Assembly (NCBI GenBank): GCA_002707495.1
Contig: PAMZ01000003.1
Location: 248,001-312,000, forward strand
DNA: 64,000 bases
Source of the DNA: Halobacteriovoraceae bacterium
GTDB lineage: Bacteria; Bdellovibrionota; Bacteriovoracia; Bacteriovoracales; Bacteriovoracaceae
Direction: 5' to 3'
How positions within the stretch are numbered: position 1 is the stretch's first letter; every line of letters starts with the position of its first letter. The position numbers and the translations under genes are program-made. Positions 1 to 64,000 of this stretch are shown piece by piece. Below the pieces are notes generated by a model that worked only from the letters and a program-made list of their open reading frames with translations, was not told the DNA's origin and searched no databases.

Positions 1-185
1 ACATGACTTATCCTCTTGAAAATTAACACCATAAATATGCTTTGCCTGGCTTAAACGGTCAATCGCCTAGCATCAGTTAAAAAGAGAAATTTGGCATAAT
101 TTAAAAAATTCTTGCCAATAAGTGTTAGATGACGTAGTTAAAAGAACTCTTTTTAGAACAAATTAGATAGTTTAGGAGAAATATA

Positions 186-449
186 GTGGCAAATCATAAG
201 TCAGCAAAGAAACGTATCAGACAAACTGAAAAAAGAAGAACTAATAATCGTTGGAAAACTACGAGAGTTAGAACTCAAGTTAAGGCCCTTAGAGGACTTA
301 TCGAAGAAGGGAAAAAAGATGAAGCGCTAAAACTTTTACCAGTAGTTCAAGGACTAATGGATAAATTAGCAAAATCTAGTGCTATGAAAAAAGCTTCTGC
401 TGGAAGAAAAGTTTCAAGACTTGCAGCTCAAGTTTCTCGTCTTTCTTAA
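186..449 (+). CDS. rpsT: 30S ribosomal protein S20
   Basis: Encodes the 87-residue small-subunit protein S20, which binds 16S rRNA during 30S assembly. The protein opens with the family signature ANHKSAKKRIRQ, is rich in Lys/Arg, and ends with the usual helical hairpin (KASAGRKVSRLAAQVSRL). Length is normal. The start is GTG at 186, placed by the SD-like TAGGAG about 8 bases upstream and by the universal MANHKSA start. It stands alone, followed at once by a terminator; the upstream 185 bases hold no gene on this strand. Identification is secure. Confidence 0.98.
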   Translation: MANHKSAKKRIRQTEKRRTNNRWKTTRVRTQVKALRGLIEEGKKDEALKLLPVVQGLMDKLAKSSAMKKASAGRKVSRLAAQVSRLS

Positions 450-476
450 TTCAATTATTTTATAAATTTTTTATAT

Positions 477-508
477 AAGCCATGCTTTAAAACGAGCGTG
501 GCTTTTTT
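477..508 (+). terminator. Rho-independent terminator of rpsT
   Basis: AAGCCATGC at 477-485 pairs with GCGTGGCTT at 496-504 (one G-T wobble), the loop is TTTAAAACGA, and a run of T follows to about 508. It lies 28 bases after the rpsT stop. Confidence 0.85.
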
Positions 509-528
509 ATTTTAAGCGGTGCCTATCA

Positions 529-1791
529 TTAAATTTGAGTCGAGTGCAGTTTTTCTAAAAAACGAGGCCAGCTTGGAAAGTTCTTATAGAAGCTCGACTC
601 AATAAAATCATTCTTTCTTAACTGATAATCAAACTGCTCAAGAGGGAGCCAAATTCCAAATGCCTTAAATGAACCAAGATGATAATCCGGTTCATAAACA
701 TAAAAGTCACCATATCCATAACTCACTAGCATTCTATTCATACTATTTCGAAGCTCGTTAAGGTCTTCTAGGATATTACTCTCATCTCGCGCTTTTAAAA
801 ATTCCTCTAAAAAAGAAAGAACAGAACTTAAGTCACGACTTTCTCCTAAGAAGCTTTGACTCAATTGTAACTGCATCAAGATTTCGATCTTTAAGAATGG
901 ATCATTATCGAGAGCGTTATTGAGCTTTCTCAACACACGCTCAAACTCCGGAAGAAACATTAATTGCATTTCAACAGAGTTAATAGAACTCATCGTAAAC
1001 TTATCACTGTGAAGACCTGAAAAAGCATTAAGAGTCAATTCAGGTAGAGTCAGCGCTAGGTCATGGGCTGTAGATTCTGAATGCATCAATTTAATAATTT
1101 CCAAATAAGGAAGGCCTTTAAAGTTATGTATTTGAGTAGAGCCTACGATTAAGCTGGCTAAATCTTTGAGTTCATAACTTACTTCTAAGGTTTGCATTAA
1201 GCAGGCATCAAAAACTAGAAGGTCGACTTTTTGCTCGGCACTTTCTAAAACACTTCGTATTTCAGTGACTGATAGTTTTTGACTAGGAAAATCATCTAAG
1301 GCAACTCCTCCAAATTGTGCAAGTTTCCCTGCCCCAAATCCTTCACCATGTCCCCACAAGGATAAAAATAATTTCTTATCTTTTGAAAAAGAGTTGATCA
1401 ATGAAGAGAGGACCATTTCTTGAGGCACTTCTTCTAAAAAAGTTTCAATGATCTCAAATCTGAAGTCCGACAAATTTAGCTGCGAAGCCTCTTCAACAGT
1501 ACTTGGAAGAGGGACTTCTTTTGGTTTGATTTTTATTAACTGATAACCTTCATTGCCAGGTAAGTCGATAGCCACATGAATATTTGGTCGTTTCACCTTT
1601 CCTGTCTGAAATAACCCTAGAGAGACTTCAGCTAAATCCCACATAGCATAGTCCCTCAAATTATTATCAGCTTGCATGTAGATGGCCAGATTCCAGCCCT
1701 GGTTTTCTTGTAAGTTTTTAGCACCGCTAAACGCATTTAGGGAGCCGAAGCTCCCTAAGATTATAAGTATGTAGATAAAGTTAATTTTCAT
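529..1791 (-). CDS. secreted clostripain-family (C11) cysteine peptidase
   Basis: Predicted secreted cysteine endopeptidase of family C11. Residues 1-20 form a signal peptide. The domain starts with WNLAIYMQADNNLRDYA (the family's 'YMAADNNLE' block). The catalytic His is H148 in LSLWGHGEGFG and the catalytic Cys is C197 in LVFDACLMQ. C11 enzymes cut after basic residues and are often autoprocessed. At 420 residues the length suits a single-domain member. The start overlaps the end of the upstream transglutaminase-like gene by 11 bases, so the two are probably co-transcribed. In a predator this would fit a role in prey protein digestion, but that role is inference. Confidence 0.85.
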   Translation of the reverse strand: MKINFIYILIILGSFGSLNAFSGAKNLQENQGWNLAIYMQADNNLRDYAMWDLAEVSLGLFQTGKVKRPNIHVAIDLPGNEGYQLIKIKPKEVPLPSTVEEASQLNLSDFRFEIIETFLEEVPQEMVLSSLINSFSKDKKLFLSLWGHGEGFGAGKLAQFGGVALDDFPSQKLSVTEIRSVLESAEQKVDLLVFDACLMQTLEVSYELKDLASLIVGSTQIHNFKGLPYLEIIKLMHSESTAHDLALTLPELTLNAFSGLHSDKFTMSSINSVEMQLMFLPEFERVLRKLNNALDNDPFLKIEILMQLQLSQSFLGESRDLSSVLSFLEEFLKARDESNILEDLNELRNSMNRMLVSYGYGDFYVYEPDYHLGSFKAFGIWLPLEQFDYQLRKNDFIESSFYKNFPSWPRFLEKLHSTQI

Positions 1792-3343
1792 TAGCTGCTT
1801 GTAATAAAGCTTCCACTAATTTTCCAATAGGCTGCGCTCGCTGAGAAGAATGAGGTGCAAGCCTTGAAAGATTGTATTGACCTAAATTTTTCAGGTCAAT
1901 CGTTGCCGGTAGATAATTATCTACGCTTGAAGTTGCATGGGAGTTTTCAAATGGAGTCCAAAGAAAATCCGGATGCTTATTCTGATACCACTCTCCGCCG
2001 ATGATATTATAGTTTCTATCAAGTTCTAAGTCATAAGCGTAATAAGCGTAATTATGCGCGTCTTCTACAGGGCTATCACTTTTTAAAGTTGTTGGCATCG
2101 TTTCAACAAGGTACTCAACTTCCATTTTAACTCCAACTAAATAGCGAGCACTTCTTGATCTATACCGTCTAAACTTGTCATTTCTATGTTCACGTCTGCT
2201 AACAATAGCATCTTCGAGCGTATCGAATTCTTCCATTGTTATAGGATTAAAATAAACATAGGAATAAGCCGTAACAGGATGATTCCAAACTTCGTAGTCA
2301 AATGTTGCATCCATAACGAAAGTAGATTTCAGTTTTCCAACTTGATTGACGACAGTTTTATGCCAAGTCCCAGGATTATTATCAAAACATTTATCATCTA
2401 AAATTCTACCATTTGAGTCTTGAGCTGGATCTTTAGAATTACATCTCCCCCCTATAAATTTCGTTCTTTGAAACCCAGTGGCCCAGAGTTGAGACCCAAG
2501 AGCTTTTAGATCACTAGGCTTAAATTCGATTTGAGTGACCCCATCAGCAGCAGTAACTTCAATCGTTTTTACTGGTCTTGGTAGCATATAACTTGCTGGT
2601 GACCATCCATGACAGATACCCATCCATGTCTCTACTTTTCCATACTTTTCTTGATATCCAGCACCTGCATTGAACATAGACTTTGTGAAAGTAAAATTAT
2701 CGTCACCTACTAAGATATCATATTTTTCTGCGGGAGAGAGGTAGTTCACATCTAACATGAGAGCTGGATTATCTTCATGCCATTGCTTCAACCAAGGCCA
2801 AGCAGTTTCTGCGGAAATATCTGCATTCTCATAAGCTTCCATCATGACTTCATCTTGGTAACGATAAGAAAGTTGTCCCACAGCAATTGGCCAATACCAG
2901 TCAGACCAGGGTTTAATTTCGGACTCACCATTCTCTAAACCTAGTCTGGCCATTTCTCTAATATTAGATTCAACCACACCACCTGTGACTAAATTCTCAG
3001 CTCTATCAACAGATGAAATAGGTGCTCGCCCCTCAATGACATCCTCACCAGCATCTAAAGTTTCCAAGCAAACTTTAGTCATTGTGATCGGATCAGTATG
3101 ACAAATGTTTTTTCTGTATTCGTCTTTTATTCGAATATACTCCTGATTATCAACCACACCTCTTTCGAAATACCTGAAGATATTGTCCTCACAATTTGCA
3201 TCTTTTTTAGGAATGGGTGCATTCAAAAATTTTGATGGATTGGTTTTAAATTCCTCGAGATTTAAATCAACATTACATTTCATTGCATAAGTTGAAGAAG
3301 TGATAAATCCGAGCCCAAAAACGAGAAGAGTTTTGTTGATCAT
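1781..3343 (-). CDS. secreted transglutaminase-elicitor-like protein
   Basis: A 520-residue exported protein with signal peptide (1-20). The block WMGICHGWSPAS, with C244 as probable nucleophile, followed by a THDIKAL-like segment (FKPSDLKALGSQL), TWHKTVVNQVG (H328) and FVMDATFDYEVWNHPV (D345), resembles the transglutaminase elicitor family first known from Phytophthora GP42 and also found in marine and predatory bacteria. The Cys-His-Asp order fits a transglutaminase-type triad that crosslinks Gln and Lys side chains. It is the first gene of a pair with the C11 peptidase. Family assignment is from motif memory and is moderately certain; the natural substrate is unknown. Confidence 0.6.
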   Translation of the reverse strand: MINKTLLVFGLGFITSSTYAMKCNVDLNLEEFKTNPSKFLNAPIPKKDANCEDNIFRYFERGVVDNQEYIRIKDEYRKNICHTDPITMTKVCLETLDAGEDVIEGRAPISSVDRAENLVTGGVVESNIREMARLGLENGESEIKPWSDWYWPIAVGQLSYRYQDEVMMEAYENADISAETAWPWLKQWHEDNPALMLDVNYLSPAEKYDILVGDDNFTFTKSMFNAGAGYQEKYGKVETWMGICHGWSPASYMLPRPVKTIEVTAADGVTQIEFKPSDLKALGSQLWATGFQRTKFIGGRCNSKDPAQDSNGRILDDKCFDNNPGTWHKTVVNQVGKLKSTFVMDATFDYEVWNHPVTAYSYVYFNPITMEEFDTLEDAIVSRREHRNDKFRRYRSRSARYLVGVKMEVEYLVETMPTTLKSDSPVEDAHNYAYYAYDLELDRNYNIIGGEWYQNKHPDFLWTPFENSHATSSVDNYLPATIDLKNLGQYNLSRLAPHSSQRAQPIGKLVEALLQAANEN

Positions 3344-3505
3344 AGTTGCCCCTAGAAATGATAATTCTCAAAGTTAAATATAGGGAATTACTACATCAAA
3401 TTCAGATTTTCGGGGACACTTTATGTAAAATTTACTTTAATTTTCAATTGAGAAAAAGCTTCATGCTCAAAAGCTGGTAGGACCGTTTTAAATTAATAGC
3501 AAAAC

Positions 3506-4657
3506 TCAACTTTCGTCCCCAACTTCTACAAAATGTCTTCCTAGGGATCTTTCAAAATTGTTGAAATCCAAGTCTCTTTTAAAAGCTTCCATGGTACTGT
3601 TATAGTCTTTTTCAAAAAATCGTCTGTAACGATTTGTTTCAATTTTAAATACTCCTTTGACTTTTATAGAGTTAGCATATCTTAAATAGACTATTACAAT
3701 AATCTCTAAATAACCTAATTCCTCAAATTTTTTGAGAGACCTATGAGTTAAAGTATTGAAAGCTGCCAGGACTTTTAAAATTCGCGGGTCGTCTTTTACT
3801 GCTTGAAAACCCGAATTATCGTTAAAAAAGAAAACGTCCAAATTATGAAAATAATCTTTGTAGGCAACTAGCGTTGTTTCATCCTCTCTAATGAGAGCAT
3901 CTCCAGAACCCTTATTTGGAAAAATGAGGGAAAGACACTCTTCTTTTAAGGAAGTAAGACATAAATCAATATTTCTCAAGTCTGAAACTTCATCGATAGG
4001 CTCTCCAGGTTGATAATTTTCGGAGGACTTAAAAGGCGAGGTATTATTAGTATTTTTCGATTTTGTATCAGTATCTGATCGATATTTTTTTGCTTTCTCT
4101 TGTTTCGTAGAGACAGTATTTTTCATTCTTCCAGGCTCAGATTCAAAAACTTTCGCATAAAAATTGTAGCCACCTATTGCTAATAACATAATAATCAAAA
4201 CGTAGGAAAAATATTGTCTCTTATCTTTCTTTTGAATTTTCTCCTTTTTCATACCTTTAGATTTAGGCTCTCGAGATAGGTCTTTTATATTTAAATTTGT
4301 TGTTTCCTGAAAAAAATCATTACTTAATTTATTTTGAGTTTGAGACGGTGGAGAGAGATTTGATTTTGATTCAATTTTTAAACTTATTCGATCACCCAGC
4401 TCAATCTCTGAAAAATCAAACACTCGAATTTTTTGATTTTTTGGTATTTTCTCCTGATTCAATGCAACCCAATTGGATAAACTTACATCTTCGATGAAAT
4501 ACTCTCCCCCAGAGATATAGATTTTCAGATGACTTCGAGAAATCGAAGAATCTCCTATGACAACATCATTTTGCTTAGATCGGCCAACAGAGACTTGGCT
4601 TTTCTTAAGTTCTACCTCTTTTAGAAGAGAGGATTCTTTTAAGACTTTTATAATCAC
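3506..4657 (-). CDS. FHA-domain membrane protein
   Basis: Residues 1-95 form a forkhead-associated domain: VSVGRSKQNDVVIGDSSISRSHLKI carries the conserved GR, S and H residues that bind phosphothreonine. A basic linker (KGMKKEKIQKKDKRQ) precedes a single membrane helix (YVLIIMLLAIGGYNFYA, about residue 150-170). A Lys/Ser/Thr-rich linker and an unrecognised C-terminal domain of about 160 residues follow. The FHA part therefore lies in the cytoplasm and the C-terminal part outside. The start codon overlaps the stop of the prepilin gene (ATGA, 4654-4657), so translation is coupled. It probably links phospho-signalling to the surface protein encoded upstream, but this is inference from context. 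Confidence 0.8.
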   Translation of the reverse strand: MIIKVLKESSLLKEVELKKSQVSVGRSKQNDVVIGDSSISRSHLKIYISGGEYFIEDVSLSNWVALNQEKIPKNQKIRVFDFSEIELGDRISLKIESKSNLSPPSQTQNKLSNDFFQETTNLNIKDLSREPKSKGMKKEKIQKKDKRQYFSYVLIIMLLAIGGYNFYAKVFESEPGRMKNTVSTKQEKAKKYRSDTDTKSKNTNNTSPFKSSENYQPGEPIDEVSDLRNIDLCLTSLKEECLSLIFPNKGSGDALIREDETTLVAYKDYFHNLDVFFFNDNSGFQAVKDDPRILKVLAAFNTLTHRSLKKFEELGYLEIIVIVYLRYANSIKVKGVFKIETNRYRRFFEKDYNSTMEAFKRDLDFNNFERSLGRHFVEVGDES

Positions 4658-5691
4658 TTTTTTTGATCAATTTTCTTTTGAAGATTTTCTATTTTTATAT
4701 TTTGCTCGTCTATCATCTCTTGCTGCTTTTTTATTGCTTCAACTAATACAGGAATCAGCATCGTATATCGAACTCCTTTTTCACCATTTTTTTGTTGAAA
4801 CACAACTTCAGGGTAAGTTTTCTCTACCTCCTGAGCGATTAGTCCTATTTGCTTACTCTGCTCATACCTTTTATCTTTAAGAAAATAATTATAACCATTA
4901 ATACCAGATAGCTTTCTCATAGGGTCAGAGATTCTTTTTATATCGCGTTTAATATTCTGATCCGACTCAATAATCACATGCTCACCTACAATAAGATTCT
5001 GTCCTATCTTTACGTCGAAATCATATTGAATCCCCTCTAAGGGATTGAAGCCAACTCCATCCGCTAATCTCCAAAAACCAATTCTACTTGTTGTATCAGA
5101 AACGCAAAAGTTTACAGTCGTGGGCGCTGCTGGATCTATGTTACAATTTAAATCTAATCCAATAACCAGATTTCTAGCTCCAAAGGATCTTCGACTAGCT
5201 GTATCAACATATTCACCTCGATTCACACTCATTTGCAATCGACATATCCCAGAGTCAGTTCCATTAATGCTCGTTACAATATTGGTCATAGGCAGGATAT
5301 CAATTTTATCTACTTTCCAGCTAGGAAATTTTTGGATTGTAGTAGTACCATCTGCCACAAAAGAAAGCACATTTGCTGCATCAAACTCATATTCTTGAGT
5401 GGCAGGATTCCACTCTGAAAACTGAACAAGGTCAAGCTGAGCAATATCTAGAGCACCTCCAGCAACTGTATATCCAGCCTGCTCCAAAGTTAAAGCACAA
5501 TTTCCAGCTTTCCCGAGAGTCATTTTGAGATAATTTCTCATGTCCATAAGCTCTGAGTCTGTTTCAACTTTATTGGTACCCTTCATCATTGTTTGACTAA
5601 GCTGTAAAACGACAAGTCCAATACCAACTGCAATTGAACCCGCAATGATAACCTCTAGTAAGCTCATTCCAGATTCATTATGCTTTTTCAT
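4654..5691 (-). CDS. prepilin-like protein with C-terminal S74 chaperone domain
   Basis: The N-terminus MKKHNESG/MSLLEVIIAGS is a type IV prepilin leader: cleavage after G8, Glu at +5 (E13) and a hydrophobic helix to about residue 35. The middle is an unrecognised beta-rich region. The last about 110 residues (ESDQNIKRDIKRI ... GLIAQEVEKTYPEVV ... VRYTMLIPVLVEAIKKQQ) match the peptidase S74 intramolecular chaperone of endosialidases and phage tail spikes, which trimerises its passenger and cuts itself off before the Ser of the SD motif. A coiled coil ends the protein. The pairing of a pilin anchor with a tailspike chaperone is unusual. It sits between a G2-like gene (2-base gap) and the FHA gene (4-base overlap). 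Confidence 0.85.
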   Translation of the reverse strand: MKKHNESGMSLLEVIIAGSIAVGIGLVVLQLSQTMMKGTNKVETDSELMDMRNYLKMTLGKAGNCALTLEQAGYTVAGGALDIAQLDLVQFSEWNPATQEYEFDAANVLSFVADGTTTIQKFPSWKVDKIDILPMTNIVTSINGTDSGICRLQMSVNRGEYVDTASRRSFGARNLVIGLDLNCNIDPAAPTTVNFCVSDTTSRIGFWRLADGVGFNPLEGIQYDFDVKIGQNLIVGEHVIIESDQNIKRDIKRISDPMRKLSGINGYNYFLKDKRYEQSKQIGLIAQEVEKTYPEVVFQQKNGEKGVRYTMLIPVLVEAIKKQQEMIDEQNIKIENLQKKIDQKK

Positions 5692-5693
5692 GA

Positions 5694-6323
5694 CTATTTA
5701 ACCTGAACCCAGTGGCGACCATCAACTTTAATCTGGTGTGAAGCTGTTCCAAAAGTTTCTCGTATCTCTGGTTTTTTATAAACTGCAATAAGACGTTCCG
5801 GAAAATTTTGTTTTTCCTCTATTGTCATTTGAGTTAAGTTTCCATTTTCATCGTTAGTAAGCGCGACTCCACATTCATACTCTTTATCCACATGAGCCAA
5901 GACCCATCCTGCTACAGCAATAGGAATTTGATTTTCTTCTGGTACCTGCCCTACAATATGGGCAAATGTATCTGAAGCAATACCCATAACGCCCATTTGA
6001 CATCGACTTGTGCACAAACGCGCACCCTCTACCGTATCATAATAAGCCTTTCCAGCCGTATATTTATCCTCTCCTAAAAACTGAAAATCAGCATAATCAT
6101 TCCAAACACTATTCCAAACCTTTTCAGCCATCATATGACCAAAGGGAGCAGCTGGAGCCGTCGTAAGATTATTAGTGTTTGTTACTACTAGTCCGTAGAC
6201 GAGTCCAGAACCTGCCGGACTTGTAGTATCAGGGTCCCAAGACGCAATATCCCCAATATTTGCTCCGGCATCATGTATTGCTGCTACCCTCAATAATGGG
6301 GCATAAAGTTTTGGTGTCGCCAT
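5694..6323 (-). CDS. peptidase G2 / phage appendage-like protein (tentative)
   Basis: A 209-residue protein with no signal peptide and no membrane helix. The middle and end (FLGEDKYTAGKAYYD, GIASDTFAHIVG, IPIAVAGWVLAHV, CGVALTNDENG, ERLIAVYK) recall the peptidase G2 autoproteolytic domain of phage-type proteins, in which GedR, 'GIVS' and 'VALAGRV' blocks occur in this order. The match is by eye and weak. The start at 6323 follows AGGAGG about 9 bases away. It is the first gene of the operon with the prepilin-S74 and FHA genes. If right, two different self-cleaving chaperone families sit side by side. It could equally be an unrelated surface-fibre subunit. Confidence 0.4.
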   Translation of the reverse strand: MATPKLYAPLLRVAAIHDAGANIGDIASWDPDTTSPAGSGLVYGLVVTNTNNLTTAPAAPFGHMMAEKVWNSVWNDYADFQFLGEDKYTAGKAYYDTVEGARLCTSRCQMGVMGIASDTFAHIVGQVPEENQIPIAVAGWVLAHVDKEYECGVALTNDENGNLTQMTIEEKQNFPERLIAVYKKPEIRETFGTASHQIKVDGRHWVQVK

Positions 6324-6365
6324 TTTAAATTGCCTCCTAACTACAGTAACTTGTTAATTTCTAAT

Positions 6366-6381
6366 ATTATAACCGTTAACC
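6366..6381 (-). promoter_or_regulatory. promoter -10 with GGTTAACGGT element ahead of the G2-like/prepilin operon
   Basis: Read on the minus strand, GGTTAACGGTTATAAT contains a perfect TATAAT (6366-6371), 43 bases before the start codon. No good -35 box lies 17 bases upstream. The GGTTAACGGTTA string (6370-6381) recurs at 37385-37396 in front of another minus-strand gene. Confidence 0.45.
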
Positions 6382-6401
6382 CTAGTAAAAAAAAGTAAAT
6401 A

Positions 6402-6419
6402 TAGCACTTATCTGTGCTA
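6402..6419. promoter_or_regulatory. inverted repeat TAGCAC-N6-GTGCTA upstream of the radical SAM region
   Basis: Perfect 6-base arms at 6402-6407 and 6414-6419, ending 10 bases before the ATG at 6430. It lies in the only divergent intergenic space between the prepilin operon and the radical SAM cluster, so it may be an operator for either. No T run follows, so it is not a terminator. Confidence 0.4.
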
Positions 6420-6429
6420 CCATTGGGGA

Positions 6430-6732
6430 ATGAATCGTAGGAGCTTTGTTACAAAAATCAGTTTTCTGATGGGAATGCTTTTTTCAAGTAATCTTAGCGA
6501 TTCTCCCCCCTTTTCCGACAGTGAAAAATACGAGGTGATAAACCTTAATACAAACCCCGACTTATATGCTATTGAAAAGATAACCTTAACAACAGACCAT
6601 CAATTTCCAGTGGCTCTAAACGCTGGTAGTGAACCTATAAATTCATCTGACACAGTCTACCTCCTCCACAAACCAGGCACTTATCAATTGCAATATTTAG
6701 GTGCTTGTTATGGTTGGCTATGTCAGGGTTAA
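6430..6732 (+). CDS. small exported protein with Tat-like leader and two-Cys tail, unrecognised
   Basis: A 100-residue protein of unknown family. The N-terminus NRRSFVTKISFLMGMLFSS has the twin-Arg, Phe and Lys arrangement of a Tat signal. It ends with GACYGWLCQG, the only two cysteines, at the extreme C-terminus. The start ATG at 6430 has GGGGA directly against it, so the ribosome binding site is poor and initiation may be leaderless or lie elsewhere. It is the first gene before the precursor-maturase genes on the same strand (46-base gap). A second substrate of the radical SAM enzymes is one possibility, on position alone. Confidence 0.55.
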   Translation: MNRRSFVTKISFLMGMLFSSNLSDSPPFSDSEKYEVINLNTNPDLYAIEKITLTTDHQFPVALNAGSEPINSSDTVYLLHKPGTYQLQYLGACYGWLCQG

Positions 6733-6778
6733 AAAGCTTTGACCAGAAAGAAGCTTAAAAGTAGAATTCCACAATACA

Positions 6779-7849
6779 ATGATACACCGTGATTTAATTT
6801 TTTACATTAAAACAACCGAAACTTGTCAGCTTAATTGCGATCACTGTTTTACTAACGGTTCAAATGGGCAAAAGGGTTTTTTTGATGAAAATAGAGTCAT
6901 CGACTTTATGCACAAACTCAAAAATAAAGTGCCACAAATAAATAGTGGAAGCGTGACTTTCCATGGGGGAGAGCCAATGCTTTGTCCTCCAGAAAAAATG
7001 ATAGATCTTTGGCAAGCATGTCGAGATCTATGGCCAAGCCTTTTTTGGTCCATACAAACCAATCTCACATATAAAATAGACCCCATCAAGCTAACATTTT
7101 TTGAGAAAGTGTGTCAGAAAACTTGGGGTACATCTTGGGATTACGATCTCAGGTGGAAGTCTAAACGCTCTAGCGATCTGTGGCGATCCAATATAAAAGA
7201 ACTTGCGCAAGACGGGCACAACATCACAGTTATCGTCTCCTTAAGCAAGAAACTTTTGCAAGAAAAAGAACCCATTGAAGTTATTGAAGATCTAGCTGAG
7301 CTCGGAGTTAAACACGTTAACTTTGAAAGAATCACTTCAAATGGAAATGCTATTGCCAACAAGCGAGTATTTCCAAGTAATAAAGACTTGGATCATTGGT
7401 TTGATAAAATGTGGCGCCAAAGCGTAAATCAGAAAACATATCAATATATAGACAATTTATTTTTTGATTCGATACTTACCTCGGCAGTTTTTAACACATT
7501 CAGTGGCTGTCGGTGTAGGCAATGTGAACAGAAAGTTTTCACAATAAACGCAGATGGTTCCATTGGAGGTTGCCCAAATACTGCTGCTGAATCTCCCTTC
7601 GCCCACATCAATGAAAATATAGATGATATTCTTTTTAACCCTGGTAGACTTTGCAATATCGAAAAAGAGTCGCGGCGCAATCAAGCTTGTTATACTTGTG
7701 AGGTCTATGATATTTGTAATGGTGATTGTCATCAACTAGCATGGGAGAATGGGGTATGTGCTGCTCCAAAAACTCTCATGAGTGCTGTTAAAAAAAGTGA
7801 CAAAGAATTACTAAATAGTTTCCTCAACGGTTTTCAAGGTCAGGAGTAA
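6779..7849 (+). CDS. radical SAM/SPASM peptide maturase (copy 1)
   Basis: A 356-residue radical SAM enzyme. C16, C20 and C23 (TETCQLNCDHCF) form the CX3CX2C site for the SAM-binding 4Fe-4S cluster, and FHGGEPM is the GGE motif. The C-terminal SPASM region has the cysteines of CRCRQC, GGCPN, CYTCEVYDICNGDC and VCAAPK, which hold auxiliary clusters, as in peptide-modifying maturases. It lies 2 bases upstream of the precursor-like gene, whose SD (AGGAG) is within its last codons. It is a clear paralogue of the enzyme at 12366-13451 (shared KTTETC.LNC.HCFT, INADGSI.GCPNTA). Likely substrate: the adjacent Cys-His-Ser-tailed protein (inference). Confidence 0.9.
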   Translation: MIHRDLIFYIKTTETCQLNCDHCFTNGSNGQKGFFDENRVIDFMHKLKNKVPQINSGSVTFHGGEPMLCPPEKMIDLWQACRDLWPSLFWSIQTNLTYKIDPIKLTFFEKVCQKTWGTSWDYDLRWKSKRSSDLWRSNIKELAQDGHNITVIVSLSKKLLQEKEPIEVIEDLAELGVKHVNFERITSNGNAIANKRVFPSNKDLDHWFDKMWRQSVNQKTYQYIDNLFFDSILTSAVFNTFSGCRCRQCEQKVFTINADGSIGGCPNTAAESPFAHINENIDDILFNPGRLCNIEKESRRNQACYTCEVYDICNGDCHQLAWENGVCAAPKTLMSAVKKSDKELLNSFLNGFQGQE

Positions 7850-7851
7850 TA

Positions 7852-8442
7852 ATGACAACTGGAGAAAAAACAGATAAAAACCCAAAAATTGGAAAATTCA
7901 TCAATGATGTTATAACCGACTCCATCAACGCAGTACAAAGAGATAGTTCAAACTTACCGACTGGCACACTACCTAGTCCAGTTGTCTCAAAAAACTCATT
8001 AGGTGTGGCCCCAAACCAATTTAGTTCTATAGGTACCAATAGCACGGTACCAACTCGAGGAGGCCAACTAACCGCTTCAGCTTTGTCTGATTTATTTTTC
8101 GTCTATGCTCACAATCTTACATCTATAAGGCGGGCAACGGTGACTAGACTCAGCACAAACGATGGTACCCCAAGTTCATCCACTCTTTGGTCGAATCAAA
8201 TAACCTCACTATCATCTGATTATAAAATGGCTACCGGAACATTTAGAACTCAAGTTAACGCTCAAGGAGACCCCTTAAGTGGTTTACAACCAGGTAGTAT
8301 TGCCTCAAACACAGCGATCGATACCCTCATTGCTGCTTTACAAACTGTCCTACAAAATAATCGTACTTCAGCTTCGGTATCTATAACTGTTTGCCATTCT
8401 TCATGTCATAGTTCATGTCATGGTTCTAGAGGGAGGCGTTAG
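7852..8442 (+). CDS. RiPP precursor-like protein with Cys-His-x-Ser repeat tail
   Basis: A 196-residue protein with no signal peptide. Residues 1-180 are a Ser/Thr/Asn-rich, Cys-free leader-like domain. The last 16 residues are CHSSCHSSCHGSRGRR (181-196): three 4-residue repeats with C181, C185 and C189, the only cysteines, each followed by His and a Ser two positions on. A short, abruptly different Cys/His/Ser/Arg tail on a long leader beside a SPASM maturase is the hallmark of a RiPP precursor. The His-x-Ser spacing recalls the His-Xaa-Ser (HxsA) peptides, but the partners are not obvious HxsB/HxsC. SD AGGAG is 5 bases before the ATG. The modification itself cannot be read from the sequence. 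Confidence 0.8.
   Translation: MTTGEKTDKNPKIGKFINDVITDSINAVQRDSSNLPTGTLPSPVVSKNSLGVAPNQFSSIGTNSTVPTRGGQLTASALSDLFFVYAHNLTSIRRATVTRLSTNDGTPSSSTLWSNQITSLSSDYKMATGTFRTQVNAQGDPLSGLQPGSIASNTAIDTLIAALQTVLQNNRTSASVSITVCHSSCHSSCHGSRGRR
8392..8427 (+). repeat. three 12-base coding repeats for Cys-His-(Ser/Gly)-Ser
   Basis: Three consecutive 12-base units encode CHSS, CHSS and CHGS in the precursor-like gene. The second and third begin TCATGTCAT in a shifted register and are nearly identical as DNA, which suggests recent duplication of the unit. Confidence 0.85.
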
Positions 8443-8444
8443 AT

Positions 8445-9182
8445 ATGGAAAACCAAAACAATATTCGAGAGGTGACTGCCCCCTTAGAACTAGAGCAAAT
8501 TAAAGAGTATTTTGCAGATAAAAGTATCGTTTTTTTAGTGGATTACCAGAAATCGGAGTTAAAGGGGCCAACTTTTTTGACTTATCTCTCAAACTTAGAT
8601 TTACCTGCTGAAATCAAAATGCAAGATTCTGATTATCAGCAAAAAGAAGAAATACTTCTTTGCTATATGACGACAAGAAGTGTCTATCGTACCGAATGCC
8701 TTCTCTACAATATTATGTATCTACTCCTAAAAATGCGTGGGACTGATACAACAAATATAATTCTAAATCCGATCTTTTCGTCAAAAGAAGCCGAACAGTT
8801 TATTAAAAACCATAGAGACTTACTGGAGACTTGGGAACTTTTCATAGAAAGTACGACCCTATATGCTCAAACTTGTGTAGAAGATTTAATGGACTCAGAA
8901 ACTATAAAAAATAACTTTGAGGAAGTTCAAGACCAAGAGGCGATTGGGTCCAATGTAGTCAACCTTTTTGGACTACCGGCGTTTATGGAGCTCTTCTTTT
9001 CGACTCCTTTAAAACATACTCCAAAATATTTCACCTGTCAGTTTGAGGATTATATGTTTAGGGGAAAAAACCTCTATAGCTATTACGCAGTTGAAGAGAA
9101 TCGTGTTTTCAAAATGTTTCTTGCACATATAGAGGGTATGATTGATGTCAAGGCAATCGCTCGGGAAGTTGAGAAATTATAG
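8445..9182 (+). CDS. unrecognised cytoplasmic protein coupled to the precursor gene
   Basis: A 245-residue protein with no signal peptide, membrane helix or motif I can assign. It is acidic, with several cysteines (LLCYMTTRS, TECLLYN, QTCVEDL, FTCQFEDY) not arranged as a cluster motif. The start follows the precursor stop by 2 bases with GGGAGG about 9 bases upstream, so it is translated with the precursor and maturase. Its 3' end overlaps the convergent glycosyltransferase-HipA gene by 35 bases. A leader-binding or maturation partner is the natural guess from position; nothing in the residues proves it. Confidence 0.7.
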   Translation: MENQNNIREVTAPLELEQIKEYFADKSIVFLVDYQKSELKGPTFLTYLSNLDLPAEIKMQDSDYQQKEEILLCYMTTRSVYRTECLLYNIMYLLLKMRGTDTTNIILNPIFSSKEAEQFIKNHRDLLETWELFIESTTLYAQTCVEDLMDSETIKNNFEEVQDQEAIGSNVVNLFGLPAFMELFFSTPLKHTPKYFTCQFEDYMFRGKNLYSYYAVEENRVFKMFLAHIEGMIDVKAIAREVEKL

Positions 9183-10725
9183 TTCTTTTAAGTTCCGATA
9201 GCTTTTGGAATTGATTTTCTAAAATTTCTTGAAATATTTCTTTTTCATGACTATCAAAAAAAACTACTTTATTTATCAAGTCTATAAGCCTAGCTTTTGA
9301 GATACTGTCAATAAATTGAACAGCTTCAAACTCCTTTCTATGAAGACTGATAAAACTATAAACTGAGTCCACCGAAAAACAAGCAGGTGAACCAGGAACT
9401 AAAGACTCTCCTCCAAAATTAGTGTCAATCACGAAATCATAGATTGGCTCATACTTTCCACACTTATCAATTTCTTTTTCATCAAAAATAAGTCGTAAAG
9501 AGCGAGCATCTCTAAAAGGATTTTGAATTAACAAATCAAAAAGTAAAATACGGATCATAAAATTTCCGCAGTCTTTTTGAGTCTCCTCATTCAAGATATT
9601 AAGAAGTATATTTGGATTGCGCTCTTTCGAGTCAATGGTCCGCGAAGTTAGATAAACGAGAGGTTCCATCCGTATGACTCCCTCGTAAGACCTTATATCA
9701 TGGGTAAGAAGGTACAAATCATTTTGAATTGTTATAAGTTCACTTTTTTGGCACTCGATTCCAAGCTCTTCGGCTAATAAACTGCCAATGTATTGAGTCT
9801 TTATGAATGGGATTTTTTGTCTCTTTCCTTTAAACAAACATTGCAAACCTTTCAGTGTATAAATTTTACCAGTTTTAGATTCAAGTAGCTGTAGGTAGTC
9901 TGCAGGTCCCTTTTTAGGGTGTCTAAAAAGTGGATCGATAATATCAAAGGAAGTATCCCTCCACCTGATTTTTGTATGAGAAAAGTCTGCTGGCAGTGCT
10001 GCCGTATTTTGCCTTAGCACTTTTTCATTGAGACCAGAGGTATTTACTTTCAATAGTTTTTTATATTGTCCAATCCAAATATCTTGATATTTCTCATCCA
10101 ATTGAATCTCGAACGGAGTCCCGTTTGTAAAATGATAAGCCTGAATCTTCCTTTCTTCGCCTTGAAACTCTCCTACTAAATGATTCCATGTTAAGGGCAA
10201 GCTCCCAATTGCATCATTCTCTTTGATCCACTTAAATTGGTGCAAATCGAGTCCTGAAGCTTCGTTTACATAGTCAATAGAAAGCGCCCGGCACCTCTCA
10301 TTATTAAAGAGCATCAAACTTGACCAATTTTTAGCTTTATATTGATATTGGGTAAGAGAGTTCTTTTTTAAATTTAAATTTGGCTGATAGTCGTGCTTAC
10401 AAAGCATGACACTGAACTGATCGTCACGAAGAGAAAAAATTTCGTAGGGATCGTCACAAAAAATAAAATCACAATCACAATAAAGACTCCACCCCTCATA
10501 ATCAGAAAGAAAGGGAACCAAGAACCTAGATATAGAAAAGTCTGAGGAGTCAAACTGCGAACGCTGCCGCTTAAACTGAGGGATCTGAGATCTAACGATG
10601 GGAATAATAGAAAGAGGTTTTGAACTATGTTCCAGCAAACTTTGCGTCAACAGGTGATAAGAAACAGTCTCTTCTGGATCAAAACCAATAAAAATTCTTA
10701 ACCTAGAGCCTAGAACGGATTCCAA
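9148..10725 (-). CDS. glycosyltransferase fused to a HipA-like domain
   Basis: A 525-residue two-domain protein. Residues 8-225 are a family-8-like glycosyltransferase: RIFIGFDPEETVSYH start, DxD motif D84-C-D86 in LYCDCDFIF, and KNWSSLMLF, WNHLVG and HFTNGTPF blocks. Residues 255-500 resemble the HipA kinase C-terminal part: YIGSLLAEELGIEC, then LLFDLLIQNPFRDARSL (401-410, in place of the family's N-x-D-x-H-x-K-N catalytic loop, keeping an Asp), then YEPIYDF (425-431, the second metal-binding Asp). The catalytic loop is changed, so kinase activity is uncertain. It is the only minus-strand gene inside the cluster's first half, convergent with 8445-9182. The fusion is unusual; the HipA call is moderate. 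Confidence 0.7.
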   Translation of the reverse strand: MESVLGSRLRIFIGFDPEETVSYHLLTQSLLEHSSKPLSIIPIVRSQIPQFKRQRSQFDSSDFSISRFLVPFLSDYEGWSLYCDCDFIFCDDPYEIFSLRDDQFSVMLCKHDYQPNLNLKKNSLTQYQYKAKNWSSLMLFNNERCRALSIDYVNEASGLDLHQFKWIKENDAIGSLPLTWNHLVGEFQGEERKIQAYHFTNGTPFEIQLDEKYQDIWIGQYKKLLKVNTSGLNEKVLRQNTAALPADFSHTKIRWRDTSFDIIDPLFRHPKKGPADYLQLLESKTGKIYTLKGLQCLFKGKRQKIPFIKTQYIGSLLAEELGIECQKSELITIQNDLYLLTHDIRSYEGVIRMEPLVYLTSRTIDSKERNPNILLNILNEETQKDCGNFMIRILLFDLLIQNPFRDARSLRLIFDEKEIDKCGKYEPIYDFVIDTNFGGESLVPGSPACFSVDSVYSFISLHRKEFEAVQFIDSISKARLIDLINKVVFFDSHEKEIFQEILENQFQKLSELKRTIISQLPERLP

Positions 10726-10854
10726 AATAAATCTCCAATCAATAAATCATCGTTAATTTACGATACTAAAGTACTGATAGCTGTTCAAATCAACTTGAAC
10801 TCTTACACTAAATATGAGTCAATTAAAATGAAATAAAGAGAAGAAGGTTTTTAT

Positions 10855-11403
10855 TTGAGTATCCCGAACTTTACTGACTTTTTTACACAAGGCTTTATTT
10901 TTTTTGAAGATTTTTCTAGCATTGATATTGATGCTGCCTATCAACTTCACTATCCTAACTCTGAAGATAATGAGCTTTACACTATCCCAGAAGAAGCTAG
11001 AGTACTACTTCAAAGAATTCAACAAGAGTTTGCCCAAAGATACATTGTGATGATTTTCAATCAATTCAAAATCAAAGAAATTGGAATATGGGATGGAGCA
11101 GACTCTGGCTCTATTAAATGGCACAATGACAATAACCCCATTAACGGGATGAATGCCAACTTACTAATTTATCTCGATGATTGCAATCCTGAAACGGGCG
11201 GAAAAATAGAGGTCCGATCTGATCATAGCTATAAATTTATTTACCCTCGCAGGGGACAAGCCATTTTTCTCAACCAGTCACCACAATTCCAACATAAAGT
11301 GACTCGTTCCAGTAAAACGCGAAGGGTTATAAGTCTAGAATACTTTATCGACGATTTGGTGAGCGGATACCAACCAAAACAACGCACCGAAAAAGACCTG
11401 TAA
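10855..11403 (+). CDS. 2-oxoglutarate/Fe(II) oxygenase (copy 1)
   Basis: A 182-residue prolyl-hydroxylase-type oxygenase. Iron ligands are H90 and D92 in IKWHNDNNP and H147 in FQHKVTRS; R157 (KTRRVISL) would bind 2-oxoglutarate. The LLIYLDDCNPETGGKIEV block is typical of the fold. The start is TTG at 10855, supported by AGAAGG 9 bases upstream. It opens the second half of the cluster (10855-18071, all plus strand). Its likely role is hydroxylation of a peptide or amino acid side chain. It is a paralogue of the enzyme at 17282-17797. Family call is firm, substrate unknown. Confidence 0.8.
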   Translation: MSIPNFTDFFTQGFIFFEDFSSIDIDAAYQLHYPNSEDNELYTIPEEARVLLQRIQQEFAQRYIVMIFNQFKIKEIGIWDGADSGSIKWHNDNNPINGMNANLLIYLDDCNPETGGKIEVRSDHSYKFIYPRRGQAIFLNQSPQFQHKVTRSSKTRRVISLEYFIDDLVSGYQPKQRTEKDL

Positions 11404-11464
11404 ACTAGAGTTTAGAATGCTGAGTTGGCAGTTCAATTAGAGTGCGTTATATCTTTATTAAATC

Positions 11465-12382
11465 ATGAATATCAGTCTTAATCCCACATATCTTTGTAAT
11501 CTAAGATGCCAATTCTGCTATTTGACTCCTGCACAGTTATCAGAAACTAGATATGCCTCTTTAAAAGAAATCAACCAACGATTAAAGGAAATTTCAGATT
11601 TTTCTCCTATTCAACATGTCGACATTTACGGTGGTGAGATCTCACTTCTCCCGGAGGAGTATCTAGAGGAATTATTGGTTATTCTCTCCTCTTACTGCAG
11701 ACCTCCTTACAATATTATCACTAACCTCACCAGAATTTCACCTTTATTTAAAGACGAACGGGTCCACTTGTCAGTCTCTTATGACTTTGAAGCTAGAAAA
11801 TTTAATGAATTAGTGTTTCAAAATATGTCTTTACTCAATAAAAATATTTCTGTCCTCATTCTTGCTTCTCCTCAGGTTATTGCAATGAATGTAGATTCGC
11901 TTATTGAAAAACTCAACCTTCTTTCTAATATTATTAGTGTTGAAATAAAGCCTTACTCAACAAATCAAAGTAATCAATTACCTATGAACTTCAAAGATTT
12001 TGAAGATTTTATCAAACAATGGCTTCAATCTAGAGTTCCCAAAAAATTTCTCTTTGTTAACGAAAAAAAAATTCAAGATTCACTTGCAAGGTCTTACAAT
12101 GCTTTTAGCGACGATCATATCTATATCACTCCTCAAGCGAAGTTAGGAGTTCTTGATTTTGATGCTACTGACAACGAGTATTTTAGAGAGCTAGAAAGCA
12201 TAGATGATTATCTTTTTTGGTCAAAAAAAGAAAAAGAGAAAATTTCTAAGAACGACTTTTGTAAATCGTGTAACTACAAAGGTCATTGTTTAACAGAGCA
12301 TTATCGTGATGTTAAAGGGCTCAAGTATTCATGTAATGGATATAAACATTTACTCGACTGGTATCATGAATCTTTCGTCTAA
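11465..12382 (+). CDS. radical SAM protein with short C-terminal Cys domain
   Basis: A 305-residue radical SAM protein: C11, C15, C18 (TYLCNLRCQFCY) bind the SAM cluster, and IYGGEIS is the GGE motif. The C-terminus has CKSCNYKGHC and SCNGY, a shortened SPASM/twitch-like cluster site. The core (about residues 90-200) is shorter than in the SPASM paralogues. There is no strong SD before 11465. The 3' end overlaps the next radical SAM gene by 17 bases. The product is not recognised beyond the superfamily; a peptide-modifying role follows from the neighbours. Confidence 0.85.
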   Translation: MNISLNPTYLCNLRCQFCYLTPAQLSETRYASLKEINQRLKEISDFSPIQHVDIYGGEISLLPEEYLEELLVILSSYCRPPYNIITNLTRISPLFKDERVHLSVSYDFEARKFNELVFQNMSLLNKNISVLILASPQVIAMNVDSLIEKLNLLSNIISVEIKPYSTNQSNQLPMNFKDFEDFIKQWLQSRVPKKFLFVNEKKIQDSLARSYNAFSDDHIYITPQAKLGVLDFDATDNEYFRELESIDDYLFWSKKEKEKISKNDFCKSCNYKGHCLTEHYRDVKGLKYSCNGYKHLLDWYHESFV

Positions 12383-13451
12383 TATTACCGTCTATTTAAA
12401 GACGACTGAAACATGCAACTTGAATTGCTCTCATTGTTTCACCTCTGGCTCTAAGGGAGCGAAAATAATTTTTTCTCCGCAGAAAACGATCCATTTTTTT
12501 GAGCGACTAAAAAATGCCTTTCCGCACATTGAATCTATTCGCTATCTTTTCCATGGAGGAGAGCCATTTTTAGCTCCACTGGATACTCTTTATCAAGCCT
12601 ACTTTGGTTTAAAAGATTTGTTTCCTAAAACTAGTTTTGGTATGCAAACGAACCTTGTTTACCCGTTAAGTAATGAGAAAAGAGCTTTCCTTAAAGAAGT
12701 CCTCTATAATTATGGATTCGGGACCTCATGGGACTATGACATCAGGTTTGGATCTTTACTCAATAAAGCAAAGGATTCGCAACAGGCGATTTGGGAAAAG
12801 AATGTCAGAACTCTGACCCAAGAAGACGACCACTATATGACAATGATCGTTTCTATAACTAAAGGTCTTATTGAAAATAAACAACCTATTGAGATTTTAA
12901 GATACGCTCATAAACTAGGGTTTAAACATATACTTTTCGAGAGAATTACAAGCGACGGAAATGCCATCGAAAACCATGAAATCATACCCTCGAATCGTAG
13001 CCAAGACGAATGGCTATACAAGATGTTTGAACAAACTATGAAATACAAAACTTATGAGTATATAGGAAACATGTTCATTTCGGAACTCGCTCAGGCTTAT
13101 GTCAATCGCTCCCATGTTGGTAACCGTTGTCGCAACTGTGAAGAAAGCCTACTAACAATAAACGCTGATGGCTCGATAGCGGGATGTCCTAATACTGCTC
13201 CTGTTGATCACTGGGGTCATATTGACTGGCCTCTTACAAAAAGTTTTCAATCAAGTAACCGCCTTAAAACAATTTCTTGTGAGAGGTATGATCGCAATCC
13301 TCTATGTTTTTCTTGTCCAGCATTTGAACTTTGTAATAGTGATTGCCACAAACTTAAGTGGGACGAAAATGAAAGTTACTGTGCAGCTCCTAAAAAAATT
13401 TGGTCTCATATGTTAAAAAATTCAGAAAACTACAGTGAGTTGATTATATGA
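12366..13451 (+). CDS. radical SAM/SPASM peptide maturase (copy 2)
   Basis: A 361-residue enzyme. C17, C21, C24 (TETCNLNCSHCF) and FHGGEPF mark the radical SAM core. The C-terminus has SPASM cysteines (CRNCEE, GCPN, CFSCPAFELCNSDC, YCAAPK). The ATG at 12366 is chosen because it aligns with the paralogue's start; an in-frame ATG at 12306 would add 20 non-homologous residues inside the upstream gene. It is clearly homologous to the maturase at 6779-7849, and no second CHSS-type precursor lies next to it, so it may share that substrate or act on one elsewhere. It ends in ATGA overlap with the next gene. Confidence 0.88.
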   Translation: MNLSSNITVYLKTTETCNLNCSHCFTSGSKGAKIIFSPQKTIHFFERLKNAFPHIESIRYLFHGGEPFLAPLDTLYQAYFGLKDLFPKTSFGMQTNLVYPLSNEKRAFLKEVLYNYGFGTSWDYDIRFGSLLNKAKDSQQAIWEKNVRTLTQEDDHYMTMIVSITKGLIENKQPIEILRYAHKLGFKHILFERITSDGNAIENHEIIPSNRSQDEWLYKMFEQTMKYKTYEYIGNMFISELAQAYVNRSHVGNRCRNCEESLLTINADGSIAGCPNTAPVDHWGHIDWPLTKSFQSSNRLKTISCERYDRNPLCFSCPAFELCNSDCHKLKWDENESYCAAPKKIWSHMLKNSENYSELII

Positions 13452-14554
13452 ATATCGACAATAGACCTATAGACCTGATTGTGAAACCTACTGAAGCTTG
13501 TAATTTCGCATGCAGTTTTTGCAGTTCTAGCTATTTAGTCGAAAATAAAAGATCAAAATTAGACCTTATTTATATCTTTGAGTTTTTAAAACGCTTTCCT
13601 AATACTCAGACTATTATAATCAACGGAGGGGATCCCTTGATGATGCCTGTGGGATACTACTGGCAATTAATAGAGCATCTCGAGCAGTACAATTATATAG
13701 CCGATATCTCAATAACCACTAACCTATGGAAGTTTTGGCAAGAATGGCAAAATGACAAAAAACCAAAATACTGGACTGAGCTTTTTAGACACAAAAGAGT
13801 CAACGTAACCACCTCGTTTCAATATGGAGAAGGAAGACGAATTTCAAAAAACGAAATTTTCACAGAAAAGCATTTTATAGCAGTTTCAAATCTGATGTTA
13901 GAAAAAGTAGGATACCGGCCGTCATTTATAAGCGTTATTGAAGAGCAGGATTTAGATTCCTGTATAAATAACGTTCGTCTAGCAAAAACACTAGGTGTGG
14001 ACTGCAAATTAAATTACGCCAATAAAAGTGGAGACTGTGACAAGCCTCTACCCTTATCATTTATTTATGAAGTTTATATTAAGATTTATGAAGAAGGCCT
14101 CGTCGATCATGAGTGGAATACTCGTCAAATGATTAATAGCATTCAACAATACCATTCGACTGCATGTCCACTTAACAGGAGTTGCGACAGTGGAATTAGA
14201 GTTCTTCAACCGGATGGAAGATATTTTAGTTGCGGGGCTTTCGGAGATGATCAAAGGTATGAGATTGATTTTCAGAAGGAAGTACATGAGGGTGACTTCT
14301 TTAAGCCTTTAGAGGATGACATCAACTTACAAGTCATTAAAAAGGATTGCTACACATGTGATATGTTTTCCATTTGTAACGGATGCAAAAAACATATCAG
14401 CGATCTTAAAGAATCTAATCTCACAGAGAGGCATTGCGCAAAAATGAAATCAATTGCACCTAAAATCATGAATATAGCTGATAATTCTCCACCAATTGAA
14501 ATCAGAAATGATACCTACTATCAAGGCTTAAATGTTAATGAAACTAACGGCTAG
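13448..14554 (+). CDS. radical SAM/SPASM protein
   Basis: A 368-residue radical SAM protein: C18, C22, C25 (TEACNFACSFCSSS) and INGGDP (GGD in place of GGE). SPASM-type cysteines lie in ACPLNRSC, YFSCGAFG and CYTCDMFSICNGCKKH. The start overlaps the previous stop (ATGA at 13448), so translation is coupled. It differs from the KTTETC pair and is not an obvious copy of any other gene here. The function is not recognised; it probably acts with the neighbouring maturases. Confidence 0.88.
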   Translation: MNIDNRPIDLIVKPTEACNFACSFCSSSYLVENKRSKLDLIYIFEFLKRFPNTQTIIINGGDPLMMPVGYYWQLIEHLEQYNYIADISITTNLWKFWQEWQNDKKPKYWTELFRHKRVNVTTSFQYGEGRRISKNEIFTEKHFIAVSNLMLEKVGYRPSFISVIEEQDLDSCINNVRLAKTLGVDCKLNYANKSGDCDKPLPLSFIYEVYIKIYEEGLVDHEWNTRQMINSIQQYHSTACPLNRSCDSGIRVLQPDGRYFSCGAFGDDQRYEIDFQKEVHEGDFFKPLEDDINLQVIKKDCYTCDMFSICNGCKKHISDLKESNLTERHCAKMKSIAPKIMNIADNSPPIEIRNDTYYQGLNVNETNG

Positions 14555-14588
14555 ACGATAGATTTTATTATTTCTAATATAGTGACTC

Positions 14589-15590
14589 ATGGATAACTAC
14601 GCACTGATTCAAAAAAAAATTGTCACTTATTCAGAAGTCGTTATTTGTCTTTTTGACAGCTGCAATTTGAATTGTGCCTTTTGCCCTCAAGATCACAATT
14701 CCACCTTATTTATGAACCGCAAAGATATCATGAATAAAACCTCGACTGTCATTCATTGGATAAATAATAAGTCATCGTCTTTCATTAAAATTCACCTGAT
14801 GGGAGGAGAACTATTTCAAGACGACCTTGTAGACAAACAATTCCTTCAGATTTACTCTGATTTTGTTGATGAAATTAAATCCAAAGTAAATCCTGAAAAA
14901 GAACTCTACTTTAACTTCATTACTAATTTAGTTTTTACCAGGCAAACAGAAGTCTATGATTTTCTAAAAAAACATCGGTTAGAGTTTTCTATTTCTTATG
15001 ATCCAGTTGGAAGGTTTACTCCTGCCGCTATGGTACAATTTCAAGAAAACCTTAAGTTCTTTCATAACAAAATAAGTATGGTCTCAATTGTTCTAAGCGC
15101 TCAAAATATAAAAAAAATACAACATGGCGATCCAGTCTTTGATAAATTATATGGTAGTTATCCTTGTGATTTTGACCAATTTCTACCTAGCGTTCATAAT
15201 TCAGATGCTTTCATACCCAGCGCAAGTCAAATTAGAGATTTTTATATTTTTTTAATTGAAGAGTATCCAGAATGCTTAACGATAGAACATTTCATAACCA
15301 AAGAGGGTGCAAAGAAAATGCGTTGCACTCGAGGAAATTCTTTAACAATACTAAATGATGGTTCCGTGCCTCAGGAGTGCTCCGGTTCTATTTTTCTCAA
15401 AGACGGGCAAAAAGAGCAACTCGATCAACCTAAAATTGTTTACGATTATATAGGTAAGCAAAACTGTCTTACCTGCGCCTACTATGAAAGATGCCCATTT
15501 CCTTGCTTTGTCGCATCCAGCTACCATGTCAAAAAGGACGATATAGGACGTTGTCTCTACAAGGAGGTTTTTGATTATACAGTCTCTTAA
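14589..15590 (+). CDS. radical SAM protein
   Basis: A 333-residue radical SAM protein with an N-terminal strand before the cluster site: C25, C29, C32 (DSCNLNCAFCPQDHN), and LMGGEL. C-terminal cysteines in MRCTRGN, PQECSG, CLTCAYYERCPFPC and GRC suggest an auxiliary-cluster domain. The SD before the ATG at 14589 is weak. The last codons contain AAGGAGG, which serves the next gene, and the two reading frames overlap by 20 bases. Function beyond the superfamily is not recognised. Confidence 0.85.
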   Translation: MDNYALIQKKIVTYSEVVICLFDSCNLNCAFCPQDHNSTLFMNRKDIMNKTSTVIHWINNKSSSFIKIHLMGGELFQDDLVDKQFLQIYSDFVDEIKSKVNPEKELYFNFITNLVFTRQTEVYDFLKKHRLEFSISYDPVGRFTPAAMVQFQENLKFFHNKISMVSIVLSAQNIKKIQHGDPVFDKLYGSYPCDFDQFLPSVHNSDAFIPSASQIRDFYIFLIEEYPECLTIEHFITKEGAKKMRCTRGNSLTILNDGSVPQECSGSIFLKDGQKEQLDQPKIVYDYIGKQNCLTCAYYERCPFPCFVASSYHVKKDDIGRCLYKEVFDYTVS

Positions 15591-17310
15591 TATAAGTTTT
15601 ATAAATCCGCCTCATGCAGATTGGTCTATGGCAAACAACTTAACTTATCACTATTGTCAAAGCCACTATAGGCGTTACGGTAAATATTGTGAGCATGTCA
15701 ACTGGATTCCGGCTCCTTTTCGTTGGAACACGTACACATGTTTTGATGAGATAGTTAAAGAAATTGGCTCTTGCGATATACTTCTCATGAGTTCCTACAC
15801 TTGGAATGCTGACCTTGTAGATAAGTTTGCTCAGTTCTATCGGAAACTCTTTCCGGATTCTATATTAGTCATTGGAGGACCACATATTGGGACTAATGAA
15901 GCTGAACTATTAAAAAAACGAGAGGAGCTTTTTGACTATATTTGTCTTCCTACTAAACCAGGAGAAGTTTTCGTCCAAGACTTAATAGATGAGTGGTTTG
16001 AAAATAATGGCTCCCCTCTAAGAGAAAAAATTGCATGGGAACTCAAAAGTGAAAAAAAACGCAGTCTTCCTTTTGATCTAGATTACTCTATATATAAAGA
16101 GCACTCAGATACTTACAAGTTACAATTAGATCACGCAAAGAAATACCGTCTAGAACCTTTTATCTCTCTTGAAACAACACGAGGTTGTCCTTACAAATGT
16201 GTCTATTGTGAATGGGGAGGAGGGACTGGAACAAAAGTCTATCAAAAACCATTAGATATAGTAAAAGAAGATATCAGAGTTTTAACCGAAATGGGTTACA
16301 CCAATGCCTACCTAACAGATGCTAACTTCGGGATCTTTAAGGAACGAGACTTCGAAATCTATCGTTTTGCCCATGAGAAAAGTTTCGCTCTGACAGATAT
16401 CTCAACCGTAAAAGTACCTCAACTAGCTAGACGCAAAGAGCTCATAGATTTTTGCTTTGATGTGGTAGGTAAAGGACCTGAAGTTCACACGAAGGTTGAT
16501 ACGGGAACTGACATGTGGGGAATGATGGAATACGCATCCTCAATTCCCGCCGTTTCGATCCAAAGCATCTCAACTAAAGCAATGACAATTTCTCATCGGA
16601 TCGACCTTAAAACGCACGAGAAAATTGAACTTAGTAAACATATTTATGAAAGATGTAATAAAGAAGGCTTCCCGGTACCTGCGATTGAATTAATCTTGGC
16701 CATGCCAGGCTCTACGCTAAAAGATTTTTATGAAGAAATGAATCTTATCTGGAACTTTCAGGCATGGAATAGCTTCCGCCATGATTATATGTTTTTACCG
16801 GATTCTGAACTAAATTCTCAAGAATATAAAGATAAATATAATATTGAAACTGTGGAAGTCTATTCGGATATCGTAGACGAGGATGGGATAGATAACTGGA
16901 ATAGCCTGTATCGAAATAAACGCAGCTATTTTAAAACTATTCGGTCTTGTTTTTCATTCAGCGCAGAGGAAATGGTTGAAATGTGGTTTATGAACAATGC
17001 AGCTAATTTTTTGCTGAGAAATATTTATCCTATGGTCAAAGAACATTGCACCCCACCTCTATTTGCTAAATCATGCTATACAATTATCCAAACGTTGGAA
17101 GGGTTTAACTACATGCAAGAAGAAATATATGACTTGTACAATCCGAAAACAGAGCCACGCTCAATTCGAAAGCTTCAAGGAAGTTTCCGAGTGGAAGTGA
17201 TTGAAAAATTTTTAGCGAGAAATCAAAAACTGATTTACAATGAAATTTTTAAACAGTTTGTAGTCAAAAAGGATCATTCCAATGCTGAGTCTGATGTCCT
17301 CCATCCGTGA
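15571..17310 (+). CDS. B12-binding-type radical SAM protein
   Basis: A 579-residue protein. Residues 1-145 resemble a cobalamin-binding Rossmann domain (ISFINPPHADW, ILLMSSYTWNADLV, LVIGGPHIGTNE), without the classic DxHxxG loop. The radical SAM core follows with C206, C210, C213 (TTRGCPYKCVYCEW), then a C-terminal region to 579. Members of this class often perform methylations or ring-forming C-C chemistry. The start is TTG at 15571, fixed by AAGGAGG at 15561-15567; it overlaps the preceding gene by 20 bases. It overlaps the downstream oxygenase by 29 bases. Substrate unknown. Confidence 0.88.
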   Translation: MIIQSLNISFINPPHADWSMANNLTYHYCQSHYRRYGKYCEHVNWIPAPFRWNTYTCFDEIVKEIGSCDILLMSSYTWNADLVDKFAQFYRKLFPDSILVIGGPHIGTNEAELLKKREELFDYICLPTKPGEVFVQDLIDEWFENNGSPLREKIAWELKSEKKRSLPFDLDYSIYKEHSDTYKLQLDHAKKYRLEPFISLETTRGCPYKCVYCEWGGGTGTKVYQKPLDIVKEDIRVLTEMGYTNAYLTDANFGIFKERDFEIYRFAHEKSFALTDISTVKVPQLARRKELIDFCFDVVGKGPEVHTKVDTGTDMWGMMEYASSIPAVSIQSISTKAMTISHRIDLKTHEKIELSKHIYERCNKEGFPVPAIELILAMPGSTLKDFYEEMNLIWNFQAWNSFRHDYMFLPDSELNSQEYKDKYNIETVEVYSDIVDEDGIDNWNSLYRNKRSYFKTIRSCFSFSAEEMVEMWFMNNAANFLLRNIYPMVKEHCTPPLFAKSCYTIIQTLEGFNYMQEEIYDLYNPKTEPRSIRKLQGSFRVEVIEKFLARNQKLIYNEIFKQFVVKKDHSNAESDVLHP

Positions 17311-17797
17311 ACGTGGCTATTACAAGCTTAGTGAACCTGATGCTCTTAATCTTATTGATATTGACAAGTACACTTTAAAAAATGTCGAAGAGCGCTCTAG
17401 AGACAATGGTGAAAAAGATCTACCAGAAGATTTAACCCAAAAGCTATTGATTTTTGGAAACTATTTAAAAACTAAGTATATTGACCCAAATTGGCCACAA
17501 AGTGTATTCAATAAATTCTTAGTATGGCAAGGTGTGGACAGAGACAACCAAGGTTGGCACACAGATCTTTTTGAGAACTATGATATTTTTTTTCTTTTTT
17601 ATTTTGATGACACTTTTCCTGAGAGCGGCGGCTCGATAAACTTCAAATGGGATAAAGACAAAACCGCAAGTTTTCAACCAAAGAAAGGAGATCTATTTCT
17701 CGTTAATAATACAAGAGGGTTTTGGCATCGAGCTGAATCTACACAAATTTTAAGGAGGACAGCAAGTTTTGACTTCAATACAATCACTGGTATCTAA
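17282..17797 (+). CDS. 2-oxoglutarate/Fe(II) oxygenase (copy 2)
   Basis: A 171-residue oxygenase: H93 and D95 (GWHTDLFENY) with H149 (GFWHRAES) as iron ligands and the LRRTASF Arg pair for 2-oxoglutarate. LFYFDDTFPESGGSINF parallels the LIYLDD..PETGGKI block of the enzyme at 10855-11403, so the two are paralogues. AAGGAT lies 7 bases before the ATG at 17282, which is inside the B12 radical SAM gene. Its likely role is a second hydroxylation in the same pathway. Family call firm, role inferred. Confidence 0.78.
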   Translation: MLSLMSSIRERGYYKLSEPDALNLIDIDKYTLKNVEERSRDNGEKDLPEDLTQKLLIFGNYLKTKYIDPNWPQSVFNKFLVWQGVDRDNQGWHTDLFENYDIFFLFYFDDTFPESGGSINFKWDKDKTASFQPKKGDLFLVNNTRGFWHRAESTQILRRTASFDFNTITGI

Positions 17798-18071
17798 AAA
17801 AGATAAGCTTTGCACAGAACGAGACCTTTGTGCTGAACTTTACAATGTTTGGATCACGAAGTTACATGATGTACAGGAAGATGAGGACCAGTACAATATG
17901 TACCTTCAAATGATCGCAAACCTGGAGCCTTACGGTCAAATGATCAAAGAGCAAATCAGAGAAATAAATCGCAAAATATGCGATCACTATGGGGTAGATT
18001 CAATCGAAAAAACTCCTCACATGAAAGACTGTGTGGCTAAATTTGGTTTTGATCGACCTAATCGAGACTAA
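17769..18071 (+). CDS. small helical protein, unrecognised
   Basis: A 100-residue charged, mostly helical protein with no signal peptide. Cysteines in DKLCTERDLC, RKICDHY and MKDCVAK are not in a known motif. The start is TTG at 17769, with AAGGAGG at 17752-17758 ten bases upstream; it overlaps the oxygenase gene by 29 bases. It is the last gene of the tightly packed plus-strand run and overlaps the convergent gene at 18058-18504 by 14 bases. It may be a small accessory or carrier protein; no family is recognised. Confidence 0.6.
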   Translation: MTSIQSLVSKKDKLCTERDLCAELYNVWITKLHDVQEDEDQYNMYLQMIANLEPYGQMIKEQIREINRKICDHYGVDSIEKTPHMKDCVAKFGFDRPNRD

Positions 18072-18504
18072 GATTAAATTCTGAATAAAAATAGTTTACG
18101 CTTGCTTTAACTTGGCTCTTTTTGTTTGCTTCAAAGTCCATTAACTTTTCTTTTTTTAGTCGAGCTAAAACATTATCGTAAGTTTCGCAATCGTCTTGAT
18201 AGGTCACGAAGTATTTATCTGTTCCCAGGAATAATTCAGGATCTGAAAGTAAAGAATAAAAATCTTCAGAAAAATACTTTTCTATTAATTTTGCATAAAT
18301 AATAGCCACCGCGTAAGACTTTGCTGGATAAACAATACTCCAGTGGTCGTCAGTAAAATAATTATAAATTTTTTCCTCTAAATTGCTCCCAGATAGACTC
18401 TGTACTTGATAAGGAATATGATCAATCAAGTCCTCGATCTTATTTAATCTATGATACAATATTTGGTGAAGTTTATAGTCTTTCAATTTCTTATGATAGC
18501 TCAT
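18058..18504 (-). CDS. unrecognised small protein antisense within the cluster
   Basis: A 148-residue protein rich in Tyr, Lys and Asp, with no signal peptide, membrane helix or known motif. It overlaps the preceding plus-strand gene by 14 bases at its end. Its start lies only 14 bases from the start of the divergent gene at 18519, so any promoter for it lies inside that gene. No clear SD precedes the ATG. The amino acid composition looks coding, but the gene is less certain than its neighbours. Confidence 0.6.
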   Translation of the reverse strand: MSYHKKLKDYKLHQILYHRLNKIEDLIDHIPYQVQSLSGSNLEEKIYNYFTDDHWSIVYPAKSYAVAIIYAKLIEKYFSEDFYSLLSDPELFLGTDKYFVTYQDDCETYDNVLARLKKEKLMDFEANKKSQVKASVNYFYSEFNLSLD

Positions 18505-18518
18505 TTGGAAAACTTAGC

Positions 18519-19463
18519 ATGGCACATATAGCAAAAAATTTTTTCCTTTCACATATTTCGGAACACTATTCATATCCAAACAGCAAGGTCTTGTTTTCTC
18601 CCAATTATGTAGAGGAGAACCCTGAGGATATATTTATTATCAGTAAATATGCCAAAAATTTTAGCGACTATCTACAAGATTTTCATTCAAGTAATCTAAA
18701 TGACTTTTGGGAGGTAAACCTGACGGGACCTAAAACAATTGTTTTTACTTGTTCTTATTTAATTGAAAACTTAAGTCTTCAATTTTGGGCCAATATTTTC
18801 TCTAAACAAAATGATTTGGTTTATCAAATCTACACCGCCTATCAAAAACTTTGGCTTACCAAGTCGATGCGACTCATGCACGAAAACTCCCATCTTAAGC
18901 AAAATTTTATTTCAATTCCATTCCAAACAAGGCTCACAAAAGAAAGGCTCCAAAATACCCCTAAGATCCCGATTATCCAAAGTCTTTCTCCTAAGGATTT
19001 AAACTTGGATCTGCGAATTGCTAACTTCTTATCTCCTTCAGTATCACTTGGTCAAGATACCTATCTTCTTGATCAGTTTAGACATATTGCCGAGACCTCA
19101 CTTTTTAAAATATTAGAAGAAGTGAGAGAAACAATTTTAGATAATTATTTTCAGCTCCAGCAACATTCACTTTTAAGGCAGTATATAAATTTTGAAAATT
19201 TCTCATTATTTCTCCCTCAAAAGAATCGAACACTTGAAGAAATCCTTAAAATAATCTCATTGCAGGAAATAAAAAGAATTATCAAAATTCTTGAAGATGA
19301 GCTGGGTAAATCCTTTTATGAGTGCTTTGAGATGATCGACATTCTTGAGAAGAATCAAATCGAAACCTGGATGAGACAACAAAATTCTTATGGCTTTCCT
19401 CTGAATTTCTTCGATGATTCGTGTGATAATTTACGATTAGTGATGGAGGCGGTCTCACAATAA
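18519..19463 (+). CDS. unrecognised protein of the radical SAM cluster
   Basis: A 314-residue cytoplasmic-looking protein, rich in Leu, Phe, Ser and Asn, with a helical C-terminal half (FKILEEVRETILDNYFQLQQH, KIISLQEIKRIIKILEDELG). No catalytic motif or membrane helix is recognised. It starts 14 bases from the divergent gene at 18504. The stop TAA overlaps an ATA triplet that may start the next gene (see the findings). It is probably co-transcribed with the next gene; the function is unknown. Confidence 0.7.
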   Translation: MAHIAKNFFLSHISEHYSYPNSKVLFSPNYVEENPEDIFIISKYAKNFSDYLQDFHSSNLNDFWEVNLTGPKTIVFTCSYLIENLSLQFWANIFSKQNDLVYQIYTAYQKLWLTKSMRLMHENSHLKQNFISIPFQTRLTKERLQNTPKIPIIQSLSPKDLNLDLRIANFLSPSVSLGQDTYLLDQFRHIAETSLFKILEEVRETILDNYFQLQQHSLLRQYINFENFSLFLPQKNRTLEEILKIISLQEIKRIIKILEDELGKSFYECFEMIDILEKNQIETWMRQQNSYGFPLNFFDDSCDNLRLVMEAVSQ

Positions 19464-19516
19464 TACCACTTTTTCAAAACTTATATTTAGAACATATAGA
19501 AGCCTATCGCTATGGG

Positions 19517-20422
19517 ATGAGAGAGTTCTTTTTCCTTAAAGAAAAAAGGGAGCATCCTGAGGCAAAAAGACTCAAGCACGATCATACTTTTGATTTTTAT
19601 ATTGATGATTTTGATCAGACATTACAAAGTCAATACAACAATAACTTAGAGTTGTTAACGCGTAAAATCTATAAGACTCAAAAGAAAACTGTCCTTTTTT
19701 GTGATGATTTTTACCTAATTTCTATTCTCAAAGATTATTTGGCAAGTCTTGAAATCTTATCTGAAGACAAAAAACAACTAGAATTACTTTTTCAACTCTA
19801 TTTTTACAAAGCTCGAGGAAAAAAGGTAACCCAAACTTCTAATTCATTTTCCCTTGATTTCTCTCTATTTAAATTTTCAAGTTCCCCCCTTTATTTAAAA
19901 ATACTTTATTACTATCCAAGAGATCTGAAAAAATTATATTCTCTTGATGTGTCTGAGCAAATTAGCACTGCCTGGATAGGCTATGTAAAGTTTATGGCGA
20001 GAGATATTCTAAGAAGCGGCTATCTTTTAAACTCTGTTTCAAAAAGTAATGAAACGCCAACAATAGACGAACTCAATGCTTTTTTATTAAAAGACCCTAA
20101 TCTAAACTGGCTAGTTGACAAAGATTTTGAATTTAAGTCAAGACAGGAGATATGTGAAACCTACTCATCGAAGGTTTTCATTAAGCTTTTTGCCTTATAC
20201 GAGGCTTATCAAGCCGCTGGCTTTAGATCAAAAAATATATATCCTCATGATAAAGTTTTTTTAACTCTTACTGAGATGTTTTATTCTAAAGAAACTATTA
20301 AGATCGATGACTTGCTTATCTATAAATATCCCCTTATATTTTTTAAGCATACTAATCATTTATTTCTCCTCAGTTATGCACTTAGCAAGGTTGCAATTGA
20401 AGCTCAGTTCAAAAACAAATAA
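19517..20422 (+). CDS. unrecognised protein of the radical SAM cluster
   Basis: A 301-residue protein from the first ATG, with no recognised domain and rich in Tyr, Phe, Leu and Lys. The frame stays open and protein-like upstream to 19460 (PLFQNLYLEHIEAYRYG before the ATG) although no ATG, GTG or TTG occurs there. GGAGG at 19445-19449 sits 10 bases before ATA at 19460, which overlaps the previous stop, while the ATG at 19517 has only a weak SD. The true start may therefore be the non-standard ATA. The function is unknown; it forms a pair with 18519-19463. Confidence 0.7.
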   Translation: MREFFFLKEKREHPEAKRLKHDHTFDFYIDDFDQTLQSQYNNNLELLTRKIYKTQKKTVLFCDDFYLISILKDYLASLEILSEDKKQLELLFQLYFYKARGKKVTQTSNSFSLDFSLFKFSSSPLYLKILYYYPRDLKKLYSLDVSEQISTAWIGYVKFMARDILRSGYLLNSVSKSNETPTIDELNAFLLKDPNLNWLVDKDFEFKSRQEICETYSSKVFIKLFALYEAYQAAGFRSKNIYPHDKVFLTLTEMFYSKETIKIDDLLIYKYPLIFFKHTNHLFLLSYALSKVAIEAQFKNK

Positions 20423-20510
20423 AGTAAATGATTTTCTAGGTACTTAGCATTTTTTTAAACGTACTCAAAACATGAAATTATGATAAAATTTAACGGCAAG
20501 GAGTCTTTAA

Positions 20511-21467
20511 ATGAAAATTTTAGCATTTCTTTTATTTTTTACGTTTTCTTCATTCGCTTTTGCTCAAGTTGAGTTTGTATGGGGAATTAACGAATCACTT
20601 GACCAATATAAAATTCAAGCTGATAAATTTAAGAAAATTATCGAAGAACAGACTAAAGGTGAGGTCCTGGTCAAAGTGGTTCTTTACAAGAAAGACCCTC
20701 AAAGACCCTTTGAGCTGATAAAAAATGACTCTTTTCACATGTATCAAATAACAACAGATAATGTTCAAGAGAGAACTAAGACTAAATACCCGTTCCTAGA
20801 CGCTTGGCACGTTCCCTTTGTGTTTAAAAACCCTGAGCACGTAGAAAAATATATAAATTCTAAAAGAAGTATGAATAATCTGAAACTCTTAGAAACGGAC
20901 GATTATTTGGCTTTCAACTATTCTTATGCTGGTGGTTTTGTATCAGTAATTGATAAGAACCCTGTTCACAATCAAATGCACTTAAAAGATTTAAGAAATT
21001 TTTGTCCGATGACAGAACTATCGGGCGAAAATGATAAAAACAAACAGAACTTTGCAGCTCAATTTCATCAAAAACTACCTTGTTTGGCGCTTTTGTATGA
21101 ATTGAATGAATTTAAAAATTTTGCAGATAAGCTTCCTCAAGAGGTATTTATCAACCTTACTTATCATAAAGTTGTTTCGCGTGTTTCAGTCATCTCGAAA
21201 AAATTTTTATCGCAACTCTCCATAAAACACAAAGATCTCTTTTTAAGCCATCTAAATAGTATCCTTGCTGAAGAGCGTGCAATAGTAAACGAGAGAGGAA
21301 GGCAAAATTTAAAGAGGATAGGAAATATCCCCAACTTGAAAATGGTTCGTTTAAAAGATGTGCAACATCAAGTGAAACCTGATCCGAATCGATCACAGAG
21401 CTTGCAATCTGAAATTGATTTTATAAGAGGTCTCGAAGAAATTAAACAGGAGCAAGCTTCTAAATAG
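20511..21467 (+). CDS. TRAP-type (DctP-like) solute-binding protein
   Basis: A 318-residue periplasmic protein with signal peptide (1-18, cut after FAFA). The order of segments (EQTKGEVLVKV, DSFHMYQITTDNV, FPFLDAWHVPFVFKNPEHVEKY, then AGGFVSVIDKNPV) follows the DctP family that captures organic acids for TRAP transporters. No DctQ or DctM membrane subunit is near, so it may be an orphan binding protein or work with a distant permease. The SD AAGGAG lies 7 bases before the ATG. It follows the cluster's last gene by 88 bases with its own likely promoter (TATGAT upstream), so membership of the cluster is unsure. Confidence 0.75.
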   Translation: MKILAFLLFFTFSSFAFAQVEFVWGINESLDQYKIQADKFKKIIEEQTKGEVLVKVVLYKKDPQRPFELIKNDSFHMYQITTDNVQERTKTKYPFLDAWHVPFVFKNPEHVEKYINSKRSMNNLKLLETDDYLAFNYSYAGGFVSVIDKNPVHNQMHLKDLRNFCPMTELSGENDKNKQNFAAQFHQKLPCLALLYELNEFKNFADKLPQEVFINLTYHKVVSRVSVISKKFLSQLSIKHKDLFLSHLNSILAEERAIVNERGRQNLKRIGNIPNLKMVRLKDVQHQVKPDPNRSQSLQSEIDFIRGLEEIKQEQASK

Positions 21468-21514
21468 TCGGTTAACTTTGTAAGTTTTAAGATGACTCAA
21501 TAAGAGTAACTATT

Positions 21515-23131
21515 TTAGTTGCGCCGATAAACACATCGAAAGCCGTATTCTTTAGAAGCATCATCATCAAATGCTGAAAAACTTAAACTAAAAATTCCGG
21601 CAAAATAACCATTTCTATAACTTCCGCCGCGAATGGCAGCCCCACCAGTTCCACCTTCAAATTGGCCCAAACCAAAATCTGAGTTATAGCTAGCTTCCGT
21701 AATATTTGCAGGATTTCCTGGGGCAAAAAACTCTTGAGCGAGATCACTATCTCCGTCAGGCTCTTTATCACAGATCTCTATACTTCCAAACTCTACCCAT
21801 CCATCAGTACAATCAATTGGACCTAATTGAGCTTCATCTTGATCAAGAGAGCCGGTATCAACCCACTCTGCAAGATTACCAGCAAAGTCCCAAATCTGAT
21901 TCCCATTAGATAGAGTATGCCGAGCATAGGTAGCAGTTCCTGTTCTATTGACCTCTGCCCGTCCATCGACACCGTTATAATTATAGCCACAGGAATCATC
22001 AATACCGTTATTTCCTCTAAAGACACATCCTGAGCCCACGATTCCGCTGCTCCAATTATTTGCTTGCGCCTCAATATTTCGAGCTATCGTCATCCATTCG
22101 TAAGAGTTAATGAGATCGTACCCATCCCCTAGAGAGCGGCACTCGTCTTTTGCCGTTTGCATATCAAGTTTTCTCCATCCTGGATAAACATCGCCATTTT
22201 GAAGTTCGAAAGACCCTGGATTAAAAAAACTCGTTCCCCAATTACTAGAACTACAACTTGATTCAAGACATCCATCATCGTTTAAACCATAGAGGTCACT
22301 TGAGTTAGCAAGACCAGTAACTCCAGAGTCTAACCATGGCTTGGCTTCAAACTTCATCACACAAAAATCGTTGGCAACCAGCTCATTACCTGAATCAGCG
22401 GGAACTAGAATATACCCCGATGGACATTCATTATAATCGTATTCTATGGCATTGGTTGAGCAATTTGATTCTACGCCATTTATATTTGTGCTTTTGACGT
22501 AAAAATCATAATCACCAAAACTAGGAAGTTTGTTGAGCTGAATATTTATTGACGAACCATCACTGATAGCAGAGCCAACCAAATTGGAGCTCGAGCAATT
22601 GCTGTCAGTATAAATTTTAATAGTATCCCCCACTTGAATATTACTCACAGTCAAATAGGGTCTAGACTGTACATCATATTGTTTAGTCGGAAATTGAATA
22701 TTTTGAGCTAACGAAAGATTAGGTGTCTCGGGTTGAGCATTGGTAGTAATCGTCATTTTATTTATATTATTATCTAATTGAGCATCAATATCTTTGAGTC
22801 TCACTAAAAATGTATAGCTTGTTGCACTTTTCAATTTTGTAGCTGTATAAGTAGTCTCGCCAGCCTGAGCACGGTGAAGCAAAGTATTTATCCCATCTGT
22901 CACATCGTAAATATAATACTCTTGAGCCTCGTCACTATTTGTCCAAAAAAGTATTGCACTTGTATCAGTAACTGAGGTTATCCCATCTAGACCAGAAAAA
23001 CTCGCATTGGACCCAAAGGTTGAACTCGCACTGTTTTGGACAGCAGTGGAAGAAGGAAGTGGGTCGTACTCTTTAGTCTCACAGGAAATAAATATAGTGG
23101 CCATAAGAGCTAGCAATATAGTTTTCATCAC
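21515..23131 (-). CDS. lipoprotein with fibronectin type III-like and formylglycine-enzyme (SUMF/FGE) domains
   Basis: A 538-residue exported lipoprotein (lipobox FISC, Cys 17). Residues about 45-135 look like a fibronectin type III domain (ITSVTDTSAILFWTNSDEAQEYYIYDV). A second beta domain follows, and the last about 300 residues contain an SUMF1/FGE-type fold: GYILVPA, CVMKFEAKPW, IWDFAGNLAEWVD, RGGSY and YGFRCVYRR. Most bacterial proteins of this class are not sulfatase activators but bind or modify surface ligands. It stands alone, convergent with the TRAP protein gene. Confidence 0.8.
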   Translation of the reverse strand: MMKTILLALMATIFISCETKEYDPLPSSTAVQNSASSTFGSNASFSGLDGITSVTDTSAILFWTNSDEAQEYYIYDVTDGINTLLHRAQAGETTYTATKLKSATSYTFLVRLKDIDAQLDNNINKMTITTNAQPETPNLSLAQNIQFPTKQYDVQSRPYLTVSNIQVGDTIKIYTDSNCSSSNLVGSAISDGSSINIQLNKLPSFGDYDFYVKSTNINGVESNCSTNAIEYDYNECPSGYILVPADSGNELVANDFCVMKFEAKPWLDSGVTGLANSSDLYGLNDDGCLESSCSSSNWGTSFFNPGSFELQNGDVYPGWRKLDMQTAKDECRSLGDGYDLINSYEWMTIARNIEAQANNWSSGIVGSGCVFRGNNGIDDSCGYNYNGVDGRAEVNRTGTATYARHTLSNGNQIWDFAGNLAEWVDTGSLDQDEAQLGPIDCTDGWVEFGSIEICDKEPDGDSDLAQEFFAPGNPANITEASYNSDFGLGQFEGGTGGAAIRGGSYRNGYFAGIFSLSFSAFDDDASKEYGFRCVYRRN

Positions 23132-23240
23132 CTTAATTATCGGTGATTTAAGTCAAAAGCCTTAGTTTTTTAGTCAAACACCTAAGATCTCGTCTAAATA
23201 AATGAAATGCTCTCTAGTTAAGTCACTAATATTTGGCAGT

Positions 23241-23591
23241 TTAATCCCAATAAGTACAAAAAATTCTTGAAGAGCCGGTTTCAGGGCTATCAAAATCTGC
23301 ACGGTAACGTCTTAAAGGCTGCATTTGCGTATCAGGCCAAGTATCAATCTCAAGTCTATATCCACCCCCATAAAAACTCGTCCTATAGTTTCTTGAGGTT
23401 CGCTTAAACATTGTGAAACTTCTGCTTACTCGTTGGCCACGCCTATCATATACTAAGCTTGCTCTTACACTTCTGGTATTACTACCCCAAAAGTCCAAAT
23501 CAAGATCAAGACCACGACCTTGACATTGAATCTCACTAAAAGAGTAAGCTGAGCCACTCAATACTAAACCCATTAATAATATTAATTTCAT
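23241..23591 (-). CDS. small secreted protein, unrecognised
   Basis: A 116-residue protein with signal peptide (about 1-17) and a basic mature part (RSVRASLVYDRRGQRVSRSF, RNYRTSFYGGGYRLEID). Two cysteines (IQCQGR near the start and IFCTYWD at the end) could form a disulfide. No family recognised. It probably shares a transcript with the DUF2141 gene 28 bases upstream. Confidence 0.65.
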   Translation of the reverse strand: MKLILLMGLVLSGSAYSFSEIQCQGRGLDLDLDFWGSNTRSVRASLVYDRRGQRVSRSFTMFKRTSRNYRTSFYGGGYRLEIDTWPDTQMQPLRRYRADFDSPETGSSRIFCTYWD

Positions 23592-23619
23592 TCATTGCCC
23601 CCCGACTGAATAAATCTAA

Positions 23620-24048
23620 CTAAAGAAGATTCTTTAAATAAATATCTACCGTTTTGTCTGCATCCAGGCCAATTCTACATTGTGAAAAGCTTGGCTTCCC
23701 TAATAATCTAGGATTATTACTAAATCCTAAAGGCTCACGAGGAATTCTAAACCGAGTGTCTAATCTCGAGTTATTATTCTCATCGTGAAAAAGAGAAATA
23801 GCATAGCTTTCTTCCGTAAGACCTCTAAAGGTCACAGACACCGCAGCCAGATCTACAATTTCAACAATTTCAGATCTTACAGCAGCATCATTTCTCCCCG
23901 GAAATCCATTTGCTTGGTCAAATAAGGCAATCTTAATATTTCCTCGATTTGACCTCACGTTTTTAATGTTGACTGTAAGCTCCATCGCAAATGCACTCGT
24001 GGAACTTACCAGACAGACTAAGGCAAATAAAATAGTTTTTGTTTTCAT
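23620..24048 (-). CDS. secreted DUF2141-family protein
   Basis: A 142-residue exported protein (signal peptide 1-21) of the DUF2141 family: ELTVNIKNVRSNRGNIKIALFDQANGFP, then VSVTFRGLTEESYAISLFHDENNNSRLD and a C-terminal beta strand VDIYLKNLL. The fold is a predicted periplasmic beta-sandwich of unknown function. Family length is about 140, so it is complete. It is divergent from the globin gene at 24137. Confidence 0.75.
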   Translation of the reverse strand: MKTKTILFALVCLVSSTSAFAMELTVNIKNVRSNRGNIKIALFDQANGFPGRNDAAVRSEIVEIVDLAAVSVTFRGLTEESYAISLFHDENNNSRLDTRFRIPREPLGFSNNPRLLGKPSFSQCRIGLDADKTVDIYLKNLL

Positions 24049-24136
24049 ACTTGGAATAAACCAAAGAATTTACCTTTTGCAAAGACTCAAGAGTATTTGT
24101 TATACAGCTTTTGGAGAGAGATTCCGATAAGATATC

Positions 24137-24580
24137 ATGAAGTTAATGCCCGATAATGAATTAATGTCTTGGACAAAGAAAGTAAGCACTAGATTTTATG
24201 AACTGGTATTTGAGGACCCTTGGTTTTCAAAGATCTTTAGAAATGTTGATCAAGAAATTATTACTTCTCAACAAGCTGATTTCATGACGGGAGCATTGGG
24301 AGGTCCTAAGTTATTTGGGGGTAGAATGCCAAAGGATGCTCACCCACATATTTGGGTGGATGAAAAGATCTGGGAGTATAGAGAGAATCTTTTAAAACAG
24401 ACTTTTGAAGAATTATATGTGCCTTTAGATTTGCGAGAAAAGTGGCTTGCGATAGATAATGCCTTTAAAAGAAGCATCCTTAATACCGGTGATAAGTCTG
24501 AATGTTTTGGCCGATATAAAACAGATGAAATTATTTATGAGCCAATGCCCGAATACTTGAAAAAGAAAAAAGCATCATAA
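24137..24580 (+). CDS. truncated haemoglobin-like protein
   Basis: A 147-residue globin of the 2/2 type: FYELVFEDPWFSKIFRNVD, QQADFMTGALGGPKLFGG, then HPHIW with the probable haem-binding proximal His, and LREKWLAIDNAFKRSI with the G8 Trp seen in group II members. Such proteins bind O2 or NO and act in oxidative or nitrosative stress. It is convergent with katG, sharing the hairpin between them. The GC-rich GGP segment and length fit group II; the exact group is unsure. Confidence 0.75.
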   Translation: MKLMPDNELMSWTKKVSTRFYELVFEDPWFSKIFRNVDQEIITSQQADFMTGALGGPKLFGGRMPKDAHPHIWVDEKIWEYRENLLKQTFEELYVPLDLREKWLAIDNAFKRSILNTGDKSECFGRYKTDEIIYEPMPEYLKKKKAS

Positions 24581-24603
24581 AAAAGGGGCCCACTAAGGGC
24601 CCC
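24581..24603 (-). terminator. hairpin terminator between globin and katG
   Basis: GGGGCCC at 24585-24591 pairs with GGGCCCC at 24597-24603 around the loop ACTAA. On the minus strand, a T run (complement of AAAA 24581-24584 and further A's) follows, so it terminates katG; on the plus strand only AATTATT follows, so it is weaker there. Confidence 0.75.
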
Positions 24604-24623
24604 CAATTATTAACGAAAAAATA

Positions 24624-26897
24624 TTATCTTTTTAAATCAAAACGGTCAGCTCTCATGATTTTAATCCAGGCGGCTTTAAAATCTTCAACCATTTTTCTTT
24701 TACCATCATTAGCGCCATAAACTTCTGCAACAGCTCTAAGTTCTGAGTGAGATCCAAAAATCAAATCTACCGAAGTTCCTGTCCACTTAAGTTTTCCCGA
24801 CTTACGATCAAAACCTTCATAAACGCCATCTTCTTTTTTAGACTTTTTCCACTCAATACCCATATCAAATAGATTAACAAAGAAATCATTAGAAAGGGTT
24901 CCTGGCTTGTCAGTAAGGACACCATGAGTTGAGTCTCCAGAGTTTGCACCTAGAGCTCTCATTCCCCCTACAAGTACTGTCATTTCAGGTACTGTAAGTC
25001 CAAGTAGGTTTGCTTTATCAACCATGGATTGAGCAGGAGACATATAAGCTTCTCCCCTATTATAATAATTTCTAAATGGATCTGCCTTTGGCTCTAAATA
25101 GCTGAACGACTCAACATCTGTGTTTTCCTGAGTGGCATCAGTTCTTCCTAATTTCACAGGGACTTTAATAGTTACATTGCCTCTTCTAGCAGCTCTTTCA
25201 AGCGCTGCAGCTCCTGCAATAACAATAGTGTCGGCCATGGAAACTTCTTTTCCACCAGTTAAACCACGGTTAAAGCTTGAACGAATTTTTTCTAGCTTAC
25301 CAAGAACTCTTGCCAAATTTTTAGGATCATTAGCTTCCCAGTCTTTTTGAGGAGCTAGCCTCACTCTTGCACCATTAGCTCCCCCTCTCATATCAGTCGC
25401 TCTAAATGAAGATGCCGAAGCCCATGCTGTTTTAATCAAGTTTTGTACTGTAAGGCCAGACTTTAAGATTCTACTTTTAAGTGCTGCAACTTCACTATTA
25501 CTGATAAGTGCTGTTTTTCTTTTTGGTAAAGGGTCTTGCCAAGAGAGAGTTTCTTTTGGAACTTGACTCCCAACATATCTCGCAACTGGTCCCATATCTC
25601 TATGAGTTAGTTTATACCAAGCAAGTGCGAATGCTCTTTCAAACTCTTTAGGGTTCTTAAGCCATCTCTCTGTGATCTTCTTGTAAGAAGGATCTGTCTT
25701 AAGAGCAATATCAGTTGTAAACATAATGGGAGCATTTCTCTTTCTTTTTACATGTGCATCTGGAACGAGTTTTGCTGCCTCTGGATGTTTCTTCGGATCA
25801 GGTATCCATTGAGTTGCTCCACCTGGAGATTTTGTTTTGACCCAAGTAAATTTGTAGAGATTCTCTAGGTATTGCATAGTCCAAGCTGTTGGAGCCGCAG
25901 ACCATGCGCCTTCTAAGCCTGAGGTGATCGTATCTTCTGAATGCCCTTTTCCACATTTATTTTTCCAACCCAAACCTTGTTGCTCTACAGGAGCGGCTGC
26001 AGGTTCAGCTTCATGACACTTAGAAGACTTATGTGCTCCGTGGGCTTTACCAAAAGTGTGTCCCCCGGCAATTAAAGCGGCTGTCTCTTCATCATTCATG
26101 GCCATTCTTCCGAAGTTAACCCGAATATCTTCTGCGGCTAAAAGTGGGTCAGGTACTCCGTTTGGTCCTTCTGGGTTAACGTAGATGAGACCCATTCTTG
26201 TGGCACCAAGAGGCTTTTTTAGTTTTTTCCTATCGCCACCATCATGTCTTTTACTAGCGAGGAACTCAGCTTCAGGTCCCCAGTAAACAAGATCTGGCTC
26301 CCAATCGTCAGTTCTTCCCCCACCAAAACCAAAGGGATTAAAGCCCATTGACTCAAGTGAAACATTTCCGGTTAAGACCATAAGATCGGCCCAAGAAATA
26401 CGCTTTCCGTACTTCTTTTTTATAGGCCATAAAAGCCTTCTTGCTTTGTCCAAGTTTGCATTATCTGGCCAACTATTTAACGGTTCAAAACGTTGCTGGC
26501 CTCCTGCCGCCCCACCGCGACCATCAGTTACTCTGTATGTTCCAGCTCCATGCCATGCCATACGAATAAAAAAGGGTCCGTAATTACCCCAGTCCGCAGG
26601 CCACCAATCTTGTGAAGTCGTAAGGACTTTTTTGATATCCTTTTTCACTTCTTCGATATCTAACTTTGCAAATTCTTTAGCATAATTAAATTTCTTATCA
26701 AGTGGATTAGACTCTTCAGCGTGCTGTCTTAGTGGGGCAAGATCAAGGCGATCAGGCCACCAAAATGAAACTGGTTTTGGCTCTCCTGCACTAAAGTTCT
26801 CTTTCATACCGCCAGACTTTTTATTGGAGTCTGAGGCACAACTGACAACCAGTACAAGAGCAAGTGTCAATAAACTCATGAGCTTTGATTTGGTCAT
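24624..26897 (-). CDS. katG: catalase-peroxidase KatG with lipoprotein signal
   Basis: A 757-residue bifunctional catalase-peroxidase. The N-terminal haem domain has [11 protein letters not shown] (distal Arg, Trp, His), [10 protein letters not shown] (the Tyr of the Met-Tyr-Trp adduct) and [15 protein letters not shown] with the proximal His. The C-terminal duplicate domain follows with the usual degenerate site ([21 protein letters not shown]). The first 20 residues, [20 protein letters not shown], are a lipobox signal peptide, so this copy is predicted to be anchored in the periplasm, whereas most KatG are cytosolic. The start follows AGAGAGG-type SD. It probably detoxifies H2O2 at the cell envelope. 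Confidence 0.93.
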
Positions 26898-27044
26898 AGC
26901 TTCCTCTCTTTTTTTAGTTATTAAAAATGAATATTAAAAATCTACGTGGCTTGAGCTTTATTCTCAAATAGAAATTAGCAATCAGGCGATAAAGTTTACC
27001 TATTGATAGACAAAAACTTGATTAGCCAAATAGATGATGACTTT

Positions 27045-28556
27045 CTAAAAAAAGAGAGAAGTTTCTACTAGTTGAGTTTTTTGGTTTTGCGTTATTTTAA
27101 ATTCTATACCCGCATGGCGACAAAAGATCTTAGCTATGAATAATCCATATCCTAGAGAGAAAGCTTCCCCTTTAATCCGAGAGCGATCTATTTCTGTCTC
27201 AGAATTTAAAACTTTAAGCTTCTTCTTATTTAGAGGTAATGATGGATTAGAAATAACCAAAACATTTTCTTTGAAAGTTATTTTAATCTCACTGTCTTCG
27301 ACGGAATGCTTAAAAGCATTATGGATCAAATTACCTAGTATTTGGTTTTTTAAAATATTTTTCTCTGTATGACATTTGATCAGAACTGATTCATCTATAT
27401 CGACAGTAAATGTATGCCTTCCTTGTTCAATATTTTCTTTGTACCCCTCAACCAAAGTATCCACAATCTCTTTTAAATATACTTCAGTGACTGGGTATTG
27501 GTCTTTTTGGTCTTTTAAGACATCTCTAATTGTCATAATAATATCAATAGAATTATTTACTTTACCGAGTAGCCCCTGAAAAAGTTCTTTGTTTTCTGAG
27601 TTCTCTCTTGCTAATTTTTGGAGCCCTACTTTCAAGGACAGAATGGGGGTGGAGATATCGTGAATGAGGGTTTTAAGGAGATTACTGTCATTTTTAATAT
27701 CGATATATTTCTTGGAGATTTTAGCCTGACTTTTCAGGGAGTGATAGAAAAAATAAGTTAAAAGACTCACTATTATAATAATGATCAGGACTTGCTGAAG
27801 AAAGCGAATTCTTTGAGCCTCCAATGTGTTGCCAATATTGAAAGAATACTCAACCTCCCTTCCAAGAAACTGGCCAGTATATAACTGAAGATCAGACTTT
27901 TTAACTTCACCGCTTATTGAGTTAAAGTAGTTTCTTTCGGAGTCTTTATCAAAAACAGAGAAGCTGTTAATACTTAAAGTGTTATTGAGCCTATAAGCTG
28001 AAAATAAATCGTTAGCAGCAACCACTAAATTTAAAAAACCGCTTTTACCACTTTTAAAATGGACAGGGCAGTAAAAAATAACCGCCTTTTCTCCTTGATA
28101 GGTCATTATAGGGGGAAGAAAAGTTATTCTTTTTTGGGAGATTCCCTGTTTAAAAAGATTAAAAACTATAGGGTCTGGATGATGTGAAAGGTTTTTTCCA
28201 AGAGCTGCTTTATTGCGTTCTTCTGGATAGACGTATTCTATAATGTATTCACTATTAGCGAAGTTAAAAGCGTAAATATCTCGAAAGGAATTCTCAACAT
28301 CACTGACAAGCTCTCTAAAATTCACCCTATCAAAATCTTCATCTTGTTCTAAGCGCTTTCGCACAAAACTCAACAATTCGATCTGATCGAGTAAAACTTC
28401 ATTAATTCTCAAGTGCTCGGCTTCAAAAACATCTTCAATTTTTTCATTCAATTCACGCAAATGATCAGAATAAAAAAACCACTGCAATCCCACGCCAAGC
28501 ATGGTCAAAGAGAAAAAAAGAGCCAGAGCCTGAAGCCTAATATATTTAATGTTCAT
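27045..28556 (-). CDS. sensor histidine kinase
   Basis: A 503-residue membrane kinase: helix 1 at about 9-28, a periplasmic sensor of about 220 residues that looks like a Cache/dCache type (IYAFNFANSEYIIEYVYPEERNK, VIFYCPVHFKSGKSGFLNLVVAA), helix 2 at about 252-268 (VLIIIIIVSLLTYFF). The H-box is TLIHDISTPILSLK, and the ATPase has N (LGNLIHNAFKHS) and G (FSLGYGLFIAKIFC) boxes. No response regulator is adjacent; the nearest is at 32282. The stimulus is unknown. Confidence 0.85.
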   Translation of the reverse strand: MNIKYIRLQALALFFSLTMLGVGLQWFFYSDHLRELNEKIEDVFEAEHLRINEVLLDQIELLSFVRKRLEQDEDFDRVNFRELVSDVENSFRDIYAFNFANSEYIIEYVYPEERNKAALGKNLSHHPDPIVFNLFKQGISQKRITFLPPIMTYQGEKAVIFYCPVHFKSGKSGFLNLVVAANDLFSAYRLNNTLSINSFSVFDKDSERNYFNSISGEVKKSDLQLYTGQFLGREVEYSFNIGNTLEAQRIRFLQQVLIIIIIVSLLTYFFYHSLKSQAKISKKYIDIKNDSNLLKTLIHDISTPILSLKVGLQKLARENSENKELFQGLLGKVNNSIDIIMTIRDVLKDQKDQYPVTEVYLKEIVDTLVEGYKENIEQGRHTFTVDIDESVLIKCHTEKNILKNQILGNLIHNAFKHSVEDSEIKITFKENVLVISNPSLPLNKKKLKVLNSETEIDRSRIKGEAFSLGYGLFIAKIFCRHAGIEFKITQNQKTQLVETSLFF

Positions 28557-28604
28557 TCACTCCTAGCTTACACCGCAAATCCAAACCTTTCAGCTTAAAA
28601 AAAA

Positions 28605-28793
28605 CTAAGCTTTTGGAGGCTTTTCTGGCTGCGGCTCTTTAATTGGCACTTCCTCTTTTCTTTTTGGTGGGGGAATTTCAACTGGAGTCCTATCGGGTGC
28701 AGAGGGAGGTTCTGGTACTCTTCTGGGAGTTTTAGGAGCTGGCTTTTCATCCGGTTTTGGATGATCTGGTTTTCTCGGTTTTGGATCATTCAT
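28605..28793 (-). CDS. small Pro-rich protein
   Basis: A 62-residue Pro/Lys/Glu-rich, probably disordered protein (MNDPKPRKPDHPKPDEKPAPK start). The ATG at 28793 has AAAGGAGC with 5-6 bases spacing. A second frame (ATG at 28789) also stays open but has worse spacing and a less coherent composition. It lies between dps and the histidine kinase gene. Function unknown. Confidence 0.5.
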   Translation of the reverse strand: MNDPKPRKPDHPKPDEKPAPKTPRRVPEPPSAPDRTPVEIPPPKRKEEVPIKEPQPEKPPKA

Positions 28794-28830
28794 TATAGCT
28801 CCTTTTGAATTATAGATTTAAAATTGGAAA

Positions 28831-28849
28831 AGGGAGCTCAAAGCTCCCT
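28831..28849 (-). terminator. terminator of dps
   Basis: Perfect 8-base stem AGGGAGCT (28831-28838) / AGCTCCCT (28842-28849) with loop CAA; on the minus strand a T-rich run follows. It lies 26 bases after the dps stop. Confidence 0.75.
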
Positions 28850-28874
28850 CTTTCATACAGTTCTTACAAGCTCT

Positions 28875-29399
28875 TTAGTCTAAGTGAGACTTTAACATCC
28901 AACTCATTGATTCATGTTTTTGTAAAAGTCCAACTAAAAAATCTTCCGTACCAGGGTCATTCTCAAATAACTTATCATTAGTTATCACTTCTTTAAGATG
29001 AGTTTGAATTTTCATATGACTAAAAAGAAGATCATCTAGCATTTCATTACTACCTAATGCTTCCCCGTTAGTTTCATCGATATCCATCGCCGCCTTCATC
29101 TTTTCGACGGTACTTATAGGTGTCTCTCCAATAATTCTTACTCTCTCTGCGATATTATCCATGATTTCTAGAAGGTCTCTATATTGAGTTTCAAGAAAAT
29201 TATGGATGCTATGAAATCTAGGACCAGTAACGTTCCAATGGTAATTAAGGGTCTTTGTAAACACAGCATATTCATTTGCAAGTAGGGTATTAAGTGCTTT
29301 GGTAGTCGTACCTGCTGTTTCTTTGTTTAAGTTTGCAATTGGTCTTTCAAAATTTTTAGTTTTCAAGTTCACTCCTTTGTTTTTTATAGTTTCTGTCAT
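28875..29399 (-). CDS. dps: Dps family ferritin-like protein
   Basis: A 174-residue Dps-type mini-ferritin: LNTLLANEYAVFTKTLNYHWNVTGPRFHSIHNFLETQYRDLLEIMDNIAERVRIIG has the intersubunit ferroxidase ligands (His of YHWNV, His of FHSIH, Asp/Glu of the helix). It stores iron and protects DNA from H2O2. The N-terminal about 30 residues (MTETIKNKGVNLKTKNFERP) are a basic tail that could bind DNA. An imperfect palindrome AATTC-ATC-GAATT (29410-29422) precedes the start. Confidence 0.9.
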   Translation of the reverse strand: MTETIKNKGVNLKTKNFERPIANLNKETAGTTTKALNTLLANEYAVFTKTLNYHWNVTGPRFHSIHNFLETQYRDLLEIMDNIAERVRIIGETPISTVEKMKAAMDIDETNGEALGSNEMLDDLLFSHMKIQTHLKEVITNDKLFENDPGTEDFLVGLLQKHESMSWMLKSHLD

Positions 29400-29460
29400 T
29401 GCCGATTAAAATTCATCGAATTGATTTGAAGACATTGTGTAAAAACAAACACATCATTCG

Positions 29461-29961
29461 TTAATTTATAGAAAAGGTTTCAACCTCAACTTCTTTTAAG
29501 AGCTGAATCACTTTATTTTTCAATTTTCTGTGACATTGCACTGAAATATAAATTTTTCTATCCAAGTTTGGTTCTTCTCCATCCTTCAATGAGTGATGGT
29601 CAGATCGCGACAATAGCTTTTGAATAAATAGGACTCCGATCAACACGAGAGCAATAGTAAAAGAGCTTAACAAAATAGGATCAAACAACTGTGAGTTAGC
29701 AAAAGAAAAGCTAGCGATCACAAAAGCAAATATGAAAGCTAGGATGACAAAAATTTTTGTTTTATATCTCTGAAGAAAAATCTTATGAGACGCAATTTTG
29801 GGACCTAAGTGTTTCAGTCCTGGACTCTCAGTTAGGTCCTTCACCTCTATTCTTACACTCTCCTCAGACAGAGAGCTTTTCAAGCATTCAACTACCTGAT
29901 CTCTTTGAATATCATCATTGATAATGGCCTGAACCTTAATGTTGTTATCCTGATAAGCCAT
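29461..29961 (-). CDS. membrane protein with two helices, unrecognised
   Basis: A 166-residue protein: a cytoplasmic domain of about 70 residues, two membrane helices (FVILAFIFAFVIASFSFAN and FTIALVLIGVLFIQ) and a C-terminal domain. A repeated beta-alpha pattern (NIKVQAIINDDIQRDQVVECLK and KIYISVQCHRKLKNKVIQLLKE) suggests two halves of a small ferredoxin-like fold, as in flippase-like or DUF1269-type stress proteins. Not assigned to a family. Confidence 0.6.
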   Translation of the reverse strand: MAYQDNNIKVQAIINDDIQRDQVVECLKSSLSEESVRIEVKDLTESPGLKHLGPKIASHKIFLQRYKTKIFVILAFIFAFVIASFSFANSQLFDPILLSSFTIALVLIGVLFIQKLLSRSDHHSLKDGEEPNLDRKIYISVQCHRKLKNKVIQLLKEVEVETFSIN

Positions 29962-30046
29962 ATCTGTATTATAAAGAAAAGAAGAGTTAAATCCTTAATC
30001 TTTGGACTAGGAGTTGTGTAGATTTCTACAAATTTAGAATTTCTCT

Positions 30047-31882
30047 TTACAGGAGGTCCTTTATTCGATTGATCAAAACATGAGATTTTACGGGTTTAAC
30101 TATATGGTCACTAAACCCCGCTTGAGCTGTTTTCATTTTCTCCTCACGCATACCGTGGGCTGTCAAAGCGACAAAAGGACAATTTAACCCATATGATTTA
30201 AGCTCCTTGATGACTGAGAATCCATCTTTTCCAGGCATCTGTAAGTCGAGCAAAATAACATCAAAGACGTCATTTTGAGCTTTTTCTATAGCTTCATCAC
30301 CTCGATAGGCTGCTTGTACTTCGGCACCTGCGGTCGCTAAATAAAGGCTAAAGAGCCGTGCATTTTCTTTAGCATCATCTACAACCAGTATTTTTCTCCC
30401 CTCTAAGACCTTTTCTTGAACATCCTCTCCAACGTCTTCGATATGGGTAGAGAAATCTGAGATCAATTTACTACCACTTAAAAGCCCCACCGCAAGCCTA
30501 ATTTCAATATCAGTTCCCTTACCAGGGATACTTTTTAAAACTCTAATATCTCCACCCATTTGTCGAGCAAGGTCTCTAGACAATACTAACCCAAGTCCAC
30601 TTCCTCCATATTTTCTACTCACAGACGTATCTGCCTGTTGAAAAGGACGGAAAAGTTTTTTGACTTGCCCTTTATTCATCCCTATTCCGGTATCATTAAC
30701 AAGGATCATGATTTCACTAGAGTTTTCAAAAAAGCTAACCAGAATACTGACTTTACCTCGGTCCGTAAACTTAATAGCATTACCCACGATATTAAAAAGG
30801 ATTTGTTTTACCCTTTTAGGATCAATCATCAAGTTTTCGGGAACTTTTGTTTCAAAAGAAAATTCTAGATCGAGATTCTTATCTTGAGCTTTTACATTTA
30901 AAAGAGAAAAGACTTGATTCAGAAGTTGAGCAAAATCTGTTTCCTGTTTTTCAACTTGAAATTTTCCCGACTCAATTTTTGCGATATCAAGAATATCGTC
31001 AATCAATCCCAAAAGATGATCAGCATTTTGGTCAATTATTCTAATGGCATCATCTCTTTCAACTACAGAGTTTCCATCCTTTTTCAATATATCGGTGTAG
31101 CCTAGTATCGCAGTCATAGGGGTTCTTATCTCGTGACTGATATTTGCTAGAAAATCCGTTTTTGATCGATTGGCAGTTTCTATTTGAAGAACAGATTCCA
31201 AGATCTTCTCGTGTTGTATTTTTATGGTTTTAAACAAGGGAACAAAAACGACCCACCAAATGATAAAGACCTGAAAAACACTTAGGAAGATTAAGAAAAG
31301 GACTAGATTTTTATAATTGTCGAATGCTTTAGATTGTATTGACTGGACCTTTACCTGAACTCTTTCTAAGGTTTTCAAGATGTCCTCTCTCAATAACTCA
31401 GTTTGTGAAATAACTTCAGAAGTCTTTGTATAAGGGCTTGAAAAGTTGCTCTGTTCAAAGTTTTCTAAAGTATTTAAATACCGATCAAAGACATTGGAGA
31501 TGCTTTGCTGTGAAATTTCACTTTGCACTTGTTCCGCATAGTCCTTATCAGTTTCATTAAGCCATTCACGAAAACGCTTTCCCCCTTCCGCCAAATTGAC
31601 TCTCTTTTCCTTGAGGTCTTTTTGAAGCTTTAACCAATCTTTTTCATCCTCAACGACTCGCATTTGATTTAAAATAAGCTGAATTTTTTGAACCAAGTCT
31701 ATTTGAGTGGTGACATTTTTATAAGAGTTTTGGATCTGTATTTGGTCTAGTTCAGACTTCGTAAAAACAGAGTATCCAAACCCCACTGAAATAAAAAATA
31801 CGATCAAACTAAGAAAACCGTACAAGGCAAATTTCTTCTTACTCTGCCTAATCAATTCTTGGGGTTCTTCTAGAAAGCTCAT
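30047..31882 (-). CDS. hybrid sensor histidine kinase with receiver domain
   Basis: A 611-residue hybrid kinase. Helices at about 17-35 and 190-212 flank a periplasmic helical sensor of about 155 residues. The H-box is DFLANISHEIRTPMTAILGY; HATPase has N (QILFNIVGNAIKFTDRG), G1 (VNDTGIGM), F and G2 (GSGLGLVLSRDL) boxes. The C-terminal receiver has the phosphoacceptor Asp in DVILLDLQMPGKDG and the Lys in DHIVKPVKS. It overlaps the Hpt gene by 4 bases, so the two form a relay with the regulator at 32282 as likely partner. Confidence 0.93.
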   Translation of the reverse strand: MSFLEEPQELIRQSKKKFALYGFLSLIVFFISVGFGYSVFTKSELDQIQIQNSYKNVTTQIDLVQKIQLILNQMRVVEDEKDWLKLQKDLKEKRVNLAEGGKRFREWLNETDKDYAEQVQSEISQQSISNVFDRYLNTLENFEQSNFSSPYTKTSEVISQTELLREDILKTLERVQVKVQSIQSKAFDNYKNLVLFLIFLSVFQVFIIWWVVFVPLFKTIKIQHEKILESVLQIETANRSKTDFLANISHEIRTPMTAILGYTDILKKDGNSVVERDDAIRIIDQNADHLLGLIDDILDIAKIESGKFQVEKQETDFAQLLNQVFSLLNVKAQDKNLDLEFSFETKVPENLMIDPKRVKQILFNIVGNAIKFTDRGKVSILVSFFENSSEIMILVNDTGIGMNKGQVKKLFRPFQQADTSVSRKYGGSGLGLVLSRDLARQMGGDIRVLKSIPGKGTDIEIRLAVGLLSGSKLISDFSTHIEDVGEDVQEKVLEGRKILVVDDAKENARLFSLYLATAGAEVQAAYRGDEAIEKAQNDVFDVILLDLQMPGKDGFSVIKELKSYGLNCPFVALTAHGMREEKMKTAQAGFSDHIVKPVKSHVLINRIKDLL

Positions 31883-32235
31883 AAATTAAACTGATCCGCT
31901 TTTAATTTTAGGTATTCTCCTACAGTTTCAACAAGTTGCTCGATATTATCTCTATCTTTTTGACTAGAGGGGTTTTCTGACGCAATTTTTTCAATCTCGG
32001 CCCCCAGCTCCCCAAGGTAGGCGAACCCGTAAGGTTTTGCATAACCTTTCCAATTATGTGCTAATTTTTTCGCTTCCAGCCAATTTCCGGCTTTAATCTC
32101 CGATTTAAGCACTTCTAAATCACTACAGCGATCCTGAAAAAATTCTTCAACGAACGGTTTTAGCTGCGGTTCGTAATTTTCAGTTAGAATTTTTTTACTC
32201 AACTCATTATTTGTTGCCATGTAAACCCTTTTCAT
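31879..32235 (-). CDS. histidine phosphotransfer (Hpt) protein
   Basis: A 118-residue four-helix Hpt protein; the phosphoacceptor His lies in KKLAHNWKGYAKPYGFAYLG. It takes phosphate from the hybrid kinase receiver and passes it to a regulator. The reading frame overlaps the hybrid kinase by 4 bases and is divergent from the response regulator 46 bases away. Confidence 0.8.
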   Translation of the reverse strand: MKRVYMATNNELSKKILTENYEPQLKPFVEEFFQDRCSDLEVLKSEIKAGNWLEAKKLAHNWKGYAKPYGFAYLGELGAEIEKIASENPSSQKDRDNIEQLVETVGEYLKLKADQFNL

Positions 32236-32281
32236 TGCATCTTAGACATCATTGAGTCAGTTAAACAAGGTTGCATGAGAA

Positions 32282-32971
32282 ATGATGAAGAAGATTTTAT
32301 TAGTAGAAGACAGTAAAGAGATTAAACAACTGGTGGATGTCGCGCTTAGTAATAATATTGCGAATCTAGATTGGGCAAAGACTATTGAGGAAGCGCGCTC
32401 CTTTCTCGATAAAAATGATTATACTTTAGTGCTTCTCGATATCGAGCTCCCAGATGGAAGCGGTTTTACACTTTGCAGTGAAATTCAAAACTCAAGTGCC
32501 GATACGGCTATCTTCTTCCTCACTGCTCATGGGGAGCTTTCCGAGAAAGTGATGGGATTTTCCGCCGGCGCTGATGATTATATAACCAAACCATTCGAGC
32601 CTTTAGAGCTTCAAGCAAGAGTGGCCGCCAAGATCAAGAAAATAGAATTGTCTCAAGCTAATGCAGATAGACTTGAGTGGGAAACAATTCACATTAATAA
32701 AAGTAGTCAAGAAGTATTGATCAAAGATGAAGAGGGTGAAATGAAATCAGTAGAATTGACTTCTTTAGAGTTTAAGCTACTGATGTACCTTGCTAACCGA
32801 GTTGGACAAGTTGTTGAGCGGGAAAAAATGTTAGACGAAATTTGGGGTGAGGATGTTCATGTTTATGCTAGATCAGTTGATACCCACATCAGTAAATTGA
32901 GAAAAAAACTAGAAAACCAATCAGAGACCATAGAGTCTGTCCACGGAGTGGGTTACAAATTTAAGCCCTGA
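32282..32971 (+). CDS. OmpR-type response regulator
   Basis: A 229-residue two-domain regulator: receiver with Asp in TLVLLDIELPDGSG and Lys in DDYITKPFEPLE, then a winged-helix DNA-binding domain (LTSLEFKLLMYLANRVGQVVEREKM, ARSVDTHISKLRKKLE). It is divergent from the Hpt and hybrid kinase genes and is probably their output. A hairpin (GCCCTG 32965-32970 / CAGGGC 32980-32985) spans its stop but lacks a T run. Confidence 0.93.
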   Translation: MMKKILLVEDSKEIKQLVDVALSNNIANLDWAKTIEEARSFLDKNDYTLVLLDIELPDGSGFTLCSEIQNSSADTAIFFLTAHGELSEKVMGFSAGADDYITKPFEPLELQARVAAKIKKIELSQANADRLEWETIHINKSSQEVLIKDEEGEMKSVELTSLEFKLLMYLANRVGQVVEREKMLDEIWGEDVHVYARSVDTHISKLRKKLENQSETIESVHGVGYKFKP

Positions 32972-33002
32972 GAAGATCCCAGGGCCAAAACTTGATTCAT
33001 TA

Positions 33003-33617
33003 TTAATATTTTACGACTGCTTGTGCATCGATTTCGTCGTACGTGAAAATATTTTCATTTAAATATCCCGTAATTCTTAACCGATCACCTCTTGCAAATG
33101 CATCTTCAGAAGCGTCTATATTGTTAAAATCTACTATCAGTTTTCCCTCTTCAGTCTCAACTAACGCTTCTTCCGTTCCAACTGACAAAACCTTTCCGAC
33201 AAATATCTTTTGGGTTTTATCCGGAAAATCCGGAATTAAGTTAACGTGACCAAAAGGACCGACATTAAATTCCTCATCTACAGGATTCGCTTCGAAAGCT
33301 TTTTGAAGTCTAGGTACATACACTCGTGAGGCTTCAACTGTGAGTTTTTCTAAAGCGTCATTATCAACACGACCGTAAACTAAAACCTTTTCACCTTTGA
33401 GCCTTAAAAAAACTTTGGAGTCTGAACTCCAATCGTCCATTTCGATGATATGTCTTTGCAAGGCTCCATCCGGGTTTAACCCTTCGACGACAAGGTAGTC
33501 GGGACCAGTTTCGACGACTTCCCCCTTAAGAGAAATAGTCTCACCGTCTCTATAATTCGTCGAAGAAAAGGCAGTACTTAACCCCAAACATAAAAATAAT
33601 GCGATTAGTGTTCTCAT
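33003..33617 (-). CDS. secreted protein with predicted OB-like repeats, unrecognised
   Basis: A 204-residue exported protein (signal peptide about 1-18). Two similar beta blocks (ISLKGEVVETGPDYLVVEG and FVGKVLSVGTEEALVETEEGKLIVDF) with FARGDRLRITGYL suggest repeated OB-fold or similar beta-barrel modules. No catalytic motif. Upstream of the CsbD gene on the same strand. Confidence 0.6.
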   Translation of the reverse strand: MRTLIALFLCLGLSTAFSSTNYRDGETISLKGEVVETGPDYLVVEGLNPDGALQRHIIEMDDWSSDSKVFLRLKGEKVLVYGRVDNDALEKLTVEASRVYVPRLQKAFEANPVDEEFNVGPFGHVNLIPDFPDKTQKIFVGKVLSVGTEEALVETEEGKLIVDFNNIDASEDAFARGDRLRITGYLNENIFTYDEIDAQAVVKY

Positions 33618-33640
33618 GTTAAACCTCCTCGCTAAAGCTT

Positions 33641-33850
33641 TTATATTTTTTCCGAAACATTCTCCAACATATGGTTGAGACGTTTTTTCGCGTCTTCAAT
33701 TGATTCTCCATATCGCTGTTGAATTTTTCCGGCGATTTGATCCAGGTTACCTTTAGCTTTTTCTAGCTCATCCTCGGTTAAGTTCCCCCAGGTCTTTCTA
33801 ATTTCACCTTTGAGTTTCTTCCAATTTCCATTATTAACATGTTCATTCAT
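33641..33850 (-). CDS. CsbD-family stress protein
   Basis: A 69-residue protein of the CsbD type: NWKKLKGEIRKTWGNLTEDELEKAKGNLDQIAGKIQQRYG matches the family's repeated core. Such small, charged, helical proteins are general-stress induced; their function is not defined. It has an AGGAG-type site 8 bases upstream and is 23 bases from the preceding gene. Confidence 0.85.
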   Translation of the reverse strand: MNEHVNNGNWKKLKGEIRKTWGNLTEDELEKAKGNLDQIAGKIQQRYGESIEDAKKRLNHMLENVSEKI

Positions 33851-33952
33851 ATTAACTCCTTTGTTAGCTCCATTATCCCTAATAAAAATGATAATTCCTG
33901 CAAGGAGATTAAATTAAATGTTTAGAAAACTTCACAAAATTTAAAGAACCAC

Positions 33953-34075
33953 TTATTCTCGCCAAATGAAATGTGGAGCCCTAAGGGTATCTTCATCACC
34001 ATATACGACAACTTCAAGTTCTGATTTGATCATGAGTCCATAATTTCGATCTCGAGAGCGTACATAAAAAATATA
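33953..34075 (-). other. in-frame continuation after a TGA stop of the 34076-34600 gene
   Basis: The frame of the upstream lipoprotein stays open for 40 further codons past its TGA (34076-34078), ending in TAA at 33953-33955. The translated tail is protein-like: it begins YIFYVRSRDRNYGLM and goes on with a strand-rich ELEVVVYGDED. Mutation of a Trp codon (TGG) to TGA would explain it. See finding. Confidence 0.45.
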
Positions 34076-34600
34076 TCAATCGCTTATATCGAAATAGAGA
34101 GCATCATTATTTGGATTTTCATATGTTGTATCCGCAGTCACACAGTCGGATTCTGAGTAGTCACCACCTCTGCTTTCCCACTCTCCTCTTGAGGTGGGAA
34201 ATGGATGCGCTCTATTCCAAGTTGCTAGCATCATCCAATTAGAAGTTAAGGGGCATATTTCAATGGCTGTCTCATAGCTTGCCCTTTGCTCAATAAAGGC
34301 CTCCGAGCTAAGTACCAAATACATTCTTTCATCACCATTGACGACAGCGCGTTCCGATCGGTCAGACATTCCCTCTATTCTGGTTAGTAATCTTCGATTC
34401 GAAGAAAGTCTGTAGGAGTTTTGTTGCATTGTCCGAGGATCCCTTGGATCATCAATACTTGAGTCTATTAACTTCACTCCTCCAGCATAGACTTTTTTCT
34501 CACTCGTTTCTCCAGAGGAGCTAGATTCAAAGCTTCCATCTCCACAGCTTTGGAAAAGAATGATTGAGAGTAAAAATATTGGTAGTAATTTAGCTGTCAC
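34076..34600 (-). CDS. lipoprotein, possibly truncated by a stop
   Basis: A 174-residue lipoprotein (lipobox FQSC, Cys 19) of unknown family, rich in Ser and Arg, with cysteines in EICPLTS and SDCVTAD. It is last in an operon with the barrel protein (9 bases away) and the TIGR02147 regulator. The gene appears cut short: the reading frame continues beyond the TGA (see 33953-34075). The function is unknown. Confidence 0.6.
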   Translation of the reverse strand: MTAKLLPIFLLSIILFQSCGDGSFESSSSGETSEKKVYAGGVKLIDSSIDDPRDPRTMQQNSYRLSSNRRLLTRIEGMSDRSERAVVNGDERMYLVLSSEAFIEQRASYETAIEICPLTSNWMMLATWNRAHPFPTSRGEWESRGGDYSESDCVTADTTYENPNNDALYFDISD

Positions 34601-34609
34601 TTTTCCTCC

Positions 34610-35983
34610 CTAAAAAAAGACGTTAAATTGAGTTTGAAGACTCCCTTGTCCTACCCCATATCCCATGAGATCGGCAAGATAGTCATAAGAGGTATTATCC
34701 GTTGAATTTAGAATAAATCGTCCTTTAACGACAAATGAGTATTGATTTTTTCTATATTCTAAATGCGGCCCCCAGGAAACAATTCGCGTTCGTCCAGTGG
34801 AATCCTCAAAATCTCCACCTTCCACAGTGAAATTATCAGACACTAGAAATTCAGTAAATCCTCCAAACATAAAGTTTTTATAGTGAACTCCAGCTCTTAA
34901 ATTGATCCCTAGAATTTCTCCAAATGTATAATTATATTTTATATTTCCAATTTTCTCTTCTACCTCAGACTCAAATGTATAGAAGAAATCGTTTTCGATA
35001 AAGAAATGAGATTTTTGTGTCGCAAGAGTCAATCCGATAGTCGTGGTATCTCTACCCAATAGTGAATCTTGAAGTTCCTCATCCGACAACGTATTCATAT
35101 TCAGTTGAGCAAAACCTTCAATATCAAAATCGCGGTGCGTGTAGAGCCTATAACGAGCACCGACTGAAAGTGGTCCCATAAAACTTTCATCGGCAGTTTG
35201 GATTATAGAGGCGTCAAAACCTATCCCTACCGCCTGCTCATTTTGTCCGAAGGGATAAAGATGACTTGAGAGGATGTACATACTCTCGATCTCATTACCG
35301 GTTGCCTTTTCCGTATCTTCATTTTGTTGAAAAATTCTAGCTTCCAAACCAAATTTTGAAGGGTTTTTTAAACGAGACTTTTGAGGAACAATTATTTTAG
35401 TTTCACTCTTTTGAACAATCGTTTGAGTAGACATTTCTTTTGGTAAATGTTTTTCAACTGTCTCCTTAATAGAATCATAGCTTGCTCCAGGAGATGTAAT
35501 ACTTTGGGTGATTTCGGATGCTATTAGCTCATTTTCTCTTATTGATTTAGGGAGTGAACGATGAAGTCCTTCATGAATATGGAGAGCTATCAGCTGAGAT
35601 TCGTTGAGTTTCTGGGCTGCTGGAAAAAATCTCGTTGGTGAATAGGCTCGCGGCATAGTTCGTGCATAGATCAATCCAGTAGCATCATCTGTGAAAGCAC
35701 CAAGCTTAGCGAGCTCTGTAGGGCCTAGTCCTTTTTTCGTAGAAAAAAGTTTCGTATTTTCAACTTCTGGTACAAGTGCCCCAAGGCCTTCAATTTTTTG
35801 AACTTCAAATGACTTTAAAAGCGCAACAGCTTTTGTTCGAGTCTCAACAATGGGACCATTTTCTATAGGATCAAAACTCTGTAAATCCTCGCCATCATCT
35901 CCGTTTCCCACAATGACAGGTCCTGCGATAACTGGCAGTATAACCATGGCATTAACAATAATAAAGTGTTTCAGTGCTTTCAT
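34610..35983 (-). CDS. HExxH-containing protein with a predicted C-terminal beta-barrel
   Basis: A 457-residue exported protein (signal about 1-20). LIALHIHEGLHRSLP (H137-E138-x-x-H141) is a zinc-binding HExxH motif in a helix, followed by NELIASE about 12 residues on, which could hold the third ligand. The last about 230 residues alternate in a membrane-strand pattern (VGARYRLYTHRDFDIEGFAQL, FMFGGFTEFLVSD) and end in phenylalanine (FNVFF), as outer-membrane barrels do. It overlaps the TIGR02147 gene by 4 bases. Whether it is a peptidase is inference from the motif. Confidence 0.6.
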   Translation of the reverse strand: MKALKHFIIVNAMVILPVIAGPVIVGNGDDGEDLQSFDPIENGPIVETRTKAVALLKSFEVQKIEGLGALVPEVENTKLFSTKKGLGPTELAKLGAFTDDATGLIYARTMPRAYSPTRFFPAAQKLNESQLIALHIHEGLHRSLPKSIRENELIASEITQSITSPGASYDSIKETVEKHLPKEMSTQTIVQKSETKIIVPQKSRLKNPSKFGLEARIFQQNEDTEKATGNEIESMYILSSHLYPFGQNEQAVGIGFDASIIQTADESFMGPLSVGARYRLYTHRDFDIEGFAQLNMNTLSDEELQDSLLGRDTTTIGLTLATQKSHFFIENDFFYTFESEVEEKIGNIKYNYTFGEILGINLRAGVHYKNFMFGGFTEFLVSDNFTVEGGDFEDSTGRTRIVSWGPHLEYRKNQYSFVVKGRFILNSTDNTSYDYLADLMGYGVGQGSLQTQFNVFF

Positions 35984-36744
35984 AAGTCCCCACTAGAAAG
36001 TGCAAACAAGGCTAACTCAATATGATAGACTTGATCTTTTTTTCCTGATGAATATTTTTTAATCATTCGATTTCTAAAATTGGCTATATCTTTTTTTAAT
36101 TTTTTTACATCCTGACTGTCCATGGCAAAAGACACTCCAGAGATATCGCGAATATCTACCGGTTGTTCCTCCATCGCTAGAGAAGCTTGGTCTAACATTC
36201 GATGGTGGTAGTTTTTTATCGCTCTTGAAGGAATCCCATCGGGACTAATAACAAGCTCTCCACATATATTCTCTTCACCATTTATCGTTTCAATTAATCC
36301 AACCTTTCTCATTAGATCAAGTGCGTGCAAAACCTCGTCTTTATTGAAACTTAGTTTTTTAGCAATCCACTCTGGTTCAAGCCTAAAGGACTCTAAGTCT
36401 GCCGCCGCTAAAATGGCCATGCAGGTTGGAGAAGAAACCAACTCGAAAACCTCCAGCGTAAGCTGTCGATTTTCATTTTCCTTCTCGCCGACATTCTTAG
36501 TTTGAGGACTTTTTACAGCAGTTAAAAATTCCTTGCGTTCCCCCTCATCGAGATTCAAATTCTCAGCAATGGATGTCGCTTTGTTGAGTCCTAAATTTCT
36601 TTTACCACTAAGAATCTCACTTAGCGCTCCTGAGCCGATCCCAATTGATTTGGCAAATGCCCTTAAGGAGTAGTACTGATTTCTTGCTTTGCGGCTTTCG
36701 AACTCAACTCTTAGAATTTCTCTGTAATCATAGTCTTTGTGCAT
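35980..36744 (-). CDS. TIGR02147-family transcriptional regulator
   Basis: A 254-residue regulator: an N-terminal helix-turn-helix (YYSLRAFAKSIGIGSGALSEILSGKRNL) then the DUF4423-type domain (LVSSPTCMAILAAADLE, FRLEPEWIAKKLSFNKDEVLHALDLMRKVGLI). The family is common in Bdellovibrionota and Fibrobacteres. A perfect palindrome TGGAGCATAGTGCTCCA lies 24 bases upstream and may be its own operator. First gene of the three-gene operon. Confidence 0.88.
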   Translation of the reverse strand: MHKDYDYREILRVEFESRKARNQYYSLRAFAKSIGIGSGALSEILSGKRNLGLNKATSIAENLNLDEGERKEFLTAVKSPQTKNVGEKENENRQLTLEVFELVSSPTCMAILAAADLESFRLEPEWIAKKLSFNKDEVLHALDLMRKVGLIETINGEENICGELVISPDGIPSRAIKNYHHRMLDQASLAMEEQPVDIRDISGVSFAMDSQDVKKLKKDIANFRNRMIKKYSSGKKDQVYHIELALFALSSGDL

Positions 36745-36768
36745 ATCTCAAAATTCTCTTTACTTGGT

Positions 36769-36785
36769 TGGAGCATAGTGCTCCA
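36769..36785. promoter_or_regulatory. palindromic operator TGGAGCATAGTGCTCCA
   Basis: Perfect 7-base arms around TAG. It lies just upstream of the TIGR02147 regulator start and has a near-identical partner at 37440-37456. Confidence 0.6.
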
Positions 36786-36813
36786 GAGATCTCGCCATTA
36801 TAGCCACATCTCT

Positions 36814-37362
36814 TTAGGATTCACAACTTTCTGAACTTGGATGAATATCTTTCACACCTGTCAGATTTTTAACTCTATACTTTACTAGCAGCCAAAATGA
36901 TTTTTCTCTTGTAAATTCAATAGCATGACCGCAATATTCTTCAGCGTTTTCAGGGTCAACTCTCACATCACTACAATACCCAAATTGATATCTGATCTCA
37001 TTTAATCCTTCTCGAACTCGAATATTAAAAACTGTCGGAGACAAATCCACTGTAAACTGTCCTCTATTTTCCACAAGATGGCCTCTATACTCTCCCAAAT
37101 CTCCATGGGCCCTAAAGCTCCAAAGGTCTCTCATAGACTCTGCTTCCACTTGATAGGTTTTTGCCAAGGAGTTAATAGTTTCTTCACCTTGGGAAACCAT
37201 TTCTCCTGAACAGTTGTATCTGCGTACATATTGAATTTCTCTCACAAAAGTATGCTCCCATGGTTTAACTGCAGATGTTTCGCCTGACGCCTCCTCCTGG
37301 CAACTTATCTGAGTTAAAAATAAGGCTATAAGTGCAGTTAGTTTCAAGATTTGTAATTCCAT
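36814..37362 (-). CDS. secreted lipoprotein, unrecognised
   Basis: A 182-residue lipoprotein (lipobox TQISC, Cys 21). A disulfide-capable set of cysteines (YNCSGE, GYCSDV, EYCGHA and the C-terminal SSESCES). A predominantly beta pattern (LSPTVFNIRVREGLNEIRYQFGYC). It lies between the TIGR02147 regulator and the palindrome cluster at 37440-37494, so it may be controlled by the same factor. Family unknown. Confidence 0.6.
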   Translation of the reverse strand: MELQILKLTALIALFLTQISCQEEASGETSAVKPWEHTFVREIQYVRRYNCSGEMVSQGEETINSLAKTYQVEAESMRDLWSFRAHGDLGEYRGHLVENRGQFTVDLSPTVFNIRVREGLNEIRYQFGYCSDVRVDPENAEEYCGHAIEFTREKSFWLLVKYRVKNLTGVKDIHPSSESCES

Positions 37363-37439
37363 TTTCGCTCCTGATTTAACGCCGTAACCGTTAACCTGTT
37401 ATTGTTTTATCAAATTGGATTATTCCTACAAGAGAATGG

Positions 37440-37494
37440 TGGAGCATAGCGCTCCAAATGGAGCAGTTTGCACCAAAAAAGGAGCATGTGCCTT
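37440..37494. promoter_or_regulatory. cluster of TGGAGCA operators
   Basis: TGGAGCATAGCGCTCCA (37440-37456) is a perfect copy of the operator at 36769-36785 except one base. A second imperfect copy TGGAGCAGTTTGCACCA follows at 37459-37475 (19 bases on) and a half-site AGGAGCA at 37480-37486. The spacing is about two helical turns, in the space between the divergent genes 36814-37362 and 37554-38426. Confidence 0.55.
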
Positions 37495-37553
37495 TCGAAT
37501 CTTGAAAATCAATCATCATAGAGCTAATGTAGGCACCATCTTAAGGAGTCTAT

Positions 37554-38426
37554 ATGAAGCTGATTTTAGCTATTTTACTAGTATTGAGTTGTAAGGCATT
37601 TTCCTGTGATTACTTAGTCGTAGGAAAGAATATTTGTGTCACTAAATATGATGGACAAATTCGCCGCTATTCAGTTTTCGTACCAAGCCTTACAAGTTTT
37701 GCCGAAAAAACCCCACTCGTACTAGATATCCATGGATACTCCTCTACAGCACTTCAACAAGAAGCCATGTCTGGAATGAAACAGATGGCCAAAAAAGAAA
37801 ATTTCGTCGTGGTCTGGCCTAATGGCTCTTTTAATCAAGCAGGTCTCAGATATCATGATGCAGATTTTTGCTGTAATTTTACTGGAATTGAGAGAGACGA
37901 TATTGGATTTATGCGAATGATAGTAGAGCGTGTGTCCAGCATCCTAACTATCGATGAAAAGAGAATCCATGCTACAGGTTTATCAAATGGTGGTGCAATG
38001 ACCTATCATCTCTATTGTAATGCCTCTGATCTTTTTACCGCTTTTGCTCCTATTGTTTTTAATTTAGGAGAAAGAATCAATTGTCAGCCACAGTTCAAGC
38101 GGCCTATTTATTCTTTCAATTCTATTCAAGACTCATTGATCCCCCATGAAGGCGGAGTCATGATTCCCCAAGGAGAAATACTCTCAACAGATGCCACGTT
38201 AAAAAGAATAGCCGCTATAAATGGTTGCAGTGACAAGTTTATTGTCAGAGAACTAAAAGGCAAATCTAAGTGTATTGAATATCTCGACTGTGATGAGCCT
38301 GTTAAACATTGCACTCTCGATAATCCCAATCAACCCATGGGCGGGCATATACTTTATTTCAATGATGATGATCTAAAGCTAGCGCCTATTATTTGGAATT
38401 TCTTTAAAACTACGTCTTCAATTTGA
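37554..38426 (+). CDS. secreted PHB depolymerase/feruloyl esterase-family hydrolase
   Basis: A 290-residue alpha/beta hydrolase with signal peptide (1-17). The oxyanion region is VLDIHGYSSTALQQE and the nucleophile Ser lies in IHATGLSNGGAMTY. Further family blocks are VVVWPNGSFNQAG, CNFTGIERDDIGFMRMIV and a C-terminal His (GGHILYFNDDD). The enzyme class cleaves polyester or ester-linked polysaccharide. The SD AAGGAG is 6 bases before the ATG. It sits beside the operator cluster. Confidence 0.85.
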   Translation: MKLILAILLVLSCKAFSCDYLVVGKNICVTKYDGQIRRYSVFVPSLTSFAEKTPLVLDIHGYSSTALQQEAMSGMKQMAKKENFVVVWPNGSFNQAGLRYHDADFCCNFTGIERDDIGFMRMIVERVSSILTIDEKRIHATGLSNGGAMTYHLYCNASDLFTAFAPIVFNLGERINCQPQFKRPIYSFNSIQDSLIPHEGGVMIPQGEILSTDATLKRIAAINGCSDKFIVRELKGKSKCIEYLDCDEPVKHCTLDNPNQPMGGHILYFNDDDLKLAPIIWNFFKTTSSI

Positions 38427-38534
38427 AGTCCAAACGGCGAGTTTTCTTGGCTAGGTTTTAAATCAAATAAACTGTAAATATTTGAATTATTGTTTTAAAA
38501 AAGCAAATCTAGGTTTTCAAGCTATTCTTAATAG

Positions 38535-39776
38535 GTGCGAAAGTTAATACTGTTGATGCTGCTTTTTTTAAATGTAAAACCTGTTTGGGCCCATTGTACT
38601 TCGACTCGAAGCCAGCCTACCTGCTCCGGAGGTGGTTACACCTACACAAGCGAAGTTTACACTGAAGTGTACACCTTTCAAAACCTCTACTCGCCTGAGT
38701 CTGAGTGTAAAAAAACAGATCCTAAACCAATTGAGCACAAAATCATTGTCCAAAAACTAGATCAAATGGAAGCCTTAGCCCAAAGTCTCTCTTCGGATTC
38801 AATTTGCAAAGATGTCAATAAATACGCCAAAGATTATTTAAGACAGGCCGAGCAAGTTCGAAGGGCGCTTATTTCTGCCAATAATCTTAGAAAAGAAATG
38901 TTTTTTACTAATATTGAAAATAAAAAAGCCACTGATGGGACTGTTACAACGATCGACCCCTCCCAAGATAAAGAAGGCTTACATACGAGAAGTCATAATA
39001 TTGCTGGAGCCGCTATATTATGTGGAATCTCTGATATGTCACAAAAGCTTCAACCAGTTTGGAATCTTAGTGTCCAATTTAGAAGGATTCAAAATGGAAC
39101 TTACCCTATTTCTCAAAGAATGCCGGAAATCTGTTTTGAAAAAATGCAAAGTGTTAACTATTTGGTGGAGTCAACCTTTGATACAGCAGAGCAAATTTAT
39201 AAAAATTTATGGATGGGAAATGTGTGTACGGAGAAACATTATCGAGAACTCTTAGGTGAGTTTGGAAGTCATTCAAATATGAGAAATAGCGTTGTTAAAC
39301 ATGGGGACTGCGAAGGAGAAAACTGTGAAAACCTAGAGGCGATAATGGACCTTCTTGCTTCCGGAGAAATTCTAAATAGCGAAGAAGGGTTTCAAGAATT
39401 TATCTCTCAGGGTGAGTCAATGAATCTAAAAAAGACTCGTTTTATAGAATATGAAGATAAGAGACAAGAGAACTCAAAACGAAGAACCTATTATGATCAA
39501 GCCTCATTAAAGGACAAAAGGGAGTCTCTTCTAAATTCTAAAGAAGTTATCACTTCGCTTTCATCTCAACCAGATAAAAACTCTAGGGGTCTTGCTCATT
39601 CGCCCAGCAATAAGGATCATCTACCAGTTTTTCCCAACGGATATTATGATTTTGTAAAAAATAAAGGCTGGTACTGCCAAACTCAAAATGACGATCTTTT
39701 TTCTACAATAAGTAGAAGATACTGCTTAAGTGCTTTTCCCATTTTGTTGAAAAAATCCTCTCGTGCATCGAATTGA
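38535..39776 (+). CDS. secreted protein, unrecognised
   Basis: A 413-residue exported protein (signal peptide about 1-19, start GTG). Cysteines at the mature N-terminus and in the DSICKDV, AILCGISD, GNVCTEK, GDCEGENCENLE segments suggest disulfides. The body is helical, and the last 90 residues are polar and probably flexible (QDKRQENSKRRTYYDQ). No family recognised. The SD upstream of GTG 38535 is weak. Confidence 0.65.
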   Translation: MRKLILLMLLFLNVKPVWAHCTSTRSQPTCSGGGYTYTSEVYTEVYTFQNLYSPESECKKTDPKPIEHKIIVQKLDQMEALAQSLSSDSICKDVNKYAKDYLRQAEQVRRALISANNLRKEMFFTNIENKKATDGTVTTIDPSQDKEGLHTRSHNIAGAAILCGISDMSQKLQPVWNLSVQFRRIQNGTYPISQRMPEICFEKMQSVNYLVESTFDTAEQIYKNLWMGNVCTEKHYRELLGEFGSHSNMRNSVVKHGDCEGENCENLEAIMDLLASGEILNSEEGFQEFISQGESMNLKKTRFIEYEDKRQENSKRRTYYDQASLKDKRESLLNSKEVITSLSSQPDKNSRGLAHSPSNKDHLPVFPNGYYDFVKNKGWYCQTQNDDLFSTISRRYCLSAFPILLKKSSRASN

Positions 39777-39848
39777 CAATATATTAACTTTAACCTGAAA
39801 AATAGAACCCATAATTCTGATAATATGCATCTCATCAAAGGAGTATGA

Positions 39849-40436
39849 GTGATAAAGTATTTAAAAAAGAACAGAGGATTTTTCCTATTCGTCATATGTC
39901 TTTTTTCTGCAAGGTGGTCGATTGCTGATCATTATAGGGTTCCCACAGGCTCAATGATTCCAACCATAGAAATTGGAGATCATGTCTTCGTGGATAAAAT
40001 GGCCTACGATTTGAAAGTTCCCTTCACTAGTTACAGTTTAAAAAAGATGAAAGAGCCAAAGCGAGGAGATATAGTGGTTTTCGAATTTCCTCATGACCGA
40101 TCAATTAATTACGTCAAAAGGCTCATAGCCCTTCCTGGCGATCAGGTCGAAATCAAAAACGGCCATGTCCTAATCAATGGAATTCCAGAACAGGGTGACT
40201 ATGAAATTCAAAGACTTCCCCAATATCAGCAAGTCGAAGAACTCAGTTTCACTGTCCCCAAAGGCATGTATTTTATGATGGGAGACAATAGAGATATGAG
40301 TTCTGATAGTCGAAGCTTCGGATTTGTTCCTCGAGATCACCTCATGGGGAAAGTTGAGGGTATTACGATGTCAGTGGCATTTAAAGACTGGATTCCACAG
40401 GTTAAGTTTAATCGCTTTGGAAAGATAATCATTTAA
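39849..40436 (+). CDS. lepB: signal peptidase I
   Basis: A 195-residue type I signal peptidase: one N-terminal membrane helix (FFLFVICLFSARWSIA), catalytic Ser in YRVPTGSMIPTIEIGDHVFVDK, catalytic Lys in NYVKRLIALPGDQVEI, and the box-D and E regions GDNRDMSSDSRSFGFVPRDHLMGKV. Removes signal peptides from exported proteins. Start is GTG at 39849, fixed by AAAGGAG 5 bases upstream. Short compared with the E. coli enzyme, as in many bacteria. Confidence 0.93.
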   Translation: MIKYLKKNRGFFLFVICLFSARWSIADHYRVPTGSMIPTIEIGDHVFVDKMAYDLKVPFTSYSLKKMKEPKRGDIVVFEFPHDRSINYVKRLIALPGDQVEIKNGHVLINGIPEQGDYEIQRLPQYQQVEELSFTVPKGMYFMMGDNRDMSSDSRSFGFVPRDHLMGKVEGITMSVAFKDWIPQVKFNRFGKIII

Positions 40437-40468
40437 CCCCTTAAAACTAAAGTAAAATATACACTTTT

Positions 40469-40482
40469 TTGAACATGTTCAA
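40469..40482. promoter_or_regulatory. TetR operator 1 (TTGAAC-AT-GTTCAA)
   Basis: Perfect 6-base arms. It lies 52 bases upstream of a matching site next to the TetR gene, about five helical turns. Confidence 0.65.
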
Positions 40483-40490
40483 TTTTTATA

Positions 40491-40519
40491 TTGCACAGAA
40501 TCGTCGCCCGTGCTATTTT
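40491..40519 (+). promoter_or_regulatory. promoter of the TetR operon
   Basis: An extended -10, TGCTATTTT (TATTTT 40514-40519), with a weak TTGCAC -35 at 40491-40496, 17 bases upstream. It is flanked by the two palindromes, so repressor binding would block it. Confidence 0.45.
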
Positions 40520-40537
40520 TTTGAACACGTTCAAAAA
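40518..40537. promoter_or_regulatory. TetR operator 2 (TTTTTGAAC-AC-GTTCAAAAA)
   Basis: Nine-base arms that overlap the -10 region, ending 8 bases before the GTG start of the TetR gene. Same core as operator 1. Confidence 0.7.
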
Positions 40538-40545
40538 GGTGCATA

Positions 40546-41211
40546 GTGAAAAAATCAGAAATAACTAAAGAAATTCTATTTGAAACGGCAAGTAAAATGA
40601 TTGCCGAGCTTGGTTTTGAGAAAGCCACTATGCGAGCGATTGCTAAAGAAGCCGGTGTTGCAAGTGGTGCGGCTTATTATTACTTTAAATCCAAAGAAGA
40701 ATTTGTTTACGAATATTATAAAAGATCCCATGAAGAGCATATAAAAGAACTTGGTGATTTCCTAAATAAAGAAAAATCACTTGAGAAGAGGATTCACAGA
40801 GTCGTGACTCTTAAAATGCAACTGGCTCAGCCCTACAAAAAAATGGCTCGAGCACTCTATCGAATTGCAGCAAACCCGGATAGTCCCCTTTCTCCGTTTA
40901 GCGAAGAATCAAAAAAACTAAGACTTGAGTCATTGGCAATATTCAAAGAGGTTGTCGCTGGTAGTAATGAGAAAATTCACGATGACTTTAAAGATATTTT
41001 CCCTGAGTTTCTGTGGTATTTCCAAATGGGAATCATTCTCTTTTGGATCTATGACAAGTCGGAAGAGGCGAATAAAACTTTTAAATTCATAGATAGCTCA
41101 ACTTCGTTGATTGTCTCTCTAAACAAAGCTTTTATGAATCCGCTAGCAAAACCATTTAGAAAAAGTATTGCTAATCTCATGCAAGATTTTATTCCTAAGG
41201 AGCAAGCATGA
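40546..41211 (+). CDS. TetR-family transcriptional repressor
   Basis: A 221-residue TetR regulator: HTH EKATMRAIAKEAGVASGAAYYYFKSKEEFVYEYY, then a helical ligand-binding domain. The start is GTG at 40546. Two matching palindromes surround its promoter, so it is probably self-regulating and controls the genes downstream. The stop overlaps the next start (ATGA at 41208). The ligand is unknown; a lipid-like molecule would fit the acyltransferase downstream. Confidence 0.9.
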   Translation: MKKSEITKEILFETASKMIAELGFEKATMRAIAKEAGVASGAAYYYFKSKEEFVYEYYKRSHEEHIKELGDFLNKEKSLEKRIHRVVTLKMQLAQPYKKMARALYRIAANPDSPLSPFSEESKKLRLESLAIFKEVVAGSNEKIHDDFKDIFPEFLWYFQMGIILFWIYDKSEEANKTFKFIDSSTSLIVSLNKAFMNPLAKPFRKSIANLMQDFIPKEQA

Positions 41212-41594
41212 AAATCATCATCGCGGGTGGAGAGCAATACATTTCTTGGATTCATGCAGATGATTTCGTTGCAATCATCAAATTTTTAATTCAAGAAAAA
41301 GAAGTAGATGGAATTATAAATTTAGCGGCTCCCAATCCTTTGAAACAAAAAGACTTTATGGGTGACCTCAGAAAAACTATTGGTATGCCAATAGGACTGC
41401 CGGCGACAGCATGGATGAGTGAAATAGGTGCCTTCTTTATGCGGACTGATACGGAATTAATTTTAAAGTCTAGAAAGGTCCGCTCAGAAAGACTCTCTGA
41501 TCTTGGATATAAATTTAAATTTCATCAATGGAGTGATGCTTGTAAGGATCTGGTGGATCCAAAGGAGCCGAAAAATGTTAGCCTTCAAGCATAG
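41208..41594 (+). CDS. internally deleted SDR/epimerase-like protein (DUF1731 C-terminus)
   Basis: A 128-residue protein that matches the C-terminal half of the TIGR01777/YfcH epimerase family: YISWIHADDFVAIIKFLI, INLAAPNPLKQKDFM and LKSRKVRSERLSDLGYKFKF. The N-terminus MKIIIAGG reads like the first strand of the NAD-binding Rossmann fold, then jumps directly to EQYISWIH, so about 150 residues with the cofactor site and the YxxxK catalytic pair are absent. It looks like an in-frame internal deletion. Activity is unlikely. It overlaps the TetR gene by 4 bases and the acyltransferase gene by 20. Confidence 0.7.
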   Translation: MKIIIAGGEQYISWIHADDFVAIIKFLIQEKEVDGIINLAAPNPLKQKDFMGDLRKTIGMPIGLPATAWMSEIGAFFMRTDTELILKSRKVRSERLSDLGYKFKFHQWSDACKDLVDPKEPKNVSLQA

Positions 41595-42411
41595 CTTTTA
41601 TATTTTACTACTAGGTCTATTTAATTTTTATCTTTTGATTTTAAGTGCCTATATTCAAGCCTGGAATAAATATGAATTTATTTGGATGTGGGTTCTTGCC
41701 TTCAACTTGTTTTCCTATTTTAAAATAGTGACCGCACTTGATTTCAATTTTAAGAAAGTACGTTATCCTTTCTTTTATCATTTTCTCTGGATAGGGATGA
41801 ACCCTTCTCCCTTTAAAAAACGCTTTCATTTCAAATTCGTGAGAAAAGACTTGATCGCAAAAGGACTACTAAATACTGCGATTGGTTTACTTTTTTTTAA
41901 GCTAGCCTCTTTTGAATCACATTGGTACCTGCAATCCTGGCTCTTTTGTGTTTCCATCGTTTTTCTTCTTCATTTTGGAACTTTTAATATTTTAGCCTGG
42001 TTTCTCAATCTTATTGGATTTCGAGTGGAGTCTATCATGAACAATCCATTACATGCTAAGTCACTAAAGGAGTTTTGGGGGGGAAGATGGAATAGGGCCT
42101 TCAATGATCTAGTCGTGCCAATAATTTACAAGCCCATTAAGCAAAAATGGGGAAAGACTGCGGGCATTTTTGGGGTTTTCCTATTTTCAGGCTTAGTGCA
42201 TGAAATCGTTATTTCTCTGTCTGTTGGGCAGGGATTTTTTGGTCCTCTTATTTATTTTCTGATGCAAGGTTTTGGACTTTACCTAGAAGAAAAGTATCGT
42301 CTCTCAAGATTTTGGATGTATTTTTTTATCATAGGCCCTATGGGTCTATTATTTCATCCAGCATTTATGGCCAAAGCTATTTACCCGTGGATTGAATTGG
42401 ATCTTTTATGA
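41575..42411 (+). CDS. wax synthase-like membrane O-acyltransferase (MBOAT-type)
   Basis: A 278-residue integral membrane protein with about seven helices. The block NPLHAKSLKEFWGGRWNRAF and the later SGLVHEIVISL (probable catalytic His) match the wax-synthase domain of long-chain alcohol O-acyltransferases. Start ATG 41575 is chosen because AAAGGAG lies 7 bases upstream, although the frame is open back to 41503. It overlaps the next gene by 4 bases. Likely role: esterification of a lipid alcohol or other hydroxyl. Confidence 0.75.
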   Translation: MLAFKHSFYILLLGLFNFYLLILSAYIQAWNKYEFIWMWVLAFNLFSYFKIVTALDFNFKKVRYPFFYHFLWIGMNPSPFKKRFHFKFVRKDLIAKGLLNTAIGLLFFKLASFESHWYLQSWLFCVSIVFLLHFGTFNILAWFLNLIGFRVESIMNNPLHAKSLKEFWGGRWNRAFNDLVVPIIYKPIKQKWGKTAGIFGVFLFSGLVHEIVISLSVGQGFFGPLIYFLMQGFGLYLEEKYRLSRFWMYFFIIGPMGLLFHPAFMAKAIYPWIELDLL

Positions 42412-42827
42412 GTTTAGAAAGCCTATTGACTGCAAGTGGTGTCATTCACTTTGGAATTCTTTCGGGAGGGCTCGCGATGACAAAAGTATTGAACTGGCAA
42501 AAAGAGTTAAAAAAGGTTGATCCTCTTAGTCAGCATATAATCTGGACTCACGGGGCATATATTTGGTTTGTCATTTTACTTTTTGGAGTACTTTCATTCT
42601 TTTTTCCGAACGATCTCATAAGTGGCTCTAAATTGGGCTTCTCAATGAGTTTATTTATAGCGCTTTTTTGGTTCGCTAGACTAGTCATACAACTCTTCAT
42701 TTTCGATGCTTCGAAATATCTGAAAAGCCCAATATTAGCGATGGGTTATCATAGTCTCACAATTTGTTTTGGCATTTTTTCTATTATTTACGGCTATGCC
42801 GCATATGTCGGATGGCAATTATTATGA
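42408..42827 (+). CDS. four-helix membrane protein, unrecognised
   Basis: A 139-residue protein with four predicted membrane helices, starting at the ATGA overlap with the acyltransferase gene. WTHGAYIWFVILLFGVLSFF and MGYHSLTICFGIFSIIYG are the clearest helices. It probably works with the wax synthase-like protein in the same membrane, an inference from context. Confidence 0.7.
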   Translation: MSLESLLTASGVIHFGILSGGLAMTKVLNWQKELKKVDPLSQHIIWTHGAYIWFVILLFGVLSFFFPNDLISGSKLGFSMSLFIALFWFARLVIQLFIFDASKYLKSPILAMGYHSLTICFGIFSIIYGYAAYVGWQLL

Positions 42828-42854
42828 TAAATTTTTCTGGGAGAAATTTAAATA

Positions 42855-43316
42855 ATGAATAATTTAATTCTACTAACTTTTCTTTTTTTGTCTGCTTGCT
42901 CTGGCGCCTTTAGGCCCCCACAAAAAACTCCTGTTACTTTTGACTGTGAAGCTCAGAACAGGTGGACAAAAAAACTTAATCATTATCCTGTTAAAATGGC
43001 AGGTCGAACTTTAGTCCTAAAAATGCAAGCAGAAATTTTTGAGAGCCCTGATAGGATAAAACGATACTCGGAAGGCATCCCTATTGAGGGTCGAGTTGTT
43101 TATATAAGAACTGATTTCTTAAGACTTAAAACAAAAGGATTTACTGGAGTTTCAAACTTCTCCTCTCGAGGTCTAACTTATACTCTCAGGCTGCAAGACC
43201 AATCAGGACCAGTGGAAATATTTATCGCTCCAGATGAAGACTATGGCTATTACCAATGGGGTGAGTCCCGATACGCTCTTATTTGTGACCTCGACCCTTT
43301 TAAAGATGAAGATTAA
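42855..43316 (+). CDS. lipoprotein, unrecognised
   Basis: A 153-residue lipoprotein (lipobox LSAC, Cys 15), mostly beta, with two further cysteines (FDCEAQ, LICDLD). The gene follows the TetR operon by 27 bases and may belong to it. No family recognised. Confidence 0.6.
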   Translation: MNNLILLTFLFLSACSGAFRPPQKTPVTFDCEAQNRWTKKLNHYPVKMAGRTLVLKMQAEIFESPDRIKRYSEGIPIEGRVVYIRTDFLRLKTKGFTGVSNFSSRGLTYTLRLQDQSGPVEIFIAPDEDYGYYQWGESRYALICDLDPFKDED

Positions 43317-43337
43317 AATTTTTTTCATGTTTTAGGG

Positions 43338-43368
43338 TTGACGACGAATTTTTAAAAACCATTATGAT
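43338..43368 (+). promoter_or_regulatory. promoter for the two small proteins at 43432 and 43825
   Basis: TTGACG (43338-43343) with TATGAT (43363-43368), spacing 19 bases, both one base off consensus. About 65 bases upstream of the ATG at 43432, which has SD AGGAGG. Confidence 0.45.
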
Positions 43369-43431
43369 TATGTGCGAGAATTTTATTTTTCTTGTCTTAA
43401 GCAAAGCTTTTAACATTTTTCAGGAGGTTTT

Positions 43432-43794
43432 ATGCGAAGGCTAAACTTAAAAAGGAAAGGTAAATTAAAAACCGAATTTTACGGTATTGAACTCTCTAAA
43501 GATCAAAAAAATTTTGTTGAACAAACTCTGGAGCGTATTAGAGACTTAAGTCCTTCCTCATCAAAGCTCACCTTGAATTTTGATGACAATGGGTCTGAGT
43601 TGAGTGGATTTCTAGCGATAAAGTGTTTTGAAATCTCTTTTTTCTCTTCAAAGTCAGGTTCTGGCCCAATTGATATCATGATGAAGTTGAAGGACGATCT
43701 TGAAACTCAACTACTAGATTGGAAAAGGACACGTTTCAGCAGTTCGCTCTACAATCAACTAACTCCTAAAACTAGCTTCGAAGATTGTGCTTAG
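43432..43794 (+). CDS. small cytoplasmic protein, unrecognised
   Basis: A 120-residue protein with a basic start (MRRLNLKRKGKLKTEF) and an alpha/beta pattern (GIELSKDQKNFVEQTLERIRDLSPSSSKLTLNF). It is paired with the 99-residue protein 30 bases downstream. The composition recalls small ribosome-associated or hibernation-type proteins, but no motif proves it. SD CAGGAGG before the ATG at 43432 is strong. Confidence 0.6.
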   Translation: MRRLNLKRKGKLKTEFYGIELSKDQKNFVEQTLERIRDLSPSSSKLTLNFDDNGSELSGFLAIKCFEISFFSSKSGSGPIDIMMKLKDDLETQLLDWKRTRFSSSLYNQLTPKTSFEDCA

Positions 43795-43824
43795 ATCTAA
43801 GGTTAAATAAACGGAGGACTGGAC

Positions 43825-44124
43825 ATGAAACGAACAGGTAAAGCACGAGAAGTGTTTAAGGTGAAGAACTGTATTCTAAAAGCAGCTTCGAATATTGATT
43901 ATGTAGAAGTAGATCTCCAGCAATTAAAAACTGGGGAATATAGGGCAAAGATAAAAACGCATCTGCCTAGACGAAAAACCGCTGTCTCGATAAAAAAGGA
44001 TCGATCTTTTCAAAAAGCACTTCATAAGGCTCAAGAGGCGAACTTAAAACAAGTAGAAAAATTACTTAAACCAAAGCTAAGGAAGTTATCCATTAAAGAT
44101 TTCTCAGTGGATTATGCTGCCTAA
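43825..44124 (+). CDS. small basic protein, possibly of HPF-like fold
   Basis: A 99-residue very basic protein. YVEVDLQQLKTGEYRAKIKTHLPRRKTAVSIKKDRSFQKALHKAQEANLKQVEKL follows the strand-helix order of hibernation-promoting factors (a VxL strand, a Y.A.I strand, then a helix ending in charged residues), but it lacks the clearest signature. The SD GGAGGACTGGAC is before ATG 43825. The assignment is a guess. Confidence 0.45.
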   Translation: MKRTGKAREVFKVKNCILKAASNIDYVEVDLQQLKTGEYRAKIKTHLPRRKTAVSIKKDRSFQKALHKAQEANLKQVEKLLKPKLRKLSIKDFSVDYAA

Positions 44125-44133
44125 CTAAAACTG

Positions 44134-44150
44134 GGGGGAGGGCTTCCCCC
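44134..44150 (-). terminator. hairpin between 43825-44124 and 44151-44972
   Basis: GGGGGA (44134-44139) pairs with TCCCCC (44145-44150). It follows the minus-strand gene's stop directly; on that strand CAGTTTTAG follows, a weak T run. It could act for both strands. Confidence 0.45.
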
Positions 44151-44972
44151 TTACAAACAATCTTGAACTCTTTCACCTTGTGGAAACCAGGTCAAAAAGA
44201 AATTAAAAACCTTGCGACAGTTCTCCGGAGTTCTAGAATTGTTTAATAAAATTCTGGGCTCAGTTATAAAAGCTGTAAAGACTTCAGCAAACTGCTCTCC
44301 CGGAGTATTGTCAGCATAATTCGAAACCATACAATAATCTTGATTTCCATACTCTCGATTTCCGCCCATGAAGTTTTGAAATTGATCTTGAAGCCCAACA
44401 TGATAGCCCAAGTAGTGGGCCCACTCGTGTACTTGTTGAGCAACCGAATGTCCATAATGGTGATTACGATTGTGGTTTCTATTATTAGTTTTTCTATTAA
44501 TGAGTATATGTGTGAGGTGAAAGGTTACACTCGAGCCTTCTTCGTGATTATCATAATAGCGCCATGGATAAAGACCCATAGGAGGTGATGCACTTAAAAC
44601 TCCTCGCCAACCTCGAATCGGGCCACCATTTAATTGTTGTACTCGCTTTATGGCAGCAGCAAGAACTCTTCGTTCTTTCTCAGTAGCTCCCACTGTGGTT
44701 ATTTCTTGGGAGGTTATAAGCCGGTTAGCTTCAGTATTTGAAATAGTATCTTCAGGGATACAGCCTCTCGAGGGTCCAGAATGATTTTTTAAAGAAGTGC
44801 CGTAACGAGGATCATTTCCAAAATTTCCCTCCCGACAAAAGGCACAAGGATCTCCTTTAGGGGCCTGCCCCACCCCTTCCACAGATGATAACGCTGAGGT
44901 TGCCAGGGACACAGCTGCCTCGTCTTGGGCCCATGCAGATTGAAAAATGAAGAGAAAAACAATCAGTTTCAC
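44151..44972 (-). CDS. secreted protein with HExxH zinc motif
   Basis: A 273-residue exported protein (signal peptide about 1-15). QQVHEWAHYLGYHVG (H182-E183-x-x-H186) is a metallopeptidase zinc motif, and a later PGEQFAEVFTAF may supply the third ligand. Cysteines (CAFCREG, GCIPED, YCMVS, ENCRKV, QDCL) suggest disulfides. The HNRNHHYGH stretch is His/Asn-rich. A peptidase role is inferred from the motif; no family is recognised. Confidence 0.65.
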   Translation of the reverse strand: MKLIVFLFIFQSAWAQDEAAVSLATSALSSVEGVGQAPKGDPCAFCREGNFGNDPRYGTSLKNHSGPSRGCIPEDTISNTEANRLITSQEITTVGATEKERRVLAAAIKRVQQLNGGPIRGWRGVLSASPPMGLYPWRYYDNHEEGSSVTFHLTHILINRKTNNRNHNRNHHYGHSVAQQVHEWAHYLGYHVGLQDQFQNFMGGNREYGNQDYCMVSNYADNTPGEQFAEVFTAFITEPRILLNNSRTPENCRKVFNFFLTWFPQGERVQDCL

Positions 44973-45033
44973 TCTTAAATTTTAACAGCATAATGAACTT
45001 GAAGGTAGAGGGGATTGTTTTCGAAACACTCGG

Positions 45034-45708
45034 CTAAGTATTTGAATTCATGATAAAAAAGAAATCATCAGGGTTATCCTCGTTTATTTCTAGCGGATCG
45101 CCTCCGCCGATTGAATCAATATGACGAAATAACCTCGAGCCCCTCAAGAGCCGTGAATGCTTAGCTCTCATTTCAGCTGGAGTGGTGGTGGAGAATTTAG
45201 GTCTAAAAAAGCTAACCTCTCCGTTTTCAAGATTTACTCTTAAATTAATACCTCTAGATCCAGCTGAATTTTGAATGATATACGAAACACTCCCTCCCAG
45301 GCTGACAACCTTGGAATGTATTTTGTCTCTTAAAACCGTTCTTTGGCTTAGTCCCCCTAAAAGAGAAATTTGAGCCGTATTCCAATCGACCCAGGGAGAT
45401 AAACGATCTAGCTCGCTTTCGATATCAGTACCAGCGTCTAGGTGCGCTAATATGGTTGATTTATCATATGGATTCCAAGCGACAAGAGCAATACAGGTAT
45501 AAACCCCTGTGGTTTGAACAAAATTATGCTCGGGAAATTGAGAATAGATATACTCTCGTTGTCCAACTTCAGGCTCATTGGGCCTATCTTCGGTATAGTC
45601 GATGATTCCAATCTCGAGTGCCTCGGAGGAAGAGTAAAGTTCAGTTGCATAGCTATTGCCAATGAATATTACGAATACACTCAATTTAGCTAAAAAAGGC
45701 TTTATCAC
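45034..45708 (-). CDS. secreted protein, unrecognised
   Basis: A 224-residue exported protein if the start is GTG at 45708, chosen because it opens a signal peptide (VIKPFLAKLSVFVIFIGNSYA). The frame is open much further upstream (to 45984), into the start of the RND gene, but those residues look non-coding. The mature part is rich in Asp/Glu, ending FFFIMNSNT. Cys in VYTCIALV. Function unknown. Confidence 0.55.
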   Translation of the reverse strand: MIKPFLAKLSVFVIFIGNSYATELYSSSEALEIGIIDYTEDRPNEPEVGQREYIYSQFPEHNFVQTTGVYTCIALVAWNPYDKSTILAHLDAGTDIESELDRLSPWVDWNTAQISLLGGLSQRTVLRDKIHSKVVSLGGSVSYIIQNSAGSRGINLRVNLENGEVSFFRPKFSTTTPAEMRAKHSRLLRGSRLFRHIDSIGGGDPLEINEDNPDDFFFIMNSNT

Positions 45709-45853
45709 TTCCCCATCATACCCGGCTTTTAGACTCTTCTCTACTAACGCTATGAAACAATGAAATTCTTTTACGATATAGACAAAAGCTAGCTTCATGT
45801 CAGGTTTTAAGGGGAGGTATTTAAGAAAAGATAAAAAGGGGCTATCATCTCTC

Positions 45854-48800
45854 ATGCTCAATTTAATCAAATACTTCACACAACGACACCTCCTTTCCAA
45901 TGTGCTTTTTTTCGGAATAATTTTTGTTGCTATCTTCAGTTGGAGGATAGTCGGAAAAGAAGAAATGCCTGAGTTTGCCTCCAACTGGGTTAGAGTAAAT
46001 ACTATTTATCCAGGTGCTCCTGCCGAAGACGTCGAGCTTTTTGTCACGAAACCGATTGAAGAAGAGCTTAAAGGTGTTGTGGGTTTAGAAGAAATCGTAT
46101 CCACTTCTAGCATTGGGAGCTCTAGTTTTAGATTAGTCATTGATGATTATTACCCAGATAAAGATGAAGTTCTTCAAGAGATTAAAGATGCTGTACTAAG
46201 AGCTGATCTTCCAAGTGAAGTACGTGATCTTCCTTCGATAAGGCAGTTTAAAAGCTCGGAAAAAGCTATCTTAGATGTGGGCCTATATTTAAAAGGTATT
46301 AAAGTTTTAGATCAACCTGCCAGAGAGAAATTGCAAGAGCTAGTACTGGGGTTCGAAAATCAGCTTTTAGCGCTTAAAGAGGTCAGCTCTATTACCCGAG
46401 ATCATTATCGAAAACCTGAGATTCAAATCCTGGTTGACCCGAATAAAAAAAATCGACTGGATCTTTCCCTTTCTGCCATTCTAAATCAGCTGAGAACAAA
46501 TAACCTTCGTCTTCCAGTAGGTGCTATGCAAGATCGAGAAGAGTCTAAGGTTACTGCTATCAATGAATATGAAACCAAAGAAGAGTTTGATAATTTAATC
46601 CTTAGAGGAAATTATGATGGAGATGCTATAAAGCTAGGCGAAATTGCGACCGTTAAAAAAGGTTTTGAGCGTTCAACATCAATTTTTAAAATAAATAGTC
46701 ATGAAGGAGTTTTTCTCAATATCCGAAAAAGTGCTTCCACTGATATTTTAAAAGCTCAAGCCAAAGTTAAAGACTTTCTTACTAACTATCAAAGATCAGC
46801 ACCTGAGCTAGGTATAGCCATGATGGATGATGAGTCTTATGCCGTTACGAACAGACTTAATATCATTAGTAATAACGGCCTCATAGGATTTGTTTTGATC
46901 GTTGGAGTGTTACTCCTCTTTCTAAATCTAAAAACAGGTTTCTGGGTGGCGATGGGTATTCCCTTTTCTATGGGAGTGACTCTCCTTTTTGCTCATCTGG
47001 CAGGTTACACAGTAAACAATATGACCCTTGCAGGAATCATCATAGTCTTAGGTATCGTAGTAGATGACGCCATTATCATTGCTGAAAATATCTCGCATAA
47101 GATGAAACAGGGTGAAAGTCCAATGGATGCAGCGATTAGTGGTTCACACGAAGTTTTTATGCCCATAATTGCGAGTATTATTACCACATGTATCGCGTTC
47201 ATTCCTCTTCTCTTTTTTGAAGGATTTTTTGGAAAATTAGTCTCCTATATTCCCCTTATAATCATTCTCATGTTAACAGCCTCATTAGTGGAGTCGTTAC
47301 TCGTTCTCCCTTCACATCTTGCGCATAAAACTCCCATCCTTGATAGGATTTCAAAACCATTAAAACCGCAAGATTGGTTTTCAGAAATTGAGATTCGCTA
47401 TCAAAGATTCTTAGATTTAATTTTAAAAAATCGAATTCTTGTCTTGGGTATTTTTAGTCTTGTTTTACTAAGTGCCGGATATATATTTATCGAAAAAATG
47501 AAATACGTCATGTTTCCGCGAGAAGAGAGTCAAGAGGTTCTTGTTAATGTTGAGGCAGGTGGAGATGTTAAAAGACAAGAGATGGCGCAATTAATTGCCC
47601 CCATTGAGGATATGGTTCTCAAGGAGACCGACAATATAGTCGCTGTCAGATCAAGTATTGCTCTTTCAAGACGAGGGGGAGCTGTAAAAGAAAACGAAGC
47701 ATCGATCCTCATTGAACTTCTTCCCCTTGACGAACGAACAAAGCCCATGCGTGAACTCTTAAAAAACTGGGAAGAAAAATCACAAAATTTTCCCGGACTT
47801 GAGAAGGTAAAGTTTTTAAAAGGTCGTTGGGGGCACGATTCAGGGAGTGCAATTGAAGTTCAAGTACAAGAAAATAACGATAAAAAAAGAAATGAAATTA
47901 CCATTGAAATAAAAAACTACCTCCAAAAGCTTCAAGGTATAAATGAAGTAGAAATTGATGACCCCATAATAAAAGACGAATACTTATTTAAAGTTAAACA
48001 AGATATGCTCGTAAGGTTTAATGTAGATCCACTTGCACTAGCAACTGCACTTCGAACTTTTGTTGAAGGCTCCATAGCCTATTCCATCAATAAGGGCGAT
48101 GAAGAAGTGGATGTCAGAGTAACTGTCCCAAATATAGATAAATCCGATATAAATAATCTTTTAAGCCTAAAAGTTGAGAATCGATCTGATCAGCTTATCG
48201 ATATTAAGAGACTTGTCTCACTAGAAAAGAAGAAAAGACCCATTAATATTCAAAGAATTGATTTTAAAAGATCCACGATGGTGTTTGCAGATTTGGATAC
48301 AAAGTCCAAACTCACTCCTCTAGAAATCGCAGAGAATCTCGAGGAAAACCTTTTTCCAAAAATTACGGCGAAATATCCCACCTCCATAATCAGCTTCAAA
48401 GGTGAAATTGAAGATTCACGAGAGAGCCAAGGAGAATTTAAAAACTCAGTCATTATGGTTGTTGTCTTTATCTATCTCATTCTCGTTCTCCTTTTTAATT
48501 CGCTTACGAAACCTTTTATCATCCTTACTTCAGTTCCTTTTGGTTTGGCTGGAGTTATTTTTATTTTACTTTTTCATGGAATGAGTATTTATGGATTCTT
48601 TGCCGTCATAGGAGCACTGGGTATGATTGGTGTTGTCGTGAACGACGCTATTGTGATGGTGGATAAACTAGACAACGAACCTGAAAAAAGTATTGCCGAA
48701 GTTGCATCCGGAAGGCTTCGTCCTATTGTTATAACGACTCTCACCACCGTAGTTGGAGTTCTTCCAACCGCTTATGGGTGGGCAGGTTATGATTCTATGT

Positions 48801-48904
48801 TAGCAGAAATGATGCTCGTCATGGGATGGGGATTATTATTTTCTACTACAATTACTTTGATTCTCATTCCTATTTTTTATAGTTTTTCTAAACGATTAGT
48901 TTGA
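45854..48904 (+). CDS. RND-family efflux permease
   Basis: A transporter of about 1016 residues of the AcrB/hydrophobe-amphiphile class with twelve membrane helices in two halves. Known pieces include the start LNLIKYFTQRHLLSNVLFF, the porter segment PGAPAEDVELFVTKPIEEELKGV, helix 4 IVVDDAIIIAENI (Asp pair that relays protons) and IGVVVNDAIVMVDKL in the second half. ATG 45854 is preferred to 45797 because it starts at the first conserved residues. No membrane-fusion or outer-membrane partner gene is adjacent, which is unusual. It ends 28 bases inside the next convergent gene. Confidence 0.9.
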   Translation: MLNLIKYFTQRHLLSNVLFFGIIFVAIFSWRIVGKEEMPEFASNWVRVNTIYPGAPAEDVELFVTKPIEEELKGVVGLEEIVSTSSIGSSSFRLVIDDYYPDKDEVLQEIKDAVLRADLPSEVRDLPSIRQFKSSEKAILDVGLYLKGIKVLDQPAREKLQELVLGFENQLLALKEVSSITRDHYRKPEIQILVDPNKKNRLDLSLSAILNQLRTNNLRLPVGAMQDREESKVTAINEYETKEEFDNLILRGNYDGDAIKLGEIATVKKGFERSTSIFKINSHEGVFLNIRKSASTDILKAQAKVKDFLTNYQRSAPELGIAMMDDESYAVTNRLNIISNNGLIGFVLIVGVLLLFLNLKTGFWVAMGIPFSMGVTLLFAHLAGYTVNNMTLAGIIIVLGIVVDDAIIIAENISHKMKQGESPMDAAISGSHEVFMPIIASIITTCIAFIPLLFFEGFFGKLVSYIPLIIILMLTASLVESLLVLPSHLAHKTPILDRISKPLKPQDWFSEIEIRYQRFLDLILKNRILVLGIFSLVLLSAGYIFIEKMKYVMFPREESQEVLVNVEAGGDVKRQEMAQLIAPIEDMVLKETDNIVAVRSSIALSRRGGAVKENEASILIELLPLDERTKPMRELLKNWEEKSQNFPGLEKVKFLKGRWGHDSGSAIEVQVQENNDKKRNEITIEIKNYLQKLQGINEVEIDDPIIKDEYLFKVKQDMLVRFNVDPLALATALRTFVEGSIAYSINKGDEEVDVRVTVPNIDKSDINNLLSLKVENRSDQLIDIKRLVSLEKKKRPINIQRIDFKRSTMVFADLDTKSKLTPLEIAENLEENLFPKITAKYPTSIISFKGEIEDSRESQGEFKNSVIMVVVFIYLILVLLFNSLTKPFIILTSVPFGLAGVIFILLFHGMSIYGFFAVIGALGMIGVVVNDAIVMVDKLDNEPEKSIAEVASGRLRPIVITTLTTVVGVLPTAYGWAGYDSMLAEMMLVMGWGLLFSTTITLILIPIFYSFSKRLV

Positions 48905-49593
48905 ATAAGAAATAGGACAGCAACTGCTGCTAGTGGGTGCTTGAGAGCATGACCGGACATAACTTCGGTTATTTGAAAAATTTCTTTGTCAGAGTGCTCA
49001 ACAATTTTTGCTAGCGAATAAAATCCTACCGCTCCCATGAGTAATCCTGGTTTTAAAATAGGCGAAGGAAAGAAAATGGCACAGTAAATGACCAAAACGA
49101 TAGGAGCAAACTGAACCCAGGCATAGATTCGAAGGTCATCATAGTTAATCCAATGAAGAATTGAATAGACTCCTAATAGAAGTAAGATGAGAACCAATTG
49201 TTTTTCCCACCTCAACTGAAAGACCTGAGTCAAAATAAAACTGGTGAGCCCCATAAAACCAATCGTCATAGGAAGTCTGTCCCATACAAGAGAAGCATCT
49301 CTTGGGTCCCAATGATAATAAGCAGAGCCAGGACCGACTAATGCTATACCTATTAAGAAGACGATCCACGATAATGATTGACTCGACCTTTTGAATTCCC
49401 AAAGTCCGTATCCAAAAACCAACAAAAACGGAATATTACTGATCACATTCCAGAAATTAGGAATTCCAAAGTATTGATTTTGATCGGCAAATTGATGGTA
49501 AAGCTGGTCCTGGCCGATAGGGCCTGAAAAAATTGTTAAGACAACAATAGGGAGAATTCCAAAAAAAATAAGTCCAACAACTTTTAAATTCAT
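48877..49593 (-). CDS. ceramidase-like (CREST superfamily) membrane protein
   Basis: A 238-residue integral membrane protein with seven predicted helices. QLYHQFADQNQYFGIPNFWNVISN, GSAYYHWDPRDASLVWDRLPMT and SGHALKH carry the Ser, Asp and two His residues of the alkaline ceramidase/CREST catalytic core. It would hydrolyse an amide in a membrane lipid. The ATG at 49593 is chosen because TTGGAG lies 4 bases before it; a TTG three codons earlier also keeps frame. The 3' end overlaps the RND gene by 28 bases. Confidence 0.75.
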   Translation of the reverse strand: MNLKVVGLIFFGILPIVVLTIFSGPIGQDQLYHQFADQNQYFGIPNFWNVISNIPFLLVFGYGLWEFKRSSQSLSWIVFLIGIALVGPGSAYYHWDPRDASLVWDRLPMTIGFMGLTSFILTQVFQLRWEKQLVLILLLLGVYSILHWINYDDLRIYAWVQFAPIVLVIYCAIFFPSPILKPGLLMGAVGFYSLAKIVEHSDKEIFQITEVMSGHALKHPLAAVAVLFLIQTNRLEKL

Positions 49594-49626
49594 CGACTCC
49601 AATTTGGTCTAAGCTCTAACCTGAAT

Positions 49627-49911
49627 TTAGTCTACTTTATTTAATAGAACGCAAATTGAATGACCTGGATTTACGTTTAAATCAGAAACATTAAATTTAA
49701 CACCAGAGTTAGCTGCTGCTGATTTTAACATCCTTAGATCGTCATTTAGTTGGCTATCGGCGCTATTAACTTGTAAATCACTTACTTGAAGTCCTGTTGC
49801 ACATAAAACATAAGCCCCGGTCGTGTCGACTTGATTTACGATATAGGCAGTCCTGTCGTTGGCAAAACTTGCAAAAGAGCCCATTAATAATAGTAAAGCT
49901 AATCCTTTCAT
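49627..49911 (-). CDS. small secreted protein, unrecognised
   Basis: A 94-residue exported protein: signal peptide MKGLALLLLMGSFASFA, then a mature domain with two Cys (VLCATG, HSICVLL) that may form a disulfide. ATG at 49911 is used because ATGGAGAAATAT gives a good SD for it; an ATG four codons earlier overlaps that SD. No family recognised. Confidence 0.6.
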   Translation of the reverse strand: MKGLALLLLMGSFASFANDRTAYIVNQVDTTGAYVLCATGLQVSDLQVNSADSQLNDDLRMLKSAAANSGVKFNVSDLNVNPGHSICVLLNKVD

Positions 49912-49943
49912 ATATTTCTCCATAAAATTACTTCTGGATTATC

Positions 49944-50019
49944 TTATTTTAATTTGCCAACGATATCAGCTGGCTTTGAAAACTTGACTATGGTGTCAAA
50001 GTTTTTGACAGCTTCGATT
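49944..50019 (-). other. possible frame-shifted tail of the MscS gene
   Basis: After the MscS stop (TGA 50020-50022), a +1 frame relative to the gene stays open as TEIEAVKNFDTIVKFSKPAD, then IVGKLK, to TAA at 49944-49946. It is reached if one A is lost from the AAAAAA run at 50030-50035. See finding. Confidence 0.4.
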
Positions 50020-50886
50020 TCAGTCCATCTTTTTTCGACGCCAGCTGATGACAGCACGATTGAACCTCTGCTCTACGTCAGCAATCTCTGTGTTTTTGAC
50101 GGCGATTTTCACCAAAAGCTTCACAACTTCATGATCTTCAAGGACAACTTTCGTTCTCGGCTGTACAGAGGGAATCACAATACCCTCTCTTTCTGAAAAC
50201 TTTGAAATACTCTCAGAGGCATCTTCAATATAATCCTTACATATATCTTTAGCCTCCTCAAATAGAAGTTTTTCAAGCTCTTCAACTTCTTCATCCACTT
50301 TCATTGAAAAAGAGAATGTTTTGATCGAATAACCTTTAAAATAAGATTCATTTTTAACCGCCTTAGAGAGAAAAATACTATTTGGTATGCCTATAACCTC
50401 ACCTGTCGTCTGCTGGGAATTTTTCTCAGGTCCGATTTCAAGTACTTTGGTTGAGAGCAATGAACTTTCAATTACAAACCCTCTCACTCCATCAATTTCA
50501 ATTCGATCACTGTTTTTAAAAATTTTCGAATTTTTCAAGTAAAGTCCACCTACAAAGCACATGATAAACTCTTTAAAGGCAATAACTATAGCTGCAGCCA
50601 CCGCCACGAGTGAGACAAAAAAGACTTGAATTTTTGTGAACCAAAGTAATGTTAAAACAAGAATCAGAATAAAATTTAAAGTCCTGTTTAATCTTTTCCG
50701 TAAAAAAACTCGCTGGTCTTTGGAAACTTCTCTCTTCTCAAGTTTTAATATGAAAAATCGCTTCGAAAGAAAGTAGAGAATTAGTATCGCAATCGTTACC
50801 AATCCAGTTTTAGAGGAAGGGAAATTTACTAGAGTATGTTCGATAAAACCAACCAAGTCTTCGAAACTATTTTGCATAAAGTCCAT
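50020..50886 (-). CDS. MscS-family mechanosensitive channel
   Basis: A 288-residue channel with three to four N-terminal helices, a pore-lining segment VAAAIVIAFKEFIMCFVGGLYL, the beta domain FKNSDRIEIDGVRGFVIESSLLSTKVLEIG and a C-terminal alpha/beta domain (KTFSFSMKVDEEVEELEKLL). Opens under membrane tension to release solutes. The C-terminus ends abruptly in RRKKMD right after an A6 run, and an adjacent frame carries a likely continuation, so the 3' end may be frame-shifted or misread. Confidence 0.85.
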   Translation of the reverse strand: MDFMQNSFEDLVGFIEHTLVNFPSSKTGLVTIAILILYFLSKRFFILKLEKREVSKDQRVFLRKRLNRTLNFILILVLTLLWFTKIQVFFVSLVAVAAAIVIAFKEFIMCFVGGLYLKNSKIFKNSDRIEIDGVRGFVIESSLLSTKVLEIGPEKNSQQTTGEVIGIPNSIFLSKAVKNESYFKGYSIKTFSFSMKVDEEVEELEKLLFEEAKDICKDYIEDASESISKFSEREGIVIPSVQPRTKVVLEDHEVVKLLVKIAVKNTEIADVEQRFNRAVISWRRKKMD

Positions 50887-51019
50887 TCCTTCTTTTTAAC
50901 ATTAGTTAAAGTTCAGTATACATTATAAAGATAACGTTAAGATCATGTAAAAGAATTACCTGATCCTTCCAAAAGAGTCTTTTTCGAGCTAAATCCAATT
51001 TACTATTTTAGGAGGCATA

Positions 51020-51445
51020 ATGAAAAGAATTTTGGCAGCAGTAGTCTGTTTATTATCAGTACAAGCATTTGCTACAAGCAATGTTATTTTAAGTAAAGTT
51101 TACCCAAAAAACGATAAATGGGAGCTTGATCGCTACCAATACAGAGTGAATACCCAACTTGGAAGAGCTTGGTTTAAAGTTGAACTGGCCGATATGAGTC
51201 CTTTTGAGGATCTAGACTGGGAAGATCATAGAGTCATGCCACAGGGTATGGTTTATGATTCAGCAAATAATGAGATCAGAATCAATGATACAGTTTGTGC
51301 AACAACAAGATCCACGAGAAGATCACTGAGAATCTACCCTACAGGTCGGTGTACTTTAAGTGACCGAGAAAGCATAGTTAGAATTGATGATGGATTCAAT
51401 ATAATTACCAAAAAGAAGTTAGAAGTTATTCTTACAATCAATTAA
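51020..51445 (+). CDS. secreted protein, unrecognised
   Basis: A 141-residue exported protein (signal peptide 1-18, cut after AFA) with a beta-rich mature part (KWELDRYQYRVNTQLGRAWFKVEL) and two Cys (DTVCATTR, TGRCTLS) that may pair. SD TAGGAGG is 6 bases before the ATG. It may share its transcript with the MFS gene 33 bases downstream. Confidence 0.6.
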   Translation: MKRILAAVVCLLSVQAFATSNVILSKVYPKNDKWELDRYQYRVNTQLGRAWFKVELADMSPFEDLDWEDHRVMPQGMVYDSANNEIRINDTVCATTRSTRRSLRIYPTGRCTLSDRESIVRIDDGFNIITKKKLEVILTIN

Positions 51446-51478
51446 AATTAGTTCTAGATAAATCTGAGGACTCAGCTT

Positions 51479-52807
51479 ATGATCATTAAGATGAGTCCTC
51501 AAAAAGTATCACCAACTCCCCTCGAATTAAAACGTTTAAAGAAATGGCAGTTGAGCACACTTGCTGTCATGCTCTTTGGCTATGTTGGATATTATCTTTG
51601 TCGAAAAAATATTACGGCCGCTCTGCCCTTATTAGCTGAAGCCTTCAACTACTCAAAAACAGATCTTGGAAAAATAGGCTCGGCCGCATTAATCGTCTAT
51701 GGCATTGGAAAGCTTATTAATGGTCCTCTAGGAGATAGAATTGGAGGAAGAAAGGTGTTTCTAGCAGGAATGATTGGATCTCTTGTTTGTAACTTACTTT
51801 TCACTTGGGGGAGTTCATTGACCTGGTTCATCATAACTTGGTCCCTAGGTCACTATTTTTTAAGTATGGGTTGGGGAGGTCTCGCCAAAACAGTTGGGGC
51901 TTGGTGCGCACCTGAAAAAAATGGCACAGTCATGGGTATCATAAGTATTAACTTTCAATTCGGAGGGGTCGTCGCGACGCTATTGTCTGGAGCCATTGTT
52001 TCTTATGGATTTGGTTGGCAGTATGTATTTACTATTCCTGCTGCCATTCTGTTTTTAGTTTTTGTTTGGTCAGCTTTAAGTTCAAAAGCCTCACCCCAAG
52101 ACTTAATTCCTAATATAGATTTCCCCATTTCCACAAGTAAAAAATCTCCTTCACTAAAGATCGATAAAGAAGAGAAAGCTTCTCCTATCATTATTGTAAA
52201 AAAGCTTTTTGGCATACGTCTTTTTCATGTCCTCCTAGTTTTCAGTTCCCTAACAACTGTTTTACGACAAATATTCTTTTATTGGACGGCACTTCTTTTT
52301 ACAGATATTGGACTTGATATAAAAGATGCGATCTTTAAGTCTGCTATGTTTCCCTTAGCAGGTTGTATAGGAACACTTTTTCTTGGATGGTATACCGATA
52401 AATACGCTAAAAATGGAGATAGAGCTCATATGATGTGGATTATGCTGGTAGGACTCACAGTTTCACTTATTTTGATGGCATTTTTTAGCAGAGGAGAAAC
52501 GCTTAACTCTACCGCAGTTGTTGTTCTCACCGCTTTTGCTGGCTTTTTTCTATTAGGTCCCTACTCGATGAGTAGTGGATGTTTGACTCTAGACATTGCT
52601 GGATCTGAGGGAGCTGGTACTTGCACCGGTCTTATTGACGGAATAGGTTACCTTGTGGCCTCGCTTTCCATCTATCTTTCAGGTTGGATGTCCGATACCT
52701 ACGGTTGGTCATCAGTTTTCTACCTGCTAATTGCATGTTCAATTCTTAGTACTCTTTGCTGTATCTATATGAGTTCAATATATAAAAAGAAAACATTACC
52801 AAGTTAA
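51479..52807 (+). CDS. organophosphate:phosphate antiporter-family MFS transporter
   Basis: A 442-residue MFS protein with twelve helices: FGYVGYYLCRKNITAALPLL, GIGKLINGPLGDRIGGRKVFLAG (the MFS loop 2-3 motif) and GHYFLSMGWGGLAKTVGAWCAPEKNGTVMGIISINFQFGG fit the GlpT/UhpT/UhpC group, which exchanges sugar phosphates or glycerol phosphate for phosphate. The SD GAGGA is 8 bases before the ATG. It overlaps the convergent gene at its 3' end by 12 bases. Confidence 0.85.
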   Translation: MIIKMSPQKVSPTPLELKRLKKWQLSTLAVMLFGYVGYYLCRKNITAALPLLAEAFNYSKTDLGKIGSAALIVYGIGKLINGPLGDRIGGRKVFLAGMIGSLVCNLLFTWGSSLTWFIITWSLGHYFLSMGWGGLAKTVGAWCAPEKNGTVMGIISINFQFGGVVATLLSGAIVSYGFGWQYVFTIPAAILFLVFVWSALSSKASPQDLIPNIDFPISTSKKSPSLKIDKEEKASPIIIVKKLFGIRLFHVLLVFSSLTTVLRQIFFYWTALLFTDIGLDIKDAIFKSAMFPLAGCIGTLFLGWYTDKYAKNGDRAHMMWIMLVGLTVSLILMAFFSRGETLNSTAVVVLTAFAGFFLLGPYSMSSGCLTLDIAGSEGAGTCTGLIDGIGYLVASLSIYLSGWMSDTYGWSSVFYLLIACSILSTLCCIYMSSIYKKKTLPS

Positions 52808-54262
52808 ATCTAGGTTAGGTATTAAGTCATGATCACTATACTCAAGGTCTATTAAGACCTCATGACAAATTCGCCTTCTTCCTCGCCTTCTGCATTTTTT
52901 CTCAGTCTTCTTATATAATTGACCTACTTTTTTAAAGCCCACATCAGAAGCTAGGTCATCTAGGTTTTTATATTTAAAATCGTTTTTACTTTTTTGAGCA
53001 GCATAATAAACTAAATCAACAGGTGGATTATTATAGAGCGCCAACGAGGCTACATTATCGGGTGAAATAGTTGTACGTCCAAGATAATCCTCAGTAGGCC
53101 AAAAAATTTCTTCAAATGACTGATAGATAAGCTCAGAGCAAACTAGTGTATCAGTTGTTTCAACATCAAAATTAAAATCATAAATTTTTCCAAGTTGAGC
53201 TAATAAAATATTATAAGTTCTCTCTAAGTTAATAGAACTAAAAGACAATCGATTAACTCTAATAATAGCTAGCTCGTCCACGTTCATGAAATCTTTTAGA
53301 GTTTTTAAGTGTGAGCCGGATCTATCCACCTCGATAATACTTTTCCCCTCAGCAATTTGTTCTTGATAAGGAATAATGGCTGGATGATGCCACATACCAA
53401 TCTCTTCTAACTGATCTTTCGTTCCAAGCCAAATGGCATTGTGTCCAAAGTGCCCAGGAATAAATCGATCCGTAAGTGCAAAGTAAGTTTTCTCGGTTAT
53501 AATATCCAGTGGTTTTAGGTTTTCATAAATTTCTTCTAGGACTGCTTGATTTTTCCAAAGATAGCCTTTCCTCCACCTTACCCTTCCAACGGTATTTCCA
53601 AAGTCCCTTGAGAGATTATAGGCTAGATCCTGGTTTCGATCTACTTTCAAATCTAATCGATTCAAGCGTTTATAATTTTTTACTAATGCATTAATTTTAG
53701 ATTCATTCTTTATAAATCTTATTAAATCTGAATAATGTTGATTTTGATTCCGGGAGTTTCTCGCCAAGTCTTGAAGTTTCTCTTTGTCCAAAAGAGACAT
53801 AATCGCATTATGAATTTGGAAACGAGTTATTCCAAAGGATAGGTCTTCATCATTAATGAATCTTCTAAATTTATCATTTTCATAAAAGGGGTAATAAATC
53901 CTGAAAAAACTATTTAGCTGCTCAAGCTTAGCCTTAGTAACGACTCTTGAATCATCTTGTTTAATAAAATCATTTAATCTTTGGTTGATCCCGATAAAAT
54001 AAGAGCCGATTTCATGGAAAGTCGTTAATTGTTTTCCATGAAGGACTTTTCCAGCATTTAGAGAGTCAACGAGGTTTTGGTGAAAAATTTCTGAATAAGA
54101 AATTAACTCATTAGATATTTGGATCGTATCCTCTAGTGAGTAAGTTTTAAAAAAGCGTTGTTCCTGAGAGATAGCTTGATGTTTTTCAAACAGGGAAATA
54201 TCTTGTGCCAGAGATAATGATGATAAGAATAGAAGATAAATAACCCAAATCGTATTTTTCAC
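52796..54262 (-). CDS. secreted YiiX-like NlpC/P60 superfamily protein
   Basis: A 488-residue exported protein (signal peptide about 1-19). The C-terminal half has the permuted NlpC/P60 order: the His of GHFGHNAIWLGTKDQL, and the Cys of TLVCSELIYQSF, plus a later Asp/Asn-rich segment. Such enzymes act on peptide or lipid amide bonds. The N-terminal about 250 residues are helical and unrecognised. A strongly basic KKCRRRGRRR stretch sits near the C-terminus. It resembles the enzyme at 56662-58218 in its class. Confidence 0.7.
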   Translation of the reverse strand: MKNTIWVIYLLFLSSLSLAQDISLFEKHQAISQEQRFFKTYSLEDTIQISNELISYSEIFHQNLVDSLNAGKVLHGKQLTTFHEIGSYFIGINQRLNDFIKQDDSRVVTKAKLEQLNSFFRIYYPFYENDKFRRFINDEDLSFGITRFQIHNAIMSLLDKEKLQDLARNSRNQNQHYSDLIRFIKNESKINALVKNYKRLNRLDLKVDRNQDLAYNLSRDFGNTVGRVRWRKGYLWKNQAVLEEIYENLKPLDIITEKTYFALTDRFIPGHFGHNAIWLGTKDQLEEIGMWHHPAIIPYQEQIAEGKSIIEVDRSGSHLKTLKDFMNVDELAIIRVNRLSFSSINLERTYNILLAQLGKIYDFNFDVETTDTLVCSELIYQSFEEIFWPTEDYLGRTTISPDNVASLALYNNPPVDLVYYAAQKSKNDFKYKNLDDLASDVGFKKVGQLYKKTEKKCRRRGRRRICHEVLIDLEYSDHDLIPNLDLTW

Positions 54263-54412
54263 AAGAATCCCTTTTGCACCAAGTCACAAAATTTATTTTG
54301 ATTAAGACCCTAAACAACTATTGTAAAAAATTCAGGCCAATCGTCAACTCAAGACAAACGTGTGAGAACCATCTAGATTGACCGATATTAGTCAGCGACA
54401 AGGGAGCTCAAT

Positions 54413-54766
54413 ATGAAAATTTTCTTTTCTTTATTAACGTTTGGTTTTGTTTTAATGAGCGCAAGTTCTCATGCAGCGGGACTTGAATATACAGAAGGTA
54501 GTTTGGAAGGTAAGCCCGTGGAGCACACAGGTTACCTTGGATACTACGATGTTTGTTATACAGGTAATCCCTGGAAAGTAAGAACAATGCTAAACGAAAT
54601 GGCTTTGGAAAGTTATGAAAAAATAGAGATACGAGTTTGGCTCAATACTCAGACAAAAGTCATTGAGTTTGATTATGTTGATACTAAATGTCTCGATGAC
54701 AGCCTTGATGCGACCTATAGCTCTTGTAAGGTCGAAGTCATTATACCCAAATGTAGTGAAAATTAA
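54413..54766 (+). CDS. small secreted protein, unrecognised
   Basis: A 117-residue exported protein (signal peptide about 1-21, cut after SHA). Cys in YDVCYTG, DTKCLDD, SSCKVE and PKCSEN suggest two disulfides. The mature part is beta-rich. SD GGGAG lies before ATG. It is 28 bases ahead of the Cys-repeat gene and may be co-transcribed. Confidence 0.65.
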   Translation: MKIFFSLLTFGFVLMSASSHAAGLEYTEGSLEGKPVEHTGYLGYYDVCYTGNPWKVRTMLNEMALESYEKIEIRVWLNTQTKVIEFDYVDTKCLDDSLDATYSSCKVEVIIPKCSEN

Positions 54767-54794
54767 AAAATAAACCATAATAGGAGGGGAACCA

Positions 54795-55676
54795 ATGAAA
54801 AAATTATTACTGATTTGCATGGTACTAACCATGAATTTCACTGTCTTTGCTCAAGACAGCCAAGAAGTTGAAAGCAATCTCTATCGTCTAGAGAGCTTAG
54901 TTAAAAACAATACACTTAGAATAGAGCGAAGAGGATTAGCTCCAGAAATTAATCGCGTTCTTTTAGATGCCTACTCTCAAATTGAATCCAGTTTGACGAG
55001 AAGACCTGGTCGACGTCCTGGCCGTGGTGGTGGTCGTCCAGGTCGTGGCGGTGGTCATCCAGGTCCTGGAAGAGGTTCGGTTGATATGACTCTTGTTTCT
55101 GTTGCCTTGAACTCATGTGCTAATTTAAATACTTGGTCTGGTAGAACTTCATGTTTTAAAAATTATTTTACAGGAGCTAGAGGTTTACTTGGAACTATTA
55201 ACCAAGGCTGTGGATCAATCAACTCAGATTCAAATTCAGCGACTTGTTATACGAATGCATTAAAAGCGACTGAGCCTCATGTTAGTGTTGAAACTGTAGC
55301 GAATGCAGGTTGTTCAACTCTTGGAACTTGGAGTTCAAGAAAAACATGTTTTAATGGAATGCTCTCAGACAGCTATTCATATATGGCTTCAATCCTTTAT
55401 GGCGCTTGCAGTGCTGTTGATTCGGATCAACAGGGAGCTACTTGCTACACCAATGGCCTAGGATCACAAGAACAAGCTTCAAGTGCAAAACTCATTTTAG
55501 CTGCCTGCTCTCAATTAGGGACTTGGTCATCAAGAGTTGAATGTTTCAGAGCCGGAGTTAGCACTGCAGACTCACAAGGAGAAAATCTTGGGATATATGT
55601 AAGAGGATGCACAGGCATCTCTTCAAGCTCGCAAGAGGCAAGCTGTTACACAAGAAGTTTACAAACAATTCAATAG
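54795..55676 (+). CDS. secreted protein with Gly/Arg/Pro linker and six Cys repeats
   Basis: A 293-residue exported protein (signal peptide 1-19). A helical segment (20-70) is followed by a linker of RPGRRPGRGGGRPGRGGG type, then six repeats. Three of type A (C-x-x-L-x-T-W-S-x-R-x-x-C-F) alternate with three of type B (C-x-x-x-S-S/D-x-x-x-x-A-x-C-Y). Every repeat holds a Cys pair, so this part is probably an all-disulfide modular domain. The SD AGGAGGGG is 5-6 bases before the ATG. No family recognised; extracellular location likely. Confidence 0.75.
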   Translation: MKKLLLICMVLTMNFTVFAQDSQEVESNLYRLESLVKNNTLRIERRGLAPEINRVLLDAYSQIESSLTRRPGRRPGRGGGRPGRGGGHPGPGRGSVDMTLVSVALNSCANLNTWSGRTSCFKNYFTGARGLLGTINQGCGSINSDSNSATCYTNALKATEPHVSVETVANAGCSTLGTWSSRKTCFNGMLSDSYSYMASILYGACSAVDSDQQGATCYTNGLGSQEQASSAKLILAACSQLGTWSSRVECFRAGVSTADSQGENLGIYVRGCTGISSSSQEASCYTRSLQTIQ

Positions 55677-55683
55677 ACTTATA

Positions 55684-55709
55684 AGAGGGAGGGCCATAGC
55701 TCTCCCTCT
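55684..55709. terminator. bidirectional hairpin between 55676 and 55716
   Basis: GAGGGAG (55685-55691) pairs with CTCCCTC (55702-55708), extended inward by GGC/GCT, loop CATA. It lies between two convergent genes; T runs are weak on both sides. Confidence 0.6.
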
Positions 55710-55715
55710 CATTAT

Positions 55716-56540
55716 TTAAGATCCAAGTACCTCAGATAATTTTATTTTCTCACAAATTTCGAAAGCAATATTTTTTTCTAAATAGGCAGCTTCATTAATA
55801 AACATGGGATAAACGAGTTCGTGCCCTGCATACTCAAAATTGATTGTGTTCTTGCAGGCATCAATAAAAATAGGATCCCCTGTTTTGAGAATCTCGAAGT
55901 CTTTTCCTTCCAGATCAGGATGAATATAATACCCCTCTTTTTCAGGATAGCTAATTTTATCAATTTCCGAATACACTTCAAATTCCGCGTAATTAAATTC
56001 AGTTTGAAAATCATAATTTAAGAGAGCTCTCACAATATCCAAATTATCTAGAACCAATGATGCCTTGACAATATTATTAGCAATCGGTCCCACTTCGACC
56101 GTTAGACCTGCTTTTGTTAAGTTCGTGGTGTAATAGGGATCATCTCCCGAGGCGGCAAATATCAATTTATAATGAGGAAAATTCTGTTTTATAAAACAAG
56201 CCGCATTTAAAGTTTTAGGATTCGTATCGGTGAGAATCAAAGTTGATCCCATATTAGATGTCGTAGTGTGAAGGTCAATAAGAAAATCAAATTTGCCGAT
56301 AATCTCAGCTTTAAGAAAATCACTTCTTTCTTTTTCATTACCTAAAGGTGAAGAGGTTTTACTATAAGCTCGATTTAAGTCCGAATCCACGTAACGAAGT
56401 TTTTTTAGGTGGGCCATTGGATTGGCAATAAAAGTCCTATATTCGTTTTTATAAGACTGTTGACTCTTTTCTAAGGCTTTGCATACTTCAACGCCTGTGA
56501 ACTCATTACCATGTGTTCCTCCGACAACTGCAATCTTCAT
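55716..56540 (-). CDS. aspartoacylase / succinylglutamate desuccinylase-family enzyme
   Basis: A 274-residue M14-related zinc amidohydrolase: VVGGTHGNEFTGVEV supplies the His and Glu ligands, DSDLNRAYS the substrate Arg, and FDFLIDLHTTTSNMGSTL the third His. VEVGPIANNIV includes the catalytic Glu. Aspartoacylases deacylate N-acyl-aspartate; the exact substrate is uncertain. It starts cytoplasmic (no signal peptide). Length fits (about 300). Confidence 0.88.
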   Translation of the reverse strand: MKIAVVGGTHGNEFTGVEVCKALEKSQQSYKNEYRTFIANPMAHLKKLRYVDSDLNRAYSKTSSPLGNEKERSDFLKAEIIGKFDFLIDLHTTTSNMGSTLILTDTNPKTLNAACFIKQNFPHYKLIFAASGDDPYYTTNLTKAGLTVEVGPIANNIVKASLVLDNLDIVRALLNYDFQTEFNYAEFEVYSEIDKISYPEKEGYYIHPDLEGKDFEILKTGDPIFIDACKNTINFEYAGHELVYPMFINEAAYLEKNIAFEICEKIKLSEVLGS

Positions 56541-56661
56541 GTTCTCCCCTAGTTTCTAATAAAAATGCCCAATTTTATGACACCTTCTATAACTCTTACC
56601 ATAGGCCCCAGTTTTTGGGGACTATTTGATATGATTGAACTAACTATCTAAAGGATCTCTT

Positions 56662-58218
56662 ATGTTTATGAAGTTTTCAAGTCTATCTATGGCGTTACTA
56701 GGCCTCAGCTTACCAGTACTTGCAACACCTAAACTATTTGAGATGGGACTCGATACCGCCCTTTCTCGAGTACAAGATGCTATTGCGACCATAGAAAACG
56801 ACCATGAGTGTAAAACTCAATTTGAAAGCCTCAATCAGGTTTTTTATAATTTCGACTCAAATACAATAGAGCTACAGAACCTAAGCATTACTCAAATGGA
56901 GGAGTATACTAAATCAAGCTTCAATCTAAGAATTAGGATTAAGGAAGCCCTTGAAAGGAAACAGAGCTCTCAACCATTCGCTTGTTTGACTCCGCTAAAA
57001 GATACCGTAAAAGCCCTTCGTTATTTGGAAGACTATCTCATAGAATATTCCTACAAGAAATCTGGCAAAATTGACTCCGAATTTGAAACTTTAAATGGTG
57101 AAGGAATTCATTTTTTGGTTAATCCTTCCGAAACGTTTCAGTCCTATGAAAACTTAGAGTCAGGAGATGTATTAATCTCAAGAGGCAATGCCTTCTCCAG
57201 TGCAGCTATTGCAAGAATTGGTGAAGATGACTACCAATTTTCGCATATGACACTGATATATAAAGACGAAATCGGTGACCTACATACCTCAGAGGCACAT
57301 ATTGAAATCGGCTCAGTTGTAGCGCCATTTCAAATTCACTTAGATCAAAAAAATGTGAGAACAGTTGTCTTTAAAGCAAAAGATAGAGCTCTATCTGAGC
57401 GAGCAGGTGAATTTACCTATAATTATATAAAGGATTTCAAAGCAAGAAGAGGATTTAATATTGAGTATGACTTTGGAATGGACTATAGCGATCGTGTTAG
57501 ACTTTTCTGCTCTGAAGTTGTTTTTCTAGGCTATCTTGAGGCTAGTAGAGAGCTTTACGGCCAAGACTTAGAACTCCCTCTCTACAAAACAAAATTTGAT
57601 CGTGGGCTATTATCTTTTCTTCAAACCGTCGGAATTGCGGTTAATGAACAAAATATTGAGAGCTTTAGAACTTTTGGCCCTGGAGATATCCAGTTTGATC
57701 CGAGATTTGACTTAGTTGCTGAATGGAGAAATCCTCAAAAGCTCCAAGACTCAAGATTTAAAGATGCTATTCTAACTAAAATCTTCGAGTGGATGAGTGA
57801 GGAAAACTACGAGTTTAAAACTCCATTGATGGACAGAGTGACCAATGTATTTGGTTGGATGATGCGAAGAAATTCATGGACCTCCTCTTTAATGGGTCTC
57901 GATGAGAAATTTCCTCTCAATATGCGAGTCAGACAAATGAATATTTTTATTAATTTAGACCGAGTCGGAGACACCCTTTATAAAAAACTTGAAGAGGTTC
58001 AATCACAGTCTCAAACCCCTCTAACCTTTAAAGAGTTGTATGCTATTTTAGATGAATACAAATCACAGGATCAAGCTCTCTATAATCAATATTTAGAGGA
58101 CAAAGATTATAATAGTCGTATGAGACGGCACTCTAGAAGAGGTCCTCGAAGAATTTCTCGACCATTAAATTTACGCGACCTGACCAAGCCAGATTTTCAC
58201 CTGGGTTTTCACCCTTAG
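56662..58218 (+). CDS. secreted YiiX-like NlpC/P60 superfamily protein
   Basis: A 518-residue exported protein (signal peptide about 1-21). The hydrolase core is ENLESGDVLISRGNAFSSAAIARIG, then FSHMTLIYKDEIGD (His) and VRLFCSEVVFLGY (Cys), as in YiiX-type NlpC/P60. The N-terminal 150 residues and the C-terminal 150, ending in a basic MRRHSRRGPRRISRP, are unrecognised. SD AAGGAT is 6 bases before the ATG. It stands 33 bases ahead of ppc and may share its transcript. Confidence 0.72.
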   Translation: MFMKFSSLSMALLGLSLPVLATPKLFEMGLDTALSRVQDAIATIENDHECKTQFESLNQVFYNFDSNTIELQNLSITQMEEYTKSSFNLRIRIKEALERKQSSQPFACLTPLKDTVKALRYLEDYLIEYSYKKSGKIDSEFETLNGEGIHFLVNPSETFQSYENLESGDVLISRGNAFSSAAIARIGEDDYQFSHMTLIYKDEIGDLHTSEAHIEIGSVVAPFQIHLDQKNVRTVVFKAKDRALSERAGEFTYNYIKDFKARRGFNIEYDFGMDYSDRVRLFCSEVVFLGYLEASRELYGQDLELPLYKTKFDRGLLSFLQTVGIAVNEQNIESFRTFGPGDIQFDPRFDLVAEWRNPQKLQDSRFKDAILTKIFEWMSEENYEFKTPLMDRVTNVFGWMMRRNSWTSSLMGLDEKFPLNMRVRQMNIFINLDRVGDTLYKKLEEVQSQSQTPLTFKELYAILDEYKSQDQALYNQYLEDKDYNSRMRRHSRRGPRRISRPLNLRDLTKPDFHLGFHP

Positions 58219-58251
58219 TTAAGTTAAGATATAGGCAAAAAAAAGGTTCCT

Positions 58252-60588
58252 ATGTCTTCTGAATACTCGCATCTCCCCAAAGAATTAAAAGTTCTGGTTA
58301 GGGATACTGTAAAGCTCTTAGGTGAGGTCATTTTAGAGGAAGGTGGCGACAAGCTTTACCAAGAGGTTGAATCCATTAGAACTAAAATGATCGATTATCG
58401 AGAAATGGATGAAGCTTCTCGTCAGAAAATACTGACTAAAATACTCAATCAACTTAAAGAAAATAATAAGCGCACTAAACATGAGATTGCATTATCGTTT
58501 ACTTTAATGATGGAACTCATTAATACCTGTGAAGCTGCCTACAGAACCTTCAAATTAAAAAATAATCCTCTCACTCATCATCCTGAAAGAATGGATAATA
58601 CAATGGTATATGTCCTAACGGCACATCCGACTGAAGCGAGGACACCTCAAAATATTGAACTTTTCAGAAGAATACAAAGTGTTGCAATTAGAATTCTAGA
58701 CCGCTCAGGAGAAGAGGGTTATATGAAGTCTATTATCAAACATAATTTAAAGTTGGCCTGGCTTCTTCCCATCACTCGCCATGAAAAGCCTGAAGTTGTA
58801 GATGAGGCCAATCATCTGTTCTCGATAATTTTAAGACCTGATATTTTTGATACCATACTTCGAGCCGATCGTGACCTTGGAAATATTCGTATCAGAACTT
58901 GGGTTGGCGGTGATAAAGATGGTCACCCGGGTGTTGACGATAAGGTTATGCTCGCTTGTCTGAATGCATCGAGAAAGTATTTTATTGAGATTTTAAATAA
59001 GATATGCTCAGAATTAAGTCGAGATATAGATTATCTAGGAAATGACAAACTTCGAAATCTTTTAGGAAACTTTAAAATACAAATCAAAAATCTAAAAAAG
59101 ATTAGTAAAAATGACTCTCATCATCTTAAAGTCGTTCGAACGATTCTCATTAAGCTTGATCAAACATATATTAAAGTTGTAGGACAAGCCGCTCCAAGAA
59201 TTCTCAAGCTTCAATCAATCTTTAAATTGTTCCCCTGTCTAGTTGTCCCGATAGAAATGAGAGAAGATGCCGAGATTATCCAAGAAGCCTTAATTTCAAA
59301 AAAACCACTCGCCATTGAAAAAATGCTTGTTAAGATAGGAGAAATCTCTCAAAAGGGAAATGCTTCTGGTTATGTACAAGGCTTTATTATAAGCATGTGT
59401 CATAGTTACCAAGATGTAGAGAATGCAAGAAAACTTTTAAAAAAAGCTACGGGAAGTATGGATATCCAAGTCATACCTCTCTTCGAGACTGCTGCTGCCC
59501 TTGAGAGTTCTTCAAAAATCGTGAGTCAAATGCTTTCCAATGAAAAGTTCATGCAGAACGTCCAAAAAAAGTGGAATCATCGTTTTGAAATCATGTTAGG
59601 CTATTCTGACTCATCGAAAGGTATGGGTGTCCTTCCCAGTCGAATTACTATCGCCAAAACCATGAAAGCCCTAGATCAACTCATATCAAAAGCTAAAGTC
59701 GTGCCAGTTTTTTTCCATGGCTCCGGAGGATCAGTAGACAGAGGTGGCGGAAGTATTAAAGAACAAACTTCATGGTGGCCAAAATCTGCTCTCAATATTT
59801 ATAAAGCGACAATTCAAGGAGAGATGGTTGAAAGAAATTTCACCTCGGCTGAAGTCTCCATGTCTGGAATGAATAAAATAATCGAAAATTTCAGCCAAGC
59901 AAAAGAAAGTGGCAAGAGTAAAAACCTTGATCAAACGATTGAGAATTTTTCGGAAAAAGTGAAGTCTCACTATATAGAAAAGATAGAAGATCCAAGATTT
60001 TTTGCCATGATAGAATCAGCAACACCTTACTCTTATTTAAGTGCACTAAAACTTGGTTCAAGGCCAGCTAAAAGATCAAAAGCAAAAAAGCTTGATTTAA
60101 GCTCTATCCGTGCCATTCCTTGGATTTTATGTTGGACACAAACAAGAATATTATTTCCTACTTGGTGGGGGGTTGGAACGGCTTGGAAAGATTTAAAGCA
60201 ATCTGAACGTCAAAAATTAAAAACAGCCTATAACTCTAGCAATTTATTTGGTTCGTTTGTTAGAATCTTAGGCTTCACCCTTAGTAAAGTCGAGCTGGCT
60301 GTGTTTCGAATCTATTTGCAAGAAAGTGATCTAGACTCTGAGGAACAAAAGAGAATTTTTGAGGAATTTGAGAAGGAATACAACCACGCAGTATCTTTTG
60401 TGCATTTCATAACAGGCGAAAAAGATTTATTATGGTATCGACCCTGGCTCGCTGAATCCATTCAACTTCGCGCCTCAATGATACATCCTTTAAACCTGCT
60501 CCAAATACTTGCTTATCGTTCAAAAGATATGGAGTTAGTACGAAAAACAATCGCTGGAATATCCTCCGGAATGATGACTACAGGCTAA
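58252..60588 (+). CDS. ppc: phosphoenolpyruvate carboxylase, divergent
   Basis: A 778-residue PEP carboxylase, shorter than the usual about 880-950. Recognisable blocks: LTAHPTEARTPQN, WVGGDKDGHPGVDD, MLGYSDSSKGMGVLPS, VPVFFHGSGGSVDRGGGS and IRAIPWILCWTQTRILFPTWWGVG, ending in GMMTTG like the C-terminal QNTG. It forms oxaloacetate from PEP and bicarbonate. Key blocks carry changes: GRGG reads GSGG and SDSSKDAG reads SDSSKGMG, so activity or regulation may differ. It has no adjacent partner in metabolism. Confidence 0.88.
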   Translation: MSSEYSHLPKELKVLVRDTVKLLGEVILEEGGDKLYQEVESIRTKMIDYREMDEASRQKILTKILNQLKENNKRTKHEIALSFTLMMELINTCEAAYRTFKLKNNPLTHHPERMDNTMVYVLTAHPTEARTPQNIELFRRIQSVAIRILDRSGEEGYMKSIIKHNLKLAWLLPITRHEKPEVVDEANHLFSIILRPDIFDTILRADRDLGNIRIRTWVGGDKDGHPGVDDKVMLACLNASRKYFIEILNKICSELSRDIDYLGNDKLRNLLGNFKIQIKNLKKISKNDSHHLKVVRTILIKLDQTYIKVVGQAAPRILKLQSIFKLFPCLVVPIEMREDAEIIQEALISKKPLAIEKMLVKIGEISQKGNASGYVQGFIISMCHSYQDVENARKLLKKATGSMDIQVIPLFETAAALESSSKIVSQMLSNEKFMQNVQKKWNHRFEIMLGYSDSSKGMGVLPSRITIAKTMKALDQLISKAKVVPVFFHGSGGSVDRGGGSIKEQTSWWPKSALNIYKATIQGEMVERNFTSAEVSMSGMNKIIENFSQAKESGKSKNLDQTIENFSEKVKSHYIEKIEDPRFFAMIESATPYSYLSALKLGSRPAKRSKAKKLDLSSIRAIPWILCWTQTRILFPTWWGVGTAWKDLKQSERQKLKTAYNSSNLFGSFVRILGFTLSKVELAVFRIYLQESDLDSEEQKRIFEEFEKEYNHAVSFVHFITGEKDLLWYRPWLAESIQLRASMIHPLNLLQILAYRSKDMELVRKTIAGISSGMMTTG

Positions 60589-60617
60589 AAAGCTTTGGCT
60601 TCAATATATTTGAGCAT

Positions 60618-61430
60618 TTAATTCTTAGGTTTTCTAAATTTGAGCGTCATTCGATCGCTCTCTCCTATTGAAAGGTAATAGGCTCGCTTTTTATCCTTTA
60701 AACGAAGGCTTGGAGGAAGTGTCCAAACACCTTCGGGATGATTAGTGCTATCTATATAATTGGCATTAACCTCTGATTTTGCCATAAACTCAAACCCTAA
60801 TGCTTCTGCCAGTTCGATTATATAGTCTTCTCTCACATAGCCACTTATAGCTTTTGGATCTTGCTTCTTATTTGATTTGGCCCTATGTTCTACGACCCCA
60901 AGGATTCCTCCAGGTTTTAGAGCCTTGTAAAACTCACTAAAAACTTCTTTCACTTTTCCATCTTTCATCCAATTGTGGACATTTCTAAAAGTCACCACTC
61001 GATCTAGGCTGTTCGCAGGTGCGATTGTGCCTATAGCGTCAGGAGTTTCAAGAGTTGAGAATTTTACGTTTCCGTAAAGTTTCTTATTTTGAGTCATCTC
61101 CTTAATTTTTGCATTGAGTTTAGGTGCATAAGAGCGTTTGGAATTGTCTGAAAACAGAGTCAAATACAACTCTCCCTTATTTTTTAAATAAGGACCTAAA
61201 ATCTCTGTATACCATCCTCCTCCAGGAGAAATCTCTGCGACTTTCATATGAGGCTTGATTTCAAAAAATCTTAAAGTCTCAACTGGATGGCGATAAATAT
61301 TGCGGGTTATATTTTTTTCTGATCGATGATCAGCTTTGACTATCTTTTTTAAATGGTTTTTATGATGACCATATTTATGGGAACAACCAAAAAGTAGAAA
61401 TGAAGCTAAAAGCAAATTAAGTTTTTTCAT
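60618..61430 (-). CDS. lipoprotein of the COG4798 methyltransferase type
   Basis: A 270-residue protein with lipobox (LLASFLLFGCSHKYGHH). The class I SAM-binding site is KVAEISPGGGWYTEILGPYL, later ETPDAIGTIAPANSLDRVVTFRNVHNWMKDG and GGILGVVEHRAKS. The family commonly carries a signal peptide, so it probably acts in the periplasm on an unknown substrate. The ATG at 61430 (SD AGAGGA) is chosen over the upstream start at 61484, which would extend into the next gene and hide the lipobox. Confidence 0.78.
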   Translation of the reverse strand: MKKLNLLLASFLLFGCSHKYGHHKNHLKKIVKADHRSEKNITRNIYRHPVETLRFFEIKPHMKVAEISPGGGWYTEILGPYLKNKGELYLTLFSDNSKRSYAPKLNAKIKEMTQNKKLYGNVKFSTLETPDAIGTIAPANSLDRVVTFRNVHNWMKDGKVKEVFSEFYKALKPGGILGVVEHRAKSNKKQDPKAISGYVREDYIIELAEALGFEFMAKSEVNANYIDSTNHPEGVWTLPPSLRLKDKKRAYYLSIGESDRMTLKFRKPKN

Positions 61431-61443
61431 AATAATCCTCTGT

Positions 61444-62595
61444 TTATCGAGGACTATTCTCACACCCAGGAAGAGACAAATCAAGTTGATTATTAGCTAT
61501 ACATCCAGCAAAGGAGTGCAGAGGTAGTGCATAGATATGACCTTGCTCTTCAAAAAGTGTTGTTGCAATCGCTGCACCACCGTTTTTCAAAGACAATACA
61601 ACTTCACCAGGTTGTTGAAAAAAACAAAAGGTGCCCTGAAGCTTATATAATTTATTGTAGTAAATACCTCTGTAACTTTTCGAGACAGGATTTCCTTCAA
61701 TTCGACAATAGGAAGTGGTCATATTAATTTTGGAACTTATATTCACTAAATCAAGTTTTGGAAATAGAGAACCTCTATTAGATACAGTCGTAACCCATGA
61801 ATTATCTAAGTCAGTTTTGAGCTCATTAAAGCTCGACTCTAGTCTAACCATTAGAAACTCTTCATTTCCTCCTAATAGGTGTGAGCTTATCTGCTTTAGC
61901 CCTGGAATGTGAGGGGAGTTTTTCACACACTCAGACGAAAAAAGAAGTTGAGCATGGTCATTGGGATCTTGATTAAAAAATCTAAGTAAAGATCCAGGAC
62001 AACCTTGGTAAACAATCCTACCATTGAAGTTTGGGGTACAAGCAGTATAATCCTCGCCTCGTACAGCCGAATAAAATTGCTTTTGCCGGCATTCAAGTCT
62101 TTTATCAATCGCTTGAGATGAATGTCCTAATTGTTCCCAAATTTTCTTTCTAAAACGATTAATATTATTTGCAGCATTTATCACTCTTAACTTGAATTCG
62201 TTTTGAGAGTTTGATTCCTTCCAAATAAGAGGAAGACAATCTCGAACTGCATAATAGTCTGCTTCTGGCTCTGCGGCACCGGTGTAAACAAAATGACCTA
62301 ACTCATGGCAAAAGGTTAATTGAAGTTCATCCCGTCCCAAATAAAAAGGCGCTCTCGTTATCCAGCCTTGAAAATTAATATAAACCTCATCTCTATAACG
62401 GCCAAAGGAAGCGCCAACTCCTGGATAGTCACGCTCCCAATCCATTCTAAGAATTAGTTTTTTCCCAAAAGTTTCAACCACATAAGTATCTAGCTGATTT
62501 TTAGTTTCTATTAATACTGACTCAAACTCTTTTTGTGTCATTGCACTTGAGCTAAGACTTACTAAAAAAAGGACTAGGCATATAAGCTGATGCAA
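61444..62595 (-). CDS. secreted M48-like metallopeptidase-type protein
   Basis: A 383-residue exported protein (signal peptide about 1-18). TFCHELGHFVYTGAAEPEADYYAVRD (H97-E98, H101, then the Glu of the EPEAD segment) is the zinc site of M48/gluzincin-like peptidases. The remaining about 260 residues are beta-rich with several Cys pairs (ECRQKQF, TACTPNF, GCPGS, CVKNS, GCIANN, LPGCENS) that suggest disulfides. Peptidase role inferred from the motif. It is followed by the methyltransferase gene 13 bases on. Confidence 0.72.
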   Translation of the reverse strand: MHQLICLVLFLVSLSSSAMTQKEFESVLIETKNQLDTYVVETFGKKLILRMDWERDYPGVGASFGRYRDEVYINFQGWITRAPFYLGRDELQLTFCHELGHFVYTGAAEPEADYYAVRDCLPLIWKESNSQNEFKLRVINAANNINRFRKKIWEQLGHSSQAIDKRLECRQKQFYSAVRGEDYTACTPNFNGRIVYQGCPGSLLRFFNQDPNDHAQLLFSSECVKNSPHIPGLKQISSHLLGGNEEFLMVRLESSFNELKTDLDNSWVTTVSNRGSLFPKLDLVNISSKINMTTSYCRIEGNPVSKSYRGIYYNKLYKLQGTFCFFQQPGEVVLSLKNGGAAIATTLFEEQGHIYALPLHSFAGCIANNQLDLSLPGCENSPR

Positions 62596-62671
62596 ATTAA
62601 AGACTCCATTGGTTCATAGGCTTAGTACTAAACCAGATCAAAAACGTAAATGAAGACTTTGATTTGATGAA

Positions 62672-63562
62672 CTATTTATATAATTTCAAGTACTTCAGAC
62701 CACCTTCAACTGCAGCCACTTGTGCTAAATTACATTCCACATCGGTAACCTTTGGACTATCAGGATACACCTCTGTCGTCGTCACAAATTTGGCATTAGT
62801 GAGTCCGGCACAGAGGTTTAGCTTTTTAATATCGTAGTTAATGATTCCCTCACCTACAATGTCTTCTCCGATAATTTTGTTTTGATCATCACTTGGCGCG
62901 ATATGTGTCACTTTTGAGACATTATCAATAATGGCCTTTTGAAAATCAACTTCGTCCCTACCGCTATCTCCAACCGTGTAAAAACCATCAGGGATATCCC
63001 AAAGCTCTTGAGCAATCCCATCTCTTTTTTCTAAGTCTGGTCTAAAAACAGAATTGTCAGTATCTGTCGTTTCATGCAAGTCAAAATGAGCTAAAAACTG
63101 AAGATCTAAATCTTCTAATGAATCGTAAATAGCTGCACACTCCCCAGCTGGACTGTTTTTAAAGAAGTTTCGATTTGGATCAATGGCATTTGGGTTCCAG
63201 CGATTTATCGTCTCATACCCCCATGGACTAATGCAAGGATAGCAGACAAAGTTAAACTCTTCTTCCCAATCTTTTGCCTTCTCGCTCATGAAAAGAAGAG
63301 CGCCATGAACTCCACTGGTTTCATAGCCATGAACTCCTCCGGTAACAAGAATATTGGGTTTATTTATATCCATCTTGCTGCTCATTAATCTATAGAGCTT
63401 ATATGGACCCTCTTGGTAGTTGAGCTCACCATAAATTTTCAGATCGTAGTGCCCCTTTAGAGACTCAATTTTAGAAACAACATCTTTTTCATAGGACCTG
63501 AGAATCTTATGTCTGGCCCTCCAATTTTTAAAATCTTCGTCACTCCACTTAAACTCTGTCAT
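62672..63562 (-). CDS. M14-family zinc carboxypeptidase-like protein
   Basis: A 296-residue M14 hydrolase: LVTGGVHGYETSGVHGALLF (His, Glu ligands), NAIDPNRNFFKNSPAGE, LAHFDLHETTDTD (third His) and KFVTTTEVYPD with the catalytic Glu. Related to succinylglutamate desuccinylase. No signal peptide. The C39-like gene next to it is a frequent neighbour of this type, often with RimK, so the two may form a peptide or amide modification module. Confidence 0.85.
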   Translation of the reverse strand: MTEFKWSDEDFKNWRARHKILRSYEKDVVSKIESLKGHYDLKIYGELNYQEGPYKLYRLMSSKMDINKPNILVTGGVHGYETSGVHGALLFMSEKAKDWEEEFNFVCYPCISPWGYETINRWNPNAIDPNRNFFKNSPAGECAAIYDSLEDLDLQFLAHFDLHETTDTDNSVFRPDLEKRDGIAQELWDIPDGFYTVGDSGRDEVDFQKAIIDNVSKVTHIAPSDDQNKIIGEDIVGEGIINYDIKKLNLCAGLTNAKFVTTTEVYPDSPKVTDVECNLAQVAAVEGGLKYLKLYK

Positions 63563-63574
63563 TACGATAACCCT

Positions 63575-64000
63575 TTATTTTTTAATACTTAAAGTTACGA
63601 CCGCCTGGACGGACTGACTTCCATACTTGCTCAATCGGTTAAACTCATCTTTTCTGACCGGTATATGTTGATTTTCAACATTAGACATCCCTTCCTCTAA
63701 GTAGGGATCATGAAAATAAAGAAAACTTTCATCTGCACCAGAAATCACTATCCAATGGGGAGTCTTTGTCCCCGTCAGAGAATATGAAGAAATAAGAACG
63801 ATGGGAACCACTCCTTCGTTGGCTAGTTTTGAAACTAACTCGAAGGTAACTTTTCTATTTTTTATTTTTATTTTCTTTTTTTTGATCTCGTCATCGAAAT
63901 CTTTTTGAACCAGTTTCATGACTTCTTTTTTCTTGGGATCTCGAACGCTACTTATAAAAAGAAAATCTCTCGTACTCAAATAAATATCAACATCAAAGCC
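63575..64000 (-). CDS. C39-like peptidase-family protein, partial at the window edge
   Basis: The 3' part of a gene that continues past the window edge: the frame is open to 64000 (GFDVDIYLSTRDF at the boundary), so the TTG at 63979 is probably not its real start. VVPIVLISSYSLTGTKTPHWIVISGADESFLYFHDPYLEEG (the His of PHWIV and Asp of HDP) fits the C39-like peptidase DUF3335 type. It ends 13 bases before the M14 gene. The catalytic Cys would lie outside the window. Confidence 0.65.
   Translation of the reverse strand, partial: GFDVDIYLSTRDFLFISSVRDPKKKEVMKLVQKDFDDEIKKKKIKIKNRKVTFELVSKLANEGVVPIVLISSYSLTGTKTPHWIVISGADESFLYFHDPYLEEGMSNVENQHIPVRKDEFNRLSKYGSQSVQAVVTLSIKK

Follow-up and report, generated by a model that had tools for sequence, protein, structure and literature searches.

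The window that we analysed, a stretch of 64,000 nucleotides from Halobacteriovoraceae bacterium, encodes a protein (here called A) in which a type IV prepilin N-terminus is joined to a C-terminal S74 domain with conserved catalytic residues and the S74 fold, and the gene for A lies in a conserved cluster with genes for two partner proteins (B and C) and for radical-SAM enzymes, as revealed by computation (Table 1). The preliminary description of this DNA had proposed such a fusion of a prepilin anchor with S74, and it was borne out by a class III leader in A and by a match of the Pfam S74 profile. It is somewhat probable in our view that A is a trimeric, modular minor pilin located at a filament tip, whose chaperone would trimerise A and then cut itself off.

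Table 1. Features of the prepilin-S74 gene and its cluster in the window (positions from the first letter of the window).
Feature	Position	Strand	Remarks
Prepilin-S74 fusion protein A	4654..5691	-	345 aa, ATG start; exact ORF confirmed
Class III prepilin leader MKKHNESG	5668..5691	-	predicted prepilin-peptidase cut after G8; G8 invariant
S74 catalytic motif SDQNIK (S243, D244, K248)	4948..4965	-	Pfam S74 begins at residue 243
B	5694..6323	-	209 aa; 2 bp upstream of A, same strand
C	6430..6732	+	100 aa; N-terminal RR-hydrophobic signal; relatives adjoin A/B in other genomes
Radical SAM/SPASM enzyme of the cluster	6779..7849	+	
Precursor-like protein	7852..8442	+	196 aa; C-terminus CHSSCHSSCHGSRGRR
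Conserved cluster protein, unknown family	8445..9182	+	relatives in at least 8 other clusters
2OG-Fe(II) oxygenase	10855..11403	+	relative near A/B in L061
Four further radical-SAM genes (11465, 12309, 13448, 14589)	11465..15590	+	relatives in other clusters

From its sequence and its model, A can be divided into a leader (residues 1-8), a pilin helix (about 9-60), a beta-rich pilin-like region (about 74-200), a short linker or stalk (about 200-242), the S74 domain from residue 243 and a C-terminal helix (309-344). Its N-terminus, MKKHNESG^MSLLEVIIAGSIAVGIGLVVLQLSQ, has a hydrophilic leader, glycine at -1, glutamate at +5 and an uncharged hydrophobic helix. A shaft is nearly absent, with about 40 residues from the pilin domain to the predicted cleavage site, so that a displayed fibre would be short; in other prepilin-S74 members the stalk position is occupied by several hundred residues.

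With regard to the pilin half, A alone scored 13.6 bits against the N_methyl profile PF07963 (E = 0.3), which is under the Pfam cut-off, and E = 0.004-0.007 against the prepilin models of NCBIfam. Among the aligned relatives, N_methyl was matched by 14 of 18 (best E = 6e-7) and S74 by all 18, and G8 was invariant across this alignment of prepilin-S74 proteins. Thus, when the profile search that had been suggested for a pilin-like N-terminus together with S74 was run, the S74 part stood, while the pilin part failed for A by itself and held for most of its relatives. Of 80 complete S74 genes in the fetched loci, 23 had the strict prepilin motif, compared with 7 of the 683 other genes; these are not unbiased rates, since part of the loci had been chosen through the neighbouring gene B and the set was thus enriched on purpose. 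Because of the difference between these counts, a chance occurrence of the motif on S74 genes is unlikely, and the seven genes without S74 look like real prepilins. A relaxed pattern was dropped because it caught unrelated proteins too (44 of the 683 non-S74 genes).

The first survey, in which relatives were picked by S74 only, gave 21 prepilin-S74 proteins in 11 genomes, counted by eye, and Glu5 was missing from eight of them in the same reading; since some paralogues (L001, L041 and L056) lack Glu5, their assembly may differ. At 1871-17998 of L041, six tandem prepilin-S74 genes (866-912 aa) are all without Glu5. The window's own genome encodes three S74 proteins, each of them a prepilin fusion, and it contains two prepilin-peptidase-family genes, six strong T2SSE-family ATPases and other prepilins; no type IV pilus locus adjoins the A gene. 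The AF2 model of A (mean pLDDT 61) contains a helix at residues 11-60 and four strands between 126 and 198, with residues 200-240 at low confidence. Its pilin region is also of low confidence (pLDDT about 55-65), and VIA-align listed no confident pilin match for residues 1-200, a result that is uninformative either way with so poor a model; this region also matched 9a1f, the Xcp pseudopilus, weakly (Z 4.1), but many folds of unrelated kinds reached a similar Z.

The S74 half was recognised by PF13884 at residues 243-297 (E = 8e-13; 48.9 bits, with the cut-off at 22), and the concern raised in the preliminary description that a profile search might leave S74 unconfirmed was thereby removed. The whole-genome S74 scan matched A at the same place with 51.9 bits. 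Comparison with PHROG gave 38 families at E<=1, the best being tail fibres (E = 6e-22), and the sequence search of the PDB gave 6f45, a long tail fibre distal subunit (E = 3e-7). The serine of ESDQN, where self-cleavage had been suspected, is S243 in SDQNIK, that is, in the SDxxxK motif. S243, D244 and K248 were invariant in all 18 aligned prepilin-S74 proteins, and SDxxxK was present in every one of the 80 complete S74 genes examined in the fetched loci. The S74 domain of A was modelled at pLDDT of about 80-94, and VIA-align placed it on the ICA domain of MyRF (7dc3, Z 9.2, rmsd 3.8, 118 aligned), the K1F-type intramolecular chaperone 3gw6 (Z 7.5), 3gud (Z 6.0) and the T5 L-shaped tail fibre 4uw8 (Z 5.5). 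The S74 domain in A is a true one, and its predicted fold matches solved S74 structures. It was reported that Bd3182 of Bdellovibrio cleaves itself at its S74 serine and that this cleavage is lost in the S782A variant (PMC10769870). It is reasonable to expect that A trimerises and cleaves itself before S243, at the predicted site between E242 and S243, because the catalytic residues are invariant and S74 cleavage is known for Bd3182.

Among the 129 family genomes, 15 carried the gene for B, and the named carriers were mostly Bacteriovoracaceae and Bdellovibrionales metagenome-assembled genomes. A prepilin-S74 gene directly adjoins B in 12 of the 15 carriers; in G010 and G012 the two genes are about 18 kb apart within one cluster, and the G102 contig stops close to B. 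B had no match in Pfam, and sequence searches of the PHROGs gave nothing convincing for B or C (best E 0.0064 and 0.0051, respectively). In the one good AF2 model out of five, residues 76-209 or so of B fitted the C-terminal domain of phi29 gp12 (3gqh, Z 11.4, rmsd 2.8, 105 residues; 3suc, Z 10.9), and phage capsid decoration proteins matched nearly as well. The gp12 of phi29 is a trimeric phage protein. B resembles this pre-neck appendage in its predicted fold, but it is a separate protein and not the end of a spike, and the identity is 15%. We saw no signal peptide in B, which weakens the case for a shared assembly of A and B outside the cell. At L121, a C-like domain (likeness judged by eye) is located at the C-terminus of an ORF with a tail-fibre-like shaft; as the PHROG searches were unconvincing, it is only this ORF that could link C to phages.

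Relatives of the window's radical-SAM genes were located near B in 13 of the 15 B-carrying genomes. The relatives of the precursor-like protein in other clusters keep a C-terminus of the CH..CH..SRGRR type, and the protein itself matched nothing in Pfam or NCBIfam; no paper was found on 'SRGRR' with radical SAM. Three His-Xaa-Ser-like triplets are present at its C-terminus. The scores of the radical-SAM proteins against HxsB and HxsC were far below the curated cut-offs, and the His-Xaa-Ser resemblance of the precursor serves us as a lead only.

Among the known systems that are close to A are the mosaic adhesive trimers (MAT) of Bdellovibrio, by which prey is recognised (PMC10769870). The S74 group of MAT fibres, including Bd3182, shares with A the C-terminal S74 with SDxxxK, comes from a related lineage that includes predators, and probably corresponds to A in being a trimeric surface fibre. 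On the other hand, a signal peptide and a conserved beta domain of about 130 aa are typical of MATs (PMC10769870), whereas the N-terminus of A is that of a prepilin and its shaft is nearly lacking. By the N-terminal features of MAT (a signal peptide plus a beta-rich N-domain of about 130 aa) A is not a member, as a prepilin leader is found there instead, and A did not match a profile of eight MAT-like N-domains. Locus L125 of a Bdellovibrionaceae genome (ACE_BDE5) keeps the gene order of S74 gene, C, B and radical-SAM genes, and its S74 protein carries a Sec-like signal together with an N-terminal domain for which this genome has 12 occurrences, in line with what the MAT paper describes for its proteins (PMC10769870). 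This domain matched the profile of similar domains modestly (E = 8e-7, one-sequence search), and from the copy number, the position and this match we infer that it is a MAT domain. The anchor in front of S74 thus looks swappable between a prepilin and a signal peptide with a MAT-like N-domain, and, if the L125 domain is indeed MAT, the two N-termini would be alternative roots for related fibres. The MAT study did not settle how its fibres are anchored or whether they are connected with type IV pili (PMC10769870), and a prepilin in the structural slot of MAT provides a testable gene for a link between the fibres and type IV pili.

We propose that A would be inserted into the inner membrane in prepilin form, its C-terminus facing the periplasm, where the S74 domains of three chains would come together and shape the short stalk into a trimer. 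The S74 domain of every chain would then cut that chain in front of S243 and leave as a released chaperone, and the 8-residue leader would be taken off by prepilin peptidase. This trimer may be incorporated at the tip of a filament resembling a type IV pilus, in the manner of TcpB and CofB, and A may form a rooted fibre on the surface or an adhesin platform there, possibly for prey attachment. B, with its predicted fold like the C-terminal domain of gp12, and the small exported C are probably further parts of the assembly of A. The CH..SRGRR precursor is probably the substrate that the cluster's radical-SAM enzymes modify. The cluster would also connect a surface fibre with a radical-SAM pathway whose precursor family has no name, and the lineage concerned counts predatory bacteria among its members.

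TcpB and CofB of the T4bP systems are homotrimeric modular minor pilins at the pilus tip, where they bind a secreted protein (PMC9565799), and this is the likeness that we propose for A; however, they are not described in that paper as ending in S74, and no self-removing chaperone appears there. The combination of pilin and S74 (IPR012902-IPR030392) was listed in the 2021 PNAS survey of modular pilins, among the most frequent architectures, with the S74 module called a predicted peptidase, and it was given as a database architecture with no functional study (PMC8179133). Literature searches that paired prepilin with S74 gave no hit, and the combination was located within this survey. A agrees with these catalogued modular pilins in domain order, with the pilin motif N-terminal and S74 C-terminal, and what our study adds to them is the chaperone role, the invariant catalytic residues, the conserved partner gene and the cluster. 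As far as our tools show, the group-wide conservation of the catalytic residues, the association with B, C and radical-SAM genes and the apparent swap of the anchor are new.

The prepilin segment may instead be a mere anchor or assembly point in the inner membrane, pseudopilin-like, for type II or related secretion, with the S74 trimer and B acting in the periplasm or at the time of secretion and not on a pilus. The weak Xcp match, the lack of a visible signal peptide in B and a pseudopilin-like gene set with an ATPase at a second locus on C2 point in this direction, but the Bdellovibrionaceae version with its signal peptide and an N-domain like that of the surface MATs (PMC10769870) fits better with surface display, and we regard such a secretion role as unlikely. 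We are similarly doubtful that the cluster serves mainly to make a peptide modified by the radical-SAM enzymes, with prepilin-S74 and B as its carrier or as a scaffold for delivery and not as an adhesin. The precursor-like proteins with a conserved C-terminus, the several radical-SAM/SPASM genes with 2OG oxygenases and the recurrence of radical-SAM relatives near B in 13 of 15 genomes are in favour of it, though prepilin-S74 paralogues of the same and of other genomes (L001, L002 and L035) lie outside any such cluster, and this type of protein therefore does not require one.

The weak pilin signature of A by itself might also suggest a degenerate or chance join of a pilin remnant with a phage-derived S74 relic that has no function. 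This is very improbable, and we rejected it on account of conservation: the frame is open, the catalytic residues and G8 are invariant, and many genomes carry the A type with the same partner. A wider reading, which we entertain only tentatively, is that prepilin-S74, gp12-like B and C would form a pilus-tip complex of phage-fibre-like parts that carries or delivers the radical-SAM-modified peptide, with an exchangeable anchor that would be a prepilin in Bacteriovoracaceae and a MAT N-domain in Bdellovibrionaceae.

Some other S74 genes and neighbours were also observed. G043, a genome of another family, has 14 S74 proteins, most of them of about 230-410 aa and many with an FTAGSPISAS-like motif (loci L075, L083, L085, L051, L052, L054, L059 and L065). 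Short S74 proteins of 145-169 aa with no visible signal peptide are encoded at L042, L043, L050, L055, L058, L063 and L086, where their genes adjoin radical-SAM-like, short PqqD-like and ABC-transporter-like genes, named from reading of the sequences and not from profiles. In the window, a gene for an FHA-domain protein (3506-4657) shares its first 4 bp with the end of A; such an FHA-like neighbour is absent from most clusters and is also found near L057. Moreover, adjoining genes for a clostripain-family peptidase (PF03415) and a transglutaminase elicitor (PF16683) occupy positions 529-3343 of the window.

Follow-up and report, generated by a model that had tools for sequence, protein, structure and literature searches.

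The cluster described here occurs in both viruses, giant phages among them, and Bdellovibrionota and, judged from sequence, is best read as a multi-enzyme pathway that modifies the tail of a carrier protein for display at a host- or prey-contact fiber (probability about 0.6). Neither the shared occurrence nor the apparent fiber link, which takes in tail fibers and pilin-fiber hybrids, was recognized in the initial annotation of this DNA. Gene content, conservation, synteny, co-occurrence, covariation, and intact motifs were computed directly; we infer the role of the carrier as substrate, the step of each enzyme, the chemistry, fiber display, and virion location.

Extent and gene content of the cluster

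The window is the whole stretch of DNA that was analyzed (64,000 nucleotides). ORFs and motifs place six intact radical SAM (rSAM) enzymes, two 2-oxoglutarate (2OG) oxygenases, and a protein with the C-terminal sequence CHSSCHSSCHGSRGRR at positions 6430–20422, with same-strand genes overlapping across the cluster. The initial annotation had reported the same six rSAM proteins, two oxygenases, overlapping same-strand genes, and Cys-free precursor body with a Cys/His/Ser/Arg tail. Both of its boundaries were revised. A DctP-like gene at 20511–21467, taken as the right end, lies outside the conserved set, and the functional unit reaches further left than 6430, to include u2 and u3 (4654–6323). 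The features are as follows.

4654..5691, minus strand: u2, prepilin-like N-terminus (GMSLLEVIIA) and C-terminal Peptidase_S74 intramolecular chaperone with an SDxxxK motif (SDQNIK) (Pfam, PHROG)
5694..6323, minus strand: u3, fiber-like conserved protein with C-terminal GRHWVKVK (co-occurrence; weak phi29 pre-neck appendage resemblance)
6430..6732, plus strand: A, small divergent protein with an RR-type signal-like N-terminus, from a family adjoining u2/u3 (family HMM E = 0.0016, weak)
6779..7849, plus strand: B, rSAM/SPASM protein directly 5' of precursor C, core enzyme (TIGR04085, 28.7 bits)
7852..8442, plus strand: C, carrier/precursor with a folded body of ~180 aa and a C-terminal tail (78 homologs, AlphaFold2)
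8392..8439, plus strand: candidate modified tail of C, CHSSCHSSCHGSRGRR, near-invariant at the exact C-terminus
8445..9182, plus strand: D, 245-aa partner protein (phrog_20767, 1e-59; 50/50 viral loci)
9148..10725, minus strand: E, 525-aa accessory protein outside the core (phrog_28018, 1.4e-35, a family without known function)
10855..11403, plus strand: F, 2OG-Fe(II) oxygenase (Pfam 2OG-FeII_Oxy_3, 1.6e-8; H90, D92, H147)
11465..12382, plus strand: G, rSAM protein associated with tails that end in RxRR (CX3CX2C; presence tracks RxRR)
12306..13451, plus strand: H, another rSAM/SPASM protein and a B paralogue, start possibly ~12366 (TIGR04085, 28.4 bits)
13448..14554, plus strand: I, rSAM/SPASM-like core enzyme, the most conserved of the enzymes (50/50 viral loci)
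14589..15590, plus strand: J, rSAM protein, top NCBIfam match HxsB far under cut-off (41/50 viral loci)
15571..17310, plus strand: K, B12-binding rSAM protein, probable C-methyltransferase type (KedN5, 4.8e-24; Pfam B12-binding and Radical_SAM)
17282..17797, plus strand: L, second 2OG-Fe(II) oxygenase (Pfam, 3e-5; H93, D95, H149)
17769..18071, plus strand: M, 100-aa protein after K-L (17 homologous loci)
18058..18504, minus strand: N, 148-aa protein co-occurring with G (phrog_20737, 1.3e-27)
18519..19463, plus strand: O, divergent member of the "MLHLFNKVYL" family (BLAST 7e-8 to the G034 copy)
19517..20422, plus strand: P, second divergent member of that family (BLAST 7e-8 to a G034 copy)

These observations far exceed chance expectation: the tail pattern has one match in the source genome, it occurs in 9 of the 369 genomes searched across the phylum, and its reversed control gave 0 matches. 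A prophage origin of the window was considered and rejected: its flanks encode a peroxidase, AcrB, PEP carboxylase, and histidine kinases, and a relative (G160) has the system within a single 4.15 Mb contig. The "MLHLFNKVYL" family of O and P is present at 75 loci, and the G034 copy matched by O scores 60 bits in the family HMM.

The carrier protein and its tail

The initial annotation proposed multi-step, peptide-directed modification of the C-terminal Cys/His/Ser/Arg tail and named absence of the tail from related clusters as the observation that would count against it. The tail is kept: CHxxCHxxCHxxRxRR is the exact C-terminus in 64 of 78 homologous precursors. Mean pairwise identity among 47 precursors is 81% in the tail versus 22% in the body, which in C is Cys-free. 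The precursors have 37 distinct tails, in which C, H, and R are fixed, and most tails contain (C)HxS repeats. AlphaFold2 predicted a folded body and a low-confidence tail for C (pLDDT 84). No match was found in a PDB fold search with C, nothing real was found in a PDB sequence search with its profile, and tblastn of the precursor against phages was empty, the tail being too short and the body having diverged too far for a match.

C resembles a RiPP precursor in being ribosomal, with a C-terminal segment encoded beside peptide-maturase-type enzymes. The conserved leader expected ahead of a processed and released core is not seen; instead, the body diverges and the tail is conserved. C is a predicted folded carrier whose tail is invariant and whose body varies, the opposite of the classical RiPP leader and core.

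Enzymes and accessory proteins

The CX3CX2C motif is present in each of B, G, H, I, J, and K. B and H also have SPASM-type C-terminal cysteines and score above the TIGR04085 cut-off of 27 bits, and I is below it (23.2 bits). B-type and H-type proteins are 42–44% identical, and identities to phage homologs are 36–47% for B, 44–55% for G, and 47–51% for I. A genome-contig scan with H alone as the query returned no relatives, and the sole plasmid matches were to other rSAM proteins at ~25% identity. None of the cluster rSAM proteins reached a curated NCBIfam maturase cut-off. Top matches to the FxsB, GrrM, DarE, and PapB families were 25–56 bits (cut-offs 310–650), the best NCBIfam match of J was HxsB (TIGR03978; 29.5 bits, cut-off 370), and the second-best of I was HxsC (TIGR03977; 30.9 bits, cut-off 267.9). 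A canonical Hxs system was considered and rejected, and membership in HxsB, HxsC, GrrM, or FxsB, which the initial annotation had suggested checking, is not supported at scores so far under the curated cut-offs. Assignment of the maturases to non-peptide families, which it had held would speak against its reading, was likewise not seen over any curated cut-off, although those of peptide maturases were also unreached. K has B12-binding and Radical_SAM domains and matches KedN5 with 84.5 bits (cut-off 700). Several rSAM proteins have weak viperin-family matches (20–31 bits, cut-off 180).

Both oxygenases have the HxD...H...R motif. F scores 35.8 bits in Pfam 2OG-FeII_Oxy_3 (PF13640, cut-off 27), and L, with its motif intact, is just under the cut-off at 25.3 bits. 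D has a high-confidence predicted structure (pLDDT 94.8), for which a PDB fold search gave no match and a PDB sequence search with the D profile gave nothing real. E had been labeled a glycosyltransferase-HipA-like fusion, a label that finds no significant match in Pfam, NCBIfam, or PDB. Residues 56–223 of E are covered solely by phrog_28018, and E homologs occur at only three other loci. The glycosylation step proposed from that label is not supported, given the missing match and the few homologous loci that have E nearby.

Viral copies and synteny

The same genes were found in six sequenced phages with genomes of 225–490 kb, and phage searches with B, D, and I as queries each returned the identical seven records. 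IMG/VR yielded 315 matches, of which 80 were examined. The usual viral gene order is B-C-D-J-(K-L-M-F)-I-G-N. Of the 58 viral loci that encode C, 48 have B no more than 200 bp upstream and 49 have D no more than 300 bp downstream. Every one of 50 viral loci tested has B or H, D, and I, and 41 have J. The RxRR end was concordant with G and N in all 50 (both present in 41, neither in nine). The clade without RxRR produced no match to G, J, or N at relaxed thresholds, aside from cross-hits. Because loci without RxRR form a single clade, the link between this end and G, J, and N may represent one event.

Viral genes upstream of B match tail-fiber and structural PHROGs, and nine of 16 aligned upstream fibers have a match to Peptidase_G2, which is the autoproteolytic IMC domain found in phage appendages. 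At two loci (L080 and L062), the system adjoins DnaJ-like rather than fiber genes. The adjacency to fiber genes in phages may be incidental, since phage gene order is modular. In Atu_ph07, the copy of C is gp170, and the paper on this phage reports a block of virion proteins at CDS 170–215; because each of the three blocks given there spans exactly 46 CDS, gp170 is only a candidate among the detected virion proteins.

Fiber-like partners in Bdellovibrionota

Among 369 Bdellovibrionota genomes, the enzyme set is present in 18 and u3 in 20, with both in 15 (P = 6.6e-20). Three genomes have the enzymes without a u3 match (G006, G134, and G360). Five have u3 without these enzymes, and in at least three of them u3 adjoins or lies close to another cluster, which encodes several rSAM enzymes and a protein with a Cys-rich tail. 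A-family members adjoin u3 at other loci. The u2 protein contains the S74 domain of phage tail-fiber chaperones, including SDxxxK, and matches Pfam Peptidase_S74 (8e-13) and tail-fiber PHROGs (to 6e-22). It also has the cleavage motif and hydrophobic N-terminal helix of type IV pilin-like proteins, with NCBIfam pilin matches of only E 0.004–0.007, and the prepilin motif recurs in u2 homologs adjoining several bacterial clusters. We propose u2 as the pilin-fiber display protein. Similarity of u3 to the phi29 appendage is weak (E = 0.05), and a u3 profile aligned to viral fiber C-termini with 54% probability over 60 columns only.

Proposed mechanism and alternative explanations

The system would be a RiPP-like post-translational modification pathway common to large phages and some Bdellovibrionota, and its substrate would be the CHxSCHxSCHxSRxRR tail at the C-terminus of the folded carrier C. 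The predicted core, found in every testable viral locus, would consist of an rSAM/SPASM enzyme (B/H), a second rSAM enzyme (I), the carrier C, and its partner D. Optional modules would supply additional steps: G, J, and N go with the RxRR end, K would act as a B12-rSAM enzyme of the C-methyltransferase type, and F and L would act as hydroxylating-type 2OG oxygenases. Once complete, the tail would be placed on the tail-fiber apparatus in phages and, in bacteria, on the pilin-like u2 with its phage-type S74 chaperone, together with the fiber-like u3. Once displayed, it may act in recognition or penetration of the target bacterium. More tentatively, and at somewhat less than even odds, this chemistry of viruses and predatory-lineage bacteria (as many as six rSAM enzymes, methylation by a B12-rSAM enzyme, and 2OG oxygenation) would turn the invariant CHxS-repeat tail into a new kind of modified fiber tip, a non-canonical peptide head-group on the virion.

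The tail could instead be rSAM-modified to become a metal- or redox-active, cofactor-like group on a virion or intracellular protein, with fiber adjacency arising from the clustering of late genes. The CH repeats are good metal ligands, the folded carrier body has no solved-structure match, and DnaJ-like neighbors replace fiber genes at L080 and L062. We nevertheless regard this as unlikely because the bacterial partners resemble surface or fiber proteins (the prepilin-S74 protein u2, u3, and the A family with its signal-like N-terminus), u3 and the enzymes co-occur outside any phage context, and the u2/u3/A trio also accompanies a second type of tail chemistry. An ordinary secreted RiPP, antimicrobial or signaling, with its C-terminal core cleaved and exported, would account for a short Cys-rich C-terminal segment adjoining rSAM/SPASM enzymes, as in known RiPPs, and for RxRR as a possible processing site. 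Such a product is quite improbable: conservation lies in the "core" and variation in the "leader," opposite to the common RiPP pattern; the conserved genes include no RiPP transporter or leader peptidase; and the system is found in lytic phages, in which the genes lie beside tail genes.

Membership in the known His-Xaa-Ser (HxsABCD) system is suggested by HxS-like tails such as that of G006, CHSSHSSHSSHSSRGRR, by the NCBIfam ranking of J and I, and by a match of HxsA to one of 56 precursors (E = 0.009). It is highly improbable at the scores of J and I. HxsA (TIGR03979) had no match over cut-off in 59 genomes, sub-cut-off matches in relatives fall mostly in the model region outside the HxS repeat, and no cluster protein has an NCBIfam match to HxsD. 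Gene set, tail position, and context all differ as well. A similarly slight chance attaches to a phage anti-defense or metabolic operon (e.g., viperin-like nucleotide chemistry or glycan synthesis) to which the tailed protein is a mere neighbor. The weak viperin-family matches would fit such an operon, and the S13 paper suggests that accessory genes of this kind may help against defenses (PMC11898562). Those matches, however, are far under the viperin cut-off, the tail covaries with the enzymes, and the B-C-D order is kept.

If the preferred reading of a modified, fiber-displayed tail is correct, some phages rely on radical chemistry, and not on protein sequence alone, to build a portion of the apparatus with which they contact hosts, and Bdellovibrio-related bacteria hold the same chemistry. 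This would give rSAM peptide maturation a new role, add another layer to phage-host recognition or entry, and provide many uncharacterized enzymes that act on one defined, nearly invariant 16-residue substrate. The system is directly testable, as the substrate tail is known, the predicted minimal set comprises C together with B, I, and D, and laboratory phages in culture carry it.

Comparison with described systems

As the initial annotation had suggested, no described system with this gene set was found in the literature searched. B and H share the rSAM core and SPASM-type Cys clusters with PapB, DarE, DynA, and anaerobic sulfatase maturase, and are expected, like rSAM/SPASM peptide maturases, to act on Cys, Ser, or His side chains. 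They differ in scoring 36–63 bits against cut-offs of 340–650, without membership in a curated maturase family. K has the B12-binding and rSAM domains of KedN5 and PhpK, which are B12-dependent rSAM C-/P-methyltransferases, but it scores far under the KedN5 cut-off, and its substrate is probably a peptide tail. Among viral fibers directly upstream of B are matches to Peptidase_G2, the domain of Peptidase_G2 IMC fibers, and u3 has weak similarity to the phi29 pre-neck appendage (gp12). To our knowledge, such fibers have no known modified-peptide system.

The His-Xaa-Ser (HxsABCD) system was described bioinformatically by Haft and Basu (cited in PMC9062424). It also has at least two rSAM enzymes beside a protein with a repeated H-x-S motif, and its chemistry is not known either. 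The cluster differs in its enzymes, which lack an over-cut-off Hxs match and are many more, with no HxsD; in its tail, which is at the extreme C-terminus, has every His preceded by Cys, and ends in RxRR; and in its phage and fiber context. The mosaic adhesive trimeric (MAT) fibers of Bdellovibrio bacteriovorus, which carry phage-derived S74 chaperones and act in contact of the predator with its prey, offer a precedent for how u2 and u3 may work; the excerpted account of these fibers contains no peptide-modification cluster (PMC10769870). In contrast to MAT fibers, u2 is a short protein with a prepilin N-terminus and a link to such a cluster.

Gene content of the cluster

The window (bases 248001–312000 of contig C7) comes from a draft genome that is 89% complete. 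All genes named in the initial annotation are intact open reading frames. A motif check found CX3CX2C in the six proposed radical SAM (rSAM) proteins (B, G, H, I, J, and K) and HxD...H with a subsequent Arg in both proposed 2-oxoglutarate (2OG) oxygenases (F and L). The precursor, C, has the described form, a 180-residue body without Cys and then the tail CHSSCHSSCHGSRGRR. There are two exceptions: no database match supports the reading of E as a glycosyltransferase-HipA fusion, and the DctP gene is unrelated to the conserved gene set. B and H passed the NCBIfam SPASM-domain cut-off, and I fell below it. K has B12-binding and rSAM domains, with KedN5 as its best-scoring family.

529–3343, minus strand: clostripain-family peptidase adjoining a transglutaminase-elicitor-like protein, left of u2
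7852–8442: precursor C
9148–10725: E, matching phrog_28018, a family of unknown function; this accessory protein thus also has viral relatives
20511–21467: DctP-like TRAP solute-binding protein, right of the cluster, with no obvious transporter partner

Precursor tail and viral relatives

CHxxCHxxCHxxRxRR is the strict C-terminal end of 64 of 78 homologous precursors. These 64 tails comprise 37 distinct sequences with C1, H2, C5, H6, C9, H10, R13, R15, and R16 invariant. Mean pairwise identity over 47 precursors is 81% in the tail versus 22% in the body. An AlphaFold2 model of C folds the body with confidence and the tail with low confidence, and the only matches in a fold search with C were members of the viral family to which C belongs and one additional phage. 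The predicted structure of D, a 245-aa partner, has very high confidence (pLDDT 94.8), and the fold search matched it to no solved fold. One viral precursor (L080:7379–7936) has five CHxS units (CHCSCHSSCHSSCHSSCHSSRARR), which suggests that repeat number can vary. Tandem pairs of short precursors (about 125 aa per protein) with the same kind of tail occur at L088:3489–4249 and L117:585–1354.

C, D, and N (a 148-aa protein) are already in PHROGs as unknown families (phrog_35144, 20767, and 20737, respectively). Searches using tblastn with B, D, and I each returned the same seven records, representing six phages: Agrobacterium Atu_ph07, Sinorhizobium Phosso, Burkholderia FLC6, FLC8, and SURPRISE13, and Pseudomonas pPa_SNUABM_DT01. 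The FLC6 and S13 papers list rSAM, cupin, and 2OG genes and give no role (PMC8066314, PMC11898562). In all five phages inspected, the gene after B ends in CHxxCHxxCHxxRxRR. A cupin-like gene lies just before B in these five and also in numerous viral contigs, for a total of 54 loci. Two dihydrofolate-reductase-like genes are embedded in the cluster of Burkholderia jumbo phages (L053:20406–21583, L055:20319–21532). An IMG/VR scan yielded 315 relatives of I, and the 80 best were retained. The usual gene order in viral contigs is B-C-D-J-(K-L-M-F)-I-G-N; the order in the window is rearranged, but the parts are the same. At least five clear homologues of I were found in 84,980 prokaryotic species genomes, and four of the five listed lie on MAG contigs of apparent or possible viral nature.

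Bacterial relatives and evolution

Other genera of the phylum, Bdellovibrionota, also carry orthologous clusters, with precursors ending in CHSSCHSSCHGSRGRR, CHNSCHSACHNSRGRR, CHSNCHSNCHGSRGRR, CHASCHSSCHGARGRR, and similar sequences. Divergent tails follow the same logic: WCHSSHSSHSSHSSRGRR (G006), CHSNHCSHSNHGSRGRR (G125), and CHGNFPPPCHGSRGRR (G143). Two divergent copies of I flank one precursor with an unusual tail in G125 (L190:9479–14162). In G160 the system is chromosomal, since the cluster sits within a 4.15 Mb contig that makes up virtually the whole genome. In a tree built from 57 I proteins, the window grouped with G034, G160, and G143 (100/97). Bacterial sequences do not form one clade, and well-supported branches force at least two bacterial/non-bacterial changes, so transfer between viruses and bacteria, in one direction or the other, has happened.

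Association with fibre and fibre-like genes

Proteins directly upstream of viral B (n = 59) include 23 with a match to phrog_19602 and 10 to phrog_7389 (both tail fibre) and 10 to phrog_697 (structural). Of 16 aligned upstream fibres, nine matched Peptidase_G2, which in phage appendages is the autoproteolytic IMC domain. Recurrent bacterial neighbors are A, the fibre-like u3, and u2, a pilin-fibre-like protein with a prepilin motif and an S74 chaperone containing SDxxxK. Among 369 genomes of the phylum, u3 occurs in 20, I in 18, and both in 15 (hypergeometric P = 6.6e-20, a value to be taken with caution, as genomes that are related do not count as independent). Among the genomes that have u3 without I, another multi-rSAM cluster adjoins u3 in G010 and G012, and a similar one lies within 10 kb in G029; precursors there have CxC-repeat ends, e.g., DCICNSDCNCNAVCNCHNNCGCHY. 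This second type of multi-rSAM cluster, different from that of the window and with precursors ending in CxC repeats (DCICNTDCACNAVCTCHNDCGCHY and similar), lies beside or near u3 at L185:1–11267, L186:9267–19994, and L188:8742–12234; its rSAM proteins score below every curated cut-off. The best reading of this arrangement is a single display module whose tail chemistry can be exchanged.

Covariation and proposed mechanism

We compared 50 viral loci that contain C and I and include >4.5 kb of sequence on the downstream side of I. Every one of the 50 has B or H, D, and I. RxRR occurs together with G plus N in 41 loci, and the other nine lack RxRR as well as G and N, with zero exceptions; J is likewise missing from those nine. 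The nine form one clade, so the link may reflect a single evolutionary event. This pattern suggests a division of labor in which the arginine end is the target of G, J, and N, or the reason for their action, and the CHxS repeats are served by B, I, and D.

In the most likely scheme, with each enzyme's step inferred, B/H and I, partnered by D, would introduce bonds or oxidations into the CHxS repeats of C, the RxRR end would be processed or modified by G/J/N, K would contribute a methylation step, and F/L a hydroxylation step. The modified tail would then be displayed at a cell-contact structure. Bdellovibrio MAT fibres with phage-type S74 chaperones function in prey contact (PMC10769870), a works-like precedent on the bacterial side. 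On the viral side, C is gp170 of Atu_ph07, and the virion proteome paper (PMC6102473), whose numbering agrees with the record, gives CDS 170–215 as one of three virion-protein-rich blocks. All three blocks are exactly 46 CDS long, so detection of gp170 itself in the virion is not established.

Comparison with known systems

Literature searches, mostly of openly accessible papers, found no description of this system, and none of the rSAM proteins reached any of the curated NCBIfam maturase cut-offs. B and H resemble the anaerobic sulfatase maturase, DarE, DynA, and PapB at 36–63 bits. HxsB is the best match of J (29.5 bits vs a cut-off of 370) and HxsC the second-best match of I (30.9 bits vs 267.9). 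The tail of C is HxS-like, but membership in the His-Xaa-Ser (Hxs) system fails on HxsA, HxsB, HxsC, and HxsD.
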